NCBI GenBank assembly: GCA_004362315.1
Contig: SNWL01000003.1
Coordinates: 1,116,001 to 1,180,000, forward strand
Source of the DNA: Mycobacterium sp. BK086
GTDB taxonomy: Bacteria > Actinomycetota > Actinomycetes > Mycobacteriales > Mycobacteriaceae
Length of the DNA stretch: 64,000 nt
Direction of reading: 5' to 3'
The translations under genes were made by a program, and so were the position numbers. Positions 1 to 64,000 of this stretch are shown one piece after another. Numbering within the stretch: the stretch's first letter is position 1; every line of letters begins with the position of its first letter. The notes beneath the pieces are model-generated. The model saw only the letters and a program-made list of their open reading frames with translations. It had not been told where the DNA came from and made no database searches.

Positions 1-188
1 CCGTACTGCTCGTCGACGTGCAGGCCGAGCCAGCCCAGCTCGGCCAGCTCCGACCAGAACGGCGGGCGGGTCTCCTCGGCATCGTCGGCAAGGAGATCCC
101 GCGTCGCCGCCCTGGCTTTCTGCGTGGCAAGGAACGAGCGCGCCACCTCGCTGAGTTCACGGTGGTCGTCGGTCAGTGCGATACCCAT
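1..188 (-). CDS. Acyl-CoA dehydrogenase, N-terminal fragment (runs off left edge)
   Basis: The reverse strand opens with ATG at 188 and stays open to the window edge for about 62 codons. It reads MGIALTDDHRELSEVARSFL and later ELGWLGLHVDEQYG. Both are typical of the N-terminal helical domain of FadE-type acyl-CoA dehydrogenases, where the conserved GW-GL--DE-YGG stretch lines the substrate tunnel. A purine-rich stretch (GAGGAGG) sits just upstream of the ATG. The catalytic domain is outside the window, so chain-length preference cannot be judged. The downstream-transcribed partner is not visible. It resembles mycobacterial FadE6-like proteins from memory, which is not certain. Confidence 0.75.
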   Translation of the reverse strand, partial: MGIALTDDHRELSEVARSFLATQKARAATRDLLADDAEETRPPFWSELAELGWLGLHVDEQY

Positions 189-244
189 CGGGTCCTCCTC
201 GAGGCGGCGGTGCCTGTTCCTCTAATGCCTTACCACAGAACGGA

Positions 245-1003
245 TTACTTCGGGGCGAAGCGCTGCCCGGCATCCAGGCGGATGCACTGGCCGTTGAGCA
301 TCGGGTTCTCGACGATCGCCGACACAAGCTTGGCGAACTCCTCGGGCTTGCCCAGGCGCTTCGGGAAAGCGGCGTCCTTGGTCAGGGCCTTGGCGAACTC
401 GTCGGGGATGCCCTTGGTCAGACCGGTGGCGAACAGGCTGGGCGCGATGGCCAGCGCGCGGATGCCGACCGGACCCAGATCGCGAGCCATGGTCAGGCAC
501 ATCCCGGCGATGCCGGCCTTGGCCGCGGTGTAGGCGACCTGGCCGATCTGGCCCTCGAATGCGGCGATCGAGGCGGTGTTGATGATGACGCCGCGCTCTT
601 CGTCCTCGGGCTCGTTGTTGGCCATGTGCGCCGCGGCGAGCCGGCTGAGGTTGAAGCTGGCGATCAGGTTCAGGTTGATCGTGCTCTGGAAGGTCTCCAG
701 GGCGTGCGGGCCGTTCTTGCCGTACGTCTTCTCCGCCACACCGCCACCGGCGGTGGTCAGGATGACGTGCAGCCCACCGAGCGCCTCGACCGCGTCGGCC
801 AGGACCTTCTCGGTACCCGCGAAGTCGGTGACGTCGACAGGCAGGAACGGGCCGCCAACGCCGGCCGCGACCTCGGGGCCGTCGGTGCCCTCGCGGTCGA
901 GAATCGCCACCTGGGCCCCACGCGAGGCCAGCAGTTCAGCACTTGCCCGCCCGAAGCCCGATGCGCCGCCCACGACGACTACCTTCTTGCCCGAGATCTC
1001 CAT
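245..1003 (-). CDS. SDR-family dehydrogenase, 3-hydroxyacyl-CoA dehydrogenase type II-like
   Basis: This 252-residue protein is a classical short-chain dehydrogenase. The cofactor loop GGASGFGRAS lies at residues 12-21, an acidic residue after strand 2 (D36) suggests NAD(H), and the catalytic triad is S145, Y158 and K162. The long loop before the helix (GGGVAEKTYGKNG) and the C-terminal NGQCIRLDAGQRFAPK tail match the HSD17B10-like 3-hydroxyacyl-CoA dehydrogenase branch, which oxidises 3-hydroxyacyl-CoAs in beta-oxidation. AGGAG lies 7 bases upstream of the ATG. It lies just upstream of the edge FadE gene in the same direction, so the two may be cotranscribed and act on the same acyl-CoAs (inference). 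Confidence 0.85.
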   Translation of the reverse strand: MEISGKKVVVVGGASGFGRASAELLASRGAQVAILDREGTDGPEVAAGVGGPFLPVDVTDFAGTEKVLADAVEALGGLHVILTTAGGGVAEKTYGKNGPHALETFQSTINLNLIASFNLSRLAAAHMANNEPEDEERGVIINTASIAAFEGQIGQVAYTAAKAGIAGMCLTMARDLGPVGIRALAIAPSLFATGLTKGIPDEFAKALTKDAAFPKRLGKPEEFAKLVSAIVENPMLNGQCIRLDAGQRFAPK

Positions 1004-1163
1004 CCGATACTCCTGTCGGTTGACGCCGGCACGCTAACCGTGCGGCTTACAGTTCGCTATTCCATTCGCGGACACCCCGGTGGCGTCCGAGCCGGTACGC
1101 ACGTTACCGGCCGTCATAAATCGGTCATGAACAAGGGTGTCTACCCAGCGGTAGGTTGGGCGC

Positions 1164-2702
1164 ATGGCCCAATCCACCACCGGTCCGCGGATGGGCGCCG
1201 GGGTGGCAGCCGCCGCCGTCGCTCTCGGCGTCGTCGAGCTGACAGCAGCCTTCTTCTCCCCGGCCGCCGACGCCCGCACGTCAGTGGGCACCGCAGTCAT
1301 CAACCTGACGCCCGGCCCGGTCAAGGAATGGGCGATCCAGACATTCGGCACGGCCGACAAGCTGTTCCTGTCGGTATCCGTTCTCGCGGTGATCGGAGTG
1401 CTGGCCGCCGTCGCCGCGACGTGGGAACGCCCCCGCATCCCGGTGGCCACGCTCGCGTTCGTGGCGGCCGCGGTGGCCGGCAGCCTCGCCGTGCTGGCCA
1501 TTCCCGGCGCCCGAGGGATCGACATCATCCCCACCCTGCTCGGCGCGGTCTGCGGGATCGCGGTGTTGCGATTCCTGATCGGCCGGATCGACGCGACCGA
1601 ACGAGAAGAGCCCGAGCGCAACGACGCAGGCGTCGATCCCGGACGCCGGCTCTCCCTGCTGACGTTCGGGATCGGCGGGCTCGGACTGCTGAGCGGTGTC
1701 GCCGGGGCCGTGATCAGCCGCCGGTTGCACTCGGTGTCCGGCGACCGGGAGAGTTTCGCCCTGCCATCGGCCGCGCCAGCGTCGCCGGTTCCAGCCGACG
1801 TCACCCCGCAGGGCGTGCAGTTGCCCAGCTTCATCACGTCGAACAAGGACTTCTACCGCATCGACACCGCGCTCAGCGTTCCGCAGCTCGCGCGCGCAGA
1901 CTTCCGGTTGCGAATCCACGGAATGGTCGATCGTGAAGTCACCTACACCTTCGACGACCTGGCGAAGTTCGAGCCGATCACCAAGGTGGTGACGCTGACC
2001 TGTGTGTCCAACCCGGTGGGCGGCGACCTGATCTCGAACGCCACCTGGACCGGTTATCGGGTCGCAGACCTGTTGCGCGACAGTGGGATCCATCCGGACG
2101 CCGACATGGTGCTGTCGACATCGGTGGACGGCTTCACCGCGGGAACCCCGGTGGAGGCACTGACCGACGCGCGCGAATCGATGCTGGCGATCGGGATGAA
2201 CGGGGTGCCGCTGCCGGTCGAACACGGCTACCCCGCGCGCCTGGTGGTGCCCGGGCTGTACGGCTATGTATCGGCCACCAAATGGGTGGTGGACCTGGAA
2301 CTCACTCGCTTCGACCGGGCACAGGCCTACTGGACCAAGCTCGGGTGGTCCGAGCGCGGCCCGATCAAGACGGAGTCGCGGATCGACGTCCCGCGCGACG
2401 GCCAGAAAGTGGCCAAGGGCGCGGTGACGTTCGGCGGTGTGGCGTGGGCACAGAACCGCGGCGTGAAGGCCGTCGAGGTACGCATCGACGACGGGCCATG
2501 GCAGCAGGCTCAGCTCGGGTCGTCCTACTCGAACGACACCTGGCGGCTGTGGAGCTTCCCGTGGACAGCCACTCAGGGCGGATTCCACACCATCACCGTT
2601 CGGGCGACCGACAACACCGGTGCGGTGCAGACCGAGGACCAGGCGCCGCCGGCACCCGATGGCGCGACGGGCTGGCCCGCGGTGTCGTTCGAAGTCGCCT
2701 GA
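1164..2702 (+). CDS. Membrane-anchored molybdopterin oxidoreductase, sulfite-oxidase fold
   Basis: This 512-residue protein has about four N-terminal membrane helices (residues 10-150), a linker, then a periplasmic sulfite-oxidase-type molybdopterin domain (about 200-385) and a C-terminal Ig-like dimerisation domain (about 395-510). The molybdenum-ligating cysteine is C280 in [10 protein letters not shown]. The segment [22 protein letters not shown] and the KWVVDLEL and [11 protein letters not shown] motifs are typical of this family. The substrate is unknown; bacterial relatives include YedY-like reductases and putative sulfite oxidases. Fusing the catalytic domain to its own membrane segment, in place of a separate heme subunit, is seen in actinobacterial members. 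The start is the first ATG of the frame. Confidence 0.85.
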
Positions 2703-2734
2703 CTCCTGTCGGGGTGTCGTGCGAATCTGGACCC

Positions 2735-4270
2735 ATGGTGCTCGGTGACGTCGCGGCGGCCTCGGTCGATGTGTCGGCGACGTCGTCGCGGCTGGCCAAG
2801 GTGGCACGGATCGCCGAGCTGTTGACCGGGCTGGATGACCCGCGGCTGGTGGCGGTCGTGGTGTCGTGGCTGTCGGGGGAATTGCCGCAACGCCAGATCG
2901 GAGTCGGCTGGGCCGCGTTGCGCTCGCTGCCCGATCCGGCGGCGGAGTCGACGCTGACGGTGTCCGACGTCGACGCGACCTTTACCGAGATCGGTGCCGT
3001 CGCGGGTAAGGGCTCACAGGGCCGCCGGGCCGAGTTGCTCACCGGGCTGTTCAGCGCGGCCACCGAGACCGAGCAGGTGTTCTTGCGGCGGTTGCTCGGC
3101 GGCGAGTTGCGCCAGGGCGCGCTGGCCGGGGTGATGGCCGACGCCGTCGCCAAGGCTGCGGGCCTGCCCGCCGCAGCAGTCCGCAGGGCCGCGATGCTCG
3201 GCGGTGCGCTGCCCGCGGTGGCGGCCTCGGCCCTCACCGGCGGGGTCGAGGCGCTCGACTCGTTCACCTTGACGGTGGGCCGGCCGGTCGGTCCGATGCT
3301 CGCCCAGACTGCGACCGGCGTGGCCGATGCCCTCGAACGCCTCGGTGGCGACGTCATATTCGAAGCCAAGCTCGACGGTGCCCGCGTCCAGATCCACCGC
3401 TCCGGCGACGATGTCACGGTCTACACCCGCAGCCTCGACGACGTGACCGCCCGGCTGCCGGAAGTCGTGGACGCCGCGCTGGCGCTGCCAGTCCGCGACC
3501 TGATCGCCGACGGCGAGGCCATCGCCCTGCGCCCCGACAGGCGGCCACACCGCTTCCAGGTCACCGCGTCACGGTTCGGGAAGAGCACCGATGTGGCCGC
3601 AGCCCGGACGGCACAACCACTTTCGGTGTTCTTCTTCGACATCCTGCACCTCGACGGCGTCGACCTGCTCGACGAGCCGACGCACGCCAGGATCGCGGCA
3701 CTGGACGCCATCGTGCCCGTCGATCAGCGTGTCGACCGGCTTGTCACCACCGATGCCACTGCGGCACAAGAGTTTCTGGACACCACCCTGGCCGCAGGCC
3801 ATGAGGGCGTGATGGCGAAGTCACCCGACTCCTCCTATGAGGCGGGCCGCCGCGGCGCGGGCTGGCTGAAGGTCAAGCCGGTGCACACCCTGGATTTGGT
3901 GGTGCTGGCCGTGGAGTGGGGTTCGGGGCGACGCACCGGCAAGCTGTCCAATATCCATCTGGGCGCACTGGATCCGCAGACCGGCGGATTCATCATGCTC
4001 GGCAAGACGTTCAAGGGCATGACCGACGCGATGCTTGACTGGCAGACGACGCGGTTCACCGAGCTCGCGTCCAGTCCCCTCGATCAGTACGTGGTGCACG
4101 TACGTCCTGAGCAGGTTGTCGAGATCGCGTTCGACGGGGTGCAGGGCTCCAGCCGCTATCCGGCGGGCATGGCGCTGCGATTCGCCCGGGTGCTGCGCTA
4201 TCGCGACGACAAGGCCCCGGCCGAAGCCGACACCGTCGACACGGTGCGGTCGTTCTACGAGCGGCCCTAA
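2735..4270 (+). CDS. ligB: ATP-dependent DNA ligase LigB
   Basis: This 511-residue ATP-dependent ligase has an N-terminal DNA-binding domain (about 1-170), an adenylation domain (about 205-385) and a C-terminal OB-fold domain. The nucleophilic lysine is K212 in [10 protein letters not shown] (motif I, KxDG). [17 protein letters not shown] and the motif V segment LKVKP are also visible. The length matches mycobacterial LigB (about 507 residues). The reading frame is open further upstream, but homology begins at MVLGDVAAA, so I chose the ATG at 2735. LigB is a non-essential ligase involved in nick sealing. The next plus-strand gene after the two reverse genes is cstA, the order also known in M. 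tuberculosis (Rv3062-Rv3063). Confidence 0.93.
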
Positions 4271-4941
4271 CCGGCCGGGATGGGCTGGTCGTCGACCCGT
4301 GTACCGAAGACGCCGAACCCGTGGATCATCTCCTCGGTGGGCGCCGGCGCCCAGTCCCACGCGGCGATCTGCTGCAGGGATCGGCGACTCAGGTTGGCGC
4401 GCAACAGTTCATAGCCGTCGGCCCGTAGCAGCGTCATCGGTTCCCCTGAGCCGCAACTCCACTGGTGGTCTTCGTCATCCACGATGAGCAGGGTCGTGCT
4501 GCGCCGCAGTTGCCTGCCGAGATACAGCATCGTCACATCCAGAAACGGCTGCCAATGCTCGCGTTCGACCCGTGGAAGTCCGAGCGCCTCATGCATATCC
4601 GACTCGTGGCAGATGGTGTCGATGGCCAGGTTGGGTCCGTAGAGATGGTCGTCGGTCAGCGAAGCGTCGGCATCGGCGGCAATACGATCCCATTCGGCCA
4701 AGAGTTCGCCGACGGATTTGCACCGGCGTTCCCGAACGTGCCGCGCGGTCCACTGATCGGTGGTCACCCCGTCCAGCCTTCCGCTGACGGCATCGGCAGC
4801 GACTCCGACCAGGTGTGCCAGCAATTCGTGCACCGTCCAGCGCGGCGTGGCAGGCACGTGCGAGCGGAGCTGTTCCTCGTTCAGGGTGACCACGAGCTCA
4901 CACACCCGCCCCCGCGCGGCGCGATAAGTCGTCTCAAGCAT
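4267..4941 (-). CDS. Maleylpyruvate isomerase/DinB-like family protein
   Basis: This 224-residue protein has an N-terminal four-helix DinB/MDMPI-type domain. [10 protein letters not shown] near residue 40 and [14 protein letters not shown] near 107-120 supply the histidines that bind metal in mycothiol-dependent maleylpyruvate isomerases and other mycothiol-linked enzymes. The C-terminal half carries the small alpha/beta domain seen in actinobacterial MDMPI proteins. GGAGG lies upstream of the ATG. The real substrate is unknown, because many relatives are simply mycothiol-dependent or metal-binding proteins. It converges on ligB with a 4-base overlap of the stop codons. Confidence 0.75.
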
Positions 4942-4956
4942 GGAAGAGCCTCCGTC

Positions 4957-6549
4957 TCAGTATGCGGTGTTCTGCGAAAAGGCAAGCAGCCAGCCATCGT
5001 TGGTGCGCACAGCGACACTGGTGTTGCGCCGCCTGCCACAACGCAGCCGGCCCGCTATCGCGGCGCGGGCTTGGATCAACGCCACATCGGGTGTCAGGTA
5101 TCGCAAGCGGGTGATCTCGGTTCGCCCTGTGCGGCGACGGGCCTGGCGGTCTACCAGCGCGCGAATTGCCTGTTCGTCGGCGTGGCTGATCGTCGAGTGC
5201 GCAGCAGCTGTCGAGCTGCGCCGATTGGGCCGCAGGTTGGCCAGCAGGATCCGCGCGAAGAACGCCGGTTCGCGCAGCCGTGTCGGCGGATCGATGAGAC
5301 CGCGTACGCGCAGGATTCGTTCGGCCACAGCGATATCCGTGCTTGCGGCCCGCGTTGCCGCGCGCTGTATGGCGGCGTTCAGGCGGGACGGGCGTTGGGC
5401 CACGGCCGGTGACCGATCGTTGGCTCGGTTCTCGGACCACACCGGTCGGATGTGTTGGGCCGCAGCGAGAAAGAACCGCCGGGGCACGTCGTCATCGCCT
5501 GCACGCAGGACGTCGCGCAGCGCGAGTGCCTGCAGGGCCGCCATCGTCATACCTTGCCCGTACAGCGGGTTGAGACTGCACAGCGCGTCACCGAAGACCA
5601 CCAGACCCGCCGGCAGGCGCGACATCCGGTCATAGCGCCGCCACACGGCGGCGGTGTTACGCGAGACGGAGATCTCCCCGACCGGTACCGCCTCCCGCAC
5701 TGCGCCCATGATTCGTTCTGGCAGCATCTGCGCGGCCGCGTCCCTCATCTCCGCGAAATCGGCCGGCGGCCTGCCCAATTCCGTCGGACGAGAGATGGCC
5801 AGCATCCAGGTGTCGTGTTCGTAGGCCACGAACAACGCTCCTTGCGCTCGGGGACCCTGGTTGATGAACACCATCCGCTCACGGATACGCCCCGGCGGGA
5901 TCCGCAACAACTGGCTGCTGTAACCCGTGATCGAGGCGACCCGCTCCTCCGGTACCGTGCCATAGCCCTGACTCGCCAAGAAGTGCGCCGTGCGCCCAGC
6001 CCGTCCCGTCGCGTCGACGACCAGTCCGGCCGCCAGGATCGACGAGATACCGGTGTCCCGGTGGATGATTCGCACACCGGTCACGGCATCACGACTCAAG
6101 ACCGGCGCCACCATGTTTCGCCGATCGAGGATCTCGACATTCTCCAGTGCCGCCACCCGCCGCCGAAGGTGAAATTCCAGGAACGGGCGGCTGGACTGAT
6201 AGGCCGCCAACGATTGTGGATCTGCCAGGCGACCCGCCGGATTCAGCTCGTACTGGCCAACCCGCACATAGAGCCGCGAGAGGTCGTCGCCGTCATCGAC
6301 GACAGCGCCCGCCGCCCCGAGCTCACCCAGGATCCCGGGAAACAGCTCACCGATCGCCTGCGTGCCGCGACTCAGGAGGCTGTGCAGATGCCGCCCCTGT
6401 GGCACCCCTGTCCGCTGCTCGACGTGATCGGGTAGTGCGTCACGTTCGACGACGGTGACCGACGCATAGAACTCCGAAAGCACCCTGGCAGCCAACAGCC
6501 CGGCGAGGCCGGCCCCGAGAACCACCGCGTGTGAACCACGTTCTGCCAT
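4957..6549 (-). CDS. FAD-dependent monooxygenase with truncated SnoaL-like (SgcJ/EcaC) C-terminus
   Basis: From the ATG at 6549 the protein has 530 residues. It starts with a Rossmann FAD loop (VVLGAGLAGLLAARVL), continues with a central VVDATGRAGR and has the FAD-binding GDALCSLNPLYGQGM segment, the layout of squalene-epoxidase/geranylgeranyl-reductase-like monooxygenases. The last 78 residues (nt 4960-5193) look like an SgcJ/EcaC domain of the NTF2 fold: it begins DEQAIRALVDRQ, then jumps directly to TEITRLRYLTPDVALIQARA and ends TNDGWLLAFSQNT. The roughly 40-50 residue middle of that domain is missing, so the tail looks like a decayed fusion. A TTG at 6567 is a possible alternative start, with a TATTCT -10-like box (6573-6578) just upstream. 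Confidence 0.75.
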   Translation of the reverse strand: MAERGSHAVVLGAGLAGLLAARVLSEFYASVTVVERDALPDHVEQRTGVPQGRHLHSLLSRGTQAIGELFPGILGELGAAGAVVDDGDDLSRLYVRVGQYELNPAGRLADPQSLAAYQSSRPFLEFHLRRRVAALENVEILDRRNMVAPVLSRDAVTGVRIIHRDTGISSILAAGLVVDATGRAGRTAHFLASQGYGTVPEERVASITGYSSQLLRIPPGRIRERMVFINQGPRAQGALFVAYEHDTWMLAISRPTELGRPPADFAEMRDAAAQMLPERIMGAVREAVPVGEISVSRNTAAVWRRYDRMSRLPAGLVVFGDALCSLNPLYGQGMTMAALQALALRDVLRAGDDDVPRRFFLAAAQHIRPVWSENRANDRSPAVAQRPSRLNAAIQRAATRAASTDIAVAERILRVRGLIDPPTRLREPAFFARILLANLRPNRRSSTAAAHSTISHADEQAIRALVDRQARRRTGRTEITRLRYLTPDVALIQARAAIAGRLRCGRRRNTSVAVRTNDGWLLAFSQNTAY

Positions 6550-6712
6550 GCCGGGACCGTACCCCAAAAATAAGAATATTAAGAGAAACTTGTGGTAACA
6601 CTAAGAACGCTGAATCCAGGCGTCGCGTTTGGCGTTCCCCTCACTGGCGAACCTGTGAATGAAAGGATCACCGCACCACCTGACACGCACGTCTCGTCAA
6701 GGGAGAAACACA

Positions 6713-9007
6713 GTGGCTGCACCGACCGCCGAGCCGTCGGAACACATCGAGGAAACCAAGGGCGACGTCACCTATATCCGCACCGAGAAGGATCTACCGC
6801 CGGTCGCCATCATCGACCGGTCGCCGATCACCACCCGGCACAAACTGATCTTCGGGGCCATCGCCGTCGTCGGGGCCATCGCGTGGGCGATCATCGCCTT
6901 CTTCCGTGGCGAGACCGTCAACGCCGTCTGGTTCGTGATCGCGGCGATCTGCACCTACGTCATCGGCTACCGGTTCTACGCCCGGCTGATCGAGATGAAG
7001 ATCGTCCGCCCGCGCGACGAGTTCGCGACGCCCGCCGAGCTGTTCGAGAACGGCACCGACTACATGCCCACCGACCGGCGGGTGCTGTTCGGGCACCACT
7101 TCGCCGCGATCGCCGGGGCGGGCCCACTGGTCGGCCCGGTGCTGGCCATGCAGATGGGCTACCTGCCCGGCACGATTTGGATCGTCGTCGGGGCGGTGTT
7201 CGCGGGCTGCGTTCAGGATTACCTGGTGTTGGCGATCTCGACCCGCCGGCGCGGGCGCTCGCTGGGACAGATGGCCCGCGACGAACTCGGCGCCATCGGC
7301 GGAGCCGCGGCCATCATCGCCGTGCTGGCGATCATGGTCATCCTGCTCGCGGTGCTGGCTCTGGTCGTGGTGGGTGCGCTCGCCGAGAGCCCCTGGGGTG
7401 TGTTCTCGATCGCGATGACGATTCCGATCGCCATCTTCATGGGGCTGTATCTCCGGTTCCTGCGGCCCGGCCGAGTCTCCGAGGTCTCCCTGATCGGCGT
7501 AGCGCTCCTGCTGCTCGCTGTCGCATCCGGCGGCTGGGTGGCTGGAACCGATTGGGGCACAGACTGGTTCACGCTGTCGAAGGTCACCCTGTCGTGGTGC
7601 ATCATCGTCTACGGGCTGGCGGCGTCGGTTCTCCCGGTGTGGTTCCTGCTGGCCCCGCGCGATTATCTGTCCACGTTCATGAAGGTCGGCACCATCGTGC
7701 TGCTGGCCGTGGGCATCCTGCTGGCCAGGCCGATCATGGAAGCCCCGGCGCTGTCGAAGTTCGCCGAAAGCGGGTCGGGCCCGGTGTTCGCCGGTTCACT
7801 GTTCCCGTTCCTGTTCATCACCATCGCCTGCGGGGCGCTGTCGGGCTTCCACTCACTGATCTCCTCGGGCACCACGCCCAAGCTGTTGGAGAAGGAAAGC
7901 CAGATGCGGTTGATCGGCTACGGCGGCATGCTCACCGAATCGTTCGTCGCGATCATGGCGTTGATCACCGCGGCGATCCTCAACCAGCATCTGTACTTCG
8001 CCATCAACGCCCCCTCCGCCCAAACCGGCGGCACCGCCGAGACAGCCGCCAAATACGCCAACAGCCTTGGCCTGTCCGGAGCCCCGATCACCGGGGTCGA
8101 GATCACCGAGGCCGCCAAGAGCGTCGGTGAGCAGTCGATCGTCTCCCGCACCGGCGGGGCGCCGACACTGGCGTTCGGCATGTCCGAGGTGCTCCATCAG
8201 GTGTTCGGCGGTACCTCGCTCAAGGCGTTCTGGTACCACTTCGCGATCATGTTCGAGGCGTTGTTCATCCTCACCACCGTCGACGCCGGGACCCGGGTGG
8301 CCCGGTTCATGCTGTCTGACGGCCTGGCCAATCTCGGCGGCCCGCTGAAGAAGCTGCGCAATCCGAGCTGGCGAATCGGGGCGTGGATCTGCAGCGTGCT
8401 GGTGGTCGCCGGCTGGGGCTCGATCCTGCTGATGGGTGTCACCGATCCGCTCGGCGGCATCAACACGCTCTTCCCGCTGTTCGGCATCGCCAATCAGCTG
8501 CTGGCCGCGATCGCGCTGACCGTCGTCACGGTCGTGGTGATCAAGAAGGGCCTGCTGAAATGGGCCTGGATACCCGGGATTCCGCTGCTGTGGGATCTGA
8601 CGGTCACCCTCACCGCGTCGTGGCAGAAGATCTTCTCCGGCGATCCCAAGCTCGGCTACTGGACGCAGCACTTCCAATACCGGGCCGCCGCGGAGGCCGG
8701 CAAGACGGCGTTCGGCTCGGCCAAGAATGCCGATCAGCTGCATGCCGTCATCCGCAACACCTTCATCCAGGGCACGTTGTCGGTGGTGTTCGCGGTCTTG
8801 GTGATCATCGTGTTTCTTGCCGGTGTGATCATGGCGCTGCGAGCTATCCGCGGCGGCGGCCGTGAGTTGACCGAGGACGCCCCGGTGCCGTCCAAGATCT
8901 TCGGGCCGTCCAGCCTGATCTCCACCTCCGCAGAGAAGGAGGTGCAGAAGCAATGGGACGCGCTACCCACATCACACGCCAAATCCGTTGGTACATCAGC
9001 GCATTGA
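6713..9007 (+). CDS. cstA: Carbon starvation protein CstA, peptide/pyruvate transporter
   Basis: This 764-residue polytopic membrane protein has the CstA architecture: a cytoplasmic N-terminus, then a helix-rich core with the diagnostic GHHFAAIAGAGPLVGPVLA segment, AFCGALSGFHSLISSGTT-like chemistry around residues 375-390, and TVDAGTRVARFML. CstA proteins import peptides and, in some bacteria, pyruvate under carbon limitation. The start is a GTG preceded by AAGGGAG 7-8 bases upstream; the open frame reaches 18 codons further but without a ribosome site. The final 55 bases overlap ybdD. Length is close to the M. tuberculosis homologue. Confidence 0.93.
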   Translation: MAAPTAEPSEHIEETKGDVTYIRTEKDLPPVAIIDRSPITTRHKLIFGAIAVVGAIAWAIIAFFRGETVNAVWFVIAAICTYVIGYRFYARLIEMKIVRPRDEFATPAELFENGTDYMPTDRRVLFGHHFAAIAGAGPLVGPVLAMQMGYLPGTIWIVVGAVFAGCVQDYLVLAISTRRRGRSLGQMARDELGAIGGAAAIIAVLAIMVILLAVLALVVVGALAESPWGVFSIAMTIPIAIFMGLYLRFLRPGRVSEVSLIGVALLLLAVASGGWVAGTDWGTDWFTLSKVTLSWCIIVYGLAASVLPVWFLLAPRDYLSTFMKVGTIVLLAVGILLARPIMEAPALSKFAESGSGPVFAGSLFPFLFITIACGALSGFHSLISSGTTPKLLEKESQMRLIGYGGMLTESFVAIMALITAAILNQHLYFAINAPSAQTGGTAETAAKYANSLGLSGAPITGVEITEAAKSVGEQSIVSRTGGAPTLAFGMSEVLHQVFGGTSLKAFWYHFAIMFEALFILTTVDAGTRVARFMLSDGLANLGGPLKKLRNPSWRIGAWICSVLVVAGWGSILLMGVTDPLGGINTLFPLFGIANQLLAAIALTVVTVVVIKKGLLKWAWIPGIPLLWDLTVTLTASWQKIFSGDPKLGYWTQHFQYRAAAEAGKTAFGSAKNADQLHAVIRNTFIQGTLSVVFAVLVIIVFLAGVIMALRAIRGGGRELTEDAPVPSKIFGPSSLISTSAEKEVQKQWDALPTSHAKSVGTSAH

Positions 9008-9144
9008 TGGGCGACAGCCACTACCGTCGCTACGTCGAGCACCGGGCGCGCACCCACCCGGGCGAGCCGGTACTCAGCGAGGCGCAGTACTGGCGGATGC
9101 GGCACGACCAGCAAGACGCCAACCCCACCGCCCGCTGCTGCTAG
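8953..9144 (+). CDS. YbdD/YjiX-family small protein, CstA partner
   Basis: This 63-residue protein belongs to the small family found directly after cstA in most bacteria. GDSHYRRYVEHRARTHPG and the end SEAQYWRMRHDQQDANPTARCC match the family signature, including the terminal Arg-Cys-Cys. It begins inside cstA in another frame, with AGAAGGAGG about 12 bases upstream, so translation is probably coupled. Family members are thought to be required for activity of the CstA-type transporter. The 55-base overlap is normal for the pair. Confidence 0.88.
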   Translation: MGRATHITRQIRWYISALMGDSHYRRYVEHRARTHPGEPVLSEAQYWRMRHDQQDANPTARCC

Positions 9145-9761
9145 TCGACCTCGAGGACGCGGTCGCACACGTCCCGCGTCGTCGCGATCAGCCGGGCGTT
9201 CGGTTCGTCGACCTCGTCGACCCACGCCGCGGCAGCCCGCGGTGACCGTCCCCCGTCAATATGGCGCGCCACCAACCGTTCTCGCCGCACCTCCGTCGGA
9301 CAGTCGACGTAGTACAGCCGCTCCAGCAGTGGACGGACCGCACCCCACTCGCCGTCGCGCACGCCCAAGTAGTTGCCCTCGGTGACGATCAAGCGGCATT
9401 GGGCGGGTACGACGTGGCCGGCCGCTACCGGTTCGTCGAGGCCGCGATCGAAGGCGGGCACGTACAGGTCTCGCTGCTGATAGTCGGCACGTGCTCGCCG
9501 CAGCGCGGCGACGTAACCCGCGACATCGAAGGTGTCGATCGCACCCTTGCGGTGGCGGCGACCCAACTGGTCCAGTACCGCATTGGACAGATGGAAGCCG
9601 TCCATCGGCAGATACGCCGCACCTTCGAAGGCCGCCACCAACTCCAGCGCCGACGTCGACTTCCCGGCCCCGGGCGGTCCGGTGATGCCGACGATTAGCC
9701 GGCCCGGCACGGCCTCGATCAGGCCCGAGACCTCGGCGATGAGCAGTTCGGCGGCAGACAC
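9141..9761 (-). CDS. Nucleoside/nucleotide kinase family protein (uridine kinase/PanK-like fold)
   Basis: From the GTG at 9761 the product has 206 residues. A P-loop (GITGPPGAGKST) lies near residue 20. It is followed by PMDGFHLSN, the substrate-binding Asp-Gly-Phe-His motif of uridine kinase and pantothenate kinase relatives, then DTFDV and VTEGNYL. This is the 'nucleoside/nucleotide kinase family' of actinobacteria and proteobacteria, whose members include fructose and D-ribulose-type kinases. The substrate cannot be assigned. The frame is open for another 35 codons to 9866, but that region contains the perfect hairpin at 9792-9822 and no homology. The gene converges on ybdD with a 4-base overlap. 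Confidence 0.8.
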   Translation of the reverse strand: MSAAELLIAEVSGLIEAVPGRLIVGITGPPGAGKSTSALELVAAFEGAAYLPMDGFHLSNAVLDQLGRRHRKGAIDTFDVAGYVAALRRARADYQQRDLYVPAFDRGLDEPVAAGHVVPAQCRLIVTEGNYLGVRDGEWGAVRPLLERLYYVDCPTEVRRERLVARHIDGGRSPRAAAAWVDEVDEPNARLIATTRDVCDRVLEVD

Positions 9762-9791
9762 GATGACCGAAAAGCTACCTGAGCAGACGAA

Positions 9792-9822
9792 AGGCCCGGT
9801 CCCTTGTCCAGGGACCGGGCCT
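9792..9822. terminator. Perfect 12-bp hairpin, terminator-like
   Basis: Arms AGGCCCGGTCCC (9792-9803) and GGGACCGGGCCT (9811-9822) pair perfectly around a 7-base loop. On the minus strand the stem is followed by TTTCGTCT, a weak U-tract of the kind used by actinobacterial terminators. It sits 31 bases upstream of the kinase start, between two divergent genes, where a terminator has no obvious coding-gene client. It could end a short minus-strand transcript from the 9823-9997 region or act in the kinase leader. Confidence 0.5.
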
Positions 9823-9997
9823 CTCAGTGTCACGTTTGCGGGCCATCCGGTTGCGGCCTCAAGCACTGTTCCCCGGCCCTTGGCTCCTCAAACACCGCCG
9901 CGCAGAATAAGTCAGACACCACCCTCAGCAGGCCCGCGAAGCCCGACGAGCTATGGTCATTTCTGAAAACAGCCGTGCGCAGATAAGGGGACAGCAG

Positions 9998-11230
9998 ATG
10001 GACCTGTCGTGGTCGGCGAAAGATCTCGAGTTCCAGGACGAGGTGCGGACGTTCCTCGACGAGAAGCTCACACCGGATCTGCGGCAAGCGGGCAGGCTGA
10101 TGACCAGCGTCTATGCCGACCACGAGGCCAGCATGGCGTGGCAGGCGATCCTGCACGAGCGCGGCTGGGCCGCCCCCGCCTGGCCGGTCGAGCACGGTGG
10201 CTGCGACTGGACGCTGACCCAGCACTACATCTTCAGCCGCGAATCCACGCTGGCCGGAGCGCCGTCGTTGTCGCCGATGGGCATCCGGATGGTGGCCCAC
10301 GCGATCATCGCCTTCGGCACCCCGGAACAGAAGGACTTCTTCCTGCCGCGCATCCTCACCGGTGAGGTGTTCTTCTGCCAGGGCTACTCCGAGCCCGAGG
10401 CGGGCTCGGACCTGGCGGCGCTGACGATGGCTGCCACCGACGACGGTGACGACCTGATCTGCACCGGCAGCAAGATCTGGACCACCCACGCGACCGAGGC
10501 CAACTGGATCTTCGCCCTCGTGCGCACAACGCGCTCAGCGAAGAAGCAGCAAGGCATCACGTTCGTGCTCATGGACATGAGCACGCCGGGCATCGAGATC
10601 CGGCCGCTGGTGATGACCTCCGGTGAGAAGGTGCAGAACCAGATCTTCTTCGACTCCGTGCGCGTGCCGAAGGCGAATGTGATCGGCCAGATCGACGACG
10701 GCTGGACGGTGGCCAAGTACCTGCTGGAGTTCGAACGCGGGGGCGGCGCAACAGCACCCGCACTGCAGGCGTTGGCCGGCTCGATCGCCACCGAGGCCGC
10801 CGAGCAACCGGGTCCCGGCGGTGGCACGCTGATCGACGACCCGGCGTTCGCGGCCAAACTCGCCGACATCCGCATCCGCGCCGAAGTGCTCGAGATCCTC
10901 GAATACCGGTTCCTCACAACGGTTGCCGAGGGTGGCAATCCCGGCGCAGCATCGTCGATGCTGAAGGTCTTGTCCACCGAACTCTCCCAGGCCATCACCG
11001 AACTCGCGATGGAAGCCGCCGGACCGCGGGGCCGCGCGTATCAGCCGCACGCAACCTTTCCCGGCGGGCCGGTCTCGGACTTCGAACCACCCGCCGACGG
11101 CTATGTCAGCGGCGAACCCTGGCAGGCGGTCGCGGCACTGCGCTACTTCAACGACCGGGCCGGCTCGATCTACGCGGGCAGCAACGAGATTCAACGCAAT
11201 ATTCTGGCCAAGGCGACATTGGGGCTGTAA
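9998..11230 (+). CDS. Acyl-CoA dehydrogenase, catalytic-type subunit
   Basis: This 410-residue acyl-CoA dehydrogenase begins MDLSWSAKDLEFQDEVRTFL. It has the FAD/substrate motif CQGYSEPEAGSDLA near residue 143 and a C-terminal YAGSNEIQRNILA containing the probable catalytic Glu (E397). The start was chosen at 9998 because GGGGACAG precedes it; a 15-codon upstream extension is possible. Its stop overlaps the ATG of the next acyl-CoA dehydrogenase by one base (TAATG), the arrangement of heteromeric FadE pairs used in sterol side-chain catabolism. The insert with YQPHATFPGGP before the C-terminus is also seen in FadE26-like enzymes. The substrate is not known. Confidence 0.88.
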   Translation: MDLSWSAKDLEFQDEVRTFLDEKLTPDLRQAGRLMTSVYADHEASMAWQAILHERGWAAPAWPVEHGGCDWTLTQHYIFSRESTLAGAPSLSPMGIRMVAHAIIAFGTPEQKDFFLPRILTGEVFFCQGYSEPEAGSDLAALTMAATDDGDDLICTGSKIWTTHATEANWIFALVRTTRSAKKQQGITFVLMDMSTPGIEIRPLVMTSGEKVQNQIFFDSVRVPKANVIGQIDDGWTVAKYLLEFERGGGATAPALQALAGSIATEAAEQPGPGGGTLIDDPAFAAKLADIRIRAEVLEILEYRFLTTVAEGGNPGAASSMLKVLSTELSQAITELAMEAAGPRGRAYQPHATFPGGPVSDFEPPADGYVSGEPWQAVAALRYFNDRAGSIYAGSNEIQRNILAKATLGL

Positions 11231-12348
11231 TGGACTTCAACCTGAACAAAGAGCAAGAGCTCCTGCGCGACGGCCTCGGCAAGTTCTTGGCCACCCGCTA
11301 CGACCTGGAAAAGAGCCGCACCGCGGCCAAGCTCGGCCCGGGCTGGCAGCCCGACATCTGGCGCGGCCTGGCTGACGAACTCGGCATTCTCGGCGCCGCG
11401 TTCCCGGAGTCCGTCGGCGGAATCGGCGGGGGCCCAGTCGAAATCATGGTGATCGCCGAAGAACTGGGTCGCGCCCTCGTGGTCGAGCCGTTCATCGACA
11501 CGGTTGTGGTCGCGGGCGGCCTGCTGCAACGAGCCGACCATCCGGCCGCCGCCGCGCTCCTGGAGCAGATCGCCGAGGGCAGCGCCATTGTGGCCCTGGC
11601 GAACACGGAGCCCGATGGCGAACATACGGTGTCGACGACGGCGGTGCGCGACGGCAATGACTGGGTGCTCACCGGCGAGAAGATCGTCGTCACCGCCGCT
11701 CCCCTGGCGACCCACCTACTGATCACCGCACGCACAGAAGCACAAGGTGTTTCGCTGTTCCTGACCGAATTCGATCCCTCCGCACCCCCGGCAGGCATCG
11801 AGGTGCACAGTTACCGCACCATCGACGACCGCCGTGCCGCCGACCTGTCGATCAATCAACTGCGCCTTCCCGCCGCCGCGCTGCTCACCGAAGACGCGGC
11901 GAGCTCGCTGGCGCAGGCCCGCGATGAGGGCGCGGCCGCGGTATGCGCCGAGGCGGTCGGAGCGATGCGAAAGGTGCTGTCGGACACCGTCGAATACTGC
12001 AAACAGCGTCAGCAGTTCGGTCAACCGATCGGCACATTCCAGGTTCTGCAACACCGCATGGTCGACATGTACATGGAAGTCGAACAGGCCGTCGCCGCCG
12101 TCTACCTCGCGGTGCTGAACCTGGAGGCCGAGGCTCACACGCGCGCCCGAGCGGTCTCGGCGGCCAAGGTGACCATCGGCCGAGCCGCCCGGTTCCTGGG
12201 CCAGAACGCCGTCCAGCTGCACGGCGGCATGGGCATGACAGAAGAACTGGCGATCGGTCATTACTTCAAGCGGCTGACCGCGCTGCAGTACGAGTTCGGC
12301 TCCACCGACCAGCACCGCACGCGGTACGCGAAACTGACTCGCCCCTAG
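11230..12348 (+). CDS. Acyl-CoA dehydrogenase, partner subunit
   Basis: This 372-residue acyl-CoA dehydrogenase-fold protein starts MDFNLNKEQELLRDGLGKFL and includes VEYCKQRQQFGQPIGTFQ and QLHGGMGMTEELAIGHYFKR, both conserved in the C-terminal helical domain. At the place where the first subunit has GSNEIQ this protein reads GSTDQHRTRY, so the usual C-terminal catalytic Glu is absent. In alpha2beta2 acyl-CoA dehydrogenases one subunit commonly lacks it. The one-base overlap with the upstream gene supports a heteromeric enzyme. It converges with the following reverse SDR gene, with a 4-base stop overlap. Confidence 0.86.
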   Translation: MDFNLNKEQELLRDGLGKFLATRYDLEKSRTAAKLGPGWQPDIWRGLADELGILGAAFPESVGGIGGGPVEIMVIAEELGRALVVEPFIDTVVVAGGLLQRADHPAAAALLEQIAEGSAIVALANTEPDGEHTVSTTAVRDGNDWVLTGEKIVVTAAPLATHLLITARTEAQGVSLFLTEFDPSAPPAGIEVHSYRTIDDRRAADLSINQLRLPAAALLTEDAASSLAQARDEGAAAVCAEAVGAMRKVLSDTVEYCKQRQQFGQPIGTFQVLQHRMVDMYMEVEQAVAAVYLAVLNLEAEAHTRARAVSAAKVTIGRAARFLGQNAVQLHGGMGMTEELAIGHYFKRLTALQYEFGSTDQHRTRYAKLTRP

Positions 12349-13181
12349 CCGGTTTCGGCGACCCGAGCGCGTTCGCGCATCGACGCGATCACTCCACCGT
12401 CGTTGAGCAGGTCCGTGCCGGTGAGATAGCCGGCGCGGTCGCTGGCGCAGAAGGCGAACAGCTCCGCCATCTCCTGCGCCGTTCCCCATCGCGGGACGGC
12501 GGCATTGGCGACCATCGCACCCGCACCGGCCTCCGCCTCCAACAGACCCATCTCGGTGTCCACCGAGCCCGGGGAGACCGACACGATGCGCAGGCCCCGG
12601 CCGTTGAACCGTTCAGCCTGTGACGAGCTGTACCACCGCACGAAGGTCTTGCTGATGCTGTACGCCAACCCCGAACGCATCTCCTCGCCCGCGATGTCGC
12701 ACGCCGCCAGCAGCTCGGCGAGGAACCGCGCCTCGTCGGTGAAGGCGAGGTCGAAACTCTTTGTCGGCACGAGTTCCTCGGGCAGCATGTGCGAGGCCAT
12801 CGACGCGACGTTGACGATCGCGGCGCCTTCGCCTGCCGAGGCGAAGAACACCTCGTTGACGTTGAGGGTGCCGATCGCATTGGTGGTCATCACGTAGTCG
12901 GCATCGCCCATACTCGGGCTGACTCCGGCGGTGTGGATCACCGAGGCGATCGGCCCGAGGCCGGCCGCGGTCTCGAAAAGCCGCCCGACGGCATCGCGGT
13001 CGGTGACATCGCAGTTGACCGCCGTGGCCGTAATGCCCAGCTCGCTCAGCTCGGCCGAGGCGGCATCCAGGCGATCCTGTCGCACATCGCAGAGCACCAG
13101 CGTGCGGTCCTGACCGACGATCTGTGCCGTCGCTCGACCCATGCCACCCGCGCCACCCGTGATAATCGAAACCCGACTCAT
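12345..13181 (-). CDS. SDR-family oxidoreductase
   Basis: This 278-residue short-chain dehydrogenase starts at MSRVSIITGGAGGMGRAT; the open frame extends 13 codons further, without support. The cofactor loop is GGAGGMG (9-15) and the catalytic residues are S127, Y174 and K178. About 45 residues lie between Ser and Tyr, considerably more than usual, forming an insertion (ELVPTKSFDLAFTDEARFLAELL) typical of one actinobacterial SDR subgroup. The end VDTEMG and LLNDGGV are normal. The substrate is unknown; it may act with the neighbouring acyl-CoA dehydrogenases but is transcribed against them. Confidence 0.82.
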   Translation of the reverse strand: MSRVSIITGGAGGMGRATAQIVGQDRTLVLCDVRQDRLDAASAELSELGITATAVNCDVTDRDAVGRLFETAAGLGPIASVIHTAGVSPSMGDADYVMTTNAIGTLNVNEVFFASAGEGAAIVNVASMASHMLPEELVPTKSFDLAFTDEARFLAELLAACDIAGEEMRSGLAYSISKTFVRWYSSSQAERFNGRGLRIVSVSPGSVDTEMGLLEAEAGAGAMVANAAVPRWGTAQEMAELFAFCASDRAGYLTGTDLLNDGGVIASMRERARVAETG

Positions 13182-13304
13182 GCCCGGACGATATACGGCG
13201 TGCCCCGGCCGACGGCTCACGGGCTCGCAAGTGCGTCAGAAATATGTCAGCGACTTTCACCTGAGTTTTGGGTATCTCATGCGATGACGAGGGAGGGTTG
13301 ACGC

Positions 13305-13937
13305 ATGCTCAAGACAATCGCGGACGCGGTAGTGCAGGTCGCCGAGGGCGTGGGCAACATCGTGGGCATCCGGCTCGGCACCGAGGAACCCGCCTACACG
13401 GTCGAACGGGAGATCGACGGGGTCCAGATTCGCCGGTACGGCCCCCGCGTCGCCGCCGAGACCGCTGTCGGCGCCGACGAGGAGTCGGCCCGCAATCAGG
13501 GATTCCGGGTATTGGCGCGCTATATCTTCGGGGCCAACTCCGGCAACGCCAGCATCGCGATGACGGCGCCGGTAGCTCAACAGCCCAGCGAAAAGATCGC
13601 GATGACGGCGCCGGTCGCCACCCAACGGCGACCGTCCGGTGAATGGGTGATCCGGTTCTTCATGCCGTCGAAGTACACGCTGGAAACGCTGCCGACCCCG
13701 AACGACGACCGGGTCGCTCTGGTGACAGTTCCCGAGGAGACCGTCGCGGTCCTACGGTTCACCGGGAGCATCGACCCCGGCGCGGTCTCCGAGCGCACCG
13801 AGCAGCTCTTGAACATCCTGTACCGCAACAACATCGAACCCGCTGGCGATCCGCTGGCCTGGTTTTATGATCCGCCGTGGACTCTGCCGTGCCGGCGCCG
13901 CAACGAAGTCGTGGTGGCCCTCGCCGAGGATTCGTGA
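13305..13937 (+). CDS. SOUL family heme-binding protein
   Basis: This 210-residue protein has the SOUL/HBP fold: EEPAYTVEREIDGVQIRRYGP opens the first beta-barrel repeat, followed by GFRVLARYIFGAN. The hydrophobic loop IAMTAPVA appears twice (about residues 84-91 and 98-105), and the family-typical end WFYDPPWTLPCRRRNEV follows. SOUL proteins bind heme or related tetrapyrroles loosely; the role in mycobacteria is unknown. A purine-rich GAGGGAGGG lies 10 bases upstream of the ATG. The following SulP transporter gene begins 45 bases after its stop in the same direction. Confidence 0.88.
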   Translation: MLKTIADAVVQVAEGVGNIVGIRLGTEEPAYTVEREIDGVQIRRYGPRVAAETAVGADEESARNQGFRVLARYIFGANSGNASIAMTAPVAQQPSEKIAMTAPVATQRRPSGEWVIRFFMPSKYTLETLPTPNDDRVALVTVPEETVAVLRFTGSIDPGAVSERTEQLLNILYRNNIEPAGDPLAWFYDPPWTLPCRRRNEVVVALAEDS

Positions 13938-13982
13938 GCCGCTGACCCGCGCCGGAAACGTGGAGGTGCCACAATTCCGGTC

Positions 13983-15659
13983 GTGCCCACCACCGCGCCG
14001 CCCATCTGGCTGGCCCCGGCGATCCGGCCGTACCGGGCGAGTTGGCTACGGGCCGACGTCCTGGCCGGGCTGAGTACCGGCGCGGTCGTCATCCCGCTGG
14101 CGATGGCGTATGCGACGGTCGCCAACATGCCCGTCCAGATGGGCTTGTACACCTGCATCATCCCCGTGCTGGTGTACGCCTTCATCGGCGGTTCCCGCAT
14201 CGCCAGCGTCACCACGTCCTCGACGGTCTCGACACTCACGGCCTCGACGATGTTGGCCGGCGGCGTCCTGATCGGCTCTGAGGATCAGCGCGGCGATCTG
14301 ATCACCCTGACCCTGCTGGTGGGCTTGTTCCTGTTGGCGGCCAGGGTGTTTCGCCTCGGCATGCTCGTCGACAACATCAGCGACATGACGCTCGTCGGTA
14401 TCAAGGTTGCCGTCGGCCTGACCGTCATGGCCGCGCAACTGCCCAAGCTGCTCGGTGTTCCTCCCCATCCGCACACGACCGGGTTCTTCAAGGTGGCGTG
14501 GGCGGCCCTGTCCGACATCCCCGCGGCCAGCCTGGTCACCGTGGTGGTGTCGGCGGCCTGCCTCGTCGTGCTGCTGTTGCTGACCAAGTTCGCGCCGCGC
14601 GTCCCGGGCCCACTCGTGGTGATCACGATCGCGATCGCGGTGAGCGCAGTCGTGGCGCTGCCGGCCCACGGTGTCGCCTTGATCCCGACCGTGCCCTCCG
14701 GGTTCCCCATCCCCGAGGTTCCCCGGCTCGATCGCCACATCGTGCCGCTCGTCCCCGGCGCCTTGGCGATCGCGGTGATGGCATTCCTGGAGACGATCGC
14801 GGTGGCCCGTACCTCGCGCCGCGCCGAGGACCACCCGATCGAACCGGACCGCGAACTGATGGCACTGGGGCTGGCCGCCGTGGCGGGGGCGTTTTTCCAC
14901 TCGCTGCCGCCGGCAGGCGGATTCGCCCAGACCTCGGTGAACCTGCGCTCCGGCGCGCGCAGCCAGATCAGCGGTCTGGTTCTCGCCGTTCTCGCCGTAC
15001 TCGTCGCTTTTGTTGTCGCGCCGGTCCTGAGCCTGCTGCCGCAAGCGGTGCTCGGCGCGGTCGTGGTCGTCGCGGTCACCCGACTTGTCGACATCGGCGC
15101 GCTGCGCCGCCTATACCTCCTCAATCCCCGCGAATGCTTCGGCGCTCTCGGCGTCGCGCTGATCGGGTTGGCGTTCGGACTCATCCCCGCCGTGGCGGTC
15201 GCGGTGGCGGTCACCCTGTTGGTGGTGCTGCATGTGGTGAACTCCCCACACGTCGTCCAAGTCGTGCGCCACGAGAGCTGCGCGTGGATCGAACAGCCCG
15301 AGAACGCGGCGCTGGTCCCGGCCGAACCCTTGGTGCTGCGATGCCTCGTCCCGCTCTACGCGGCCAACGTGCGGCCTAACATCGCCGCCATCCGCGCCGC
15401 GACACTGGAGGCCGACACCGCGCCGGCGACGGTGGTGCTGGACCTGGTTCGCCAGACCGTTCTGGAGTCGACGGTGCTGCACATCCTGGTCGACCTCGAC
15501 CTCGAGTTGTCCGGCTCCGGGGTCCGGTTGATGATCACCGCGCTCCCCGAGCGGACACTGCGAACCGTGCGACGCACCGAATGGTGGCAGGAGTTCGAGG
15601 CCGAGGGCCGCTACCAGCCCGACCTCGACGCCGCGGTCGAGGCCGTCGACAAGATCTAG
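13983..15659 (+). CDS. SulP-family anion transporter with STAS domain
   Basis: This 558-residue transporter has the SulP layout: an N-terminal WLRADVLAGLSTGAVVIPLAMAYA signature, about 10-12 membrane helices to residue 430, then a cytoplasmic STAS domain (about 440-555) with LRCLVPLYAANVRPNI and ATVVLDLVRQTVLESTVLHIL. The family carries sulfate, bicarbonate or other anions; the substrate cannot be read from the sequence. The helix-10 segment FFHSLPPAGGFAQTSVNLRSGARSQISG, split here only for description, is the conserved substrate-site region (around residues 302-330). The start is GTG, 45 bases after the SOUL gene. Confidence 0.87.
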   Translation: MPTTAPPIWLAPAIRPYRASWLRADVLAGLSTGAVVIPLAMAYATVANMPVQMGLYTCIIPVLVYAFIGGSRIASVTTSSTVSTLTASTMLAGGVLIGSEDQRGDLITLTLLVGLFLLAARVFRLGMLVDNISDMTLVGIKVAVGLTVMAAQLPKLLGVPPHPHTTGFFKVAWAALSDIPAASLVTVVVSAACLVVLLLLTKFAPRVPGPLVVITIAIAVSAVVALPAHGVALIPTVPSGFPIPEVPRLDRHIVPLVPGALAIAVMAFLETIAVARTSRRAEDHPIEPDRELMALGLAAVAGAFFHSLPPAGGFAQTSVNLRSGARSQISGLVLAVLAVLVAFVVAPVLSLLPQAVLGAVVVVAVTRLVDIGALRRLYLLNPRECFGALGVALIGLAFGLIPAVAVAVAVTLLVVLHVVNSPHVVQVVRHESCAWIEQPENAALVPAEPLVLRCLVPLYAANVRPNIAAIRAATLEADTAPATVVLDLVRQTVLESTVLHILVDLDLELSGSGVRLMITALPERTLRTVRRTEWWQEFEAEGRYQPDLDAAVEAVDKI

Positions 15660-16102
15660 GGAGTCGTGCCGGGATCAGCAGCGGGCGGCACCGCGGACGT
15701 ACCGACCGGTCCGGTCGGGCCTGCGGGCATACCGGGCGGCGGGGCGGCGTTGGCGTCGAGCGGACGCTGGGTCAGCAGCAGGAGAGCGTCGCTGCCCGAC
15801 ACTTCCTGGGTGCGCATGGCGTGCAACAGGTCGCGCCAGTAGCCCAGCCTGCCCTGCGGCGGCTCGTCGGTCGAGGTGGTGCCCGGCGGCAGGTTGTCCG
15901 GGCTGGAAAGGTGCTGGACCGGAGCGGGCGCGGCTGCCGGGGCGACTGCGGGCGCCGGGGCATTCGGATCGACGACGACCGGGACCGGCGCCCCCGGATC
16001 AACCGGGTCGGCAGGGTCTGCCCAGGCCGTTGGTGCCGCCAGAAACGCCGCAGAAACCGCCAGCGCGCCGAGCCCTAGACGGGCATTCATCGTGATCGTC
16101 AC
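15656..16102 (-). CDS. Secreted Ala/Pro-rich protein
   Basis: This 148-residue protein starts with GTG and GGAGGA 7 bases upstream. A Sec signal peptide (ARLGLGALAVSAAFLAAPTAWA) ends with cleavage after AWA near residue 28. The mature part is rich in Pro, Ala and Asp (DPADPVDPGAPVPVV), followed by a short structured piece, QGRLGYWRDLLHAMRTQEVSGSDALLLL in two parts, and a Pro-rich tail. I do not recognise the family; similar short Pro/Ala-rich exported proteins are common in the mycobacterial envelope. It overlaps the stop of the SulP gene by 4 bases in the convergent sense. Confidence 0.72.
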   Translation of the reverse strand: MTITMNARLGLGALAVSAAFLAAPTAWADPADPVDPGAPVPVVVDPNAPAPAVAPAAAPAPVQHLSSPDNLPPGTTSTDEPPQGRLGYWRDLLHAMRTQEVSGSDALLLLTQRPLDANAAPPPGMPAGPTGPVGTSAVPPAADPGTTP

Positions 16103-16402
16103 CGTCGCGTCCTCCGCGGTTGCAGGGCGGCGTCCCCGTGCCGTGAACGCCCTGTACAGGTGATTTCGGCCATCAGCTCAATTCGTTACATCCGTCACTG
16201 CAGTCACCTCAGCCTCAGTACACTCCCCTTCCTCGAAAAAGTCGGCGGTTCGGCTTGAAAACCCAGCGGCGGACGTAGTAAAAAATTTTTGCCCGCAGAA
16301 CCTGGGACGGCGATGGGTTCTGCCTTCATGGCACTCGTCGACGTCCGGGCACCTGCGGTTTTAGGAACAGGATGACAGCCGCAGGGTTGTTGGGGCCGAG
16401 GG
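16103..16402. other. Intergenic region between divergent genes, no gene found
   Basis: These 300 bases separate the secreted protein gene (reverse) from the PAS-ANTAR gene (forward). No plausible coding frame, tRNA or long repeat is visible. A local AT-rich block (16278-16290, AAAAAATTTTT core) is the only compositional break and may belong to a promoter. No convincing -35/-10 pair could be assigned. Confidence 0.5.
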
Positions 16403-17104
16403 GTGTCGATGGTTCTGGGGAAGGATCCGGCAGCGGGGAACGGTGACGGCTACGACGTGGCCGGGGTGCGACCGCAGCAGGTGGGGCGGTTTCAGTTCTA
16501 CTTCGATGACGAACACTGGGAATGGTCGGACGAGGTCCAGATCATGCACGGCTACGAGCCCGGCACCGTGTCGCCGACCACGGAGCTGGTCCTCTCCCAC
16601 AAACACCCGGACGACTATCAACAGGTCGCAACCACTCTGGACGATGTCCGTCGCCACCACCAGGCGTTCAGCACGCGGCATCGGATCATCGACACCGCGG
16701 GCCGGATTCATCACGTGATCGTCGTGGCCGACAAGCTGCAGGACGAGGCGGGCATGGTGGTCGGCACCAGCGGCTTCTATGTCGACGTCACCCCCGCCGA
16801 GGACCGTAAGCAGAAACAGCTCAGCGCAGCCATCGCCGAGATCGCCGAGAACCGGGCTTCCATCGAGCAGGCCAAAGGCATGTTGATGGTGGTGTACGGC
16901 ATCGACTCCGAGGCGGCATTCGACCTCCTGCGCTGGCGTTCCCAGGAGGCCAACATCAAGCTTCGGCTGCTGGCCGAACGGGTCGTCGCCGATTTCGTCG
17001 AACTGTCGCAGACCGAGCCGTCACCACCTCGGTCGGCCTACGACAACTTGCTGCTGACCGCCGATCAGCGCATCGTTAGCCCGCATGAGACCGACGCGGA
17101 CTGA
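16403..17104 (+). CDS. PAS-ANTAR domain response regulator/antiterminator
   Basis: This 233-residue protein has an N-terminal PAS_3-type sensor domain (about 28-135: FQFYFDDEHWEWSDEVQIMHGY, given in part; HRIIDTAGRIHHVIVVADK) and a C-terminal ANTAR domain (about 145-200: ENRASIEQAKGMLMVVYGID and AAFDLLRWRSQEANIKLRLLA). ANTAR domains bind paired RNA hairpins to prevent transcription termination. No phosphoreceiver domain is present, so the signal probably enters through PAS. Start candidates are GTG 16403 and ATG 16409. The last 20 bases overlap the following dipeptidase gene, so the two are probably translated together. Confidence 0.85.
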   Translation: MSMVLGKDPAAGNGDGYDVAGVRPQQVGRFQFYFDDEHWEWSDEVQIMHGYEPGTVSPTTELVLSHKHPDDYQQVATTLDDVRRHHQAFSTRHRIIDTAGRIHHVIVVADKLQDEAGMVVGTSGFYVDVTPAEDRKQKQLSAAIAEIAENRASIEQAKGMLMVVYGIDSEAAFDLLRWRSQEANIKLRLLAERVVADFVELSQTEPSPPRSAYDNLLLTADQRIVSPHETDAD

Positions 17105-17759
17105 CCGACTCGCGCTGGCTGCCTTGGTCACGATGGCGACCGCGGTGGCTGTGGCACCCGCGGCCGCGGCGGCGCCCGGCGACGTGCCGCCGGTCAGCCC
17201 GCAGGCCGCGGCGGCCGGTTTCGTCGACGTTCGGACGGTCGTGCCCGACGCGGTGGTCGACCTGCGATATGCGACGCCACACAATTTCGTCGGCGTCCCG
17301 TTGTATCCCGCCGATGCCCGCTGCCTGGTGCATGAGTCGATGGCACCGGGCCTGGCGAAGGCCGCCGAGGCGCTGCGGGCCCAGGGCGAGGTGCTGGTGT
17401 TCTGGGATTGCTACCGCCCGCACGACGTTCAGGTGCGGATGTTCGAGGCGGTGCCCAACCCGGCGTGGGTGGCCAAGCCCGGGCCGTATGCGCGCAGCCA
17501 TGAGGCGGGGCGTTCGGTCGACGTGACCATCGCCGAACACGGCCAATTAGTCGATATGGGCACCGATTTCGACGACTTCTCCGCGCGCGCCCAGGCATTC
17601 GCCACCGACGGAGTGAGTGCGGCCGCCCAGGCCAACCGCGCCCGGCTGCGAGCGGCGATGGCCGATGGCGGTCTTGCCGTCTACTCCGGTGAATGGTGGC
17701 ATTTCGACGGCCCGGGCGCCGGCGTGCAGCGCCCGATCCTCGATGTCCCCGTGGACTAG
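17085..17759 (+). CDS. Secreted D-alanyl-D-alanine dipeptidase, VanX family
   Basis: This 224-residue peptidase M15 (VanX type) has a signal peptide (LALAALVTMATAVAVAPAAAAA, cleavage near residue 30). The zinc-binding SHEAGRSVDVT gives His and Asp ligands; the C-terminal EWWHFD supplies the catalytic Glu and third His ligand; DCYRPHDVQ contains the conserved Arg. The enzyme hydrolyses D-Ala-D-Ala or related dipeptides outside the membrane. In mycobacteria such proteins take part in peptidoglycan recycling and are not in themselves evidence of vancomycin resistance; no vanH/vanA partner is present here. It starts inside the ANTAR gene. Confidence 0.88.
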   Translation: MRPTRTDRLALAALVTMATAVAVAPAAAAAPGDVPPVSPQAAAAGFVDVRTVVPDAVVDLRYATPHNFVGVPLYPADARCLVHESMAPGLAKAAEALRAQGEVLVFWDCYRPHDVQVRMFEAVPNPAWVAKPGPYARSHEAGRSVDVTIAEHGQLVDMGTDFDDFSARAQAFATDGVSAAAQANRARLRAAMADGGLAVYSGEWWHFDGPGAGVQRPILDVPVD

Positions 17760-19117
17760 CTGCGGCGCGATCGAGACCGCGACAGCACCACCAGCCCGGC
17801 CACCAGCAGCGGCGCGGCGATGATCGCCAGAATCGTGTTGATGCCACTGCCGGTTCCGAAGCCGTTGTCCTGCAACGCTTCCAGCGCGGTGCCCGCCACC
17901 GCTATCCCGACGCCGGCGACCGTGACGAGAAATGTCAGTGTGACACCGGCGGCTCCCCCGGCACGCTCCGGTGCGACGACGGCCTGTGTCGCAACGGTCG
18001 TGAAGGCGTACACCAAGCCCATCGTGAAACCACAGGCTGTCAGCGCCGCGACGTACACCACCGAATTATTCGCTGCGGCCAGCGATCCCAGCGCCACCGC
18101 AGCTGCCGTACATCCGGTACCCATGACCGCGATCGGCGAACGTCGGGCGGCGAGCCGGCCCGAGACCACGCCACCCAGTGCCGCACCTGCCGACGGGCCG
18201 AGGAACAACAAACCCGCCACCAGCGGCGTGAGTCCGCGGACCTGTTGGAGATTCAGCGTCGACAGGAACACCGTCACCGCATAGGCGACATTGGCCACCG
18301 TGCCCGCAGCCACCAAGACGACGAAGCCGCCGTTGTTCAACAGCGAGAGATCCAACAGCGGCCAGCGCGTGTGCCGCTCGACGACGACGAAAACCGCGAG
18401 CAGGGCGACCGCCGCGGCGAACGCACCGACAGTCGCCGTCGACGTCCATCCCCAAGACGGCGCACGATCGACGGTCAGCGTGAAAAGCCCGACGCCCGAG
18501 GTGATCAGCGCAAGACCGGGCAGGTCCAGGCGGCGCGGCACGGTGTGGTCGAACGTCTCAGGCACCGCCAGCGCGCCGAGGATCAAGGACACCACCGCGA
18601 ACGGGACCAGGAGCCAGAACACCGCCCGCCAGCCCAGCGTGTCGGTCAAAACGCCACCGACCACCGGGCCTGCCGCGTTCCCCAGACCGGCGATCCCGTA
18701 GGCCAAACCGATTGCCCGGCTTGACTCTTGCGCCGAGTAGGCATTCGTCAGCACACTGACCGACACCGGGAAGATCAACGCCGCCCCGATCCCCTGCACC
18801 GCGCGGGCGGCGATCAGAAGCCCGGCATCCGGTGCGATCGCGCAGCCGACCGACGCCACCCCGAACAGCGCGATGCCCGCCAGCAGCGCGCGACGGCGGC
18901 CGAAGATGTCACCGATGCGGCCCGCGGGCACCATGAACGCCCCGAGGGTGAGCATGTAGACACTGATCACCCACTGCAGGTCCGTGGTGGTGGTGTCCAG
19001 GTCGGCGGCGATACGTGGCAGCGCCAGGTTCACCGCGAAGTAGTCGATCTGGACGCAGAACAGGGCGATCGAGACAGCGGCCAGAATCCATTTCGAGCCC
19101 CAACGGTCGCCGGTCAC
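17756..19117 (-). CDS. MFS drug/solute exporter, 14-helix DHA2 type
   Basis: This 453-residue membrane protein starts at GTG 19117 (TGDRWGSKWILAAVSIALFC); the frame stays open for 35 more codons without homology. The MFS motif A is seen as GRIGDIFGRRRALLAG (about residue 68), and motif C-like GNAAGPVVGGVLTDTLGWRAVFW lies near 140-160. The helix count and the late LVTVAGVGIAVAG region fit the EmrB/QacA (DHA2) group of proton-driven exporters. The substrate is unknown. It is divergent from the phosphotransferase gene at 19165, only 47 bases away, and converges on the dipeptidase gene with a 4-base overlap. Confidence 0.85.
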   Translation of the reverse strand: MTGDRWGSKWILAAVSIALFCVQIDYFAVNLALPRIAADLDTTTTDLQWVISVYMLTLGAFMVPAGRIGDIFGRRRALLAGIALFGVASVGCAIAPDAGLLIAARAVQGIGAALIFPVSVSVLTNAYSAQESSRAIGLAYGIAGLGNAAGPVVGGVLTDTLGWRAVFWLLVPFAVVSLILGALAVPETFDHTVPRRLDLPGLALITSGVGLFTLTVDRAPSWGWTSTATVGAFAAAVALLAVFVVVERHTRWPLLDLSLLNNGGFVVLVAAGTVANVAYAVTVFLSTLNLQQVRGLTPLVAGLLFLGPSAGAALGGVVSGRLAARRSPIAVMGTGCTAAAVALGSLAAANNSVVYVAALTACGFTMGLVYAFTTVATQAVVAPERAGGAAGVTLTFLVTVAGVGIAVAGTALEALQDNGFGTGSGINTILAIIAAPLLVAGLVVLSRSRSRRS

Positions 19118-19164
19118 GGCATCACGATACGGCGCACGCGCACTTCGTTGTAGCGTGCCTTGAT

Positions 19165-20229
19165 GTGGGCGAACCCGAACTGATTGCGCCGTTGGCGGTT
19201 CATCGTTTTGACACCGAATCATTGGCGCGTTACCTGAGTCCGCGGTTGCCGGGGTTCGACGAACCGTTCGACGTGTCCCAATTCCAAGGCGGCCAGAGCA
19301 ATCCGACGTTTCACCTGCGCACCTCCGCGGGCGATTACGTGTTGCGCAAGAAGCCGCCAGGCAAGCTGCTGCCGCGTGCGCACGACGTCGAACGCGAACA
19401 CCGGATCATCTCGGCACTGGCCGGAAGTGAGGTGCCGGTGCCCGAAGCCCGACTGTTGTGCACCGATGACTCGGTAGTCGGGACACCGTTCTTCGTGATG
19501 GATTACGTCCGGGGACGGATGTATCCCGACCGGGTGATGCGTGAGGGCACCCCCGACGAGCGTCGGGCGATCTACACCGATCTCGCGCGGGTGCTGGGTC
19601 TGCTTCACCGCGTCGACTGGCGCGCATGCGGGCTGGAGGGTTTCGGCAAGCCCAGTGGCTATATGCAACGCCAGCTGGCGCTGTGGACCAAGCAGTGGGA
19701 CGCCGTTCGCGCCGAGGACAACCAGGATATGGACAGACTGGCCGAGTGGCTGGCCAGGCATCTACCCGCCGAAGAGGACGACTCGTGCATCGCCCACGGT
19801 GACTACCGGCTGGGCAACGTGCTGATCCACCCGACTGAGCCGCGCATCGTCGCGGTGCTCGATTGGGAGCTCTCCACGATCGGGCACCCGCTCGCCGATC
19901 TCGGATATACGTGTATCACTTACCATTTCGCGGCCGGGAGCAGCGGACTGTCCGGTCTGCTCGGCGAAGACTTCAGCCACACCGGCATTCCCGACCAGGA
20001 GACTTTTGTCGCGGACTACGCCCGATATGCCGAGTGCGAGCCACCCGAAGGGCTGACGGCGTTCGTGGTGTTCTCGATGTTCCGGCTCGCCGCGATCACC
20101 GCAGGCGTGTGGCGGCGCGGCCTCGACGGGAACGCGGCCGATGCGCGGGCGGCATCATCGGAATTCCGGGACCGGTACCGCGATTTGGCCAGTACCGCAT
20201 GGTCGCTCGCGCATGCGGGCGCGTCTTAG
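19165..20229 (+). CDS. Phosphotransferase family protein (ACAD10/11-like APH domain)
   Basis: This 354-residue aminoglycoside-phosphotransferase-fold protein reads FQGGQSNPTFHL (nucleotide loop), YVLRKKPPGKLLPRAHDVEREHR-like lysine region near residue 55-75, IAHGDYRLGNVLIH (catalytic loop with Asp and Asn) and VAVLDWELSTIGHPLADLGY (metal-binding Asp). This is the subgroup fused to acyl-CoA dehydrogenases in ACAD10/11, which phosphorylates 4-hydroxyacyl-CoAs so that they can be dehydrated into beta-oxidation intermediates. A similar role here is inference. The start GTG 19165 was picked because homology begins there; ATG 19163 is out of frame. Confidence 0.85.
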   Translation: MGEPELIAPLAVHRFDTESLARYLSPRLPGFDEPFDVSQFQGGQSNPTFHLRTSAGDYVLRKKPPGKLLPRAHDVEREHRIISALAGSEVPVPEARLLCTDDSVVGTPFFVMDYVRGRMYPDRVMREGTPDERRAIYTDLARVLGLLHRVDWRACGLEGFGKPSGYMQRQLALWTKQWDAVRAEDNQDMDRLAEWLARHLPAEEDDSCIAHGDYRLGNVLIHPTEPRIVAVLDWELSTIGHPLADLGYTCITYHFAAGSSGLSGLLGEDFSHTGIPDQETFVADYARYAECEPPEGLTAFVVFSMFRLAAITAGVWRRGLDGNAADARAASSEFRDRYRDLASTAWSLAHAGAS

Positions 20230-20855
20230 CTCTCGTTCTCGGCGATCATCCGCTGTGCGGTGGCATACAGCGCCTGCCCGTGGATTTCGAACATCGCGAC
20301 GAGATCGACACTGTCGCCGCCGACCTCCTTGGCGATGAACAGCCCGTCGGCACCGGCAATGGCGTACGTCGCCAATTGATGCACCTGAGCCTCGGTCAGA
20401 CCCACTGCCAGATCATTGAGACTGCGCGTCAGTGCGCCGAAGGCTTGCTCGCGAACCTGGACGAACATCGCCCGCGCGCGGGGCTCGACCGGGCGCCGCT
20501 CCAGGGCGAGCATCAAGCCCAGACGCAGGAAGTCCGGTGAATCCATGATCGCCTTGGCGGTGCCGGCGGCCACCTCCACAAGCCGGTCGATGGCGACCAG
20601 ATCCTCGGGCAGCTGCCACACCTTCAGCCAGTTGTTGAAGCTGCGCTCGATGACGGCCGCGATCAGGTCGTCCTTGTCCTTGAAATGCCAGTAGATCGAG
20701 CTCGCCGGTAGGCCGCATTTGGTGCTCACGGCCCCGATGCTCGTGCCCTCGTAGCCGCGCTCCGCGGCGATCTCGGTGGCCGCGTCCAGGATTCGGGCGC
20801 GGGACAACTCGCCGTCGGCACGGCGCTGCCGGGTCTTCGGTTCCTTCGGGGCCAT
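20226..20855 (-). CDS. TetR-family regulator of the aromatic operon
   Basis: This 209-residue TetR protein has its helix-turn-helix in residues about 20-65 (SRARILDAATEIAAERGYEG, then SIGAVSTKCGLPASSIYWHFKDK). The all-alpha C-terminal domain would bind the effector. The ATG at 20855 was preferred over GTG 20864 because AGAGGTGG lies 7 bases upstream. It is divergent from the MhpA-like gene, and the 83-base gap carries palindromic operator sequences (20875-20910), so it probably represses both itself and the operon. The effector is unknown, plausibly an aromatic pathway substrate or CoA ester. Confidence 0.87.
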   Translation of the reverse strand: MAPKEPKTRQRRADGELSRARILDAATEIAAERGYEGTSIGAVSTKCGLPASSIYWHFKDKDDLIAAVIERSFNNWLKVWQLPEDLVAIDRLVEVAAGTAKAIMDSPDFLRLGLMLALERRPVEPRARAMFVQVREQAFGALTRSLNDLAVGLTEAQVHQLATYAIAGADGLFIAKEVGGDSVDLVAMFEIHGQALYATAQRMIAENES

Positions 20856-20874
20856 CGATTCCACCTCTTGACTC

Positions 20875-20910
20875 TGTAGTGATCACTACATTACCGTATC
20901 GATCACTACA
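20875..20910. promoter_or_regulatory. Probable TetR operator pair
   Basis: TGTAGTGATCACTACA (20875-20890) is a perfect 16-base palindrome. A second copy of the right half, GATCACTACA, lies at 20901-20910, exactly 20 bases downstream of the first GATCACTACA (20881-20890). Its left half (CGTATCGA) is a degenerate match. Both are centred in the gap between the divergent TetR and MhpA-like genes, as expected of an autoregulated TetR operator. Confidence 0.72.
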
Positions 20911-20938
20911 GAACAAGCTCAACGGATGAGAGCCCACC

Positions 20939-22513
20939 ATGAGTGACGCAGCCAGCTACGACGTCGCGATCGTCGGCTACGGCCCGGTCGGCGCCACCGC
21001 CGCCAACCTGTTGGGCCAGATGGGCCTGAATGTCGTTGTGATCGAACGTGATCCCGATATTTACTTCCGGGCCCGGGCCATTTCGACCGACGAGGAAGTG
21101 CTGCGGATCTGGCAGCAGGTCGGGCTCGCCGATCGTCTCAATGCCGATATGCAGCCGGGTGCCGGCGCCACCTTCGTCGATGCGGCCGGCGTACCGATCG
21201 CCAAGCTGCTGCCCGCCGACCGGGGTAACGGCCATCCACCACAGCAGTTCATCTACCAACCGGCCGTCGACCGGGTCCTGCGCGAAGGCGTCGACCGCTT
21301 CCCGAACGTCTCACTCCTTCTGGAACACGAGTGCCTGCGATTGATCCAGCACACCGATTCCGTCGAGCTCATGCTTGCCGACCTCACCCGCGACGAGTTC
21401 AAGCGCATCCGGGCCACCTACGTCATCGCGGCCGACGGCGGATCGAGCGCCATTCGCGGACAGCTGGGTATCGGCTTCACCGGCCGGACCTATTCGGAGC
21501 GCTGGATCGTCATCGACACGAAGGTCCTCGAAGAGTGGCCTGGACACGATCGCCTGCGTTTCCATTGCAACCCGGCGCGTCCGACCGTCGACTGCCCCAC
21601 TCCGCTGGGCCACCATCGTTGGGAATTCCCGGTCCGCGACCAGGAGGACGAGAAGGACCTCCTGACCGATGAGGCCATCTGGAAAGTCCTTGCCTACCAA
21701 GGCATCACCAAGGCGAACGTCGCGATCATCGGCTACGCCTGCTACAACCACCATGTCCGGTTCGCCGACCGGTGGCGGGTCGGCCGAATCTTCCTCGCCG
21801 GTGACGCCGCACACGCGATGCCGCCGTGGATCGGCCAAGGCATGTGTGCGGGCGTGCGCGATGTCGCGAACCTGTGCTGGAAATTGCACGCCGTGATCGC
21901 CGGTTCGCTACCGGACTCCGTCCTCGACACGTATCAGGACGAGCGCCTGCCGCACGTCAAGGAAGTCACCAACCGTGCAGTAAAGGTCGGCGAGATCATC
22001 ATCGAGCGCAGTCGCATGCGGTCGGCCGTGCGCAATCGATTCTTCCGCTTGGCCACCAAGATTCCGGCATTCACGACGTGGTTGCGCGACCATCGCTGGC
22101 TGCCTGACGCGCGCTATGCGGCCGGTCTGCTCGCGCACAATCGCAATCCGGCGGCGGGCTGGCTGATCCCCCAGCCGTGGGTGACTGACGAAAAGGGCGA
22201 GCACGTGCGCTTCGACGACGTCATTGGCGGCCGATGGGCCGTGCTGTACACCGGCGCGGAACGCCCGTGGCACGAGTGGCGCTCGGCCGGGGTATCCGCC
22301 TACCGGATCGTGCCGTCCGGGGGGAGCCCGGGCGCCGACCGCATCGTCGACCGCGACGGCACACTGACCGCCTGGATGGACAGGAAGAGGGCAACGGTCG
22401 TGGTCGTCCGGCCCGACGGATTCATCTACGCCGCCGCAAGCGACGGCCAGCCACTTCCCCTACCACCGACCGGGTTCACCAGCCCGGCCATCCGAGCGAA
22501 GGACCACGCATGA
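20939..22513 (+). CDS. FAD-dependent aromatic hydroxylase, MhpA-like
   Basis: This 524-residue class A flavoprotein monooxygenase has the FAD loop VAIVGYGPVGATAANLLG (residues 9-26), the central ADGGSSAIRGQLGI and the GDAAHAMPPWIGQGMCAGVRD FAD-ribityl motif, given here across its known conserved core. It closely resembles 3-(3-hydroxyphenyl)propionate/3-hydroxycinnamate hydroxylases, which add a second hydroxyl ortho to a phenol to make a catechol. As first gene of a four-gene operon with a ring-cleavage dioxygenase and a hydrolase, it should generate the catecholic substrate. The ATG follows GAGAGCCCACC; translation is coupled to the next gene by an ATGA overlap. Confidence 0.85.
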   Translation: MSDAASYDVAIVGYGPVGATAANLLGQMGLNVVVIERDPDIYFRARAISTDEEVLRIWQQVGLADRLNADMQPGAGATFVDAAGVPIAKLLPADRGNGHPPQQFIYQPAVDRVLREGVDRFPNVSLLLEHECLRLIQHTDSVELMLADLTRDEFKRIRATYVIAADGGSSAIRGQLGIGFTGRTYSERWIVIDTKVLEEWPGHDRLRFHCNPARPTVDCPTPLGHHRWEFPVRDQEDEKDLLTDEAIWKVLAYQGITKANVAIIGYACYNHHVRFADRWRVGRIFLAGDAAHAMPPWIGQGMCAGVRDVANLCWKLHAVIAGSLPDSVLDTYQDERLPHVKEVTNRAVKVGEIIIERSRMRSAVRNRFFRLATKIPAFTTWLRDHRWLPDARYAAGLLAHNRNPAAGWLIPQPWVTDEKGEHVRFDDVIGGRWAVLYTGAERPWHEWRSAGVSAYRIVPSGGSPGADRIVDRDGTLTAWMDRKRATVVVVRPDGFIYAAASDGQPLPLPPTGFTSPAIRAKDHA

Positions 22514-23373
22514 CCACGTTCATCTCCGAATACCTCGTCCGCGTGAACGGCCACGATATCTTCGTCGCCGAAAAGGGCAGTGGCCCTGTGATTGTCATGC
22601 TGCACGGCGGCGGGCCCGGCGCCTCTGGACTTTCGAATTACTCACGCAACATCGACGCACTCGCCGAGCACTTCCGGGTCGTCGTGCCGGACATGCCGGG
22701 CTACGGCCGCTCCAGCAAGCACGTCGATCACAGCGATCCGTTCGGCTATCTGGCCGACACCATGCGAGGCCTGATGGACGAATTGGGTTTACTGTCAGCC
22801 CATCTGGTCGGCAATTCCTACGGTGGGGCCGCAGCGCTGCGGCTGGCCCTGGACACCCCGCAACGCGTCGGCAAGCTGGTGCTGATGGGCCCGGGCGGCA
22901 TCGGTACCACCCGCGGCCTTCCGACCCCGGGGCTGAAAAGCCTGCTCTCGTATTACGGCGGGGACGGGCCGAGTCGCGAGAAGCTCTCCGCGTTCATCCG
23001 CACCTACCTGGTCTATGACGGCGCCGCGGTGCCCGACGACCTGATCGAGCTGCGCTACCAGGCCTCCCTTGATCCGGACGTGGTGGCCAATCCGCCGTTG
23101 CGGCGGCCGTCGGGCCTGCGCACGCTGTGGCGGATGGACCTGACCCGCGACAAGCGCCTCACGACACTACCCAACCCCACCCTGGTGCTGTGGGGCCGCG
23201 ACGACAAGGTCAACCGCCCCGCCGGCGGACCGCTGCTGCAGCGACTCATGCCCAACGCCGAACTGGTGATGACGTCGCACACCGGACACTGGATGCAGTG
23301 GGAACGCGCGGAGCTGTTCAACCGGCTGGTCGCCGACTTCCTCTCCCCCGAATCAGATCTGGCGATCGCATGA
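22510..23373 (+). CDS. Meta-cleavage product hydrolase, MhpC/BphD-like
   Basis: This 287-residue alpha/beta hydrolase has the oxyanion motif HGGGPGASG (32-40), the nucleophile elbow GNSYGG with S103, the acid D232 in WGRDDKV and the general-base H260 in TGHWMQWE. HGGGPGA is diagnostic for C-C hydrolases that split 2-hydroxy-6-oxo-dienoates made by extradiol dioxygenases. The product would be 2-hydroxypenta-2,4-dienoate plus a carboxylic acid. ATGA overlaps on both sides tie it to the monooxygenase and dioxygenase. It is also related to HsaD of sterol ring degradation. Confidence 0.88.
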   Translation: MTTFISEYLVRVNGHDIFVAEKGSGPVIVMLHGGGPGASGLSNYSRNIDALAEHFRVVVPDMPGYGRSSKHVDHSDPFGYLADTMRGLMDELGLLSAHLVGNSYGGAAALRLALDTPQRVGKLVLMGPGGIGTTRGLPTPGLKSLLSYYGGDGPSREKLSAFIRTYLVYDGAAVPDDLIELRYQASLDPDVVANPPLRRPSGLRTLWRMDLTRDKRLTTLPNPTLVLWGRDDKVNRPAGGPLLQRLMPNAELVMTSHTGHWMQWERAELFNRLVADFLSPESDLAIA

Positions 23374-24368
23374 ACGTCTTCGGCAGAGTCCGCCTCGGCT
23401 ACCTCGTCATCGAGACCGAAAAGTTCGCCGACTGGCGCAGATTCGGCCGCGACGCCATCGGCATGCACCTCGACGAGAGTCGGTCCGACGCCATGCGATT
23501 TCGTCTGGACGACAACACCTGCCGCTTTCTGCTTACGCGCGGCCCTGCCGAGGACACCACCGCACTGGGCTGGGAGATCGACGATCACGCCACCTTCGAG
23601 GCCATCGAGGCACGTGTCCGCAGCCACGGGGTGCTCGTGACCGCCGGTGCCGCCGAGGAGGCTGCCCTGCGCGGTGTCGAGCGATTCGCCCGCTTCCCCG
23701 GCCCGAACGGACTGGCCCAGGAGATCTACGTCAACCCTCGCATCGGCGCCGAACCGTTGCGGCTCGGCGCCAGTGGTGGATTCGTCACCGGCGCCGCTGG
23801 GATGGGGCACGTCGCGATCGCCACCAAACGCCCGCACGAGATGCGCGGTTACTACAGCACGGTGTTCGACGCCCGCCTATCCGACTACATCGACGAGACG
23901 ATCAGCGGCCTCAAGTTCAAGATCCGGTTCCTGCGCGTCAATGAACGTCACCACACCGTCGCGATCGCCGCGACGACCCGTCTACCGCTCAACCCGATAC
24001 GCACCAGAATTCAGCACTGCAACGTACAGGTAGCCGGTCTGGACGATATGACCGAAGCCCACTACCGGGTCAAGCAACTCGGATTCGACATCGCGCTGTC
24101 GGTCGGCCAGCACACCAACGACAAAGAGCTCTCGTTCTATGCAGTCAGCCCGTCGGGATTCGAATGGGAGGTCGGCTGGAACCCGATCGTGGTCGACGAA
24201 TCGACCTGGGAGCCAACCACTTACCAAGGAATCAGCATCTGGGGACACACACCCGAGGGGCAGAATATCGTCGAAACATTCGGACGGTTCAAGACCGGCG
24301 TGCACTCGGTCCTCCACCGCGAACCCACCGTGCCCGCCCTGGCCGGAGCCGGTATCGCCGACAGTTGA
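23370..24368 (+). CDS. Extradiol ring-cleavage dioxygenase (VOC, BphC/HsaC type)
   Basis: This 332-residue type I extradiol dioxygenase has two glyoxalase-like modules. Probable Fe(II) ligands in the second module are H147 (GMGHVAIAT), H216 (RIQHCNVQV) and E267 (PSGFEWEVGW). The adjacent catalytic histidine is H195 in NERHHTVAI. The C-terminal PSGF-x-x-E-x-G signature is that of BphC, HsaC and related catechol 2,3-dioxygenases. It would cleave the catechol made by the MhpA-like hydroxylase and feed the MhpC-like hydrolase. The gene starts in an ATGA overlap and ends 11 bases before the amidohydrolase. Confidence 0.88.
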   Translation: MNVFGRVRLGYLVIETEKFADWRRFGRDAIGMHLDESRSDAMRFRLDDNTCRFLLTRGPAEDTTALGWEIDDHATFEAIEARVRSHGVLVTAGAAEEAALRGVERFARFPGPNGLAQEIYVNPRIGAEPLRLGASGGFVTGAAGMGHVAIATKRPHEMRGYYSTVFDARLSDYIDETISGLKFKIRFLRVNERHHTVAIAATTRLPLNPIRTRIQHCNVQVAGLDDMTEAHYRVKQLGFDIALSVGQHTNDKELSFYAVSPSGFEWEVGWNPIVVDESTWEPTTYQGISIWGHTPEGQNIVETFGRFKTGVHSVLHREPTVPALAGAGIADS

Positions 24369-24379
24369 AAGGAACCGCC

Positions 24380-25411
24380 ATGGCACGTATCGATACCCAC
24401 GCCCACGCCATCCCCGCCGACTACCTGGCGGCGCTACGCAAGGCCGGAGTCTGCGACGCGGGCGGCCGAGAGATGCCCGCGTGGAGCCCGCAGGCGGCAC
24501 TGGCCGCGATGGCAGAACTGGATGTCTCGACCGCGATCCTGTCGGTGTCTGCGCCCGGCACCACGTTCCTCCCCCAGGCCGCCGACGCCGCCGCTCTGGC
24601 CAGGGACGTCAACGACTACGCCGCTTCGGTGGTGGCCGACAATCCAGACCGGTTCGGATTCTTCGCCACCCTGCCGATGCCACACGTCGAGCAAGCGACA
24701 GCCGAGGCAGTCCGCGCGCTCGACGATTTGCATGCCGACGGAGTGGTGTTGCTGGCCAACCACGCAGGTGTGTATATCGGCGAGGAAGGTCAGGATGAAC
24801 TGTTCGCTGCCCTCGACGCCCGCTGGGGCGTGGTGTTCATCCACCCCGCCGAGCTGCCGGGCCCGACAGTGCCCGGAGTCCTGCCGTGGGCCACCGACTT
24901 CCTTCTCGACACCTCGCGGGCTGCATATCTGTTGGTGCGCAACAATATCCGGCGACAGTATCCCAACATCAGGTTCATCCTCAGCCACGGCGGCGGTTTC
25001 GTGCCCTATGCGGCGCACCGGATGGCGCTGGCGATCATGAGTGAGACGGGCCGCAGCATCGCCGACATTCTCGACGATTTCTCGAGCTTCTACTTCGACA
25101 CCGCGTTGTCGTCCAGTGCGGCCGCCCTGCCGACACTGCTGTCCTTTGCCCAGCCCGGACACATCACGTTCGGATCCGACTTCCCGTTCGGGCCGGTCGT
25201 GGTCGGCAAGATGTTCGCCGCCGGTTTGGAGTCCCACCCCGGACTCGACGACAGGCATCTTGGGGCGATCGAGCGTGACAACGCGCTGCGCTTGTTTCCC
25301 CGTCTCGGCAGTGCCGCTCCGCTGGAGACGCCGTCAGTGCCCGATCGGGTCAAGCATGCGGCCAGCCGTCAGGCAATGCGGGCGGTAACCCGGTTGATCA
25401 GCACCCGCTGA
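24380..25411 (+). CDS. Amidohydrolase-2 family (ACMSD-like) decarboxylase/hydrolase
   Basis: This 343-residue TIM-barrel metalloenzyme belongs to the amidohydrolase-2 family. It has the metal-binding DTHAH (5-9), HPAELPG near residue 155, SHGGGFVPY near 200 and GSDFPFGP near 265. The ACMSD branch typically decarboxylates aromatic or dienoic acids such as 2-amino-3-carboxymuconate semialdehyde or gamma-resorcylate. In this operon it could remove a carboxyl group from an aromatic precursor or a ring-cleavage product. AAAGGAACC precedes the ATG. The usual MhpD/E/F genes do not follow. Confidence 0.83.
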   Translation: MARIDTHAHAIPADYLAALRKAGVCDAGGREMPAWSPQAALAAMAELDVSTAILSVSAPGTTFLPQAADAAALARDVNDYAASVVADNPDRFGFFATLPMPHVEQATAEAVRALDDLHADGVVLLANHAGVYIGEEGQDELFAALDARWGVVFIHPAELPGPTVPGVLPWATDFLLDTSRAAYLLVRNNIRRQYPNIRFILSHGGGFVPYAAHRMALAIMSETGRSIADILDDFSSFYFDTALSSSAAALPTLLSFAQPGHITFGSDFPFGPVVVGKMFAAGLESHPGLDDRHLGAIERDNALRLFPRLGSAAPLETPSVPDRVKHAASRQAMRAVTRLISTR

Positions 25412-25438
25412 GAACCATTGGCAAGCAACAGGACTGAT

Positions 25439-25633
25439 TCACCGATCGGTTCGCCGGCCGCGGGCGAGATCGTAGCCACCAAGCACGACAAAGACCGCAC
25501 CCGCCACCATGCCGATGATTCCGCCGGTGGTCGCGCCGTAGTGATACTCGACCCAACCCGCGATCACCATGATCAGGCCCAAGCCGAGGATGAGATACGG
25601 CTTGACTCGACTCTTCTGCTTTTCGCCGGTCAC
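25439..25633 (-). CDS. Small two-helix membrane protein
   Basis: From GTG 25633, with GGAGG 5-6 bases upstream, the product has 64 residues. A basic N-terminus (GEKQKSRVKPY) is followed by two membrane helices (LILGLGLIMVIAGWVEY and GIIGMVAGAVFVVLGGYDLA) and a basic end RGRRTDR. I do not recognise a characterised family. It lies 27 bases after the amidohydrolase stop on the opposite strand and is probably not part of that operon. Confidence 0.6.
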   Translation of the reverse strand: MTGEKQKSRVKPYLILGLGLIMVIAGWVEYHYGATTGGIIGMVAGAVFVVLGGYDLARGRRTDR

Positions 25634-25770
25634 TGCCACCTCCGTGCGTTCGACCAACAGAATTTTCAGCGTACGTCGTGACCAGGTGTGCGCCGCAAGT
25701 CAGCATTCGGCTGGTCCTCGGGTGTCAGGGGTGACTACCGGCCCGGCGGTTGTGGTGTCACGATGTTCTG

Positions 25771-26010
25771 ATGTGGTTGACCCTGCTCAAGATCCTGCTG
25801 GTGATATTCCTGGTGGGAAGCGCCGCGGTCATCGTGGTCGTCGGGGTTCGCCGGTCGCGGGCCAATCGCGGCGATCCGCGGTGGTCGCAACAGCATCAGG
25901 GCCAGCCCGGACATCTGGCTTCCATTCGCGGGATCATGCCGAAGACGCCACTGCCACCGCCGTTTTCGCACGGCGATACCGAGAACGACAACCCGGAACG
26001 ATCGGCCTGA
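25771..26010 (+). CDS. Small single-pass membrane protein, hypothetical
   Basis: This 79-residue protein starts MWLTLLKILLVIFLVGSAAV, one membrane helix (3-27), followed by a basic GVRRSRANRGDPRW and a polar, Pro-rich cytoplasmic-like tail. No enzyme motif is visible. The ATG at 25771 lies next to the helix; another ATG 21 bases upstream adds only MWCHDVL. It converges on the alpha/beta hydrolase gene. Codon use looks normal for the window, which supports a real gene, but there is no family evidence. Confidence 0.5.
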   Translation: MWLTLLKILLVIFLVGSAAVIVVVGVRRSRANRGDPRWSQQHQGQPGHLASIRGIMPKTPLPPPFSHGDTENDNPERSA

Positions 26011-26029
26011 GCCCCGGCACGGGCCGCAA

Positions 26030-26878
26030 TCAAGCGGTGGCGCGCACCAGGAACGGCAACAGCAGGTCGGCGAACCGCTTCGGGCATTCGATCTGCGGCA
26101 TGTGGCCCACTCCGTTGAGCAGGTGCACCTCGGCGTGCGGGTACACCCGCATCGCCTCGTCGATGTGATGGGCGGGCAGGATCCGGTCCTGCGTGCCCCA
26201 CATGATCAGCGTCGGCCGCGGTGTTCGGGCGACGGCCGCGGCGAGTTCGCGCCGCCACTGCGGCTTCACCCCGCGCGGCGTACCGAGGGCCAGCGCAGCT
26301 TCGCGCATGACGGCACCGGCGCCGGGCTGAGACCCGACGGCGTGAGCGTGGTCGATGCGCTCTTTGGTCGCGACGGCCTTGTCGGCGTGGATGGCCCGCT
26401 CGAACAGCACCGCGCTCATCCGGTTGGGCTTGCGGGTGCTCATCGGCCCCAGCACCGGCATGGTGAGCATCCGCAGCAGCAAGGTGACCTCACTGCCGAA
26501 GCCCGCACTGTTGATCAGGGCGAGGCTGGCGACGCGCTCGGGCTGGTCGGCCAGCAGTCGCTGCGCGATCGCGCCGCCGAGTGAGTTGCCCACCACGTGA
26601 ACGGGCCTGGTCTCGCCGAGTGTGTCCAGAGTCTCGGTGACCCCGCGGGCCAACGCGGGCAATGTGATTGCCTCCCTGGTCCGTTCGGAGAAGCCGAACC
26701 CGGGCACGTCGACGGCGATCGTCCGATACGACCGCGCGAGCTGTTCGTACTGGGGAGCCCAGTCCTCCATGCTGCGCCCGATCCCGTGCACCAGCAGCAC
26801 CGGCGGGTTGTCGGGATCGCCGTCAACCCGAATCCGGGTACGCCGGCCGTCGACCTCGATGAAGGCCGGCCGACTCAT
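26030..26878 (-). CDS. Alpha/beta hydrolase, BVMO-operon partner
   Basis: This 282-residue alpha/beta hydrolase has the oxyanion region VHGIGRSMEDW (about 30-40), the nucleophile elbow VVGNSLGGAI, the acid Asp in WGTQDRILP and His in VGHMPQIE. Its ATG overlaps the stop of the upstream Baeyer-Villiger monooxygenase (ATGA), so the two are cotranslated. A logical pairing is that the monooxygenase makes an ester or lactone from a ketone and this enzyme hydrolyses it. That pairing is inference; the fold and the overlap are read from the sequence. Confidence 0.82.
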   Translation of the reverse strand: MSRPAFIEVDGRRTRIRVDGDPDNPPVLLVHGIGRSMEDWAPQYEQLARSYRTIAVDVPGFGFSERTREAITLPALARGVTETLDTLGETRPVHVVGNSLGGAIAQRLLADQPERVASLALINSAGFGSEVTLLLRMLTMPVLGPMSTRKPNRMSAVLFERAIHADKAVATKERIDHAHAVGSQPGAGAVMREAALALGTPRGVKPQWRRELAAAVARTPRPTLIMWGTQDRILPAHHIDEAMRVYPHAEVHLLNGVGHMPQIECPKRFADLLLPFLVRATA

Positions 26879-28401
26879 GCGGTGGCCAGCCCCGACACCG
26901 CTTTCGCCGGAACCGACGTACCGAACCGCAGCGCCGGATCGTCGATGTCGCCCTTGCGCAGCCGGGCATGGTCGGACCAGTAGTCCATCTCGACCGTCCA
27001 TGGCCCGGTCGTGCCCTGCTGCGGGAACAGGTCCACCGAGCGCTGGATGTAGCCGGCTGAGAAGTCCAGCATGGGGCGCTTCTCCATCAACGGGTTGTCG
27101 ACGACGGGGACGACGGTGGTGTAGCCGTGCCGATCCATGTAACTCAGCATGCGGCACAGGTGTTCGCACACCAGTCCGACCTTGAGGGTCCATGACGAGT
27201 TGGTATAGCCGAACGCGAACGCCATGTTGGGGATATCGGAGAGCATGAAGCTCTTGTAGACCAGTGACTGATGCGGGTCCTTGACCTCGCCGTCGACGGA
27301 GACCTGGATGCCGCCGAACGGGAGCAGCTTCAAACCTGTTGCGGTGACGATGATGTCGGCCTCGAGGGTCGCGCCGGATTCCAGCAGGATCCCGTTCTTC
27401 GTGAAGCGCACGATCCGGTCGGTGACCACGTCGGCCTTACCCCGGCCGACGCAGCGGAACAGGTCCGCGTCGGGCACGGCACACAGGCGCTGATCCCACG
27501 GGTTGTAGCTGGGCTTGAAGTGGGTGTCGACGTCGTAGCCCTCCGGTAGTGCCTTGACGTTGATCGAGTGGATGAGGCGTTTCGCCAGCTTCGGGTGGCG
27601 CTGGCACAGGTTGTAGATGAACCGGCCCTTGCCGATATTGAACCGGCGCGTCGCAGCATAGGCGGCCTTCTCCGGCAGCACCTTTCGCAACGTGTTGGCG
27701 ATCGGATCCTTCCGCGGCAGCGGCATCACATAGGTCGGCGAGCGCTGAAGCATGGTGATGTGTTCGACATCGTCGGCCATCGCGGGAATCAACGTCACCG
27801 CGGTCGCGCCGCTACCGATGACGACGACCCTCTTGCCCTTGTAGTCGAGGTCTTCAGGCCAGAACTGCGGGTGCACGATCACGCCTTCGAAGTCCTCTTC
27901 ACCGGCGAAGTCCGGGCGGTGACCGCCGGCGTAGTCGTAGTAGCCGGTCGCCCCGAACAGCCAGTCGCAGGTCACCTCGAACTGTTCGCCGGCGCGCTCC
28001 AGGGTTACCGTCCACTGCGCGACTTCGGAGTCGAAGTCTGCACGGATCACCTTGTGCTGCAGGTAGATCCGACGGGCCAGATCGTCCTCGTCGACGACCT
28101 CGTGCAGGTAGTCGAGAATTTCGTGGGCGTCGGCGATCGCGTTGTCGGACGTCCACGGCTTGAACTCGTACCCGAACGTGTGCAGGTCGGAGTCCGACCG
28201 AATACCGGGATAGCGGAACAGGTCCCAGGTGCCGCCGATGGCGTCGCGACTGTCGACGATCGCGAAGGTCTTCCCGGGCTGACTGGCCGCCAGGTAGTGC
28301 CCCATCCCGAGGCCGGAGATTCCGGCGCCCACGATGAGCATGTCGATGTGGCCGGACAGCGGCTGAGTCGGGCGGGCCTGGTTGAGCGAGTTCACGGTCA
28401 T
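26875..28401 (-). CDS. Flavin-containing Baeyer-Villiger monooxygenase, EthA/MymA-like
   Basis: This 508-residue protein has the N-terminal FAD loop VGAGISGLGMG (about 24-34), GGTWDLFRYPGIRSDSD, the Baeyer-Villiger fingerprint FEGVIVHPQFWP (FxGxxxHxxxWP) and the NADPH loop VIGSGATAVT. Runs such as LPEGYDV, YNPWDQRLC and IVTATGL closely match M. tuberculosis EthA and MymA. EthA oxidises ketones and activates thioamide prodrugs in that species, though the natural substrate here is unknown. It is divergent from a TetR gene across an inverted repeat, the same logic as ethA-ethR, although this may be a paralogous pair and not the orthologous locus. Confidence 0.88.
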   Translation of the reverse strand: MTVNSLNQARPTQPLSGHIDMLIVGAGISGLGMGHYLAASQPGKTFAIVDSRDAIGGTWDLFRYPGIRSDSDLHTFGYEFKPWTSDNAIADAHEILDYLHEVVDEDDLARRIYLQHKVIRADFDSEVAQWTVTLERAGEQFEVTCDWLFGATGYYDYAGGHRPDFAGEEDFEGVIVHPQFWPEDLDYKGKRVVVIGSGATAVTLIPAMADDVEHITMLQRSPTYVMPLPRKDPIANTLRKVLPEKAAYAATRRFNIGKGRFIYNLCQRHPKLAKRLIHSINVKALPEGYDVDTHFKPSYNPWDQRLCAVPDADLFRCVGRGKADVVTDRIVRFTKNGILLESGATLEADIIVTATGLKLLPFGGIQVSVDGEVKDPHQSLVYKSFMLSDIPNMAFAFGYTNSSWTLKVGLVCEHLCRMLSYMDRHGYTTVVPVVDNPLMEKRPMLDFSAGYIQRSVDLFPQQGTTGPWTVEMDYWSDHARLRKGDIDDPALRFGTSVPAKAVSGLATA

Positions 28402-28426
28402 CGAGGATTCTCCGGTTCGAGCGTGG

Positions 28427-28455
28427 AAACTATAACGCGAATAGTGTTATAGTTT
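28427..28455. promoter_or_regulatory. TetR operator with embedded divergent -10 elements
   Basis: Arms AAACTATAAC (28427-28436) and GTTATAGTTT (28446-28455) are perfect inverted repeats around a 9-base spacer. TATAGT occurs on the plus strand at 28449-28454 and on the minus strand at 28429-28434. These are good -10 candidates for the TetR gene and for the BVMO operon. Binding of a TetR dimer here would block both promoters. Confidence 0.75.
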
Positions 28456-28491
28456 TCCGGACAACTGTCAAGGGTCCCCAGGAGGTATGCG

Positions 28492-29115
28492 ATGACCACG
28501 GCGTCGATCCCGCGCCGGGCCCCTGTTCAGGCCCGTAGCCGGCAGACCGTGGCCCGCATTCTCGATGCCGCCGCCGCGATCGCCGACGAAGAGGGTGTCG
28601 ACGCCGTCACCACCCGTACGATCGCCGATCGCGCCGGGGTGTCCTATCCCTCGCTGTACCGGTTCTTCGCCGACCGTGACGCCATCCTCGACGAGCTGAT
28701 GGAACGGCACTGCGCCGAGATCGACGCCCAGTGCGTGGCCGCCGAGCAGACCTGGGAGATCACCTCGATCGCGCAACTGCTCAACAACGAGCTCGATCTG
28801 CACGTCGACTACTACCGCAAGCATCCCGGCGCGGCCGGGCTGTGGATGGGTGGGCGTACCTCGCCGACCGTCACCAAACATGTGCACGTCCGGATGCAGA
28901 CCCTGGCCGACCGGTTGCACGACATCCTGGTGGCCGCCGCACTGCTTCCCGCCGACACCGACCGGCGGGCCATGCTGGTGGCCGTCGAGATGGCCGACCG
29001 CATGTTGGAGCTGTCCTACCGGGACAACAACGACTTCGACGAGGCGATCCTGGAGATCGGCAAGGTGGGGCTGGTGGCGTTCGGCGAGGCCATGGCTTCC
29101 GGCGCGTCGGCCTGA
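28492..29115 (+). CDS. TetR-family regulator, divergent to the BVMO
   Basis: This 207-residue TetR protein has an HTH in residues about 17-65 (SRQTVARILDAAAAIADEEG; TRTIADRAGVSYPSLYRFFADRD). The C-terminal helical domain has a distinctive HVDYYRKHPGAAGLWMGGR. AGGAGG lies 6-7 bases before the ATG. Its position 90 bases from, and divergent to, an EthA-like monooxygenase suggests an EthR-like local repressor, acting at the inverted repeat 28427-28455. The ligand is unknown. Confidence 0.87.
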   Translation: MTTASIPRRAPVQARSRQTVARILDAAAAIADEEGVDAVTTRTIADRAGVSYPSLYRFFADRDAILDELMERHCAEIDAQCVAAEQTWEITSIAQLLNNELDLHVDYYRKHPGAAGLWMGGRTSPTVTKHVHVRMQTLADRLHDILVAAALLPADTDRRAMLVAVEMADRMLELSYRDNNDFDEAILEIGKVGLVAFGEAMASGASA

Positions 29116-29119
29116 GCGA

Positions 29120-29566
29120 CTACGACACAGACGACGGCGGTGCCATCGTCGAGTTCGGTGCACCCCAGTCCGTCGAGACGAACCGGTGCGCGATCAGCCA
29201 GGCATCGCCGACCGGAGTGAAGACGTCCCGATAGCGGCCGTAGTGGTCCAGCCCGATTTCGGTGAACACGGTGAAATAGGACGAGACCTGCGCGCGCTCC
29301 GGCGTCAGTTCGGTGAAGCGAATGTTGGTCAGGGTGTGCCGGACGATCCGCTTGACCCCTGGTTCGGGCGGGGTTGCGGCAACGCCGCCGAGGAACTCCG
29401 CAATCGCGGCGCGGCCTGTCACCGTGGCGGTACCACGGACCTCGAGTTCACCATCCGGACAGAAGGATTGGGCCAGATCGTCGACCCGCCCCGCGTCACC
29501 GGACCAGTTGTACAGCGCCAGGGTGTCGCGAATTCGCTCGCGCGCCACCAATTCCCACATCTCCAT
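29120..29566 (-). CDS. SnoaL-like/NTF2-fold protein
   Basis: This 148-residue protein has the nuclear-transport-factor-2 fold: ERIRDTLALYNWSGDAGRVD at the start, AQSFCPDGELEVRG, and a central TGRAAIAEFLGGV, then RHTLTNIRFTELTPERAQVSSYFTVF in two strands and GRYRDVFTPVGDAWLIAHR. SnoaL_4-like proteins include ketosteroid isomerase-like enzymes and dehydratases, but many have no known activity. It follows the M15 lipoprotein by 11 bases on the same strand and could be the last gene of a four-gene reverse operon (31039 to 29120). Confidence 0.8.
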   Translation of the reverse strand: MEMWELVARERIRDTLALYNWSGDAGRVDDLAQSFCPDGELEVRGTATVTGRAAIAEFLGGVAATPPEPGVKRIVRHTLTNIRFTELTPERAQVSSYFTVFTEIGLDHYGRYRDVFTPVGDAWLIAHRFVSTDWGAPNSTMAPPSSVS

Positions 29567-29577
29567 TGCTCACCCTT

Positions 29578-30300
29578 TCAGCGGTGTTCGAAATGTTGAT
29601 AGTCGATCGGGTTGTGCCAGTCGCCGCCCCAGGCCCACCCACGATCGGTGAACGTCCGCACCGCCGGGTCACCGGCGTGCAGGATTCCCGGGTCGGTGCA
29701 GGCGCGATTCAGGTAGGCCCCCGCGGTTGTCGGCTCGAGATGACCGGTCCGGTCGATGTACGGATTCAGCAGCGGATTGAGGTCGATGGCGCGACCGTAG
29801 GCGTGCAGCGACCAGTTGGCGGAACCGGGTAGTGGCCGGCAGTTGAAGGCCGAGGTGTTGTTGTCCTCCATCGACAGTTCGTCGGCGGCATCGGGGTAAT
29901 GGTCGACGGGTTGCATCGTCGCGATCGGATAGTGCTGCCGCGCCAGCTCGTCGAAGATCGCGATGACGTCGGCCACCAGCGCCTCGTGCACGACAAGCGC
30001 CCCGCGGTGGGTCTGACCGTCGAATCCGACATAGTCCAGTTCGACCCGGCGCAGCTGTTCCGGCCCGACGGGACAGCCGGGCCGCCAGGTGGCACCGAGC
30101 TCGGCCACCGTCACCGGATGCACGACAGGTCGGACGAGGGTCGTACTGGTCGGCGTCGTGGGGGCCGACGCGATCGGTGACTCGGACGGCGCTGCACAGC
30201 CGGCGACGGCAACGGCAATGCCGATTGCCGCTGTCAGCGCTACTCGATTGATTACGCAGCTACCTCGGGCGCGGGTTTGCGGCGCCGGGTCGCACCCCAC
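29578..30300 (-). CDS. Lipoprotein D-Ala-D-Ala carboxypeptidase, M15 family
   Basis: The product carries a lipobox (IAVAVAGC, Cys to be lipidated) and a Thr/Pro-rich linker, then an M15-type peptidase domain. Zinc ligands are visible in WSLHAYGRAIDLNP (His and Asp) and in WHNPIDYQHFE (final His). The start is uncertain: near the expected signal peptide there is no ATG, GTG or TTG, because the nearest codons read GTA-ATC-AAT-CGA-GTA. The closest in-frame start is GTG at 30300, giving 240 residues, a 20-residue charged N-region, and a 49-base overlap with the upstream gene. The enzyme would act on peptidoglycan stem peptides outside the membrane. Confidence 0.75.
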   Translation of the reverse strand: MGCDPAPQTRARGSCVINRVALTAAIGIAVAVAGCAAPSESPIASAPTTPTSTTLVRPVVHPVTVAELGATWRPGCPVGPEQLRRVELDYVGFDGQTHRGALVVHEALVADVIAIFDELARQHYPIATMQPVDHYPDAADELSMEDNNTSAFNCRPLPGSANWSLHAYGRAIDLNPLLNPYIDRTGHLEPTTAGAYLNRACTDPGILHAGDPAVRTFTDRGWAWGGDWHNPIDYQHFEHR

Positions 30301-30644
30301 AGGCCGACCCCGATGCCCACCACGGCGCCGCCCAGTCCGATGATCTGCTGTCCGCGCGTCAGATCGCTGTGCACGCTCGAACCACCCAGCAGGTCGGCGG
30401 CATCGGCTCCGCCCGACGCCAGGAACCAGCCCCGGGTGTTGCGTCCGCGGAGGCCGGCCGACAGCAGAAGTCCGCCGATCAGCGCGTCGCGATAGCCCAT
30501 CGACCGCAACAGCAAGCGTGCCGACGGGCCGGGGTCGTTGGGCTCGCCCCAGAGCTTGTTGGCTCCCATCGGGTCCACCAGGAAGTGGACACCGGAGGCC
30601 AGCCGGATACTGCCCGCGACAACCGCGGCCTTGTCGATCGACAT
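30252..30644 (-). CDS. DUF4267-like small membrane protein
   Basis: This 130-residue protein has three to four short hydrophobic segments. The pattern DPMGANKLWG, then ARLLLRSMGYRDALIGGLLLSAGLRGR, then SGGADAADLLGG is shared with the protein at 44634-44999 (ITAGKLFG, YLRLGGTRDFALAAGPLMTAG, CDLGDIAA). It ends in a basic RRRKPAPEVAA. The function of the family is unknown. It overlaps the downstream lipoprotein frame and follows the secreted protein gene by 8 bases. Confidence 0.68.
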   Translation of the reverse strand: MSIDKAAVVAGSIRLASGVHFLVDPMGANKLWGEPNDPGPSARLLLRSMGYRDALIGGLLLSAGLRGRNTRGWFLASGGADAADLLGGSSVHSDLTRGQQIIGLGGAVVGIGVGLWGATRRRKPAPEVAA

Positions 30645-30652
30645 GGGAGTTC

Positions 30653-31039
30653 CTAGAGAGTCGCGGTGAACGGACCGAGGAGCTGGCAGTCGGGAGCAAC
30701 GTTCTGCCCCAGCCAGACCGGGCAGCCCCGGCCGGTCGCGATATAGGTCGTGCCGGGCTGGTAGGGCACCGTGATCGTCGCGGGATCCGCGCCGCGTCCC
30801 TGCGTGCAGTGCGTGACCCCGTCAGCACCCAGCAGGCAGGCGACCGCCTTGTACGGGCCCCCGGCCGGTCCGCATCCCGCCAGCTCCGCGGTGGCGCTGA
30901 CCCCGCCCGGCCCGACTACGGGCGGCGAGAGCGTGTACGTGCAAGGCGGCAGCGGTCCAGCGTGCGAAACGGCACCTCCGGTCAAGCCGGCAAACGCCAA
31001 CGCAACAGCCATCGACACCAGGTAGGTCGGCCGAATCAT
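30653..31039 (-). CDS. Secreted protein of unknown function
   Basis: This 128-residue protein has a clear signal peptide (MIRPTYLVSMAVALAFAGLT, cleavage about residue 27 after SHA). The mature domain has six cysteines (CTYTL, GCGPAGG, VACLL, HCTQG, GCPVW, DCQLLG), suggesting three disulfides in an extracellular beta-sandwich-like domain. I do not recognise a characterised family. It heads a tight reverse cluster with the DUF4267-like, M15 and SnoaL-like genes. Confidence 0.7.
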   Translation of the reverse strand: MIRPTYLVSMAVALAFAGLTGGAVSHAGPLPPCTYTLSPPVVGPGGVSATAELAGCGPAGGPYKAVACLLGADGVTHCTQGRGADPATITVPYQPGTTYIATGRGCPVWLGQNVAPDCQLLGPFTATL

Positions 31040-31130
31040 GGCCGAATACTAGATCACCACGGGGTGCGTCGATGTATATTCCGCGGATCGCCAGTACTCC
31101 CCGACCTGCGCCGATCAACCATGGGACAAT

Positions 31131-31499
31131 ATGCGAATGCCTAGCTCAAAAACCCGCCTGTTGATCGCCGGCGCCGTGGCCGCAGTGGGCACCGTAGGCC
31201 TGCTGACCACGGCACAGCCCGCGCACGCCGATAACATCGGTTACCTGATCAACGTCACCGTCCGGCCCGGGTACAACTTCCCCAACGCCGACGCCGCACT
31301 GGCCTACGGCAACGGCGTCTGCGATCAGATCAACTCCGGAGTGAGTTACGGCCAGTTGGTCAACAACATCAAGGCCGACTTCAACACCAGCGACGAATTC
31401 CAGGCGTCGTATCTGATCAGCCAGTCCGCGCAAGAACTCTGCCCCGCCGCGATCTGGCAACTCCGCCAGTCCGCCGCCGGCTACGTACCGTCCGCATAG
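31131..31499 (+). CDS. DUF732 secreted protein
   Basis: This 122-residue exported protein has a signal peptide ending AQPAHA and the mycobacterial DUF732 core: NADAALAYGNGVCDQINSG, SYGQLVNNIKADF and a C-terminal LISQSAQELCPAAIWQL. The two cysteines, about 70 residues apart, are typical and form a disulfide. The function is unknown; the family is large and almost restricted to mycobacteria. A second in-frame ATG lies two codons later. It is followed after 12 bases by a CAP-domain gene, so the two may be cotranscribed. Confidence 0.85.
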   Translation: MRMPSSKTRLLIAGAVAAVGTVGLLTTAQPAHADNIGYLINVTVRPGYNFPNADAALAYGNGVCDQINSGVSYGQLVNNIKADFNTSDEFQASYLISQSAQELCPAAIWQLRQSAAGYVPSA

Positions 31500-31511
31500 T
31501 AAGGAAAGACG

Positions 31512-31997
31512 TTGGTATCACGAGCTATCCATGTCGCGACAGCCATCGGCGCGATCACGCTGGTGACCGTTGCCGGCGCACCCGCCGCGCACGCTGACAA
31601 CACCCGCCTCAACAACGGCGTGGTCGCCAACGTCTACACCGTGCAGCACCAGGCGGGGTGTTCCACCGACATCAAGAAGAATCCCGCGCTGACGCAGGCC
31701 GCGGAGTGGCACGCCAACGACGTCCTCAACGACCGGACGCTCGACGGCGATCTCGGCTCCGACGGCTCCACACCGCAGAGTCGCGCTGCCGCAGCAGGTT
31801 TCAACGGGAAGGTCGCCCAAACGGTGGCCATCAACCCCGCACTGGCGATCAACAACATGGACGTCATCAACCAGTGGTATTACGACCCCGCGGATTTCGC
31901 GATCATGTCGGACTGCGCGAACACCGCGATCGGCGTCTGGTCGGTGAACAGCCTCGACCGCTCGGTTCTGGTGGCGGTCTACGGCCAGCCGGCCTGA
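31512..31997 (+). CDS. CAP-domain (SCP-like) secreted protein
   Basis: This 161-residue protein begins with TTG and AAGGAAAG upstream. A signal peptide ends GAPAAHA. The mature part resembles the CAP/SCP superfamily: VANVYTVQHQAGCSTDIKKN, TQAAEWHANDVLNDR with the conserved helix histidine, and a late INQWYYDPADFAIMSDCANTAIGVW with a second Cys. Mycobacterial CAP-like secreted proteins have unknown roles; some bind lipids or act at the envelope. It shares an operon-like arrangement with the DUF732 gene. Confidence 0.78.
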   Translation: MVSRAIHVATAIGAITLVTVAGAPAAHADNTRLNNGVVANVYTVQHQAGCSTDIKKNPALTQAAEWHANDVLNDRTLDGDLGSDGSTPQSRAAAAGFNGKVAQTVAINPALAINNMDVINQWYYDPADFAIMSDCANTAIGVWSVNSLDRSVLVAVYGQPA

Positions 31998-32050
31998 TAA
32001 CGATCGATTACCTCCAACGCCGGGATCGTGGTGCGCCCTATCATGTTGCG

Positions 32051-32722
32051 ATGGCCAGGCGGACCTCTCCCTCACGGCATTCCGCCAATGCCGCGGCCGA
32101 TGATGTGAGTGCCGACTCCAAGTCGGCACTGACTCGCGCCCGGATCTTGGATTCCGCCGCGCACGTGTTGTCCGCCAAGGGTTACGCGGGACTGCGTCTC
32201 ACCGATGTCGCCGCGAGTGCGGAACTGCAAGCGCCGGCGATCTACTACTACTTCCCCTCGCGTGACGAACTCATCGAGGAAGTCATGTGGGCCGGGATCG
32301 CCAATATGCGAGAGCACGTCATGGCGGCGCTGGATGCGCTGCCTGACGGAACCCCGCCTCTGGATCGTCTTCTCGCCGCGGCCGAAGCCCACCTGCGCCA
32401 CGAACTGGAGATCTCCGACTACACGACCGCCGCGATCCGCAACGCCGGCCAGGTCCCGCTGGCGATTCGTAAACGCCAGATCCGCGAGGAGGAACGCTAC
32501 GGCGAGATTTGGCGCGGGCTGCTCAACGAGCTGTCGCGAGAAGGCGGTCTACGGCGCGAATTCGACCCCTACGTCGCGCAGATGCTGGTGCTCGGCGCAC
32601 TGAATTGGGCCGTGGAGTGGTGGGATCCGCGCCGGGGCTCGATCGAGGCCGTCGTGGCCAATGCTCAATGCCTTATCCGGCATGGCCTTTCCACCGGGAC
32701 GACGCTCGACCAATATCATTGA
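32051..32722 (+). CDS. TetR-family regulator, first of a tandem pair
   Basis: This 223-residue TetR protein has its HTH at about 26-75 (LTRARILDSAAHVLSAKGYA; LTDVAASAELQAPAIYYYFP). The C-terminal domain has LRHELEISDYTTAAIRNAGQ and VLGALNWAVEWWDPRRGSIE. It is clearly paralogous to the next gene, matching along the whole length. The two genes are 3 bases apart and in the same direction. No operator was evident in the 53 bases upstream. WWDPRRGS-type ends occur in TetR proteins near lipid-catabolism genes. Confidence 0.87.
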   Translation: MARRTSPSRHSANAAADDVSADSKSALTRARILDSAAHVLSAKGYAGLRLTDVAASAELQAPAIYYYFPSRDELIEEVMWAGIANMREHVMAALDALPDGTPPLDRLLAAAEAHLRHELEISDYTTAAIRNAGQVPLAIRKRQIREEERYGEIWRGLLNELSREGGLRREFDPYVAQMLVLGALNWAVEWWDPRRGSIEAVVANAQCLIRHGLSTGTTLDQYH

Positions 32723-32725
32723 ACG

Positions 32726-33406
32726 ATGCCTAGAAAATCTGCGGCGAGGGCGTCCGCTGACCCCGAGGGCGAGTCGAAGTCGCAACGCACGCGCCAACGC
32801 ATTCTCGACGCCGCAGCGCACGTGCTCAGCGTCAAGGGATTCGCCGGCACGCGGCTGTCGGACGTCGCCGAGTACGCGGAGCTGCAGGCACCGGCAATCT
32901 ATTACTACTTCCCTTCACGCGAGGACCTCATCGAAGAGGTGATGTTCTGCGGTATCAGCGATATGCGACGGCACCTGCAGGAGACCCTCGACGCGCTGCC
33001 TGCCGGTACTCCGGCGATGGATCGCATCATGGCGGCGGTGGAAGCCCACCTGCGCCACGAGCTCGAGCTTTCGGACTATGCGACAGCGACGATTCGTAAC
33101 TCCGGCCAGATTCCCGAACATCTTCGCGCCCGACAGGAAAAAGAAAGTGCGGCATACGGCCGGATCTGGCAGCGATTATTCGACGATGCCACCGCCGACG
33201 GTGAGATGCGCGACGACCTCGAACCCAGGGTGGTGCGGGGTCTGGTGCTGGGTGCACTGAACTGGGCGGCGGAATGGTGGGACCCGAAGCGTGGATCCCT
33301 CGACGGAATCGTCGCCAATGCCCAGACAATCGTGCGCAGCGGAATCAGCCCGGCCGCCGAGAGCACCGCCAGCCGGCGCAAGCGCTCCCCCCGCACCACC
33401 GGATAG
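32726..33406 (+). CDS. TetR-family regulator, second of a tandem pair
   Basis: This 226-residue paralog of the preceding regulator shares QRILDAAAHVLSVKGFAG, AELQAPAIYYYFPSREDLIE, AAVEAHLRHELELSDYATA and LVLGALNWAAEWWDPKRGS. The N-terminal 20 residues and the basic C-terminal tail (SRRKRSPRTTG) differ. Tandem duplication is the simplest origin. A TetR heterodimer or two regulators with different ligands are both possible. It lies 61 bases upstream of the thiolase gene, so the pair may control the following thiolase-acyl-CoA dehydrogenase genes. Confidence 0.86.
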   Translation: MPRKSAARASADPEGESKSQRTRQRILDAAAHVLSVKGFAGTRLSDVAEYAELQAPAIYYYFPSREDLIEEVMFCGISDMRRHLQETLDALPAGTPAMDRIMAAVEAHLRHELELSDYATATIRNSGQIPEHLRARQEKESAAYGRIWQRLFDDATADGEMRDDLEPRVVRGLVLGALNWAAEWWDPKRGSLDGIVANAQTIVRSGISPAAESTASRRKRSPRTTG

Positions 33407-33450
33407 CCGTTATCCCCGGCCACGAGGACGATTCCCGTAGTTTTTGATTC

Positions 33451-33467
33451 TATGTTAAATTAATCCG
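33451..33467 (+). promoter_or_regulatory. Possible promoter for leaderless thiolase mRNA
   Basis: An AT-rich island (TTTTTGATTCTATGTTAAAT) stands out just before the thiolase GTG. TATGTT (33451-33456) or TAAATT (33455-33460) would place the transcription start within 0-6 bases of the start codon, the leaderless layout common in mycobacteria. No ribosome-binding site is present. No clear -35 box was found. Confidence 0.35.
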
Positions 33468-34619
33468 GTGAACGAGGCATACATCATCGACGCTGTCCGC
33501 ACCCCTGTCGGTAAGCGCAAGGGCGGACTGGCCGGTGTGCATCCGGCCGATATGGCGGCACACGTGATCAAGACGCTCGTGTGGCGCCATGACATCGATC
33601 CTGCCGCGATCGACGACGTCATTCTCGGCTGCCTCGACAACATCGGCTCGCAGGCCGGTGACATCGCTCGCACGGCCGCCCTTGCCGCCGGCCTGCCCGA
33701 ATCCGTGCCGGGTGTGACGATCGACCGCCAATGCGGATCTGCCCAGCAGGCAGTGCATTTCGCGGCTCAAGGCGTGATGAGCGGCACGGCCGATCTCATC
33801 GTCGCCGGCGGCGTCCAGAAGATGAGCCAGTTCCCGATTCTCAGCGCGTTCGGCGCCGGCGAACCGTTCGGATCGGTCGACCCGTGGACGGACTGCAAGG
33901 GCTGGGCAGAACGCTACGGCGACCAGGAGATCTCGCAGTTCCGCGGCGCGGAGATGATCGCGCAGCACTGGAACTTGTCGCGCGAGGATAACGAGCGTTT
34001 CGCCTTCGCAAGCCACCAGCGCGCGCTGTCCGCGATCGCCGAGGGGCGTTTCGAGCGGGAGATCACCCCGTTTGCGGGCATCAGTGTCGACGAGGGCCCC
34101 CGGGCCGACACGTCACTGGAGAAGATGGCCGGGCTGCCCACGCTCGTCGAGGGAGGTGTGCTGACCGCCGCTGTGGCCAGCCAGATCTCCGACGGTGCCG
34201 CCGGACTGTTGATCGCATCCCAGGCCGCTGTCGACCGCTTCGGTCTCACGCCCCGTGCGCGGATTCACCATATGTCAGTGCGGGGCGCCGACCCCGTGAT
34301 GATGCTGACCGCCCCGATCCCGGCGACCCAACATGCTTTGAAGCGCACCGGCATGTCCATCGCCGACATCGACGCCGTCGAGATCAACGAGGCCTTCGCC
34401 CCGGTGGTCCTGGCCTGGCTGGCCGAGATCGACGCCGACCCCGAAACCGTCAACCCCAACGGCGGCGCCATCGCGCTGGGGCACCCGATCGGCTGCACCG
34501 GGGCGCGACTGATGACGTCTCTGCTGCACGAGCTGGAGCGCACCGGTGGCCGCTACGGGCTGCAGACGATGTGCGAAGGTGGCGGCCAGGCCAACGTCAC
34601 GATCATCGAACGGCTCTGA
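33468..34619 (+). CDS. Thiolase (acetyl-CoA acetyltransferase, FadA type)
   Basis: This 383-residue thiolase has the nucleophilic Cys C89 in DRQCGSAQQAVH, NEAFAPV near 303-309, H339 in ALGHPIGCTGAR and the second Cys C369 in MCEGGGQANV. It would carry out the last step of beta-oxidation on acyl-CoAs. The start is GTG, without a ribosome site (see the upstream promoter note). A one-base gap separates it from an acyl-CoA dehydrogenase gene, making a small degradation operon. Chain or ring substrate is not defined; the FadA5/FadA6-like layout fits sterol or alkanoate breakdown. Confidence 0.9.
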   Translation: MNEAYIIDAVRTPVGKRKGGLAGVHPADMAAHVIKTLVWRHDIDPAAIDDVILGCLDNIGSQAGDIARTAALAAGLPESVPGVTIDRQCGSAQQAVHFAAQGVMSGTADLIVAGGVQKMSQFPILSAFGAGEPFGSVDPWTDCKGWAERYGDQEISQFRGAEMIAQHWNLSREDNERFAFASHQRALSAIAEGRFEREITPFAGISVDEGPRADTSLEKMAGLPTLVEGGVLTAAVASQISDGAAGLLIASQAAVDRFGLTPRARIHHMSVRGADPVMMLTAPIPATQHALKRTGMSIADIDAVEINEAFAPVVLAWLAEIDADPETVNPNGGAIALGHPIGCTGARLMTSLLHELERTGGRYGLQTMCEGGGQANVTIIERL

Positions 34620-34620
34620 G

Positions 34621-35778
34621 ATGCAACGCTCGCTGTACGGCCCCGACCACGAGGCCTATCGGGAGACAGTGCGGGAGTTCCTGGCCCGCGAAGTCGTTCC
34701 GCACCAAGAAGACTGGGATCAACACCGGTGGATCGACCGTTCGGTGTTCGCGCGCGCGGCCAAGGCCGGTATCTATGCGCTGCAGATCGGTGAGCAGTAC
34801 GGCGGCGCAGGCGAACCCGACTACCGCTACCGCATGGTGGTGTGCGAAGAGGTCGCGCGGGTCAACGCCCTGTCCTTCGGCGTGACGATCAGCTTGCAGG
34901 ACGATCTTGTGCTGCACTACCTGCTCGACCTCACCAATGACGAGCAGAAGCAGCGCTGGCTGCCCGGCTTCGTCGCAGGCGAGATCATCGGCGCGCTGGC
35001 AATGACCGAGCCCGGCGCCGGCAGCGACTTGCGCGGTATCCGCACCACGGCGCAGCGCGACGGCGATCAGTGGATCCTCAACGGCCAGAAGACGTTCATC
35101 TCGAGCGGAATCATGGCCGACGTCGTCGTGGTGGCGGCTCGCACCGACAACACCGGCGGCTCCGGCGATTTCAGCCTCTTCGGGGTGGAACGCGACACCC
35201 CCGGCTTCGAACGCGGACGCAAGCTCGACAAGATCGGCTTGCCCGGACAGGACACTGCGGAGCTGTTCTTCCACGATGCGGTCGTGCCGGCCGCCAACCT
35301 GCTCGGCGAACCAGGCCGCGGCCTGCAGTACCTGATGAGTCATCTTCCGCGCGAACGCCTCGGGGTAACCGCCGAAGCGATCGCCACAACCCGCGCCATT
35401 TTCGAACTGACCGTGGAGTACTGCCAATCCCGCCAGGCGTTCGGCGGACCGCTGACCGACAAACAGCATGTGCGCTTCGAGCTGGCCGAGATGGGCACCG
35501 AGATCGACATCGTGCAGGCCTACGTCGATTCCTCGGTGCTGGCCTACAACGCCGGCGAGTTGACGCCGGTGGATGCCGCCAAGGGCAAGTGGTATGTCAG
35601 TGAGCTGCAGAAGCGCGTGATCGACCGCTGCCTGCAATTGCATGGCGGGTACGGCTACATGACCGAATACCCTGTCGCACGTGCGTATCTGGACACCCGG
35701 GTCAAGACTATCTACGGCGGCACCACCGAGATCATGAAGGAAATCATCGGCCGGGAGATCGCCGGCTCTACGCGGTAA
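34621..35778 (+). CDS. Acyl-CoA dehydrogenase
   Basis: This 385-residue acyl-CoA dehydrogenase has the middle-domain motif LAMTEPGAGSDLRGI (about 125-139), FISSGIMADVVVVAART, VEYCQSRQAFGGPLTDKQ in the C-terminal domain, and the catalytic Glu E370 in YGGTTEIMKEIIG. This is the normal position for short/medium-chain enzymes. It starts 1 base after the thiolase stop. Its 3' end overlaps the reverse membrane-protein gene by 11 bases (35768-35778), a convergent overlap. Confidence 0.9.
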   Translation: MQRSLYGPDHEAYRETVREFLAREVVPHQEDWDQHRWIDRSVFARAAKAGIYALQIGEQYGGAGEPDYRYRMVVCEEVARVNALSFGVTISLQDDLVLHYLLDLTNDEQKQRWLPGFVAGEIIGALAMTEPGAGSDLRGIRTTAQRDGDQWILNGQKTFISSGIMADVVVVAARTDNTGGSGDFSLFGVERDTPGFERGRKLDKIGLPGQDTAELFFHDAVVPAANLLGEPGRGLQYLMSHLPRERLGVTAEAIATTRAIFELTVEYCQSRQAFGGPLTDKQHVRFELAEMGTEIDIVQAYVDSSVLAYNAGELTPVDAAKGKWYVSELQKRVIDRCLQLHGGYGYMTEYPVARAYLDTRVKTIYGGTTEIMKEIIGREIAGSTR

Positions 35779-36460
35779 CGGTTTTCAGAGCCCGGCGCAT
35801 TGCGTCGAACATGATGAAGAACCAGGCTACGAAGACCGCCACCGGAATCCAGAACGCCAGCACCCCGTTCCAGGCCATGGGCCCGGTCGTGAAGAACGGG
35901 ATCGCGCACGCGGGGATGAGGAGCAGACCCACCCACAGGTTGGCGTAGCCCACCCAACGCGGGAACAGTGGCCGCCCGGAGCTGTCCTGCAAGATGGCCA
36001 GACCGATGGCGAAGTACTGGAACGTGAACGGCGCGACCGGCGAGAACGTCATGATGAAACCGAGGTCGTGCAGCGGCTGGAGAACCTGCGGCGGCAGGTC
36101 CGGCCGGTAGGCGACCGCCGACAAGATCACAAAATTGAGTGTGAAGAACACCGTCCCGAAGGTGCCAAGCGCCGTTTGCGCAGTGGCCAGCACCGCGTGT
36201 TCGGACTGACTGCGACGCAACAGAATTCCCACCGCCACGGTGAACGGCACATACATCGTGCCGCCCCAGATGCAGAGCACCATGCCCGCCCGTTTGAGAT
36301 TGGCGTGGTCCGACCAGAGGGCGGTCAAGCCGCCGCCGGTGATCGTCGGAGAGGGTGGCGGCAGGAACCCGGCGAACACCATCCAGCCCAGCAGGACGAA
36401 CGCGATCCCGACCGGTCCGGTCCAGACCAGCAGCATGAGGTTGCGGGTGGATGTCATCAC
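35768..36460 (-). CDS. Six-helix membrane protein, paralog A of the eight-member family
   Basis: This 230-residue protein has six hydrophobic segments (about 9-32, 58-82, 92-118, 130-155, 170-190, 198-220). Family hallmarks are GFLPPPSPT after helix 1, AYRPDL before helix 4, LFPRWVGYANLW before helix 5, and FFTTGPMAWNGVLAFW before helix 6. No catalytic motif is evident and I know of no function. It is the last gene of the SCP2-P450 operon: its ATG overlaps the stop of the FprB-like gene by 4 bases. It probably handles the hydrophobic substrate or organises the enzymes at the membrane (inference). Confidence 0.8.
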   Translation of the reverse strand: MMTSTRNLMLLVWTGPVGIAFVLLGWMVFAGFLPPPSPTITGGGLTALWSDHANLKRAGMVLCIWGGTMYVPFTVAVGILLRRSQSEHAVLATAQTALGTFGTVFFTLNFVILSAVAYRPDLPPQVLQPLHDLGFIMTFSPVAPFTFQYFAIGLAILQDSSGRPLFPRWVGYANLWVGLLLIPACAIPFFTTGPMAWNGVLAFWIPVAVFVAWFFIMFDAMRRALKTVTA

Positions 36461-38049
36461 TGCCTCCGCGCTACGGCCACCAATTCTGCTGCGTCGGAAT
36501 ACTTCACCCGCGGCCGCGCACTGCCGGCGGCTCGGTCTCGCTCGGCGGCATCGATCGTCCGCCAGCCCTGCCAGTCGACAACGGGAACGCTCCTCGACGC
36601 CAGCAGCGCGTCCACGTCACTGTTCGTGCCCACGGGCCGCCCGAGCCTGCCGGCCATGAAATCCTCGAACAGTGCGTCGACCGTCTCGAGCGCGCATCCC
36701 CGGTTGGTGCCGATGACTCCCCGTGGACCGCGTTTGATCCAGCCGGTGGCATACACGCCGGGCACTGTCTGTCCGTCGGCCAGCACCCGCCCGCCTTCGT
36801 TCGGCACCACCCCGCGCGAGGCGTCGAACGGCAGATCCGCAATCGGTGTACCGCGATAGCCGATCGACCGCAGCACCATGGCGGTATCGATGGTCTGCTC
36901 GCCCTCCCCCGTCCGCACGCGCAAACCTTCCACTCGCTGCGCGCCGACGAGTTCGACGGGCGTGGTGGAGAACCGGAACACCAGTCGCTTGTTTCCGGGT
37001 GTGGCTGTCCTGCGACGGTATTCGACCGCGATGTCGTATTTGAGGGCGCGTTCGAAGTCGTCGTCCGGACGGTCTCCGAGCTCGCCTTCGATCGCGATGT
37101 CGACCCCGGCGATCTCACCCAGCGCCAGGAACTCACCGACCGAGAACGCCGCGTCCGCGGCACCGCGACGGGCCAGGATGACGACCTCCTGGATGGACCC
37201 GGCCGTCAATCGCCGCAACGCGTGGTCGGCGATGTCGGTGTTCGCCAGTGCATCCGGCGTCATCAGCAAGACACGGGCCACGTCGAGTGCCACGTTGCCG
37301 TTGCCGATGATCACCACGCGGGGCGAATCGAGGTCCGGGTCGTCGTGGACATGGTCGGGATGACCGTTGTACCAGGCCACGATGTCGGCCGCTGCGTGGT
37401 GGCCGGGCAGGTGTTCGCCGGGGACGCCGAGGCTGCTGCTGGCGGAGGCTCCGACGGCGTAGATGACGGCGTGGTGGTGGGCCAGGAGCTCGTCGTGACT
37501 GATGTCGGAGCCGACCGCAACGTTGAAGTAGCACCCTGCGCCTGGGCCGCCCAATGCCGGTTCGAAGAGGCTGACGACCTCCTTGGTGCGCTGGTGATCT
37601 GGCGCCACACCCGAGCGGATCAGCCCGAACGGAGTGGGCAGTCGCTCAAAGACATTCACCTCGACACCGTCGTTCTCCAGCAACTCGGCGGCGGCGTAGC
37701 AGGCCGCGGGGCCCGACCCCACGATCGCGACGCGCAAAGCACCGGAGGGAACAGCGGGCCGCACCGCCACGGGCGTCGCCGCGCGGGTCCTGAGCGGTTG
37801 CCGCGCGAAGAAATCGGCGTTGATGTCCCGGAACTTCGCCTGCCCGGTCGGCAGGTCGTCCTCGTAGTAGATGGCGCCGACCGGGCACACCTGCAGACAC
37901 GCCCCGCAGTCCACGCACGCCGCCGGATCGATGTACAGCATCTGGTTGCCGACGCCTGAGGCGTTCGGCACGGGCCGAATGCAGTCGACGGGACATGCTG
38001 GCACGCAACTGGCGTCGGTGCAGCAGTTCTGGGTGATCACGAAGGCCAC
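36457..38049 (-). CDS. fprB: Ferredoxin-NADP+ reductase with N-terminal ferredoxin domain, FprB-like
   Basis: This 530-residue fusion has a seven-iron type ferredoxin domain (about 1-75) with two cysteine clusters, CTDASCVPACP and CVDCGACLQVCP. It then has an adrenodoxin-reductase-like flavoprotein (about 105-530) with VAIVGSGPAACYAA for FAD, IGNGNVALDVARVL for NADP+, and GWIKRGPRGVIGTN. It shuttles electrons from NADPH to a ferredoxin and on to P450s. M. tuberculosis FprB has the same fusion and is somewhat longer. With the ferredoxin gene 45 bases upstream it completes the electron chain of the P450 in this operon. Confidence 0.92.
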   Translation of the reverse strand: MAFVITQNCCTDASCVPACPVDCIRPVPNASGVGNQMLYIDPAACVDCGACLQVCPVGAIYYEDDLPTGQAKFRDINADFFARQPLRTRAATPVAVRPAVPSGALRVAIVGSGPAACYAAAELLENDGVEVNVFERLPTPFGLIRSGVAPDHQRTKEVVSLFEPALGGPGAGCYFNVAVGSDISHDELLAHHHAVIYAVGASASSSLGVPGEHLPGHHAAADIVAWYNGHPDHVHDDPDLDSPRVVIIGNGNVALDVARVLLMTPDALANTDIADHALRRLTAGSIQEVVILARRGAADAAFSVGEFLALGEIAGVDIAIEGELGDRPDDDFERALKYDIAVEYRRRTATPGNKRLVFRFSTTPVELVGAQRVEGLRVRTGEGEQTIDTAMVLRSIGYRGTPIADLPFDASRGVVPNEGGRVLADGQTVPGVYATGWIKRGPRGVIGTNRGCALETVDALFEDFMAGRLGRPVGTNSDVDALLASRSVPVVDWQGWRTIDAAERDRAAGSARPRVKYSDAAELVAVARRQ

Positions 38050-38094
38050 GACATTCTCCTGATTGGTGGTGCGAAGAGGCCGCTCAGGCCCTCA

Positions 38095-38286
38095 TCATTC
38101 AGTGATCGACAGCGCCCCGGTCGGGCAGTTCGAGACCGCTTCTTCGGCAGCGCTCCGCTCGGATTCAGGTGGCTCGGGGTCGATCACCTGCGACTGCCCG
38201 TCGTCGCCGATCTCGAAGATCGCCGGGGCGGTCATCTCGCACAACCCGATTCCGGAACACTTGGTGTGGTCGACGTGCACCCGCAT
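38095..38286 (-). CDS. 3Fe-4S type ferredoxin, P450 redox partner
   Basis: This 63-residue ferredoxin reads HVDHTKCSGIGLCEMTAP, then AVSNCPTGALSI. The CxxxxxC...CP spacing, with a non-Cys residue in the fourth position, is that of 3Fe-4S ferredoxins that feed actinobacterial P450s. Start and upstream ALDH stop share bases in a TGATG overlap at 38284-38288, so its ATG is clear although the frame remains open upstream. Together with the FprB-like reductase it probably supplies electrons to the P450 at 40478-41749. Confidence 0.9.
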   Translation of the reverse strand: MRVHVDHTKCSGIGLCEMTAPAIFEIGDDGQSQVIDPEPPESERSAAEEAVSNCPTGALSITE

Positions 38287-39665
38287 CAGAACAACTTCCT
38301 CATGAGCTTGAGCGCGCGATCGCTGTACGGCGGGTAGACGATCGACGGATCGGGCCGACTCGGCTTGGCGAGCACCGCGCGCCGGTGCGACAACGCCTCG
38401 AACCCCCACTTACCGTGATAGGCACCCATTCCGCTGGCTCCGACACCGCCGAACGGCAGCTGCGGAACAAGACAGTGCATCATCGCGTGATTGACGACAG
38501 CGCCGCCCGATGGCGTGCGGTCGATGATGTCACGCGCCGACGCCGAGCTCTTGGTGAAGACATAGAGCGCCAACGGCTTCGGCCGGGAGTTGACGAATTC
38601 GACTGCTGCGTTGACAGATTCGACGCGCATGACCGGCAGGATCGGGCCGAATATCTCGTCGGCCATCACCGCGTCGTCCGGCGACGGATCGACGATCACG
38701 GTCGGCTCGATGCGCAGGCCTGCCCGCTCGGAGCCACCGCCGGTGACGACGGTGCCGCTGGTAGTGGCGATGAGCGTTGTCAGCCGGTCGAATTGGCGTT
38801 CGTTGACGATCGGCAGCGACGGCGCGTTGCGGAACTCCGCGATGTTGGCGACGATCTTGGCCACCAGCTCGTCGGCAATCGCAGCGTCGGCAAGCACATA
38901 GTCGGGGGCGATGCAGGTCTGTCCGGAGTTGATCAGCTTGGTGTACGCCAGCCGCCGGGCGGTGACGTCCACGTCGGCGTCGTTGGCGACGATGGCCGGA
39001 CTCTTGCCGCCCAACTCCAGGGTGACCGGGGTCAGGGTCGCGGCGGCCGCGGCCATGATCTTGCGGCCGATCTCGGTGCCACCGGTGAAGAAGGCATGGT
39101 CGAATCCCGACGCCAGCAGATCCTGGGTGGTCTGTGCGTCACCCTCCACGACCCGGATCGCGTCGGGATCCAGGTATTGCGGCACCAGGCGCGCGACGAG
39201 AGCCGATGTCGCCGGAGCCAGCTCGGACGGCTTGATGACGACACCGTTGCCGGCGGCGACCGCGGCCACCACCGGCCCCATCAGCAGATAGAACGGATAG
39301 TTCCACGGGCCGATCACCAGCACGACACCCAACGGGTCGTACTGGATCCAGCCGCGGCCAGGCAGCTGGGCCACGGGCAGCGAAACCCGCTGGCGGGCAA
39401 TCCACTTCCGCAGGTGCTTACGCGCGAACGCCGCCTCGGCCTTCGTCGACGCGACATCGCCCAGCCACGCCTCCACCGGCGTGCGGCCAAGATCGGCCGC
39501 CAACGCCTCGGCGATGTCGGCTTCGCGTTCCTCGCACAGTCGCTCGATGCCGTGCAACTGCCTCAGACGCCAGTCGAGCGAGCGGGTCCGCCCCGTGGCG
39601 AAGACGCGACGGACATCGGTGAGAACCTGCGCCGCGGTACGTGCTTCTGTCTCGTGAATCGTCAA
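38286..39665 (-). CDS. Aldehyde dehydrogenase, class 3 / coniferyl-aldehyde type
   Basis: This 459-residue ALDH has NYPFYLLMGPVVAAVAAGN, GGTEIGRKI, TLELGGKSPAIV (general base Glu) and INSGQTCIAPDY with the nucleophilic Cys near residue 240. The short length and the C-terminal GKWGFEALSHRRAV place it with class 3 fatty/aromatic aldehyde dehydrogenases, which turn aldehydes into carboxylic acids. The start chosen is TTG 39665 (TIHETEARTAAQVL), 8 bases after the SDR stop; no ATG lies nearby. In order it would follow P450 hydroxylation and SDR oxidation of an alcohol. Confidence 0.87.
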   Translation of the reverse strand: MTIHETEARTAAQVLTDVRRVFATGRTRSLDWRLRQLHGIERLCEEREADIAEALAADLGRTPVEAWLGDVASTKAEAAFARKHLRKWIARQRVSLPVAQLPGRGWIQYDPLGVVLVIGPWNYPFYLLMGPVVAAVAAGNGVVIKPSELAPATSALVARLVPQYLDPDAIRVVEGDAQTTQDLLASGFDHAFFTGGTEIGRKIMAAAAATLTPVTLELGGKSPAIVANDADVDVTARRLAYTKLINSGQTCIAPDYVLADAAIADELVAKIVANIAEFRNAPSLPIVNERQFDRLTTLIATTSGTVVTGGGSERAGLRIEPTVIVDPSPDDAVMADEIFGPILPVMRVESVNAAVEFVNSRPKPLALYVFTKSSASARDIIDRTPSGGAVVNHAMMHCLVPQLPFGGVGASGMGAYHGKWGFEALSHRRAVLAKPSRPDPSIVYPPYSDRALKLMRKLF

Positions 39666-39673
39666 GACTGCAC

Positions 39674-40465
39674 TCAGATTTCGGGTGCCGGAACCACACC
39701 GGAGGCCACCGCTCCGCTGATTCCGCCGTCGACGGCGAGCGCCTGTCCGTTCACCCAACGCGCGGCGTCGGAGGCCAGGAACAGCACCACCTCGGCGATG
39801 TCCTCGGGCTCGGCATGGCGGCCCAGCAGTTCCTCGAGACCGTCCAGAGTGTCCTTACCCATCGACTCCTCGAAGTCCACCAGGATCGGCGTCCGCACGG
39901 GTCCGGGCAGGACGGCGTTGATCCGGAAACCCATCTGCGCCATGGCCAGACCCATCGACAGCGTGTAGACCGTGCTGACTTCCTTGGAGAAGTTGTACGC
40001 GTTGCCCTGCTGCGGGTTGGCCTTGAACCAGGCGGCACCTTCCTCAAAGGTGTCGGTGGCCAGCAGATCGCGGATCGCCTCAAGGCGCTCGGGCCAGCCG
40101 AATCCGGCGGTCGAAGACACGATGGTCACCGAGCCGGCGGGCGCCAGCCGCTCGAAGAACGCTTCTGTGAGATGGCGCACCGCAAGCGAATTGACCGCGA
40201 ACACCAGCTCGCCCGCGGCAGTCCCCGGGATGCCGGCGACGTTCATCAGCCCGTCGTATTCGCCGTCCAGCTGTTCCAGCGCGGCGTCGATGCTGGTCGG
40301 ATTGGCCAGGTCCACCTCGATGTGGGTGTGCACCTTGGCAGTCGGGACGTTGCGGTCCAGGCTCGTCACCTCGGCGCCGTGCGCCAGCAGCTGTTCGGCG
40401 ACGGCGTGGCCGATCCCGGAGGCGGCACCGGTGACGACGTAGCGTCGCCCGGAAAAGTCAGCCAT
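39674..40465 (-). CDS. SDR-family dehydrogenase
   Basis: This 263-residue short-chain dehydrogenase has VTGAASGIGHAVAE (11-24), D37 favouring NAD(H), NVAG, and catalytic S118, Y157 and K161. The long segment between Ser and Tyr (GFGWPERLEAIRDLLATDTF) resembles 3-alpha-hydroxysteroid dehydrogenase/carbonyl reductase relatives and several mycobacterial sterol or terpenoid enzymes. As part of the P450 operon, it may oxidise the hydroxyl introduced by the P450. It lies 12 bases after the P450 stop. Confidence 0.85.
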   Translation of the reverse strand: MADFSGRRYVVTGAASGIGHAVAEQLLAHGAEVTSLDRNVPTAKVHTHIEVDLANPTSIDAALEQLDGEYDGLMNVAGIPGTAAGELVFAVNSLAVRHLTEAFFERLAPAGSVTIVSSTAGFGWPERLEAIRDLLATDTFEEGAAWFKANPQQGNAYNFSKEVSTVYTLSMGLAMAQMGFRINAVLPGPVRTPILVDFEESMGKDTLDGLEELLGRHAEPEDIAEVVLFLASDAARWVNGQALAVDGGISGAVASGVVPAPEI

Positions 40466-40477
40466 ATCGGTTGTCTC

Positions 40478-41749
40478 CTAGTCGAGGGTGTAGGGCAGGT
40501 GCTTGACGGCGGTGATGAAGTTCCCGGTCAGATACTCTGGTTCGCCGACCCGCAGATTCGGTGCACGCAAGATCAATTCGCGGAAGATCGACTCCAGCTG
40601 CATCTTCGCCATGAATGCGCCCATGCAGTAATGCGGTCCGCCCCCGCCGTAGCCGACGTGCGGGTTGGGCGAGCGGGTGATGTCGAACTCGTAGGGATTG
40701 GTGAACACCCGCTCGTCGCGGTTGGCCGACGAGTACACCATCGTCACCCAGTCGCCCTTACGAATGTGCTGACCGTGCAACTCGGTGTCCTGCGTCGCGG
40801 TGCGGCGGAACGTCATGACCGGAGTCGTCCACCGGACGAACTCCTCCATCGCGGTCTTGATGTGTCCGTCGAAATCCTTCTGCAGCAGCGCTTTCTGCTC
40901 GGGGAACCGGTCCAGCGCGATGGTGGTGAACGTCGTCGTGGTCTTGGTGGTGTCGTTTCCGGCGACCGACAGAAGCACGAAGTACGGGCCGAGTTCGTCG
41001 TCGGTGAGTTGACGACCGTCCACCTCGGCCTGCACCAGCAACGTCATCAGATCGTTCTCGGGCTTCTCCCGGCGCGCCTGGGCCAGGCCCATGCCGATCT
41101 CGAGCAGCCCGACCATCGAATCGGTGAGCACCTCGGCCGGTTCGCGTCCCGCCGCGACCTCGGGGTCGGCCCAGGCCACCATGCCCTCGGCCAGCTGCGC
41201 CGCTTCGTCGCGTTGCTCGTCGGGCAGACCGAGCATGTCGTAGATCGTCCACATCGGCAGCCGCTTGGAGACCTGCTCGACGAAGTCGCCCTCTTTCGTG
41301 GCGAGCAGATCGTCGACGATTGAGCGGGCCTGATTCTCGATCTGGTCCTTGATCTTGGCGACCTGCCGTGGCGTGAACACGGAGCTGACCAGCCTGCGCA
41401 GGCTCGAATGCTTGGCGCCATCCATGCCGAGGAACGACTGAATGGCGTCCAGCATCTCCTCGGGAACCGCTTCGAAAGTGATGCCCTGCCCCGAACAGAA
41501 GATCTCGGGGTTCTTGCTGACGTAGGAGACGTCCTCGTGCCGGGTGACCACCCAGACACCGTCGATCTCGGGCTCCATCATCGAACCCTCGATCGGGCGG
41601 TGCCAGCTGACCGGCCGTTCGTCGCGAAGGATCTTGAACGACTTCTCGCGATCGTCGAAGCTCTGCGCCCAGAAATCCACCGAGGAGATGTTCACCGGGT
41701 CGAACGGTGGCCGGTCGATAGCTGTCGAAGTGTCGGGCTGGACACTCAT
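40478..41749 (-). CDS. Cytochrome P450
   Basis: This 423-residue bacterial P450 has the I-helix AGNDTTKTT, the ExxR helix (MEEFVRW-type region near 310; full ExxR not clearly placed) and the heme loop GYGGGGPHYCMG with C375 as the axial ligand. The GGGGPHYC loop is shared with CYP125/CYP142-like and related mycobacterial P450s that hydroxylate sterol side chains or terpenes. The ATG overlaps the FadD stop by 4 bases. A complete redox chain (ferredoxin, FprB-like) is encoded in the same operon. Confidence 0.9.
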   Translation of the reverse strand: MSVQPDTSTAIDRPPFDPVNISSVDFWAQSFDDREKSFKILRDERPVSWHRPIEGSMMEPEIDGVWVVTRHEDVSYVSKNPEIFCSGQGITFEAVPEEMLDAIQSFLGMDGAKHSSLRRLVSSVFTPRQVAKIKDQIENQARSIVDDLLATKEGDFVEQVSKRLPMWTIYDMLGLPDEQRDEAAQLAEGMVAWADPEVAAGREPAEVLTDSMVGLLEIGMGLAQARREKPENDLMTLLVQAEVDGRQLTDDELGPYFVLLSVAGNDTTKTTTTFTTIALDRFPEQKALLQKDFDGHIKTAMEEFVRWTTPVMTFRRTATQDTELHGQHIRKGDWVTMVYSSANRDERVFTNPYEFDITRSPNPHVGYGGGGPHYCMGAFMAKMQLESIFRELILRAPNLRVGEPEYLTGNFITAVKHLPYTLD

Positions 41750-43290
41750 GCTGATGCCTCCACGTAGCTTGCTTTCAATATTCGTTTCACGAGTTTTCCT
41801 GTCTCAGAACGCGGTAACTGGTCGACGAAGTCGACCGAACGCGGCGCCTTGAAGTGCGCGAGACGCTCTCGCACGTACCCGATGATCTCGGATGCGAGCT
41901 CGTCGGACGGGCTGACGCCCTCGCGCAGCTGGACGACGGCCTTGACCTGCTCGCCCATCTCCGCATCCGGCACGCCGATGACGGCGGCGTCGAAGATCTT
42001 GGGGTGCAACGCCAGAACGTTCTCGACTTCTTGCGGATAGATGTTCACGCCGCCGGAAATGATCATGAAGGACTTGCGGTCAGTCAGGTACAGGTAGCCG
42101 TCCTCGTCGAGGTAGCCCATGTCCCCCACCGTGGCCCAGTTTTGGTGGGCCGGATGCCGCGAGCCCGCGGTCTTCTCCGGATCGTTGTGGTAACTGAACG
42201 CGGGTTTATCGCGTTCGAAGTAGACCAGCCCGACCTCGCCGGACGGTAGTTCGTTGCCGTCGTCATCGCAGATGTGTGCCACCCCGAGCACGGCTCTGCC
42301 GACCGATCCCCGCTTGCTCTCCCATTCGGCACTCGACATGACCGTGGTGCCGTGGCTCTCGGTCGCTCCGTAGTACTCAGTGAAAATCGGTCCCCACCAA
42401 CCGATCATCGCGTCCTTGACCTCGGGTGGGCAGGGCGCGCCGGCGTGGACGGCAAGCCGCAGGGACGAGATGTCGTAGCGCGTCCGCTGTTCTTCCGGTA
42501 GCTGCAGAAGACGCACGAACATCGTGGGCACCATCTGGGTGACGGTGACTCGATAGCGCTCGATGGCCGCCAGCGCCGCGGCGGGGTCGAACTTCTCCAT
42601 CATGACCACGGTGCCGCCGATCGCGTGCACCGCCGCTGACCACTTCAGCGGCGCGGCATGGTAGATCGGGGCCGGTGAGAGGTAGACATCGGCATTGGTG
42701 ACCGCGAATACGTGGGCGAGCATCATGGCGATGATGTCCGCGCCCGGCTCGTCGACCGAGACTGCGGGCAGCGCCAGTTTGATGCCCTTGGGATGGCCGG
42801 TGGTGCCCGACGAGTACAGCATCTCGGCGCCGCGCGGCTGATCGTCCAGCGGCCCGGGGCGACCCGATTCGCGCAGCTCACGGTACGAGGCGAAACCGTC
42901 GATCGTGCCACCGAATGCGTAGCGGCGGACCAGATCCGGGACCTCGGCGGCCGCCCGGCCGGCCAGCTCGTCGAGGGCGGCGGAGGCGAAAAGCACCTGT
43001 GCGCCGCTGTCGGCCAGGATGTGGGCGATCTCCGGGGCCGTGAGATGCCGGTTGACCGGAGTGATGTAGAGCCCCGATCGCAGGGCCGCCCAGTAGATTT
43101 CGAATACCTCGGCGGCGTTGTCACTCAACACGGCGATCACATCGCCGGGCCGCAGGCCCAGCCCACGCAACGCCGACGCCACCCTGGCGGAGCCCTCGTC
43201 GAGTTCGCCGTAGGTCAGTGTCCGGCCGGTGCCGGCGATGATCACCGCGGGCCGGTCGGGGTCAGTGGCTGCGTGGGTTCCCGGATACAT
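41746..43290 (-). CDS. Acyl-CoA synthetase (FadD type)
   Basis: This 514-residue ANL-family ligase has the P-loop-like YSSGTTGHPKGIKL (about 159-172), YGATESHGT (A5), the hinge DRKSFMIISGGVNIYPQEVE and the C-terminal lysine motif LPRSETGKLVKR. It activates a carboxylate as an acyl-adenylate and transfers it to CoA. It would act on the acid made by the ALDH or on the pathway entry acid. The downstream P450 gene starts in its stop codon (ATGA), and the SCP2 gene precedes it by 4 bases. Confidence 0.9.
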   Translation of the reverse strand: MYPGTHAATDPDRPAVIIAGTGRTLTYGELDEGSARVASALRGLGLRPGDVIAVLSDNAAEVFEIYWAALRSGLYITPVNRHLTAPEIAHILADSGAQVLFASAALDELAGRAAAEVPDLVRRYAFGGTIDGFASYRELRESGRPGPLDDQPRGAEMLYSSGTTGHPKGIKLALPAVSVDEPGADIIAMMLAHVFAVTNADVYLSPAPIYHAAPLKWSAAVHAIGGTVVMMEKFDPAAALAAIERYRVTVTQMVPTMFVRLLQLPEEQRTRYDISSLRLAVHAGAPCPPEVKDAMIGWWGPIFTEYYGATESHGTTVMSSAEWESKRGSVGRAVLGVAHICDDDGNELPSGEVGLVYFERDKPAFSYHNDPEKTAGSRHPAHQNWATVGDMGYLDEDGYLYLTDRKSFMIISGGVNIYPQEVENVLALHPKIFDAAVIGVPDAEMGEQVKAVVQLREGVSPSDELASEIIGYVRERLAHFKAPRSVDFVDQLPRSETGKLVKRILKASYVEASA

Positions 43291-43294
43291 GGCG

Positions 43295-43699
43295 CTAGAC
43301 GATCAGGTCGGTGCGGCCGTCACCCTGGAGCCGAGCGATATAGGTCGGGTAGAGCTTCTTGCCCAGCGGTGCGAGCTTGAGCAGGCTCGCGACATTGCCT
43401 TCGACGGTGATCTTCTTCTTGGCCATGGCCAGCGGCAGGTTCACCTTGCCCTGCCAATAGGCGTTGCCGGTGTCAGCGGTCATGAACATGGTGGCCATCG
43501 GCGCGGTACCGCCTGCCACTCCCTCACGGGTCGTCTTGTTGGCCATGTCGATGACGACGACGGCCTTGGGGTCGGTGAAGTCGAACGCCACCACCAGCCC
43601 GGTCGCCTCGAGCTTCGGGCCGATCTCAGGGTCGTCGAATGCGGCCTCGAAGATGCCGCCGATGTACTTCGCCACCTCGGCAGAGTCGGTGAACCCCAT
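43295..43699 (-). CDS. SCP2 sterol-binding domain protein
   Basis: This 134-residue protein is a stand-alone SCP2-like domain: LVVAFDFTDPKAVVVIDMAN, MFMTADTGNAYWQGKVNLPLAMAKKKITVEG (in parts) and a C-terminal LAPLGKKLYPTYIARL. Such domains have a hydrophobic tunnel that binds sterols, fatty acyl-CoAs or other lipids. It is the first gene of the eight-gene reverse operon ending at 35768, and probably carries the lipid substrate between enzymes (inference). AAGGAGAAC precedes the ATG. Confidence 0.88.
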   Translation of the reverse strand: MGFTDSAEVAKYIGGIFEAAFDDPEIGPKLEATGLVVAFDFTDPKAVVVIDMANKTTREGVAGGTAPMATMFMTADTGNAYWQGKVNLPLAMAKKKITVEGNVASLLKLAPLGKKLYPTYIARLQGDGRTDLIV

Positions 43700-43884
43700 C
43701 GTTCTCCTTAATTTATTTTCGATTCAAAACTGTACCTGAAAGAGTACAACATCGACAGGATTGGATATGTGCATCGTCACATCCCGGTGCTGCCTCGTCA
43801 ACTTCCGTCGGCCAGCGCAACCCAAGATTATGAACGACACTTCATGATTGAAATCTGATTCATTGCAGCGGTAGGGTCAGCCCA
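43700..43884. promoter_or_regulatory. Divergent promoter region with inverted repeat
   Basis: This 185-base gap separates the SCP2 operon from divergent membrane protein B. It is markedly AT-rich at the SCP2 end. An inverted repeat TGTAC (43731-43735) / GTACA (43744-43748), spacer 8, lies 32 bases upstream of SCP2 and may be an operator. The regulator is unidentified. Confidence 0.4.
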
Positions 43885-44634
43885 ATGAGCACCGCCACTA
43901 CCCCGCTGGACCTCCGCAGTGACATCGACAAGTCGCGCCGGATCCAAGTCTTCTGCACCTGGTGCGGGCCGGTCTTCGTACTGTGCCTGTTCGGCGGCTG
44001 GGGCCTGCTCGGCGGATTCATCCCGTTGATTCCGGCCACCGACTCGGCCGCCGAAGTAGCGGCCGTCTACAGCACGAACCCGACGCTGCATCGGATCGGA
44101 TTGATCATCGCGATGGCGGGCGCCTTTCTGACCCTGCCGTTCGCCCTGGCGATCAGCATGCAGATGCGCCGCACCGAGTTGAGGACCCCGGTTCTGTCCA
44201 TCCTGCAGTTCGCCTCAGGACTGATCGTCACGGTGGTGCTGATCATCCCGATCCTGTTGTTCGCCGGTAACGCCTTTCGCCCGGAGCGCGCAGCCGAACT
44301 GACCCAGCTCGTCAATGACCTGTCCTACGAGATGTTGATCCTTCCGTGGCCGCCGCTCATCGGCCAGCTGGGCGCCCTCGCGATGGCGGTCTTCACCGAT
44401 CGGCGAGCCAATCCGGTGTTCCCGCGGTGGATCGGCTACTACAACGTCTGGGTCGCGGTTCTGCTATTGCCGGCAAGCATGATCCTGTTCTTCAAGTCCG
44501 GACCGTTTGCCTGGACAGGTGTCATCGGATTCTGGATTCCCGCAGCCGTTTTCGGCACCTGGTATCTGGTGATGACGGTGTTCCTGCTGCGTGCGATCAA
44601 GCAGGAGTCCGACGAAGGTCTGAAGGAGATCTGA
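43885..44634 (+). CDS. Six-helix membrane protein, paralog B
   Basis: This 249-residue member shows FCTWCGPVFVLCLFGGWGLL (helix 1), GFIPLIPATDS, then RIGLIIAMAGAFLTLPFALAI (helix 2) and QMRRTE, AFRPERAAE, VFPRWIGYYNVW and FFKSGPFAWTGVIGFW. It differs from its relatives in having Thr in place of the Asn of AWNG. It is transcribed divergently from the SCP2-P450 operon, whose far end carries paralog A. Its stop overlaps the ATG of the small DUF4267-like gene by one base. Confidence 0.8.
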   Translation: MSTATTPLDLRSDIDKSRRIQVFCTWCGPVFVLCLFGGWGLLGGFIPLIPATDSAAEVAAVYSTNPTLHRIGLIIAMAGAFLTLPFALAISMQMRRTELRTPVLSILQFASGLIVTVVLIIPILLFAGNAFRPERAAELTQLVNDLSYEMLILPWPPLIGQLGALAMAVFTDRRANPVFPRWIGYYNVWVAVLLLPASMILFFKSGPFAWTGVIGFWIPAAVFGTWYLVMTVFLLRAIKQESDEGLKEI

Positions 44635-44999
44635 TGTCCGCACTGAAGGCGCTGTCGGCGACGCGGGCGGCGATCGGCACGAGCGGGTGGGCGATGCCGA
44701 TCACGGCAGGGAAGCTGTTCGGCATCGACGCATCCAAGGATGTCAGTGCCGCGTTGTATCTGCGGCTGGGTGGAACCCGTGACTTCGCCCTGGCCGCAGG
44801 CCCGTTGATGACCGCGGGCCCTGCTCGCCGGAAGCTGCTGGCCGTCGCGGCCGCGTGCGATCTGGGCGACATCGCGGCCGTGACGATCGCCCAGCGTCGC
44901 GGGAAGATCTCTCCGCTCAGTGCGGGCCTGTTCACCGCGGCGTCGCTGGCGTGCCTGGGGCTGAGCGCCAAAGCGATCGCGGATACCCAGACCAAGTAA
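44634..44999 (+). CDS. DUF4267-like small membrane protein
   Basis: This 121-residue protein has about three hydrophobic helices and shares a pattern with the protein at 30252-30644 (P-x-A-x-KL-x-G, LR-x-GG-x-RD, L-x-AG, then D-x-x-D). The function is unknown. The TGATG overlap with membrane protein B, and AAGGAG 5 bases upstream of the ATG, suggest co-translation with B. Its end is followed by a large palindrome (45015-45077) that probably terminates transcription. Confidence 0.68.
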   Translation: MSALKALSATRAAIGTSGWAMPITAGKLFGIDASKDVSAALYLRLGGTRDFALAAGPLMTAGPARRKLLAVAAACDLGDIAAVTIAQRRGKISPLSAGLFTAASLACLGLSAKAIADTQTK

Positions 45000-45014
45000 T
45001 CCCACGCGCTCTTG

Positions 45015-45077
45015 CGCCGAGATTGACGCTAGCGCGGGCGCCTCTCGCACTTTCCCGCGCTAGCGTCAATCTCGGCG
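45015..45077. repeat. Perfect 24-bp inverted repeat, bidirectional terminator or extragenic palindrome
   Basis: Arms at 45015-45038 and 45054-45077 are exact reverse complements (core GATTGACGCTAGCGCGGG), with a 15-base loop. It lies between convergent genes. The stem is long for a simple terminator, so it may be a member of a mycobacterial repeated extragenic palindrome family as well as a terminator for both directions. No other copy was seen in this window. Confidence 0.7.
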
Positions 45078-45120
45078 AATCCGCACCCTCCCGCGGCGAC
45101 CCAAAAAACTAGCCCATCGC

Positions 45121-45726
45121 CTAGTCTGCGTGCCCGGCCTTGGCCTCGTCCTCACGCGTGAGGCCGGAGGCGGCGATCAACTCTTCGTGCAGTTCGAACC
45201 AGACGGTGTGATACGAGTCGATGATCGGGCGGGTGAACCATGCGGTGTCACCGGCTTGGACCTTACTCAAGGCTGACTCCAGCTTGTCCGCGTAAGCAGC
45301 CAGCCGCGGCACCACGTCGACGACTGCGGCGAGGACCGGTGTCACCCGCTGATGGACATCGGTGAGGCGGTCGAGGATCGCGGCGTCGTAGGCAGCGTCC
45401 TCGTGGGTATTGGGTTGACCGTCTTTGAGCTGCCAGTCCGCGACCAGAGCTTTGAACTCGTGGTTGACCGTGCGGAATTCGGCGTAGCTCTGCGCAAGAG
45501 CCGCGTGGTCTACGCTCGATCGCTCCTGGGCCAGCAGGGTATTGAGCCGCGCTCGCCCCTCCGGGCTGAGACGCAGCGAGGTACCCTCCAGGAGCAGCCC
45601 GCCGGCGGTCAGCTGAAGCACTGTCTGTGCCACGTCAGTCGCGTCCTCGCCCACCGTCGCCACTAGCTGCGGTTCGACGATGCGGCCTTTGAGCCGCACT
45701 GCCTGCAATACGGTCAACTCAGACAT
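45121..45726 (-). CDS. Winged-helix-like protein paired with truncated PPDK
   Basis: This 201-residue soluble protein begins MSELTVLQAVRLKGRIVEPQ. The first 75 residues look like a winged-helix (LVATVGEDATDVAQTVLQLTAGGLLLEG; LRLSPEGRARL), followed by an alpha-helical part with EFRTVNHEFKALVADWQ. The first eight bases overlap the 3' end of the PPDK gene. In M. tuberculosis a similar small protein stands next to ppdK, as I recall. It could be a regulatory subunit or an adaptor, since the helices after the wing do not look like a ligand-binding transcription factor. Its role is not established. Confidence 0.7.
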   Translation of the reverse strand: MSELTVLQAVRLKGRIVEPQLVATVGEDATDVAQTVLQLTAGGLLLEGTSLRLSPEGRARLNTLLAQERSSVDHAALAQSYAEFRTVNHEFKALVADWQLKDGQPNTHEDAAYDAAILDRLTDVHQRVTPVLAAVVDVVPRLAAYADKLESALSKVQAGDTAWFTRPIIDSYHTVWFELHEELIAASGLTREDEAKAGHAD

Positions 45727-47302
45727 TGACTGCCCTTTCTTCGCTGAGTCGGAGCGCAACGAGCATCGTGATCAACGGATGCGCTGAGACGACGTCGGTG
45801 TGCCCGGCGGCCAGCGCATCGGCTACCACCGTCGGGGATGAATCAGTCAGCACCGGGTAGGCACCGCTGGCGTAGGCACGCAGGGGGCTGACGCGCCGCG
45901 CGATCTCAGCGAGTCCGGTCAGATCCGGCGACTTGGTCTCCGACCAGGCGGCGCGTTCGAGTATCCCTTCGCGCACCTCCCCTTCGTCGCCGTCGACCGT
46001 AACCAGCTTGCCGGCCAGCGCCGCGACCACTCCGGCGCCGCAGCCCACCACGGCCGGGGTGCCGATCTCGCGGCTGACCACCGCGGCGTGCGAGGTGGCC
46101 CCGCCGATCTCGGTGACGATGGCTTGAGCGGCGATCATGCCCTGCACGTCATCGGGGCTCGTCGCGGTGCGAACCAGGATGACGTCCTCCCCCGCGTCGG
46201 CCGCATCCAGTGCCTCGTCGACGTCGGTGTACACCCGGCCCGATGCCACTCCCGGGCATGATGGCAGGCCCCGGGCCAGAAGTGGTGCTGCCAAGCGTGT
46301 TTCGGGCTGCAATGACGGCGCGAGCAGCGCGTCGATGTGCGCCGGTGTCACCCGGCGCAGCGCCTCCGCGTCGTCGATCAGTCCTTCAGCACGCAGTTGC
46401 AGGGCTAGGCGCACCGCGGCTTGGGCCGATCGTTTGGCCGATCGCGTCTGCAGCAACCACAGCTTGCCCTCTTCGACGGTGAATTCGATGTCTTGAACAT
46501 CGGCCGCCAGCCTCTCGAGCGTCCGTGCGGTGGCCATCAGTTGGTCGTAGACCGCCGGTTGCTCGACGCTCAGGGCGGCGATGGGTTCGACGCCGACGCT
46601 GCCGGAGACGACGTCCTCGCCTTGCCCGCCGGCCAGCCACTCCCCGAAGGGTGCGTTGGCCCCGGTAATCGGGTTACGCGAGAACAGAACCCCGGTGCCG
46701 GAATCATCCGCCAGGTTGCCGAACACCATGGCCTGCACGATGACCGCCGTTCCGGCGCTGTCGTCCAGGCCGTGGTGCGCCCGGTAGTGCACGGCCCGCG
46801 GACTGTTCCACGAAGCGAATACCGCTTCGATCGCTCCCCGAAGCTGCGTCCACGGGTCGTCGGGCACCTCGGCGCCTTCGACGCTGCCCAGCACGATGCG
46901 GCGGTACATGTCGGTGAACCGGATTCGGGTGTCACGGGCGAATGCGGCGCTCGCTCCGTCTGCGAGAGCATTCTCGACCGCATTGTCGATGCCGAGGTCC
47001 AGGACTGTGTCCATCATCCCTGGCATGGATTGCGCCGCACCGCTGCGCACGCTGACCAACAGCGGGCGCGGTCCCCGTCCGAACGTGCGCGATGTCTCGT
47101 CCTCGAGCCAGCCCATCTTCTCCCGGACATCGGACCAAATGTCATCAAGGCAGCCTGCCGCATCGGTGAGGAACCGGCCGCAGACTTCGGTGGTGATACA
47201 AAAGGCCGGTGGTACCGACAAGCCCTCGCGGCGCATCGCGTCGATGCCGTAGCCCTTGTTGCCCAGGATGTTTCGGGGAAGGTCTGCGCTGCCGTCCAGC
47301 AT
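45719..47302 (-). CDS. ppdK: Truncated pyruvate phosphate dikinase (ATP-grasp plus swivelling His domain)
   Basis: This 527-residue protein corresponds to the first two domains of PPDK: an ATP-grasp nucleotide domain (about 1-340; GNKGYGIDAM, VSVRSGAAQSMPGMMDTVLD, GVLFSRNPITG, LWLLQTRSAKRSA) and the swivelling phosphohistidine domain (about 345-450) with H405 in EIGGATSHAAVVSREIGTPAVVG. The C-terminal PEP/pyruvate TIM barrel of full-length PPDK (about 870 residues) is absent. M. tuberculosis PpdK is likewise truncated, so this is not a local frameshift. It could phosphorylate its own His from ATP and hand the phosphate to a partner. Start and upstream stop overlap (TAATG). Confidence 0.85.
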   Translation of the reverse strand: MLDGSADLPRNILGNKGYGIDAMRREGLSVPPAFCITTEVCGRFLTDAAGCLDDIWSDVREKMGWLEDETSRTFGRGPRPLLVSVRSGAAQSMPGMMDTVLDLGIDNAVENALADGASAAFARDTRIRFTDMYRRIVLGSVEGAEVPDDPWTQLRGAIEAVFASWNSPRAVHYRAHHGLDDSAGTAVIVQAMVFGNLADDSGTGVLFSRNPITGANAPFGEWLAGGQGEDVVSGSVGVEPIAALSVEQPAVYDQLMATARTLERLAADVQDIEFTVEEGKLWLLQTRSAKRSAQAAVRLALQLRAEGLIDDAEALRRVTPAHIDALLAPSLQPETRLAAPLLARGLPSCPGVASGRVYTDVDEALDAADAGEDVILVRTATSPDDVQGMIAAQAIVTEIGGATSHAAVVSREIGTPAVVGCGAGVVAALAGKLVTVDGDEGEVREGILERAAWSETKSPDLTGLAEIARRVSPLRAYASGAYPVLTDSSPTVVADALAAGHTDVVSAHPLITMLVALRLSEERAVNV

Positions 47303-48024
47303 TACGACGGTACTAATGCCGCACCTCCGATCAGTTCGGTGCCGCGTTCGCGGGCCGCCGCGGCGATCACAAGATAGGCGGTGACGCAGATCCAGATGAA
47401 GAAGATCGCGACCCCGATTCCCCAGACGATGATCCCGTTCCAGGCCAGCGGACCCTCCTTGAAGAACACCACCAGGCCGGCCGGGAAGACGCCCATCACA
47501 GCGAAGAAGTTGAGGTAGGCATACCAGCGTGGATAGACCGGATTCGGACTCTTGTCCTGCAGGACGATCACCCCGATGATGGCGTTCTGCACCAGCACTG
47601 TCGTCGTGGTGCCGATGAACGTCAGCCACGCCACGTCATTGAGGGCCTGGGTGATTGCGGGATCGCGGTCGGGCCGATAGAGGATGCCCTGCCAGAGCAT
47701 GAGCGGCAGGATGATCTCGAGCGTCGTGCACGCCGCCGCGGCCAGCTGGCCGTAGACCAAGGTGCGCGAGACCCCTTCGATGCGGCGCATCTGCTGCGAG
47801 ATCACCGCGTAAAACGGTGCGAGCAGGCCGGTTCCGACCATCGCGATGAACACACCCAACCGCTTGGCGACGGTGTCGTCTTGGAAGAACGCCGCGATCT
47901 GCGCCGCGCTCTCCGACGGCGCCGGTGGCCAGATGAAATGGGCCAGGGGCAGCAAGCCGATGAAGAACAGCAGCGTCATCAACGGCCCGCACCATGCGCA
48001 GACCACCTGATTGCGATAGTTCAC
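47302..48024 (-). CDS. Six-helix membrane protein, paralog C
   Basis: This 240-residue member has VVCAWCGPLMTLLFFIGLLP (helix 1), HFIWPPAPSESAAQIAAFFQD, QQMRRIEG, LYRPDRDPAITQALNDVAW, VYPRWYAYLNFF and FFKEGPLAWNGIIVWGIGV. It has Tyr in place of Phe in the PRW motif and a Gly where others have Trp-Ile-Pro in helix 6. It overlaps paralog D (4 bases) and PPDK, embedding it in the middle of the long LLM-PPDK operon. Confidence 0.8.
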   Translation of the reverse strand: MNYRNQVVCAWCGPLMTLLFFIGLLPLAHFIWPPAPSESAAQIAAFFQDDTVAKRLGVFIAMVGTGLLAPFYAVISQQMRRIEGVSRTLVYGQLAAAACTTLEIILPLMLWQGILYRPDRDPAITQALNDVAWLTFIGTTTTVLVQNAIIGVIVLQDKSPNPVYPRWYAYLNFFAVMGVFPAGLVVFFKEGPLAWNGIIVWGIGVAIFFIWICVTAYLVIAAAARERGTELIGGAALVPS

Positions 48025-48758
48025 AGCACTTGCTCCGTCACATTGGATTCAGCGGCAACAGTTTTCTGCTGCGCGTCTTCGGCGGCGATCGCACGCAGCA
48101 CCAGAAGCGACATGACCACCATCCAGACGGCGAATGCGGTCAAGGGCAGGTACCAGACCAGGATGCCGTTCCAGGCGAACGGACCGGTGTGGAAAAACAC
48201 CGTGATCGAGCCGGGCAGGAACAGCATCGCGATCCAGAAATTGAGGTAGGCCGCCCAACGCGGGAACACCGGGTTCGGGTTGCCGGCACTGTCGAGGAAG
48301 ATTGCGGTTCCGATGGACAGCGTCTGCAGGATCGGGGTCGAGGTGATCGCCACGAACAGCAGCCATGCGGTGTCGTTCATCGCCAGCAAGACCTGCGGGT
48401 CGCGTGGCCGGAATGTCATGGACTCCCAGATGATCAGGGAAATGATGAATTCCAGGACGAACAGGGCTCCGACCGCGAGGTTGGTGTAGGCAAGCGCGGC
48501 AACGCGGCGCTTCATGCGCATCATCTGCGCGGTGACGGCCGCACTCCAGGACGCCAGCAGCGCGGAGCCCATCAGCGAGATGATCATGCCCAGCCGGATG
48601 CGCACGGCGTCCTCGGTGAACAGCTGGGCAAGTTGTTCGCCGGTGAGGGTTGGAGGCGGCGGCGGAATGAAACCGGCAACCAACCAGAATCCGACGAAAA
48701 AGATGACGATGCAGGCGATCCCGCTCCACGCGCACAATCGCTGGGCCGTGGTGTTCAT
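48021..48758 (-). CDS. Six-helix membrane protein, paralog D
   Basis: This 245-residue member has CAWSGIACIVIFFVGFWLVA, GFIPPPPPTLTGEQLAQLF, MTAQMMRMK-type loop after helix 2, FRPRDPQVLLAMNDTAW, VFPRWAAYLNFW and FFHTGPFAWNGILVWYLPLT. GAGGAGG lies 6-8 bases upstream of the ATG. It follows the PEP-utilising protein by 24 bases and is translationally coupled to paralog C. The C/D pair may form a hetero-oligomer, since they are adjacent and divergent in sequence (inference). Confidence 0.8.
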   Translation of the reverse strand: MNTTAQRLCAWSGIACIVIFFVGFWLVAGFIPPPPPTLTGEQLAQLFTEDAVRIRLGMIISLMGSALLASWSAAVTAQMMRMKRRVAALAYTNLAVGALFVLEFIISLIIWESMTFRPRDPQVLLAMNDTAWLLFVAITSTPILQTLSIGTAIFLDSAGNPNPVFPRWAAYLNFWIAMLFLPGSITVFFHTGPFAWNGILVWYLPLTAFAVWMVVMSLLVLRAIAAEDAQQKTVAAESNVTEQVL

Positions 48759-48782
48759 CCGTTGAACCTCCTCGTCGAGGGG

Positions 48783-50393
48783 CTAGTTCTCGGCGCGCTT
48801 GAGCAGCTGCACGGTCCCGGCGGACCCGTCGACCCGCACCAGGTCGCCGTCGCGCAGCACCCGACTTCCGTTGCCGGTGTTGACCACGCACGGCAACCCG
48901 AGCTCACGCGCCACCACCGCGGCATGGCTGAGCACGCTGCCGATGTCGACGACGAGGGCCGACGACACGAACATGATGGACGCCCAACTCGGGTCGGTGG
49001 TCGGTGCGACCAGGACCTCGCCTGGTTCGACGTCAACCACCGCCGGATCGAGCACGACACGCACCCGCCCTTCGACAGTCCCACTGCCGGCACCGATCCC
49101 GGTCAGTAGCAGATCGTCGGCAGCGTCGGGCTCGCTGTCGGCAATCACCGTCGGCTCGGGCGTGCCCCGCCACCACGTCGGCAACTCGAGCCGCTGGTAC
49201 TCAGTGCGCCGTTCCCGGCGCAGCGCCACCAGATCCCGTGCGCCGAGCGGAGATCCGTCGACGATCTCGTCGACCGTCAGGTAGAACACATCCTCGGGCT
49301 CGTCCAGGACGCCGGTGGAGGCGAGGTGCTCACCGACCCGGCGGGCCGCCGCTCGCGCGACGTCGAGTGCCTGCAGGAACGACACTTTTCCGACCCCACG
49401 CAGCGGGATGGTGCGCGCGGCGTGATTCAGCAGCAGTTTGACCGCGGGACGTGCCGGTGCTGGAAGTTCCGCCAACAGCTCGGTCTGCATTCTCGGCAAC
49501 CGATCCCGCGCCATCCGTTCCCGCGCAACAGGACTCGCACTGTCGTCAGTGGCGGCGTAGCGCTCGATCACCGCCGCCAGCGGGGCCGGGTCCTCGCGCC
49601 ACACCCGCGAGGAGATCTCGCCCTCGAGCGGACCGTGATACCCGTGGCTGGCGACCACCTCATCGAGGGTGAGCTCGCCACGTGACGCCTTCCAGATGTC
49701 GTCGACCATCTTCAGTTCCGCGCCACCGGCACCGGAGAGCACGCCGACGTCGCCGACCCCGGTGCGGGCCACCAACGAAGTCAGTGCGTTGACCAACGGT
49801 GTGATCGCCGCGAACAGCGCGATGCCGTGCAATGTCATTGCGGTGGAGAAGCGGCGGCTGGCGTCCTCGAAAATCGCCACCGCACCGGCCAGGTCTGCGT
49901 GAGCCACCCGAGTGGTCTCCGCGCGCCACCAGGCATCGATCTGGGGTACCAGTCGGCGCACTCGGCCCGGCATGCCGAGCGCGGCGCGCGGCATCCGGTA
50001 GGCGATGACCGGATAGCGCCGCATCGTCGGGGCAAACGTCATCGTTGACGGTGCCTCACCCAGCATGCCGGTGATTGCGACTTCGCCTGTGGTGCCCGGC
50101 ATTCGGTCACCGACCGCGGCCAGCCACTCGGTGCGCATGGCGATCCGCCCGAAGAAGACGGTGATGATCCGGTCCGGGCCCGGTGGCGGTTGCTTGCGCT
50201 CGCCAGCGCCGAAAACTCCGAGGGCGTAGGACAGGTCGCGGCACATCTGGTCACCGATATCCGACCAGATCGACCAGCCCAGCGGAGTGGCGACGCCGGG
50301 GACCGCCTCGCCGACGTTGACGGTCGACCAATGCGTGTCGGGTCCGCCCGGCTGATGCAGGGGATCCCACGCGTCGACCGGGTAGTGCGTCAC
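48783..50393 (-). CDS. PEP-utilising/rifampicin-phosphotransferase-like protein without ATP-grasp domain
   Basis: This 536-residue protein opens STVNVGEAVPGVATPLGWSI, the start of the substrate-binding central domain of rifampicin phosphotransferase-like and phenylphosphate synthase-like proteins. It ends with a swivelling phosphohistidine domain containing H490 in VLSHAAVVARELGLPCVVN. The N-terminal ATP-grasp module of full-length rifampicin phosphotransferase (about 865 residues) is absent, so phosphate must come from another protein, plausibly the PPDK-like protein of the same operon. The start is GTG 50393 within a GTGA overlap with the CrtC-like gene. The substrate is unknown. Confidence 0.83.
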   Translation of the reverse strand: MTHYPVDAWDPLHQPGGPDTHWSTVNVGEAVPGVATPLGWSIWSDIGDQMCRDLSYALGVFGAGERKQPPPGPDRIITVFFGRIAMRTEWLAAVGDRMPGTTGEVAITGMLGEAPSTMTFAPTMRRYPVIAYRMPRAALGMPGRVRRLVPQIDAWWRAETTRVAHADLAGAVAIFEDASRRFSTAMTLHGIALFAAITPLVNALTSLVARTGVGDVGVLSGAGGAELKMVDDIWKASRGELTLDEVVASHGYHGPLEGEISSRVWREDPAPLAAVIERYAATDDSASPVARERMARDRLPRMQTELLAELPAPARPAVKLLLNHAARTIPLRGVGKVSFLQALDVARAAARRVGEHLASTGVLDEPEDVFYLTVDEIVDGSPLGARDLVALRRERRTEYQRLELPTWWRGTPEPTVIADSEPDAADDLLLTGIGAGSGTVEGRVRVVLDPAVVDVEPGEVLVAPTTDPSWASIMFVSSALVVDIGSVLSHAAVVARELGLPCVVNTGNGSRVLRDGDLVRVDGSAGTVQLLKRAEN

Positions 50394-51358
50394 GCGAGCC
50401 GGATCGATCGTTCGGTGTGGCCGTAGCCGATTTCGCCGTCCCATTCGAATCGCGACAGGTTTTCGAAGTTCGCCGTCGCGGTGACCGCGGGGTCGTACCC
50501 GATGCAGATGTCGTTGGGACCGTCGAAGCCGTTCGGGAAGGGATGCAGGATCTCGCCGCGGATGCGGTGATCGCCGAGTTCGAGCACATAGGGGTCGGCG
50601 TGCTGAGCCCGCTCGGTCAGCACCGGAGAGTTGTGCATCTCCACCGCCGTCAACACGCCGTCCTCTTGGATGACCGCGCGAGTCAAGAGATTTCCGTCGA
50701 CAACCAATTGCAGCAGGATGAAGCCACGGCCGCTGGGGAAGTTTGCCCATGACCAGATGTGGCTGGAGAAGACGGTGAAATCGCGTGGGCCGCTGGTGTG
50801 GTCACGCAGTCCCTGTCCGTCGAACGGGATCTGCTCGCCCGCGACGGTGATGCTGCCGCGCACAGTGACCAGTTGCTCGTAGTGCAGTTTTCCCCACTGG
50901 TGCGCAGCCTCGACCTCGCCCCAGTCCCACACGGCTCCATGGCATTCCAGACTCAGATCAAATCCGAGCCGTTCGTGCCGCCTGTCGCCGGCCATACCGT
51001 TGTAGAGCCGGTCCACGGTGGTGCGGATCGACCCGCCATCACGGCTCATCCGCCAGGACCGAAACGGCTCGACGCACTGAAACGCCATCGTCGCTCCGCC
51101 CGGGCCGCGCGGTGTCTCGGAACGGCCGTAGCCCTTGCTGACCAGCCGTTCCCCGTCGGGCAGATACAGGAACGACAGCTCCCGCCATAGCGTCGGATCG
51201 AACGGCGCCCGGCCCAGATGCGTCCACAGACCGATCTGGGAACCGGGGTCGTAGGCGACGAAGCAGTAGTTCTCCGTCCACAGCGGAATATCGGGATAGG
51301 ACTGGATCGGGAATTCCGATTCAGGCGTCAGACCCGTAGGGGCAATGGCGCCGCTCAT
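50390..51358 (-). CDS. CrtC/AttH-like beta-barrel protein (DUF7064/7065 type)
   Basis: This 322-residue protein is rich in beta-strands and Trp/Tyr, with no signal peptide. Its fold-diagnostic stretch is GQGLRDHTSGPRDFTVF (about 185-201), followed by WSWANFPSGRGFILLQL. GLRD-x(3)-GPR is shared with the protein at 56324-57403. Related proteins are compared with hydroxyneurosporene synthase (CrtC), a hydratase of acyclic carotenoids, and with AttH lipocalin-like proteins. It may bind or hydrate a hydrophobic isoprenoid-like molecule (inference). It is coupled to the upstream P450 by an ATGA overlap. Confidence 0.68.
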   Translation of the reverse strand: MSGAIAPTGLTPESEFPIQSYPDIPLWTENYCFVAYDPGSQIGLWTHLGRAPFDPTLWRELSFLYLPDGERLVSKGYGRSETPRGPGGATMAFQCVEPFRSWRMSRDGGSIRTTVDRLYNGMAGDRRHERLGFDLSLECHGAVWDWGEVEAAHQWGKLHYEQLVTVRGSITVAGEQIPFDGQGLRDHTSGPRDFTVFSSHIWSWANFPSGRGFILLQLVVDGNLLTRAVIQEDGVLTAVEMHNSPVLTERAQHADPYVLELGDHRIRGEILHPFPNGFDGPNDICIGYDPAVTATANFENLSRFEWDGEIGYGHTERSIRLA

Positions 51359-52599
51359 GCGCGTGACCGGCTTTCGTCCCAGGACAGCATCAACCGCGCC
51401 GGGCCCCGGAACAACAGGGCGTCGGTGTCCCATTCGAGTTCTTCCAGGCGCAGCCCGCTCAACCGACTCAGCAGGGCTTGCACCGCAATGTCGATCACCG
51501 CCCGGGCCATGTGCTGGCCGGGACACTTGTGCGGTCCGTGACCGAACGTCAGATGGTCTGGCGGCACATCGCGGCTGATGTCGAACTGCTCGGCATGCGG
51601 GCACCAGCTCTCGTCATGATTGGCCGCCGACAGGTAGACCATGATCGGCGTATCGGCCGGGATCTGGTGGCCACCCAACTCGATGTCCTCGCTCAACAGA
51701 CGGTGGGTGCCGTGCACGGTACCGATGTGACGCAGAATCTCCTGAACTGCGTTGGGCAGCAACGTCATATCCTCTTGCAATGCGCGCAGCTGGTCGGGGT
51801 GGCGCAGCAGCGTCACCATCGCGTTGCATATCGACAGCGCACTGGTGTCGTGTCCGCCGACATAGATGCTCCACAGGTTGGCGATCAACTCGTCTTCGGT
51901 GAGCGTGCCGTCGTCGGTGTCGGCGATCATCTTGTTGACCAGGTCGTCCACCGGCTCTTCGCGCCGCCGCGCCACCAGACCCCGGAAGTAGGTGTCCAGC
52001 GCCGACATCGAGTCGTTGGCGACCTTCAGCTGATCGGCGTCGAGCGGAAGCATCTGCACGGCCAGCTTGAACCCGTGCATCCACTGATAGATATCGGCCT
52101 CGTCCTCGTGTGGCACGGCGAGCAGCTGGCTGATCGCCGAGAGCGGCAGCGGGGACGCGAACGCCGCCATCAGCTCGACGCGGCCGGGGCCACCGGAGGG
52201 GTCGACGAAGGCGTCGATCAGCTGGTGGGCCCGATCGGCGATCGCGGGCCGCAGCGTGTCGACCAGACCGGGCCGGAAGTTGCGCTGGAAGGTCTGCCGC
52301 ACCCGGCGGTGATCCTCCCCCGCCTTCATCAGCACGCTGTCGGCCATGATCGTGAAGTACGGCTGGTTCACGACGTCGTCGCCGTGGCGCATCCGCTGGA
52401 ACTGCTCCCACCGCAGATCGCCGTCCTTGCGCGCCAGCACCTCCCGTGCCGGATCGTGTCCGGTCACGACGAAGGAGCCCAGCGCTTCCGCGGCGAAGAC
52501 GGGATCGATGGCGCGAAGTCGCGCCAAGATCGGGAAGGGATCGACGGCCAGCTCCGGGTCGAGAGGGTTGAACACGTAGTCGTTTTCGGCGGTGGTCAT
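51355..52599 (-). CDS. Cytochrome P450
   Basis: This 414-residue P450 has the I-helix YVGGHDTSALS (acid/alcohol pair for oxygen activation), the meander and the heme loop TFGHGPHKCPGQ with C359 as axial ligand. The K-helix ExxR is QEILRHIG-like (EILR). Electron donors are not encoded beside it and may come from the ferredoxin/FprB-like pair of the neighbouring operon. Its ATG overlaps the LLM-oxidoreductase stop. The substrate is unknown; its operon context with the CrtC-like and phosphotransfer proteins suggests hydroxylation of a hydrophobic substrate. Confidence 0.9.
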   Translation of the reverse strand: MTTAENDYVFNPLDPELAVDPFPILARLRAIDPVFAAEALGSFVVTGHDPAREVLARKDGDLRWEQFQRMRHGDDVVNQPYFTIMADSVLMKAGEDHRRVRQTFQRNFRPGLVDTLRPAIADRAHQLIDAFVDPSGGPGRVELMAAFASPLPLSAISQLLAVPHEDEADIYQWMHGFKLAVQMLPLDADQLKVANDSMSALDTYFRGLVARRREEPVDDLVNKMIADTDDGTLTEDELIANLWSIYVGGHDTSALSICNAMVTLLRHPDQLRALQEDMTLLPNAVQEILRHIGTVHGTHRLLSEDIELGGHQIPADTPIMVYLSAANHDESWCPHAEQFDISRDVPPDHLTFGHGPHKCPGQHMARAVIDIAVQALLSRLSGLRLEELEWDTDALLFRGPARLMLSWDESRSRA

Positions 52600-53702
52600 G
52601 CGATGCTCCGAATTTTCCAGGCTTCGATCAACTTGGCGTTCTGGGCGGGAGTGCTTCCATAGGTGGCGATTTCGTCCGCGCCCGCGTCACGGAACCGCTG
52701 CAAGGAGGTCACACACTCGTCGACCGACCCGATGGCACACGTATCGATCATCCACTCGTCGGGCACGATTTTCGCCGGTTCCAGCAACTGGTGGCGATGA
52801 AACAGCCGATCGGCCACCTTCTCGTTGGCGGCCAGCTGCTTGTGTGCCCGCAACTCGTGGACTACCGACATGTCCCAGCCGTTTTCTTCGACCAGGGTCT
52901 CCCCGTAGCCGGGGTACTGCAGATAGCCGACCGCCCGGCCGTGCGCCAACGATCGGGTTTCGATGTCGTCGAGTCCCGGTGCGGTGATGACCGCTTGGCA
53001 GATCCGGATCTCGGCGGGATCGCGGTCGATTCGCTGGCACGCCAGGCGGATTCGCTCGACCGCCTTTGCGGTGGCTTCCGGGGTGAGCACCGGTGGCAGC
53101 AGGACTCCGTCGAAGGACGACGCGAGTAGTTCGGCGCCCTTCTTCTTCGCGAACGTTCCGAGCCACACCGGTGGCGGCGGTCCAGTCACGATCTCGGAGA
53201 AGGCCAGCGACGGGAAGTTCCCGACCGGCCCGTCGTACGACACTGTCTCGCCGCGCCATAGCCGGCGCAGGATGTCGACATAGTCCGCCATCTCGGTGAA
53301 CGTCGGCATCCGAAGACCCATGCCGTGCCAAATCGCGTCGGTGCCACGGCCCAGACCGAGGGTGAATCGCGGACCGTAGCAGGCCTGCATGGTCGCCGCG
53401 AGCGCGGCCATCAGCCACGGCTGGCGGGTGGGCGGGCACACCATCGCCGTGCCGACCTCGATCCGCGACGTACGTGCTGCCGCACCCGAGAGGATCACGT
53501 CGGCCTGCTTGATATCCCACCGCTCGGAGAGCCACGCCGCACGAAAACCGAGCCGTTCGGCTTCGACAACATCGTCGATGCCCTGTGCCGGGGTGCGCAT
53601 ATCCGAGTCGTAGTCGACGTCGCCTTGCACCGCGCTCACCGCTCCGGAGATGACGTATGCGCTCAAATCGTCGACGACATCGACGTGCTCACCTTGGGAC
53701 AT
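52596..53702 (-). CDS. LLM-class (F420-dependent type) oxidoreductase
   Basis: This 368-residue luciferase-like TIM barrel protein has AERLGFRAAWLSERWDIKQ, GPRFTLGLGRGTDAIWHGMG and SFDGVLLPPVLTPEA. The F420-binding group is more likely than FMN given the organism type; flavin or F420 choice is inferred. It is first in an eight-gene reverse operon that ends at 45121. The promoter side faces the TetR gene at 53798 across two good inverted repeats. Confidence 0.85.
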   Translation of the reverse strand: MSQGEHVDVVDDLSAYVISGAVSAVQGDVDYDSDMRTPAQGIDDVVEAERLGFRAAWLSERWDIKQADVILSGAAARTSRIEVGTAMVCPPTRQPWLMAALAATMQACYGPRFTLGLGRGTDAIWHGMGLRMPTFTEMADYVDILRRLWRGETVSYDGPVGNFPSLAFSEIVTGPPPPVWLGTFAKKKGAELLASSFDGVLLPPVLTPEATAKAVERIRLACQRIDRDPAEIRICQAVITAPGLDDIETRSLAHGRAVGYLQYPGYGETLVEENGWDMSVVHELRAHKQLAANEKVADRLFHRHQLLEPAKIVPDEWMIDTCAIGSVDECVTSLQRFRDAGADEIATYGSTPAQNAKLIEAWKIRSIA

Positions 53703-53740
53703 TCGGTCTTCCGTTCGATGTCTGGCCCGCCATTGGGCTA

Positions 53741-53788
53741 TTCTTACGCTTGTAAGAACGGTAGCTTCTACTTTTACAGTTGTAAAGG
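53741..53788. promoter_or_regulatory. Pair of matching TetR operators
   Basis: Two 18-base palindromes face each other in the LLM/TetR divergent gap: TTCTTACGCTTGTAAGAA (53741-53758, perfect 7-base arms) and CTTTTACAGTTGTAAAGG (53771-53788, TTTAC/GTAAA core). Both share the frame TTAC-x(2)-TTGTAA and their starts are exactly 30 bases apart, almost three helical turns. They overlap the likely promoters of both genes. Confidence 0.8.
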
Positions 53789-53797
53789 AATCCTTGG

Positions 53798-54370
53798 ATG
53801 GCGAGTCAGGGCCAGCCTCGGCGCGGTCGGAAACCGACGCTGAGCCGCGAAATCGTCATCGAGGCGGCACTCGATCTCATCGACAGCGACGGGCTCGGCG
53901 CGCTGAACCTGCGCAAGCTCGCCGACCGGATGGGCATCAGCGCGATGACGCCGTACCACTACTTCGAGGACAAGGCGGACCTACTGTCCGCGATGATCGA
54001 GTACGCGATGACGCCGCTGGCCAACGATCTCGATCCGAACCTGTCCTCGGACAAGCAGATTGGTGCGGCCATGCTCGATCTGCACCGGATCCTTGACCGC
54101 CACCCCGGCGTCGTCGACCTGATCATCGCCGAGTCGGACAAGCTGCGACTCGACGAGTTCCGCCAGAGCCTCATCGCTACCCTGCAGAAGGCGGGACTCT
54201 CCCGCCCCCGCAGTGCCGACGTCCTGCGCTCGCTGACCAGCTACGTACTGGGCTACACGATGCTCAACCGGCTGCGCCCGGAACAGCCGAACCGGAGCGC
54301 GCCGCCGGATTCCTTCGACGTCGGACTCGAGATGATGATGCGTTCGCTGCGTGAGGAATTGGGCGGCTGA
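53798..54370 (+). CDS. TetR-family regulator of the LLM-P450-PPDK operon
   Basis: This 190-residue TetR protein has its HTH at about 13-60 (SREIVIEAALDLIDSDGLGA; LRKLADRMGISAMTPYHYFEDK). The C-terminal part resembles TetR_C domains with ESDKLRLDEFRQSLIATLQ. AAAGGAA precedes the ATG. It is divergent from the LLM gene and converges with membrane protein E, 3 bases away. The double palindrome upstream strongly suggests it regulates both its own gene and the eight-gene operon. Confidence 0.88.
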   Translation: MASQGQPRRGRKPTLSREIVIEAALDLIDSDGLGALNLRKLADRMGISAMTPYHYFEDKADLLSAMIEYAMTPLANDLDPNLSSDKQIGAAMLDLHRILDRHPGVVDLIIAESDKLRLDEFRQSLIATLQKAGLSRPRSADVLRSLTSYVLGYTMLNRLRPEQPNRSAPPDSFDVGLEMMMRSLREELGG

Positions 54371-54373
54371 GGG

Positions 54374-55081
54374 TCACTCGGCAGGTCTCCGATTGGACTC
54401 AATCGGTTCATCCTTGACAGCCCGCAGTAAGTAGTACGTGACGACGTTGTACCAAATCGCGAAGACCGCGAGGGGCAGATAGAGGCCGAAGATCCCGTTC
54501 CACGCCAGCGGTCCGGTGTAGAAGAAGACGATCGCGCTCGCCGGAAACATACTGAGCGCGAACCACACGCTGAGGTAGCCGACCCACGAAGGAAGCACCG
54601 AGCTGCGATTCATCAGTATGCAGAGGCCGAGTGCCGCGGCCTGAACGAAGAAGAACGGCCAACTGACAATCCATGAGATCCACGCGAAGTCGTTGAGAAG
54701 CCCGATCGTGTCACTGGCGTGGCCGGACCGATAGGCCATGGCCAACCACACCAGGGGTGAGATCGCGAAGAACACTGCTCCGAGGCCTGCGGAGATCGCT
54801 TGAACTGCGCTGAGAGCCGGGAAGCGTGACCGTTCTAGCCGCAGCATCTGACCGGAGACCGCCACGCCCCACGGTAGATACAGTGCCGACGCGAACGCAC
54901 AGACCGACATGCCCACCAGAATGCGCACGTGGCGCCCGTCGAAAAAGGCCATGACGGCGTCGGGGCTCCAGCTCGGCGCGGGTGGGGGGATGAAACCCGC
55001 CACCACGACAATTCCGAAAAGATAGAGAACGAAGAACGCGTAGCCGCTGTAGAGATAAACCAGCTGGCTTCGCCTGTTCAC
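54374..55081 (-). CDS. Six-helix membrane protein, paralog E
   Basis: This 235-residue member begins with GTG and has GYAFFVLYLFGIVVVAGFIP, PPAPSWSPDAVMAFFDG, SGQMLRLERS, AYRSGHAS, VLPSWVGYLSVW and FFYTGPLAWNGIFGLYLPLA. It departs from the family in having PSW for PRW. It is the last gene of the EcKL-CrtC-P450 operon, one base after the P450 stop, mirroring the position of paralog A in the SCP2 operon. Confidence 0.8.
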   Translation of the reverse strand: MNRRSQLVYLYSGYAFFVLYLFGIVVVAGFIPPPAPSWSPDAVMAFFDGRHVRILVGMSVCAFASALYLPWGVAVSGQMLRLERSRFPALSAVQAISAGLGAVFFAISPLVWLAMAYRSGHASDTIGLLNDFAWISWIVSWPFFFVQAAALGLCILMNRSSVLPSWVGYLSVWFALSMFPASAIVFFYTGPLAWNGIFGLYLPLAVFAIWYNVVTYYLLRAVKDEPIESNRRPAE

Positions 55082-55082
55082 A

Positions 55083-56327
55083 CTAAGCGTCCCATTCGAA
55101 TTCGAGACGCTCCGGTCGATGGAAGATCATTCCGTCCTGCACCCGGATCTCCTGACCATCGACGAGACGCAGATTGGGCAGTCGAGTGATCGCTGTTTCG
55201 ATCGCGACCTTCATGTCCATTCGTGCGACATTGATGCCGATGCAGGTGTGGGGGCCGGTGCCGAAATGCATGCTCTTGCGCATCTCAGCAGGATCGCGGT
55301 CGATGTCGAATCGCTCGGGGCACGCGAACACGGTGTCGTCATTGTTGGCGGATTGGACCAAGGCAAAGATATTCGCCCCCTTCGGAATACGTTGACCCCG
55401 AATCTCCACATCCTCCTTGACCCGGCGGACGATTCCGCGTGCCGGACTGAGCCGGCGCAACGACTCTTCGACGACTCTCGGTACCAGACTCAGGTCATTC
55501 CTGACCCGCTCCAGTAAGTCGGTGTGCTGGCTGAGTGTGTACAGCGTGAAGCTGATCCCGCCAGCACTGGTCTCGAACCCTGCAATGACCAATTGCCCTA
55601 TCACGCCGAGGATCTCACGGTCCGTCAAACTCTTTTCGCTCTGCTCTTGAGCGAGAATCAACCCACTGATCAAGTCGGCACGCGGGTCGGCACGCCGCCG
55701 CGCGATGGCATCCAGCAGATACTCGTTGAACCCGACCTGATCACGGGCGAGCTCCAGACGCCGAGCATCGGAGATCGACGGGACGAACAGTTCAGTGATA
55801 CCGAGCGTCCAGTCGCGGAATTTCTGCCGATCCTCCGCGGGTACTCCCAAGATCTTGATGAGCACATCGATCGGCATCGGGGTGGCGAACTGCTCCACCA
55901 GGTCGGCTCGACCGTCACCGGCGAAGCTATCGACCAGAGAGTTTGCGGCCGCGCGGATCACGTCTTCGTGTTGTTTCACCGCGACGGGTGTCAACGGTTT
56001 GGCGGCAAGTTTGCGAATCCGGGTATGTTCCGGCGGATCTGTGTTGATCAAGGCTGGCTGCCATGGCGCATAGCCATGAGGCAGTTGCTGTTTCAGTTCG
56101 TCCGGCACCTCGCCGACAAGGTCGTCCGGCATGCAGCCGAATCGGTCCATGTCCTTGACGATCGCCAACACATCGTCGTATCTGCTGATCACCCAGGCAT
56201 CGAGCTCGGGAACGTGCAACACCGGTGCATGCTCGCGCAGCGGCCCGAACAAGGGGCAGGTATCCCAGGTGCTGCGAAACACGTCCATCATCGAAGGCTG
56301 TGTGTCGGTTTGGTCAGTCACTGTCAC
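55083..56327 (-). CDS. Cytochrome P450
   Basis: This 414-residue P450 has the I-helix LVIAGFETSAGG, the ExxR sequence EESLRRLSPARG (EESLR), and the heme loop HFGTGPHTCIGIN with C362 as axial ligand. The I-helix has Glu-Thr in place of Asp-Thr, common in P450s of the CYP class acting on bulky substrates. The start is GTG 56327, inside a GTGA overlap with the CrtC-like gene. It follows the EcKL-like kinase and CrtC-like genes in one operon, which ends with paralog E. Confidence 0.88.
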   Translation of the reverse strand: MTVTDQTDTQPSMMDVFRSTWDTCPLFGPLREHAPVLHVPELDAWVISRYDDVLAIVKDMDRFGCMPDDLVGEVPDELKQQLPHGYAPWQPALINTDPPEHTRIRKLAAKPLTPVAVKQHEDVIRAAANSLVDSFAGDGRADLVEQFATPMPIDVLIKILGVPAEDRQKFRDWTLGITELFVPSISDARRLELARDQVGFNEYLLDAIARRRADPRADLISGLILAQEQSEKSLTDREILGVIGQLVIAGFETSAGGISFTLYTLSQHTDLLERVRNDLSLVPRVVEESLRRLSPARGIVRRVKEDVEIRGQRIPKGANIFALVQSANNDDTVFACPERFDIDRDPAEMRKSMHFGTGPHTCIGINVARMDMKVAIETAITRLPNLRLVDGQEIRVQDGMIFHRPERLEFEWDA

Positions 56328-57403
56328 ACCTCGGGTCGGCGGTAAGGGGGATAATCGGATGAATCCGGAAAGCACTGCAGGAGGCCAGGATCCTCGGCAA
56401 GGAGTCTCTTCCAGTACTTGCGGTAGTGCCGGAAGCTCATGAAATCCTGGTCCTCGCCATAGACCACCTGCCCGTCGTATTCCCAACGCACCAGCGACCA
56501 CCAGTTCAGAATGTCGCTGTTGATCGGCCATTTCAGCCAGTTCATCGTTTGACCGACGGCGTGCAGCTCGCGGCCCAGTTCGTCCACACAGTCGATGACC
56601 TGGGACAGCACGCGTCCGTCTCGGCCGCGTTCAGCACGCCGGGTACCCCCGAGGATCCTTGCCTTGACTCCGTCGCGGATGTAAAAGCCGGTGGTCACGG
56701 TCTCCGTCGTGCCTTCGATCGGATCGTCGTCGAACTGCAGCGTCGTCTGCGGGTCGTAGAGATGCCAACCACTGTCGGCGGACGCGAAGACGTACGGCCA
56801 ACCAGCACGCAGCGGGTCCTTCACGTCGGCATGCCGCGGGCCCCATCCACGGTCACGCAGGCCGCCGCAGTCGATATCGATGATGTCCCCCGCGATTTCG
56901 AGGGTGCCTTTGATCCAGCCGGCGTGCTCGTAGTGCCCGACCGAGTAGTCCCCTTCTTTCTTGACCCAGTTCTTGATTCCCGGATCCTCTTCACCGTCGC
57001 TCGCCAGTTGCATGTAGTGCGGCTCCGCGAGTGCGGTCCAGGTCAGGTCGAACGTGACCCCGTGGCGGTCGTAGCGCAGCCGGTACTCGCGCTGCGGCTC
57101 GATCATGGTGCAGCTCAGGGAGTTCGACAATTCGAAGTCGTACATCTGCGCACCGTCGGGGATGGCCAGATGCTGATCCCACCCGTAGTACAGGCAGTTG
57201 TAGACGTCCTCGCCGGTGTGGTCCCACATCGCCGGGCCGGCCACCACCAGGTTCATGTTCGGTCGGAAGTAGAAGTAGATGAATCCGCAGAGGTTTCGCT
57301 CCGGAACGGTGAACCCGAAAAGGCTGTTCTCACTCCAGTACGGGTCTGCGCTGCGTTGGTGAAAGTACTCGTCCGCGACGTCGATCTGGTCGGTCCACCC
57401 CAT
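56324..57403 (-). CDS. CrtC/AttH-like beta-barrel protein (DUF7065 type)
   Basis: This 359-residue protein shares the GLRDRGWGPRH signature (about 178-188) with its distant relative at 50390-51358 (GLRDHTSGPRD). The N-terminus MGWTDQIDVADEYFHQRS and the strands SLFGFTVPERNLCGFIYFYF, then DPQTTLQFDD, fit two lipocalin-like barrels as in CrtC/AttH proteins. No catalytic residue can be confirmed. A GTG at 57409 inside a GTGA overlap is an alternative start. It lies between the EcKL-like kinase and a P450, and could bind or hydrate a terpenoid-like molecule (inference). Confidence 0.68.
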   Translation of the reverse strand: MGWTDQIDVADEYFHQRSADPYWSENSLFGFTVPERNLCGFIYFYFRPNMNLVVAGPAMWDHTGEDVYNCLYYGWDQHLAIPDGAQMYDFELSNSLSCTMIEPQREYRLRYDRHGVTFDLTWTALAEPHYMQLASDGEEDPGIKNWVKKEGDYSVGHYEHAGWIKGTLEIAGDIIDIDCGGLRDRGWGPRHADVKDPLRAGWPYVFASADSGWHLYDPQTTLQFDDDPIEGTTETVTTGFYIRDGVKARILGGTRRAERGRDGRVLSQVIDCVDELGRELHAVGQTMNWLKWPINSDILNWWSLVRWEYDGQVVYGEDQDFMSFRHYRKYWKRLLAEDPGLLQCFPDSSDYPPYRRPEV

Positions 57404-57405
57404 CG

Positions 57406-58536
57406 TCACACCAGCCCTGCAGCTTGCGGGGCGTCCAGGTCCAGGGCCATGTCTGCGTAGCGACGTATCTGGTCGATGATGATCCGATCCGCTTGCTCGC
57501 TGGACTCCACCTGACTGGCCATTCCGACGAAGAGGAGCACGCCATACATCGCCCCCTCGCGGTAGGCGGACCAACACTCGTCGCGGTTGAAGCCCTCCAC
57601 ACCTGAAAAAACCAGGCGGTCATGATATTCGGCGATCAATTCGCGCTCAGCCGCCCGGCGGTCCGCCGTAGGCAGCGATGAGCCCAGGTAATACGCAGGG
57701 TCGAGGCCCGGCGGGCCCAACCGGACCGTCTGGAAATCGACGACGACAGCTCGATCGGATTCCGGGTCGGTGGCGAACATCAGGTTGTCGCTACGAAAGT
57801 CGCCATGTTGGATGACGGTCGGGGCCTTCCAGCTGCGCACCCATTCGCCGGCGCGGGGCACCACGGACTCGAACAGGCTGACGTGGGACGCCGCGAGGTG
57901 GTCGCCGAACCGCTCCAAGAACGGTGCGAGGCCCGCCGGAAGAGAATCGAAAACCCCGATGGTTCGTCGTGGGTCTGCGAGCCAGGCCAGGTCCGCGAGT
58001 TGCGCACTATTCCACAACGGTGCCTGAAATTTGACGAGTTCGCCTAACGCCGTGGAACATTCGGAAGGCGTCGCCGTCTCGAGCACGTTGCCGGCCCGCA
58101 TCCCCGTGCCGAGATCCTCCAGGACCAGGTTGAATGTTGCCGCATCCTCGGAAAGTTGAGCCGAGTAACACTTCGCCAGCCCCAGATTCGGCACCAAGGG
58201 AGCGATGTCGCGGTAGAACAGGGTCTCCAGCTCGTACATGCCCATCGCCACGGCAAGTCCCCGGCTGCCGGGATCATCACTGGGAAACTTCACGACAACT
58301 GATGCGGGTGCGTTCGTTGTGCCGGTATAGGTCAACCTTGCTCGCATCATCCGGGCAATGATCCCGCCTTCCACGGGCTCGAGATCGACGGCGGCGAGGT
58401 CAGCTTCGGCCAGCAGTCCCGCCTCGCCGAGGACAGCCCGGAACCAATCAAGAGTCATCAATTCGACCTCGCCCACGATCGGCGTCGGATTTCCGTTGCC
58501 GCCGTTGATAACAACGGACGGAATGGCGTTGCTCAT
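57406..58536 (-). CDS. Phosphotransferase, ecdysteroid-kinase-like (EcKL/APH fold)
   Basis: This 376-residue kinase-fold protein has GGIIARMMRARLTYTG, the Lys in ASVVVKFPSDDP, EDLGTGMRAGN, the catalytic loop IQHGDFRSDNLMF (Asp and Asn), and VVVDFQTVRLGPPGLDPAYYL (metal Asp). This HGDFRSDN/VVDFQ combination matches the EcKL/DUF1679-type branch of the APH superfamily. The animal members phosphorylate ecdysteroid hydroxyls; bacterial members are largely uncharacterised. It probably phosphorylates a hydrophobic alcohol or CoA ester (inference). GGAGCG precedes the ATG. It is first in a four-gene operon. Confidence 0.8.
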   Translation of the reverse strand: MSNAIPSVVINGGNGNPTPIVGEVELMTLDWFRAVLGEAGLLAEADLAAVDLEPVEGGIIARMMRARLTYTGTTNAPASVVVKFPSDDPGSRGLAVAMGMYELETLFYRDIAPLVPNLGLAKCYSAQLSEDAATFNLVLEDLGTGMRAGNVLETATPSECSTALGELVKFQAPLWNSAQLADLAWLADPRRTIGVFDSLPAGLAPFLERFGDHLAASHVSLFESVVPRAGEWVRSWKAPTVIQHGDFRSDNLMFATDPESDRAVVVDFQTVRLGPPGLDPAYYLGSSLPTADRRAAERELIAEYHDRLVFSGVEGFNRDECWSAYREGAMYGVLLFVGMASQVESSEQADRIIIDQIRRYADMALDLDAPQAAGLV

Positions 58537-58600
58537 CGAGTAGCGCTCCTACAGGGCAGAAGAGGGATCTGGTGCGTCCGAGCGTCGATCTCGCTCAATC

Positions 58601-58634
58601 TCGAACATCTAATTCGAACACTATGTACGATTAG
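58601..58634. promoter_or_regulatory. Possible operator between EcKL-like kinase and membrane protein F
   Basis: The 135-base divergent gap holds a direct repeat TCGAACA (58601-58607 and 58614-58620, 13-base period) and an imperfect inverted repeat CTAATTCG (58609-58616) / CGATTAG (58628-58634). One base differs in length between arms. It may bind the TetR at 59378-60001, but this is not shown. Confidence 0.35.
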
Positions 58635-58671
58635 CCCGCGTTGTCAATCCCCGCGAACGGAGACCATCTAC

Positions 58672-59373
58672 ATGAATCCCAGCCTGCGCATCCTCGGCGT
58701 GTGGAGCGCTGCCGCGTTCTTCCTGCTCTGGCTTGTCGGCTTCGTGTTCTTCGCTCAGTGGATTCCGCCGATACCGCCATCGAACTCGGCCGGGGAGATC
58801 GCCGATCTCTTCAAGGCCAGATCGGTCCCCATCCGAATCGGCATGGTGCTGATGACAATCGGCACGGTCTTCTACCTACCGTGGACCGTGGTGCTCTCCG
58901 ATTTGATCAAGGAAATCGAAGGCAAGTCGTTCTTCCTCGCCGGTACCCAGCTCACGGCGGGCGTTGTTTCGGCAATGACGTTCTTCCTGCCGGCCTTCGT
59001 GTGGACCACGGCGGCGTTCCGCCCGAACCGAAGTCCTGAGATCACACAAGCTCTCGTCGATCTCGGCTGGTTGTTCTTCATCACCCCGATCGCGCCGTTC
59101 ATCCTTCAGTACGTGACCCTGGCGATCGCCATCTTCCGCGACAGACGACCCCGCCCGGCGTTTCCGCGTTGGGCGGCTTATCTCCAACTCTGGGTGAGCA
59201 TTTCGTTCTTGCCGGCTCTAGGTGCGATGTTCTTGAAGACTGGGCCGTTCGCGTGGAACGGGCTACTCGTGTGGTGGATTCCGTTCGCAATGTTCACAGG
59301 ATGGTTCGTGTCGATGATCGCCCTGACCTGGCGAGCGGTTCAACAAGTGCATGAACCAGCCGAAATTGATTGA
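58672..59373 (+). CDS. Six-helix membrane protein, paralog F
   Basis: This 233-residue member has VWSAAAFFLLWLVGFVFFAQ, WIPPIPPSNSAGEIADLFK, RIGMVLMTIGTVFYLPWTVV, AFRPNRSPEITQALVDLGW, AFPRWAAYLQLW and FLKTGPFAWNGLLVWWIPFA. It is transcribed divergently from the EcKL-like kinase operon, whose distal end carries paralog E. This is the same geometry as B and A around the SCP2 operon. It converges with the TetR gene 4 bases downstream. Confidence 0.8.
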   Translation: MNPSLRILGVWSAAAFFLLWLVGFVFFAQWIPPIPPSNSAGEIADLFKARSVPIRIGMVLMTIGTVFYLPWTVVLSDLIKEIEGKSFFLAGTQLTAGVVSAMTFFLPAFVWTTAAFRPNRSPEITQALVDLGWLFFITPIAPFILQYVTLAIAIFRDRRPRPAFPRWAAYLQLWVSISFLPALGAMFLKTGPFAWNGLLVWWIPFAMFTGWFVSMIALTWRAVQQVHEPAEID

Positions 59374-59377
59374 GGCG

Positions 59378-60001
59378 CTAGGCTATCGGTGAGTAGAGGG
59401 TCCGCCAGACCACGGTTGTCATGCCGTCGAGACGCTCTTCGACATCATCACCGGTGCTCGTCAGCTCGTAGAGACCGCGTTCGATCATCCAGGTGAGCCA
59501 TGGCGCAACGGCCGCGACGTCGACCTCGGCGGGGATGAAGCCGGCATCCTGCTGCCCACGGAACCCGACTCTGAGGTCTTCTGCCCTGCGCTCCATAACG
59601 CCTGCGAACTGAGCACGGACTCGCGCATCATGGGTGGCGGTCTCGACGACAGCAGCCAATAAGTAGCGATGGGCGGTGTAGGCGTCCGCGATCTGTTTGA
59701 GCGCCGCCTTCAGATCAGCGGGGGTCGAATCCGGGGGCAGACTGAACCACGCGTCGGCAGCCTCTCCGACCTTTTGGGTGACGCGTTCCGCCAGTTCAGT
59801 AAGCAGTTCACCCTTGTCCTCGAAGTACACATAGAAGGTCGACCGCGCGATCTCAGCGCCAGTGATGAGCTGCTCCACGCTGATTTCCGCGAAGCCAGTA
59901 CCCTCGGCGAGCAATTGTTCGGCGACAGCGAACAGCCTGCGAGCGATTTCCTCACGCCGAGCCGCGCGGCTGACCCTGCCCTTCCGAACCGTCACTGCCA
60001 T
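59378..60001 (-). CDS. TetR-family regulator
   Basis: This 207-residue TetR protein has its HTH at about 15-65 (REEIARRLFAVAEQLLAEGT; ISVEQLITGAEIARSTFYVYFEDK). The C-terminal TetR_C domain includes EDLRVGFRGQQDAGFIPAEV and WLTWMIERGLYEL. The basic N-terminus VRKGRVSRAARREE is typical. It lies between paralogs F and G; candidate targets are the EcKL operon (operator-like repeats at 58601-58634) and the FAD oxidoreductase operon. The ligand is unknown. Confidence 0.86.
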   Translation of the reverse strand: MAVTVRKGRVSRAARREEIARRLFAVAEQLLAEGTGFAEISVEQLITGAEIARSTFYVYFEDKGELLTELAERVTQKVGEAADAWFSLPPDSTPADLKAALKQIADAYTAHRYLLAAVVETATHDARVRAQFAGVMERRAEDLRVGFRGQQDAGFIPAEVDVAAVAPWLTWMIERGLYELTSTGDDVEERLDGMTTVVWRTLYSPIA

Positions 60002-60090
60002 CGCGCGATACGCCTGCCCGTCGTGTGAATAGTCGCCCAGTTTCTGGGATTCTACTCAGCCATCGCAGATCGCCGTGGATCCCTTCGCGA

Positions 60091-60831
60091 TCACTCACGT
60101 TCGAGCCGCCGCAGTGCGCGGAATGCGTACGGAGTCAGGACGGCGATGAGAACGAAGAACATCACGAAGACCGCCCAGAAGTTGAGCAGACCGTGCCACG
60201 CGAACGGTCCCGTTCGGACGAACGGCACCAGAGTCAGCGGAATGTAGACCAGCGCGGTCAGGAAGCACACGTAGGCGACCCAGCGCGGGAACAACGGTTG
60301 TTCGCGGCGGTCGATCAGGATCGCGATGCCCAGCGCCACGCTCTGCAGGAACGAGAACATGAACGTGAGGTCGAAGAACAGCCAGCCGAAGTCGTAGAGG
60401 GTCTGAACGGTTTCCGGAGAACGGCTTTCCGCCCGGAACGTCGCGGTCTGCCACACCACGGCGGGCATCGCTGTCACGAGCGCGGTCATCAGGCCGCCGA
60501 CGAGTTCGGTCATCGACAGCGGCCCCATCGGGCCTTCCATCCGGCTGATGATCTTGGACAGCGCCACACTCCAGGTGTAGTAGCAGGGCGCGCCGACGAC
60601 CATCAGCACCATGCCGATTCTGATTGCGGTGCCGTGGGTTTGGAAGTACTCGGTGATAGCGGCGGCGTCAAGGTTCTCACCCGGTGGTGGCCAAAATCCG
60701 GCGAAGACCGCGAAGCCCAGCAGCCCCAGGCCGACATACAGACACACCGACCACAGTGCTGCACGCAGCAGGGTGAAGTCTGTCTTCGTGCCGTATCGCT
60801 GTACTGAAGCGGTTTCAGACGTCGTTGTCAT
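60091..60831 (-). CDS. Six-helix membrane protein, paralog G
   Basis: This 246-residue member has LWSVCLYVGLGLLGFAVFAG, FWPPPGENLDAAAITEYFQ, RIGMVLMVVGAPCYYTW, TFRAESRSPETVQTLYDFGW, LFPRWVAYVCFL and PFVRTGPFAWHGLLNFWAVFV. It has His for Asn in AWNG and lacks the Phe before GP that others show as FF. It follows paralog H by 9 bases and is the last gene of the operon with the CrtI-like oxidoreductase. Confidence 0.8.
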   Translation of the reverse strand: MTTTSETASVQRYGTKTDFTLLRAALWSVCLYVGLGLLGFAVFAGFWPPPGENLDAAAITEYFQTHGTAIRIGMVLMVVGAPCYYTWSVALSKIISRMEGPMGPLSMTELVGGLMTALVTAMPAVVWQTATFRAESRSPETVQTLYDFGWLFFDLTFMFSFLQSVALGIAILIDRREQPLFPRWVAYVCFLTALVYIPLTLVPFVRTGPFAWHGLLNFWAVFVMFFVLIAVLTPYAFRALRRLERE

Positions 60832-60840
60832 GGTTGCCTC

Positions 60841-61536
60841 CTAGTCGGTCTTTTCCGGGGAATGAGGGTCGTCGAGGTTGGCGTTTCGCAGCACCACACC
60901 CATCACGATCAGGAATGCGGCGTAGGCGAACAGCGCGAGCCAGAAGACGAATACGCCGCGCCACGAGAACGGCCCGGAGTGGAAGAAGAAGGCCAGCACG
61001 TCAGGGATGAATGCCGCGGCGACCCAGAAGTTGAGGTAGCCGACCCACCTTGGCAACACCGACTGTCTGTGCCCCAGTATGGCCGTGCCGATCGCGATGT
61101 TCTGAATCATGAACGGCGCGATCGGCGTGAGGAACAGCAGCCACGCGATGTCGTTGAGGGTGACGGTGAGTTCCGGGGTGCGGTCGGGCCGGAACGCGAT
61201 GATGGCCATCAACAGCATCGGCATCAGCAGTAGCACACCGGTGGCCGCGCCGGTGATCGCTTGGATGATCGTCAACAACGGCGTGCGTCCCTCGATCCGC
61301 CACATCGTCAGCGTGATCAACGCGATCAGCGGGAAAACCAGGCAGACACCGAGTTGCGCGATCACCAGGCCGACCAGGACCCGGGTGTCGTGACTGTAGA
61401 ACGCGACGACTTCCTCGGTGGTGCTCGACGATCCCAGGGGGAACGGAAGGACGCCGGCGATGAGCCAGCCGATGAACGCCACCACGACCGTCGCCGGCCC
61501 GGACCAGGCGCACAACCGCTGCAGTGTCCCCGACAT
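60841..61536 (-). CDS. Six-helix membrane protein, paralog H
   Basis: From ATG 61536 it has 231 residues: LCAWSGPATVVVAFIGWLIA, GVLPFPLGSSSTTEEVVAF, MWRIEGRTPL, AFRPDRTPELTVTLNDIAW, VLPRWVGYLNFW and FFHSGPFSWRGVFVFW. AWNG is altered to SWRG. The start was set at MSGTLQRLCAWSGP because the open frame upstream is not conserved. Only 2 bases separate it from the stop of the CrtI-like oxidoreductase. Confidence 0.8.
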   Translation of the reverse strand: MSGTLQRLCAWSGPATVVVAFIGWLIAGVLPFPLGSSSTTEEVVAFYSHDTRVLVGLVIAQLGVCLVFPLIALITLTMWRIEGRTPLLTIIQAITGAATGVLLLMPMLLMAIIAFRPDRTPELTVTLNDIAWLLFLTPIAPFMIQNIAIGTAILGHRQSVLPRWVGYLNFWVAAAFIPDVLAFFFHSGPFSWRGVFVFWLALFAYAAFLIVMGVVLRNANLDDPHSPEKTD

Positions 61537-61538
61537 CG

Positions 61539-62852
61539 TCAACTGCGGACGATCGGACGGTAACTGGCGACGATCTTGTCGGCCACGAGCTTCGCGGTTT
61601 CCGCGCACGCGGTAGTGCCGCCGTTGGCGTACTCCTTGACCGCATCTCCGACGTTCCAGAGGCCCTCGAGCGGAGTTTCGTGGGGTAGGTCGAATCCGGC
61701 GACCGCCCGCTGAGGGGGCCAGCCGTCGCGGGTGACGGCGACGTTGAGAATCCTTGCCCGAGTGTCGAAATCGTCGATAGTGTCACGAAGGTCGTCGAAC
61801 AGCAGCTCGGTCTCGGCGGCCTCGTCGAAGTCACCGATCGACGGCTGCGGCACCGACGTACCGACGTAGAGGTGCCAACCCGCTGGCGCCATCTCCGGAC
61901 AGAGGTCGGTGAAGTTGGCGATGTACGCCAGCCGGCGGGATTTCGCGAAGCTCAGCATTCCGGGCGCGGCGATCAGTGGTTCGGTGCTGGCGAAGTTGAC
62001 CGAAATCATCGAAGTTGGCCGGTCACCCAGTGCGACCAACTCGCGGTAGTCGGCCGGAACGGTGTCCGCGCCGAGCAGCGTCAGCGTCGCTGCGGGTCCG
62101 ACGTCGCTGATCACGATCGGTGCGTTGACCGTGACCGCAACTCCGTCACGCACGAGCTCGACACCGGTCACCCGGCCATCGGCGGATGCGATGCCGGACA
62201 CTTCCGTCGACAACCAGATCTCACCGCCGTCGCGCTCGAGGGCTGCGGCCAGTCCCTTCCAGATGCCGATGGTTCCTTCGGGATGGAAGCCGAACCGCTT
62301 GAACGCGCTCTTGCGGGTGAAGTAGGTCAGGAACACCCGCGCGGGCAGGTCTTCGGAGCCGACGGCGAAGATCGACGCGCACATATTGCGGAAAATCCCA
62401 TGCACGCCTTCGTTCTTGGTGTACTTGGCCACCCACTGCGCCGTGGAGATCTCGTCCTCCGGCAGACCGGAGTCGCTCCGGGCTGCACCGATCCCCTTCA
62501 CCAGCTTGGCGCCCTGCCGGGTCAGCTTGCCGAGCAGCAAGCCCCAGCCGCCGCCGGTGACGTCGACATCTTTACCGCCGATCCGGTAGAGCAGCGGGGG
62601 CTTGGGCTCCCGGATGTCGAACGGTGCGCCGACCTCCTCGCACGTCTCCTGGGTAATGCCACCGACCTCGATCACGATCGCGCCGTTGTTGACTTTGAAC
62701 CCATCGATGTCGTCGGTGGACGCCCGGCCCCCGACCTTGTCGAGGCGTTCCACGACCAACGTGCGAAAGCCGCTGTGCGCCAATCGTGCTGCGGTGAACA
62801 ATCCGCCGGCACCGGCGCCGATCACGACGACGTCGAAATCGGTTGTTGTCAT
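61539..62852 (-). CDS. FAD-dependent oxidoreductase, phytoene desaturase (CrtI/CrtISO)-like
   Basis: This 437-residue flavoprotein has the N-terminal FAD loop VVVIGAGAGGLFTAARLAHS (7-26), LDKVGGRAST, and the C-terminal LEGLWNVGDAVKEYANGGT with the FAD-ribityl Asp. The layout is that of the phytoene desaturase/carotenoid isomerase-like family, but it is shorter than CrtI (about 490). It may desaturate, isomerise or oxidise a polyprenoid or fatty substrate. AGGAG lies upstream of the ATG. It follows the acyl-CoA dehydrogenase by 22 bases and precedes paralogs H and G. Confidence 0.82.
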   Translation of the reverse strand: MTTTDFDVVVIGAGAGGLFTAARLAHSGFRTLVVERLDKVGGRASTDDIDGFKVNNGAIVIEVGGITQETCEEVGAPFDIREPKPPLLYRIGGKDVDVTGGGWGLLLGKLTRQGAKLVKGIGAARSDSGLPEDEISTAQWVAKYTKNEGVHGIFRNMCASIFAVGSEDLPARVFLTYFTRKSAFKRFGFHPEGTIGIWKGLAAALERDGGEIWLSTEVSGIASADGRVTGVELVRDGVAVTVNAPIVISDVGPAATLTLLGADTVPADYRELVALGDRPTSMISVNFASTEPLIAAPGMLSFAKSRRLAYIANFTDLCPEMAPAGWHLYVGTSVPQPSIGDFDEAAETELLFDDLRDTIDDFDTRARILNVAVTRDGWPPQRAVAGFDLPHETPLEGLWNVGDAVKEYANGGTTACAETAKLVADKIVASYRPIVRS

Positions 62853-62874
62853 TGACGTTTCTCCTCTTCCGTGG

Positions 62875-64000
62875 TCAGTACGAACGGGGCAGACCCAGTG
62901 AGGTCTGGGCGATGAAGTTGAGGACCATCTCGCGGCTGACCGGAGCGGTGCGCATCAGCCGTGTCACGAACCACAGCTCCGACAGCCCGTATTCGTGAGA
63001 CAGTCCGTTGCCGCCGTGTGTCTGGATGGCTTGATCCAGCGCGGCGAGCGCCGCCTCTGACGCCGCGAACTTCGCCATGTTGGCGGCCTCGCCTGCCGAC
63101 TCGCCGGCGTCGAACAACTCGGCGCTGCGCATCGTCGCCAGCCGGCCCACTTCGACGTTGATGTGACATTCGGCCAGCGGATGGGCGACGCCCTGGTGAG
63201 ATCCGATGGGCGCCGACCACACCGTGCGTTCCTTGGCATAGTCCGCCGCCTTGTCGACCGCGTAGCGTCCGAGGCCACCGCACAAGGCGCCCACCAGGAT
63301 CCGTTCCGGGTTCAGGCCGTCGAATACCTGCCGCAGGCCGTCGCCGACGCTGCCGATCAGGGCGTCGTCGCCGACTTCGACGTCATCGAGAAACACGGTG
63401 AACTGCTGATCGGGCGACACGATCGAGGTATCGATCTGCTGGTAACTGAGCCCGGGTGCGTCGGTGGGCACCACGAACAGCGACAGCCGAGATTTCTCGG
63501 GCGTCGACTCGTCGGCGTCGCGGGTGACGAGCAGGATCGCGTCGGCCTGGTCGACTGCCGAGATGTAGTATTTGGCGCCCGAGATCGACCAGCCCGAATT
63601 GGTGCGCCGCGCTGTCGTTTTGACGTTGTGGCTATTGGATCCGGCATCGGGCTCGGTGAGCCCGAAAGCCATCTTCTGTGATCCGTCGGCGATGGCCGGC
63701 AGCCAGCGACGCTTCATCTCCTCGGATCCGTGGTGGGCCAGGATGCTGCCGCAGATGGCCGGCGAGATCACCCAGATCAATAGCGGCATCCCGTGGGCGG
63801 CGAGTTCTTCGACCACCACCACGGCCTCGGCCATGCCCCCTCCCCCGCCGCCATATTCGTCGGGCAGGTGCACGCCGAGCAGGCCGGCCGCGCCGAGGTC
63901 CTTCCAGAGCTCCTCGATGTCGCCGCCACTGCGGGCGCGGCCCAGGAAGTATTGCGGGCCATAGCGATCGGCGATCGCGGCGACGGTGGCGCGGATGGCG
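62875..64000 (-). CDS. Acyl-CoA dehydrogenase (partial, runs off right edge)
   Basis: The reverse frame is open from the stop at 62875 to the window edge and reads as an acyl-CoA dehydrogenase lacking only its N-terminal start. It shows LGAAGLLGVHLPDEYGGGGGG (in parts), MAFGLTEPDAGSNSHN, FVVPTDAPGLSYQ and the C-terminal TVWSAPIGSHQGVAHPLAE and QTHGGNGLSHEYGLSEL. The distal helix reads ELWFVTRLMRTAPVSREM, and no GSNEIQ-type Glu is seen, so the catalytic base may lie elsewhere or the protein may be a non-catalytic partner. It is the first visible gene of the CrtI-like operon. Confidence 0.85.
   Translation of the reverse strand, partial: AIRATVAAIADRYGPQYFLGRARSGGDIEELWKDLGAAGLLGVHLPDEYGGGGGGMAEAVVVVEELAAHGMPLLIWVISPAICGSILAHHGSEEMKRRWLPAIADGSQKMAFGLTEPDAGSNSHNVKTTARRTNSGWSISGAKYYISAVDQADAILLVTRDADESTPEKSRLSLFVVPTDAPGLSYQQIDTSIVSPDQQFTVFLDDVEVGDDALIGSVGDGLRQVFDGLNPERILVGALCGGLGRYAVDKAADYAKERTVWSAPIGSHQGVAHPLAECHINVEVGRLATMRSAELFDAGESAGEAANMAKFAASEAALAALDQAIQTHGGNGLSHEYGLSELWFVTRLMRTAPVSREMVLNFIAQTSLGLPRSY

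Follow-up and report, generated by a model that had tools for sequence, protein, structure and literature searches.

The window analysed here, a 64,000-nucleotide stretch of Mycobacterium sp. BK086, contains eight genes for six-helix membrane proteins of about 230–250 residues that belong to one family, set among genes of catabolic type. The family genes (members A to H) and their neighbours are arranged as follows.

35768..36460, minus strand: member A, six-helix membrane protein, 230 aa
36457..38049, minus strand: ferredoxin/FAD-dependent oxidoreductase fusion (Pfam and NCBIfam)
40478..41749, minus strand: cytochrome P450 (PF00067)
41746..43290, minus strand: AMP-dependent acyl-CoA ligase-like protein (PF00501)
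43295..43699, minus strand: SCP2 sterol-transfer-like protein (PF02036, E 4.7e-6)
43885..44634, plus strand: member B, 249 aa
45121..45726, minus strand: 201 aa protein with no Pfam or NCBIfam match
45719..47302, minus strand: pyruvate phosphate dikinase (PPDK)-like protein (NF004531), on the same strand as C and D and contiguous with them
47302..48024, minus strand: member C, 240 aa, overlapping D by 4 bases
48021..48758, minus strand: member D, 245 aa, the reference for residue numbering
48783..50393, minus strand: PEP-utilising mobile-domain protein (PF00391)
50390..51358, minus strand: DUF7065 protein (PF23213, at its cut-off)
51355..52599, minus strand: cytochrome P450 (PF00067)
52596..53702, minus strand: luciferase-like (LLM) oxidoreductase (PF00296), opening the contiguous run 53702–45121
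53798..54370, plus strand: TetR regulator with weak, below-cut-off similarity to the mycofactocin regulator MftR2
54374..55081, minus strand: member E, 235 aa
55083..56291, minus strand: cytochrome P450 (PF00067)
56324..57403, minus strand: DUF7065/Rv3169-like protein (both models below cut-off)
57406..58536, minus strand: EcKL/APH-type kinase-like protein (PF02958)
58672..59373, plus strand: member F, 233 aa
59378..60001, minus strand: TetR regulator (EthR_C)
60091..60831, minus strand: member G, 246 aa
60841..61536, minus strand: member H, 231 aa
61539..62852, minus strand: amine-oxidase/CrtI-like flavoprotein (PF01593)

The initial annotation had placed the eight genes correctly and had grouped them as one family, and both points hold. 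Each member is re-found by a profile built from the other seven with E values of 1e-56 to 1e-75, and the same leave-one-out profiles give no match to shuffled sequences or to the other gene-called proteins of the window, excluding chance motif similarity as the basis of the grouping. The shared motifs described earlier all occur in the family but are looser than claimed: PPxP is found in five of the eight, [FY]RP in six, PRWxxY in seven, and GPxAWNG in five, with only the relaxed form GPx[AS]WxG common to all. Among the neighbours, the ferredoxin/FAD-dependent oxidoreductase fusion is perhaps an electron supply. The 201 aa protein has no model match, and in M. branderi a gene adjoining PPDK is annotated as MarR.

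None of the eight proteins is matched above cut-off by a Pfam or NCBIfam model. The best listed match below cut-off (Colicin_V on member H, E 0.0052) is judged a chance hit, as is a NicO match (E 0.0024) in a single protein of a broader set of 121 family members. Transporter models give no convincing match in either database for the eight or in a Pfam scan of the 121, and a PDB search with the 121-member profile returns no chain at E ≤ 10. The view that the family has no characterised member is supported. A distant relationship is nevertheless visible at the profile level. DUF4386 (PF14329) is unlisted for all eight window members at E ≤ 1, its gathering score of 27.6 bits not being reached, but five of the 121 family members match it at E ≤ 0.01 (best 1.7e-6), and its model finds one paralogue in the host genome (C4:256468) at a below-cut-off E of 3.4e-4. 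Alignment of the family profile with that of 29 DUF4386 proteins, taken from other genomes, gives an hhalign probability of 88.6 (E 2.6e-6) over 185 columns, collinear over the full length yet with identity of only ~15%. Control alignments of COX3, AveC_like, and AveC2 under the same settings give probabilities of 0.2–0.5%, and no relationship of the family to any of the three was found. Because the full-length profile match stands apart from these controls, the family is assigned, on the strength of profile comparison, as a remote branch of the DUF4386 superfamily, itself uncharacterised: no function of DUF4386 is known to us, and no paper in the literature searched contains the name. Nor did any paper on the family, or on the three-gene arrangement described below, appear among the literature matches listed, which is weak evidence of absence given that subscription journals and preprints are mostly uncovered.

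The charge pattern of the proteins fits a topology with both termini inside. With helix limits drawn by eye, strong conservation is concentrated in the loops at both faces of the membrane, with PPxP, FRPxR...ND, and GPxAWNG outside and RIEG and D...PRW inside, and conserved polarity within the helices is scarce apart from Q93 and Q145. Conservation of histidine and cysteine peaks at 30% and 47%, respectively, at any position among the 121 members.

The initial annotation attributed the eight genes to local duplication, a view that the phylogeny does not support. In a 206-row tree, each window member has orthologues from elsewhere as its nearest rows, and with the root at the midpoint all rows descend from the last node that the eight share, placing them on separate deep branches. 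When the eight members and eight orthologues are constrained to a single clade in a quick tree of 50 rows, the AU test rejects the arrangement (p-AU 0.00165), and recent local duplication is accordingly rejected. The expansion had also been called old or fast-evolving; old is right, and fast is not. Comparison of regions of the host with those of genome G018 yields reciprocal best matches for 25 of 31 family genes at a median identity of 0.89, although two of these pairs are only 59–63% identical and are perhaps not orthologues. The median dN/dS for the 25 pairs is 0.095, close to the 0.082 of 52 pairs of neighbouring enzymes, with values of 0.088 for 12 AveC-type pairs and 0.139 for eight COX3/COX4 pairs. 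The expansion of the family is old and has proceeded under purifying selection.

Family matches in the host genome number 32: eight fall in the window and three a short way outside, 15 form another island (C4:236–289 kb), and the remaining six, one of them weak, are at five other sites. Interspersed with the family genes of the islands are AveC_like genes and genes of another family remotely related to AveC, as well as those for CrtI/CrtO-like and amine-oxidase-like flavoproteins, TetR regulators, DUF7065 proteins, EcKL kinases, LLM enzymes, and acyl-CoA enzymes. Of 31 host family genes examined, 18 have a TetR gene no more than two genes away, and 8 of 12 host AveC_like genes are at most 5 kb from a member of the family. 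The initial annotation proposed tight coupling to P450s, SCP2, FadD, and PPDK-like and CrtI-like genes. The family does reside among catabolic-type genes, but this list is too narrow: only 2 of the 31 have a P450 that close, so that P450 is rejected as a constant partner in this genome. The P450-DUF7065-PPDK-SCP2 set is a block of the window, found with the same genes in matching order in genome G018 and in related form in M. triplex (locus L041). AveC_like is likewise rejected as an obligate partner, as it was not found in three of nine genomes that have both the family and COX3.

Beyond the host, the family is scattered across distant lineages. It is present in 31 of the 61 genomes that were searched as relatives, a set that includes the host, typically as 1–6 copies but with 42 and 16 matches in two relatives besides the host. 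Searches in which 7–8 candidates were scored per genome, for the family and for COX3 alike, covered 396 genomes from the phylum of the host and find the family in 18 of them, with strong matches in 13. In the phylum of a gammaproteobacterial carrier it is found in 2 of 398 genomes, one being that carrier. The best 78 of 298 relatives in named genomes, hereafter the outside loci, come from Mycobacterium, Frankia, Streptomyces, Amycolatopsis, Pseudonocardia, Nocardioides, and others, as well as from Porticoccaceae, Nevskia, Novosphingobium, Verrucomicrobiaceae, and Myxococcota. Eighteen plasmid records also contain the family.

The genes beside the window members had been described as tightly coupled to the family, but its most constant partner is a pair of genes sited outside the window, which match COX3 (PF00510) and COX4_pro (PF03626). 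Among the 78 outside loci, a COX3-like gene (~197 aa) is present in 39 and a COX4-like gene (~93 aa) in 37. In 35 cases the family gene is followed directly by COX3 on the same strand, and COX4 comes next in 32 of these; in a minority of loci the pair lies upstream of the family gene or farther off. This order, family-COX3-COX4, recurs in Gammaproteobacteria, Verrucomicrobia, Myxococcota, and Actinomycetota, and in 29 of the 48 loci from outside the mycobacteria the pair is at most two genes from the family. Public records show these trios as hypothetical protein, cytochrome c oxidase subunit 3, and subunit IV.

The association was also approached from the COX3 side. In 22 genomes, 58 of 59 module-type COX3 genes are within 1 kb of a family gene. 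Of the first 40 of these, from 10 family-carrying genomes, 39 are this near, with a median gap of 60 bp; the exception (G031:C1:6036583) is a COX3-COX4 pair with no family gene nearby. Of the 396 genomes from the host's phylum, 13 have module COX3 (E ≤ 1e-40), and precisely these 13 match the family strongly; all 19 COX3 genes in those genomes outside the host adjoin a family gene. The chance of such an overlap is ~1e-24, but the 13 come from just four genera, one of which contributes 10. On plasmids, COX3 lies no more than 4 kb from the family in 17 of the 18 family-bearing records, identified by annotation in 15 (with COX4 also annotated in 14), by tblastn position in one (H20), and by HMM in one unannotated record. 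S. herbicidovorans has the pair on the opposite strand, 2.6 kb from the family gene, and a Streptomyces plasmid, the exception, has the family without the pair. Conversely, 11 of 12 plasmid records with this type of COX3 carry the family, the COX3 query itself having been taken from a trio. Across 32 trios, distances between family proteins correlate with those between the adjacent COX3 proteins with r 0.77, a value reached in none of 2000 permutations, with species kinship left in. Partnership of the family with COX3-COX4, in the sense of co-occurrence and adjacency, is thus well supported.

The two partners are not present in equal number. Family and COX3 matches stand at 32:6, 42:10, 28:8, and 16:2 in four mycobacterial genomes (some of the family matches being fragments), and most family copies, including all eight in the window, have no COX3 beside them. 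Sixteen positions are conserved in 85% of 171 copies unscored as COX3-linked, a set that includes all copies from the host, G018, and G031 regions, whose linkage that comparison left unscored. Because all 16 are also conserved in 35 linked copies, the unlinked proteins look able, as judged from sequence, to use the same COX3-COX4 partner. Fourteen of the 16 fall in loops, again drawn by eye.

The partner pair has recognisable relatives in respiration. The twelfth plasmid record with this COX3 type, from Thiothrix, has COX3-COX4 with hemerythrin, NorQ-type, and VWA genes and no family gene, a locus that points to the pair being of NorE/NorF type, as such COX3-COX4 loci are called. NorE/NorF is defined as a COX3-COX4 pair in a nor locus; the pair type agrees, but here it accompanies a six-helix family gene rather than nitric oxide reductase genes, and in 16 annotated family-bearing regions no gene is labelled as nor. 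It is likewise the partner, and not the family, that resembles subunit III of haem-copper oxidases, matching PF00510 and 33 distinct PDB sequences. Module COX3 shares the COX3 signature residues with CtaE, subunit III of the aa3-type cytochrome oxidase, but a representative reaches 88.5 bits where the CtaE model requires 190, and the module type has an invariant K and E that are absent from the host's CtaE and present in one NorE-like protein. Catalytic subunits of these oxidases have conserved haem- and copper-binding histidines; the family has no histidine or cysteine conserved at that level, and the annotation of the 16 regions, whose gene tables are incomplete, lists neither COX1 nor COX2.

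Near-strict partnership, copy-number asymmetry, the division between conserved loops and variable helices, neighbouring TetR genes, and the Mce lipid-importer-type operons that adjoin the trio in two Rhodococcus records all fit a model in which the family proteins are exchangeable, substrate-specific subunits that dock on a shared COX3-COX4 membrane core. We favour this model tentatively, at somewhat under even odds. In it, COX3 and COX4 would form a small membrane core, and a family protein would dock on it as the specificity subunit, its conserved loops (PPxP, FRPxR...ND, GPxAWNG; RIEG, D...PRW) contacting the core and its variable helices binding a particular sterol- or terpenoid-like lipophilic compound. 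The compound would then be passed through the membrane, or presented within it, to enzymes encoded beside that paralogue, and genomes with many pathways would keep few cores (1–10) and many subunits (up to about 40). The architecture would be analogous to that of ECF transporters, in which diverse small multi-helix S components share an EcfAAT core. The analogy is one of architecture alone, with no sequence relation shown. In the 16 annotated regions no gene bears the label EcfA or EcfT, the gene maps of other loci and of the islands include unlabelled genes, and an ABC ATPase with Mce-type permeases lies near one trio. Because most copies have no adjacent COX3, sharing of the core is something that we infer, as are the physical complex, substrate binding with its chemistry, and the direction of any movement. 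COX3 and COX4 are not known to couple energy, and a core of this kind would therefore leave active transport unexplained.

Other functions are possible and may be ranked as membrane enzyme, self-contained transporter, and respiratory module, in decreasing order. The uptake, storage, or enzyme-anchoring role suggested in the initial annotation may also apply, the present results neither establishing nor rejecting it. The paralogues sit among oxidoreductase and acyl-CoA genes and conserve charged residues without a conserved His or Cys, features consistent with a cofactor-free integral membrane hydratase, isomerase, or cyclase acting on lipophilic pathway intermediates, with R117, D129, D156, and W/N residues as catalytic groups. 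The namesake of the AveC_like proteins (PF17198), which are membrane proteins of the same islands, is such a precedent in being an enzyme; AveC_like is, however, not homologous to the family, and its patchy occurrence and the distribution of the charged residues over loops of both faces, with no single evident pocket, count against this function, which would also leave the COX3-COX4 link unexplained. We consider it unlikely. A self-contained transporter or efflux protein, one per pathway with its own TetR regulator, would account for small multi-helix proteins that diversify along with gene clusters, for the frequency of nearby TetR genes, and for the Mce operons. It is the less probable of the two, as the family resembles no known transporter family convincingly and has little conserved polarity within the helices besides Q93 and Q145, and a self-contained carrier would have no need of COX3-COX4.

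As a third alternative, the trio may have a respiratory or gas-related role, such as that of a terminal-oxidase accessory, an electron sink, or a system for handling O2 or NO. The resemblance of its COX3-COX4 pair to NorE/NorF, the oxidase subunits that are the PDB relatives of COX3, the NorQ-type and VWA genes beside the sole family-free plasmid match, and the need of the neighbouring flavoproteins for an electron acceptor all lean this way. The lack of annotated COX1/COX2 and of conserved His or Cys for haem or metal in the family does not, and one genome would hardly need about 30 versions of such a module, making this the most improbable of the three.

Returning to exchangeable subunits on a shared core, a wider proposal, held with less assurance than the docking model itself, is that these genes encode a previously undescribed modular membrane system, in which a NorE/NorF-like COX3-COX4 platform, detached from any oxidase, may serve dozens of subunits, each for one lipophilic growth substrate and co-regulated with its pathway. 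The evidence suggests an undescribed membrane module of bacteria that degrade greasy compounds. The interest of the family lies in the partner pair outside the window rather than in its local gene neighbours. No agreed function is known to us for oxidase-type subunits III and IV that occur without a catalytic subunit, NorE/NorF included, and a near-obligate partner outside respiration makes the function of such catalyst-free subunits testable. If the model is correct, the module would be a candidate membrane step for many of the catabolic clusters of sterol and terpenoid type in mycobacteria, sphingomonads, and rhodococci.

Two family genes can stand in tandem ahead of the small NorE/NorF-type partner genes: at 8309-10670 of locus L123 (G000 C3:866000-884000) the operon order is family-family-COX3-COX4, with an O-methyltransferase and a DAP_DH_C protein encoded alongside, and the arrangement of two adjoining family genes followed by COX3 is also present in further genomes of the same genus. 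Locus L188 (G031 C1:6030000-6043000) carries a module-type COX3-COX4 pair with no family gene nearby; the pair's neighbours there are LLM, EcKL and acyl-CoA dehydrogenase-type genes. The Thiothrix plasmid pTfr153 (L187) carries the gene string COX3-COX4-hemerythrin-NorQ-VWA, and its displayed stretch contains no nitric oxide reductase genes.

The islands of family genes also contain several copies of a second membrane family of about 270 residues (L058:9189-10001 and relatives, alignment A6), for which the one representative scanned gave no Pfam match. By profile comparison, this family is a remote relative of AveC_like (hhalign probability 93.9, E 1.6e-7). Among the six-helix paralogues themselves, several (L018, L021, L024 and L029) have extended C-terminal tails that, judged by eye from their sequences, look like short coiled coils, perhaps serving in oligomerisation.

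On plasmids of Sphingobium amiense and cloacae (L117, L182 and L183), transposase or recombinase genes adjoin the trio of family gene, COX3 and COX4, and the three plasmids share identical COX3 and COX4 protein accessions; on both grounds, the trio looks mobile there. A Nocardioides family copy (L106) lies very near the host copy L128:3342-4043, separated by a path of about 0.2 in a 50-row quick tree, a closeness that suggests recent transfer.

A mycofactocin connection is hinted at by three neighbourhoods: the window encodes a regulator weakly like MftR2 (53798-54370), mftE/mftF lie in the vicinity of a Streptomyces family gene (L178), and mftR lies in that of the N. pentaromativorans trio (L120).
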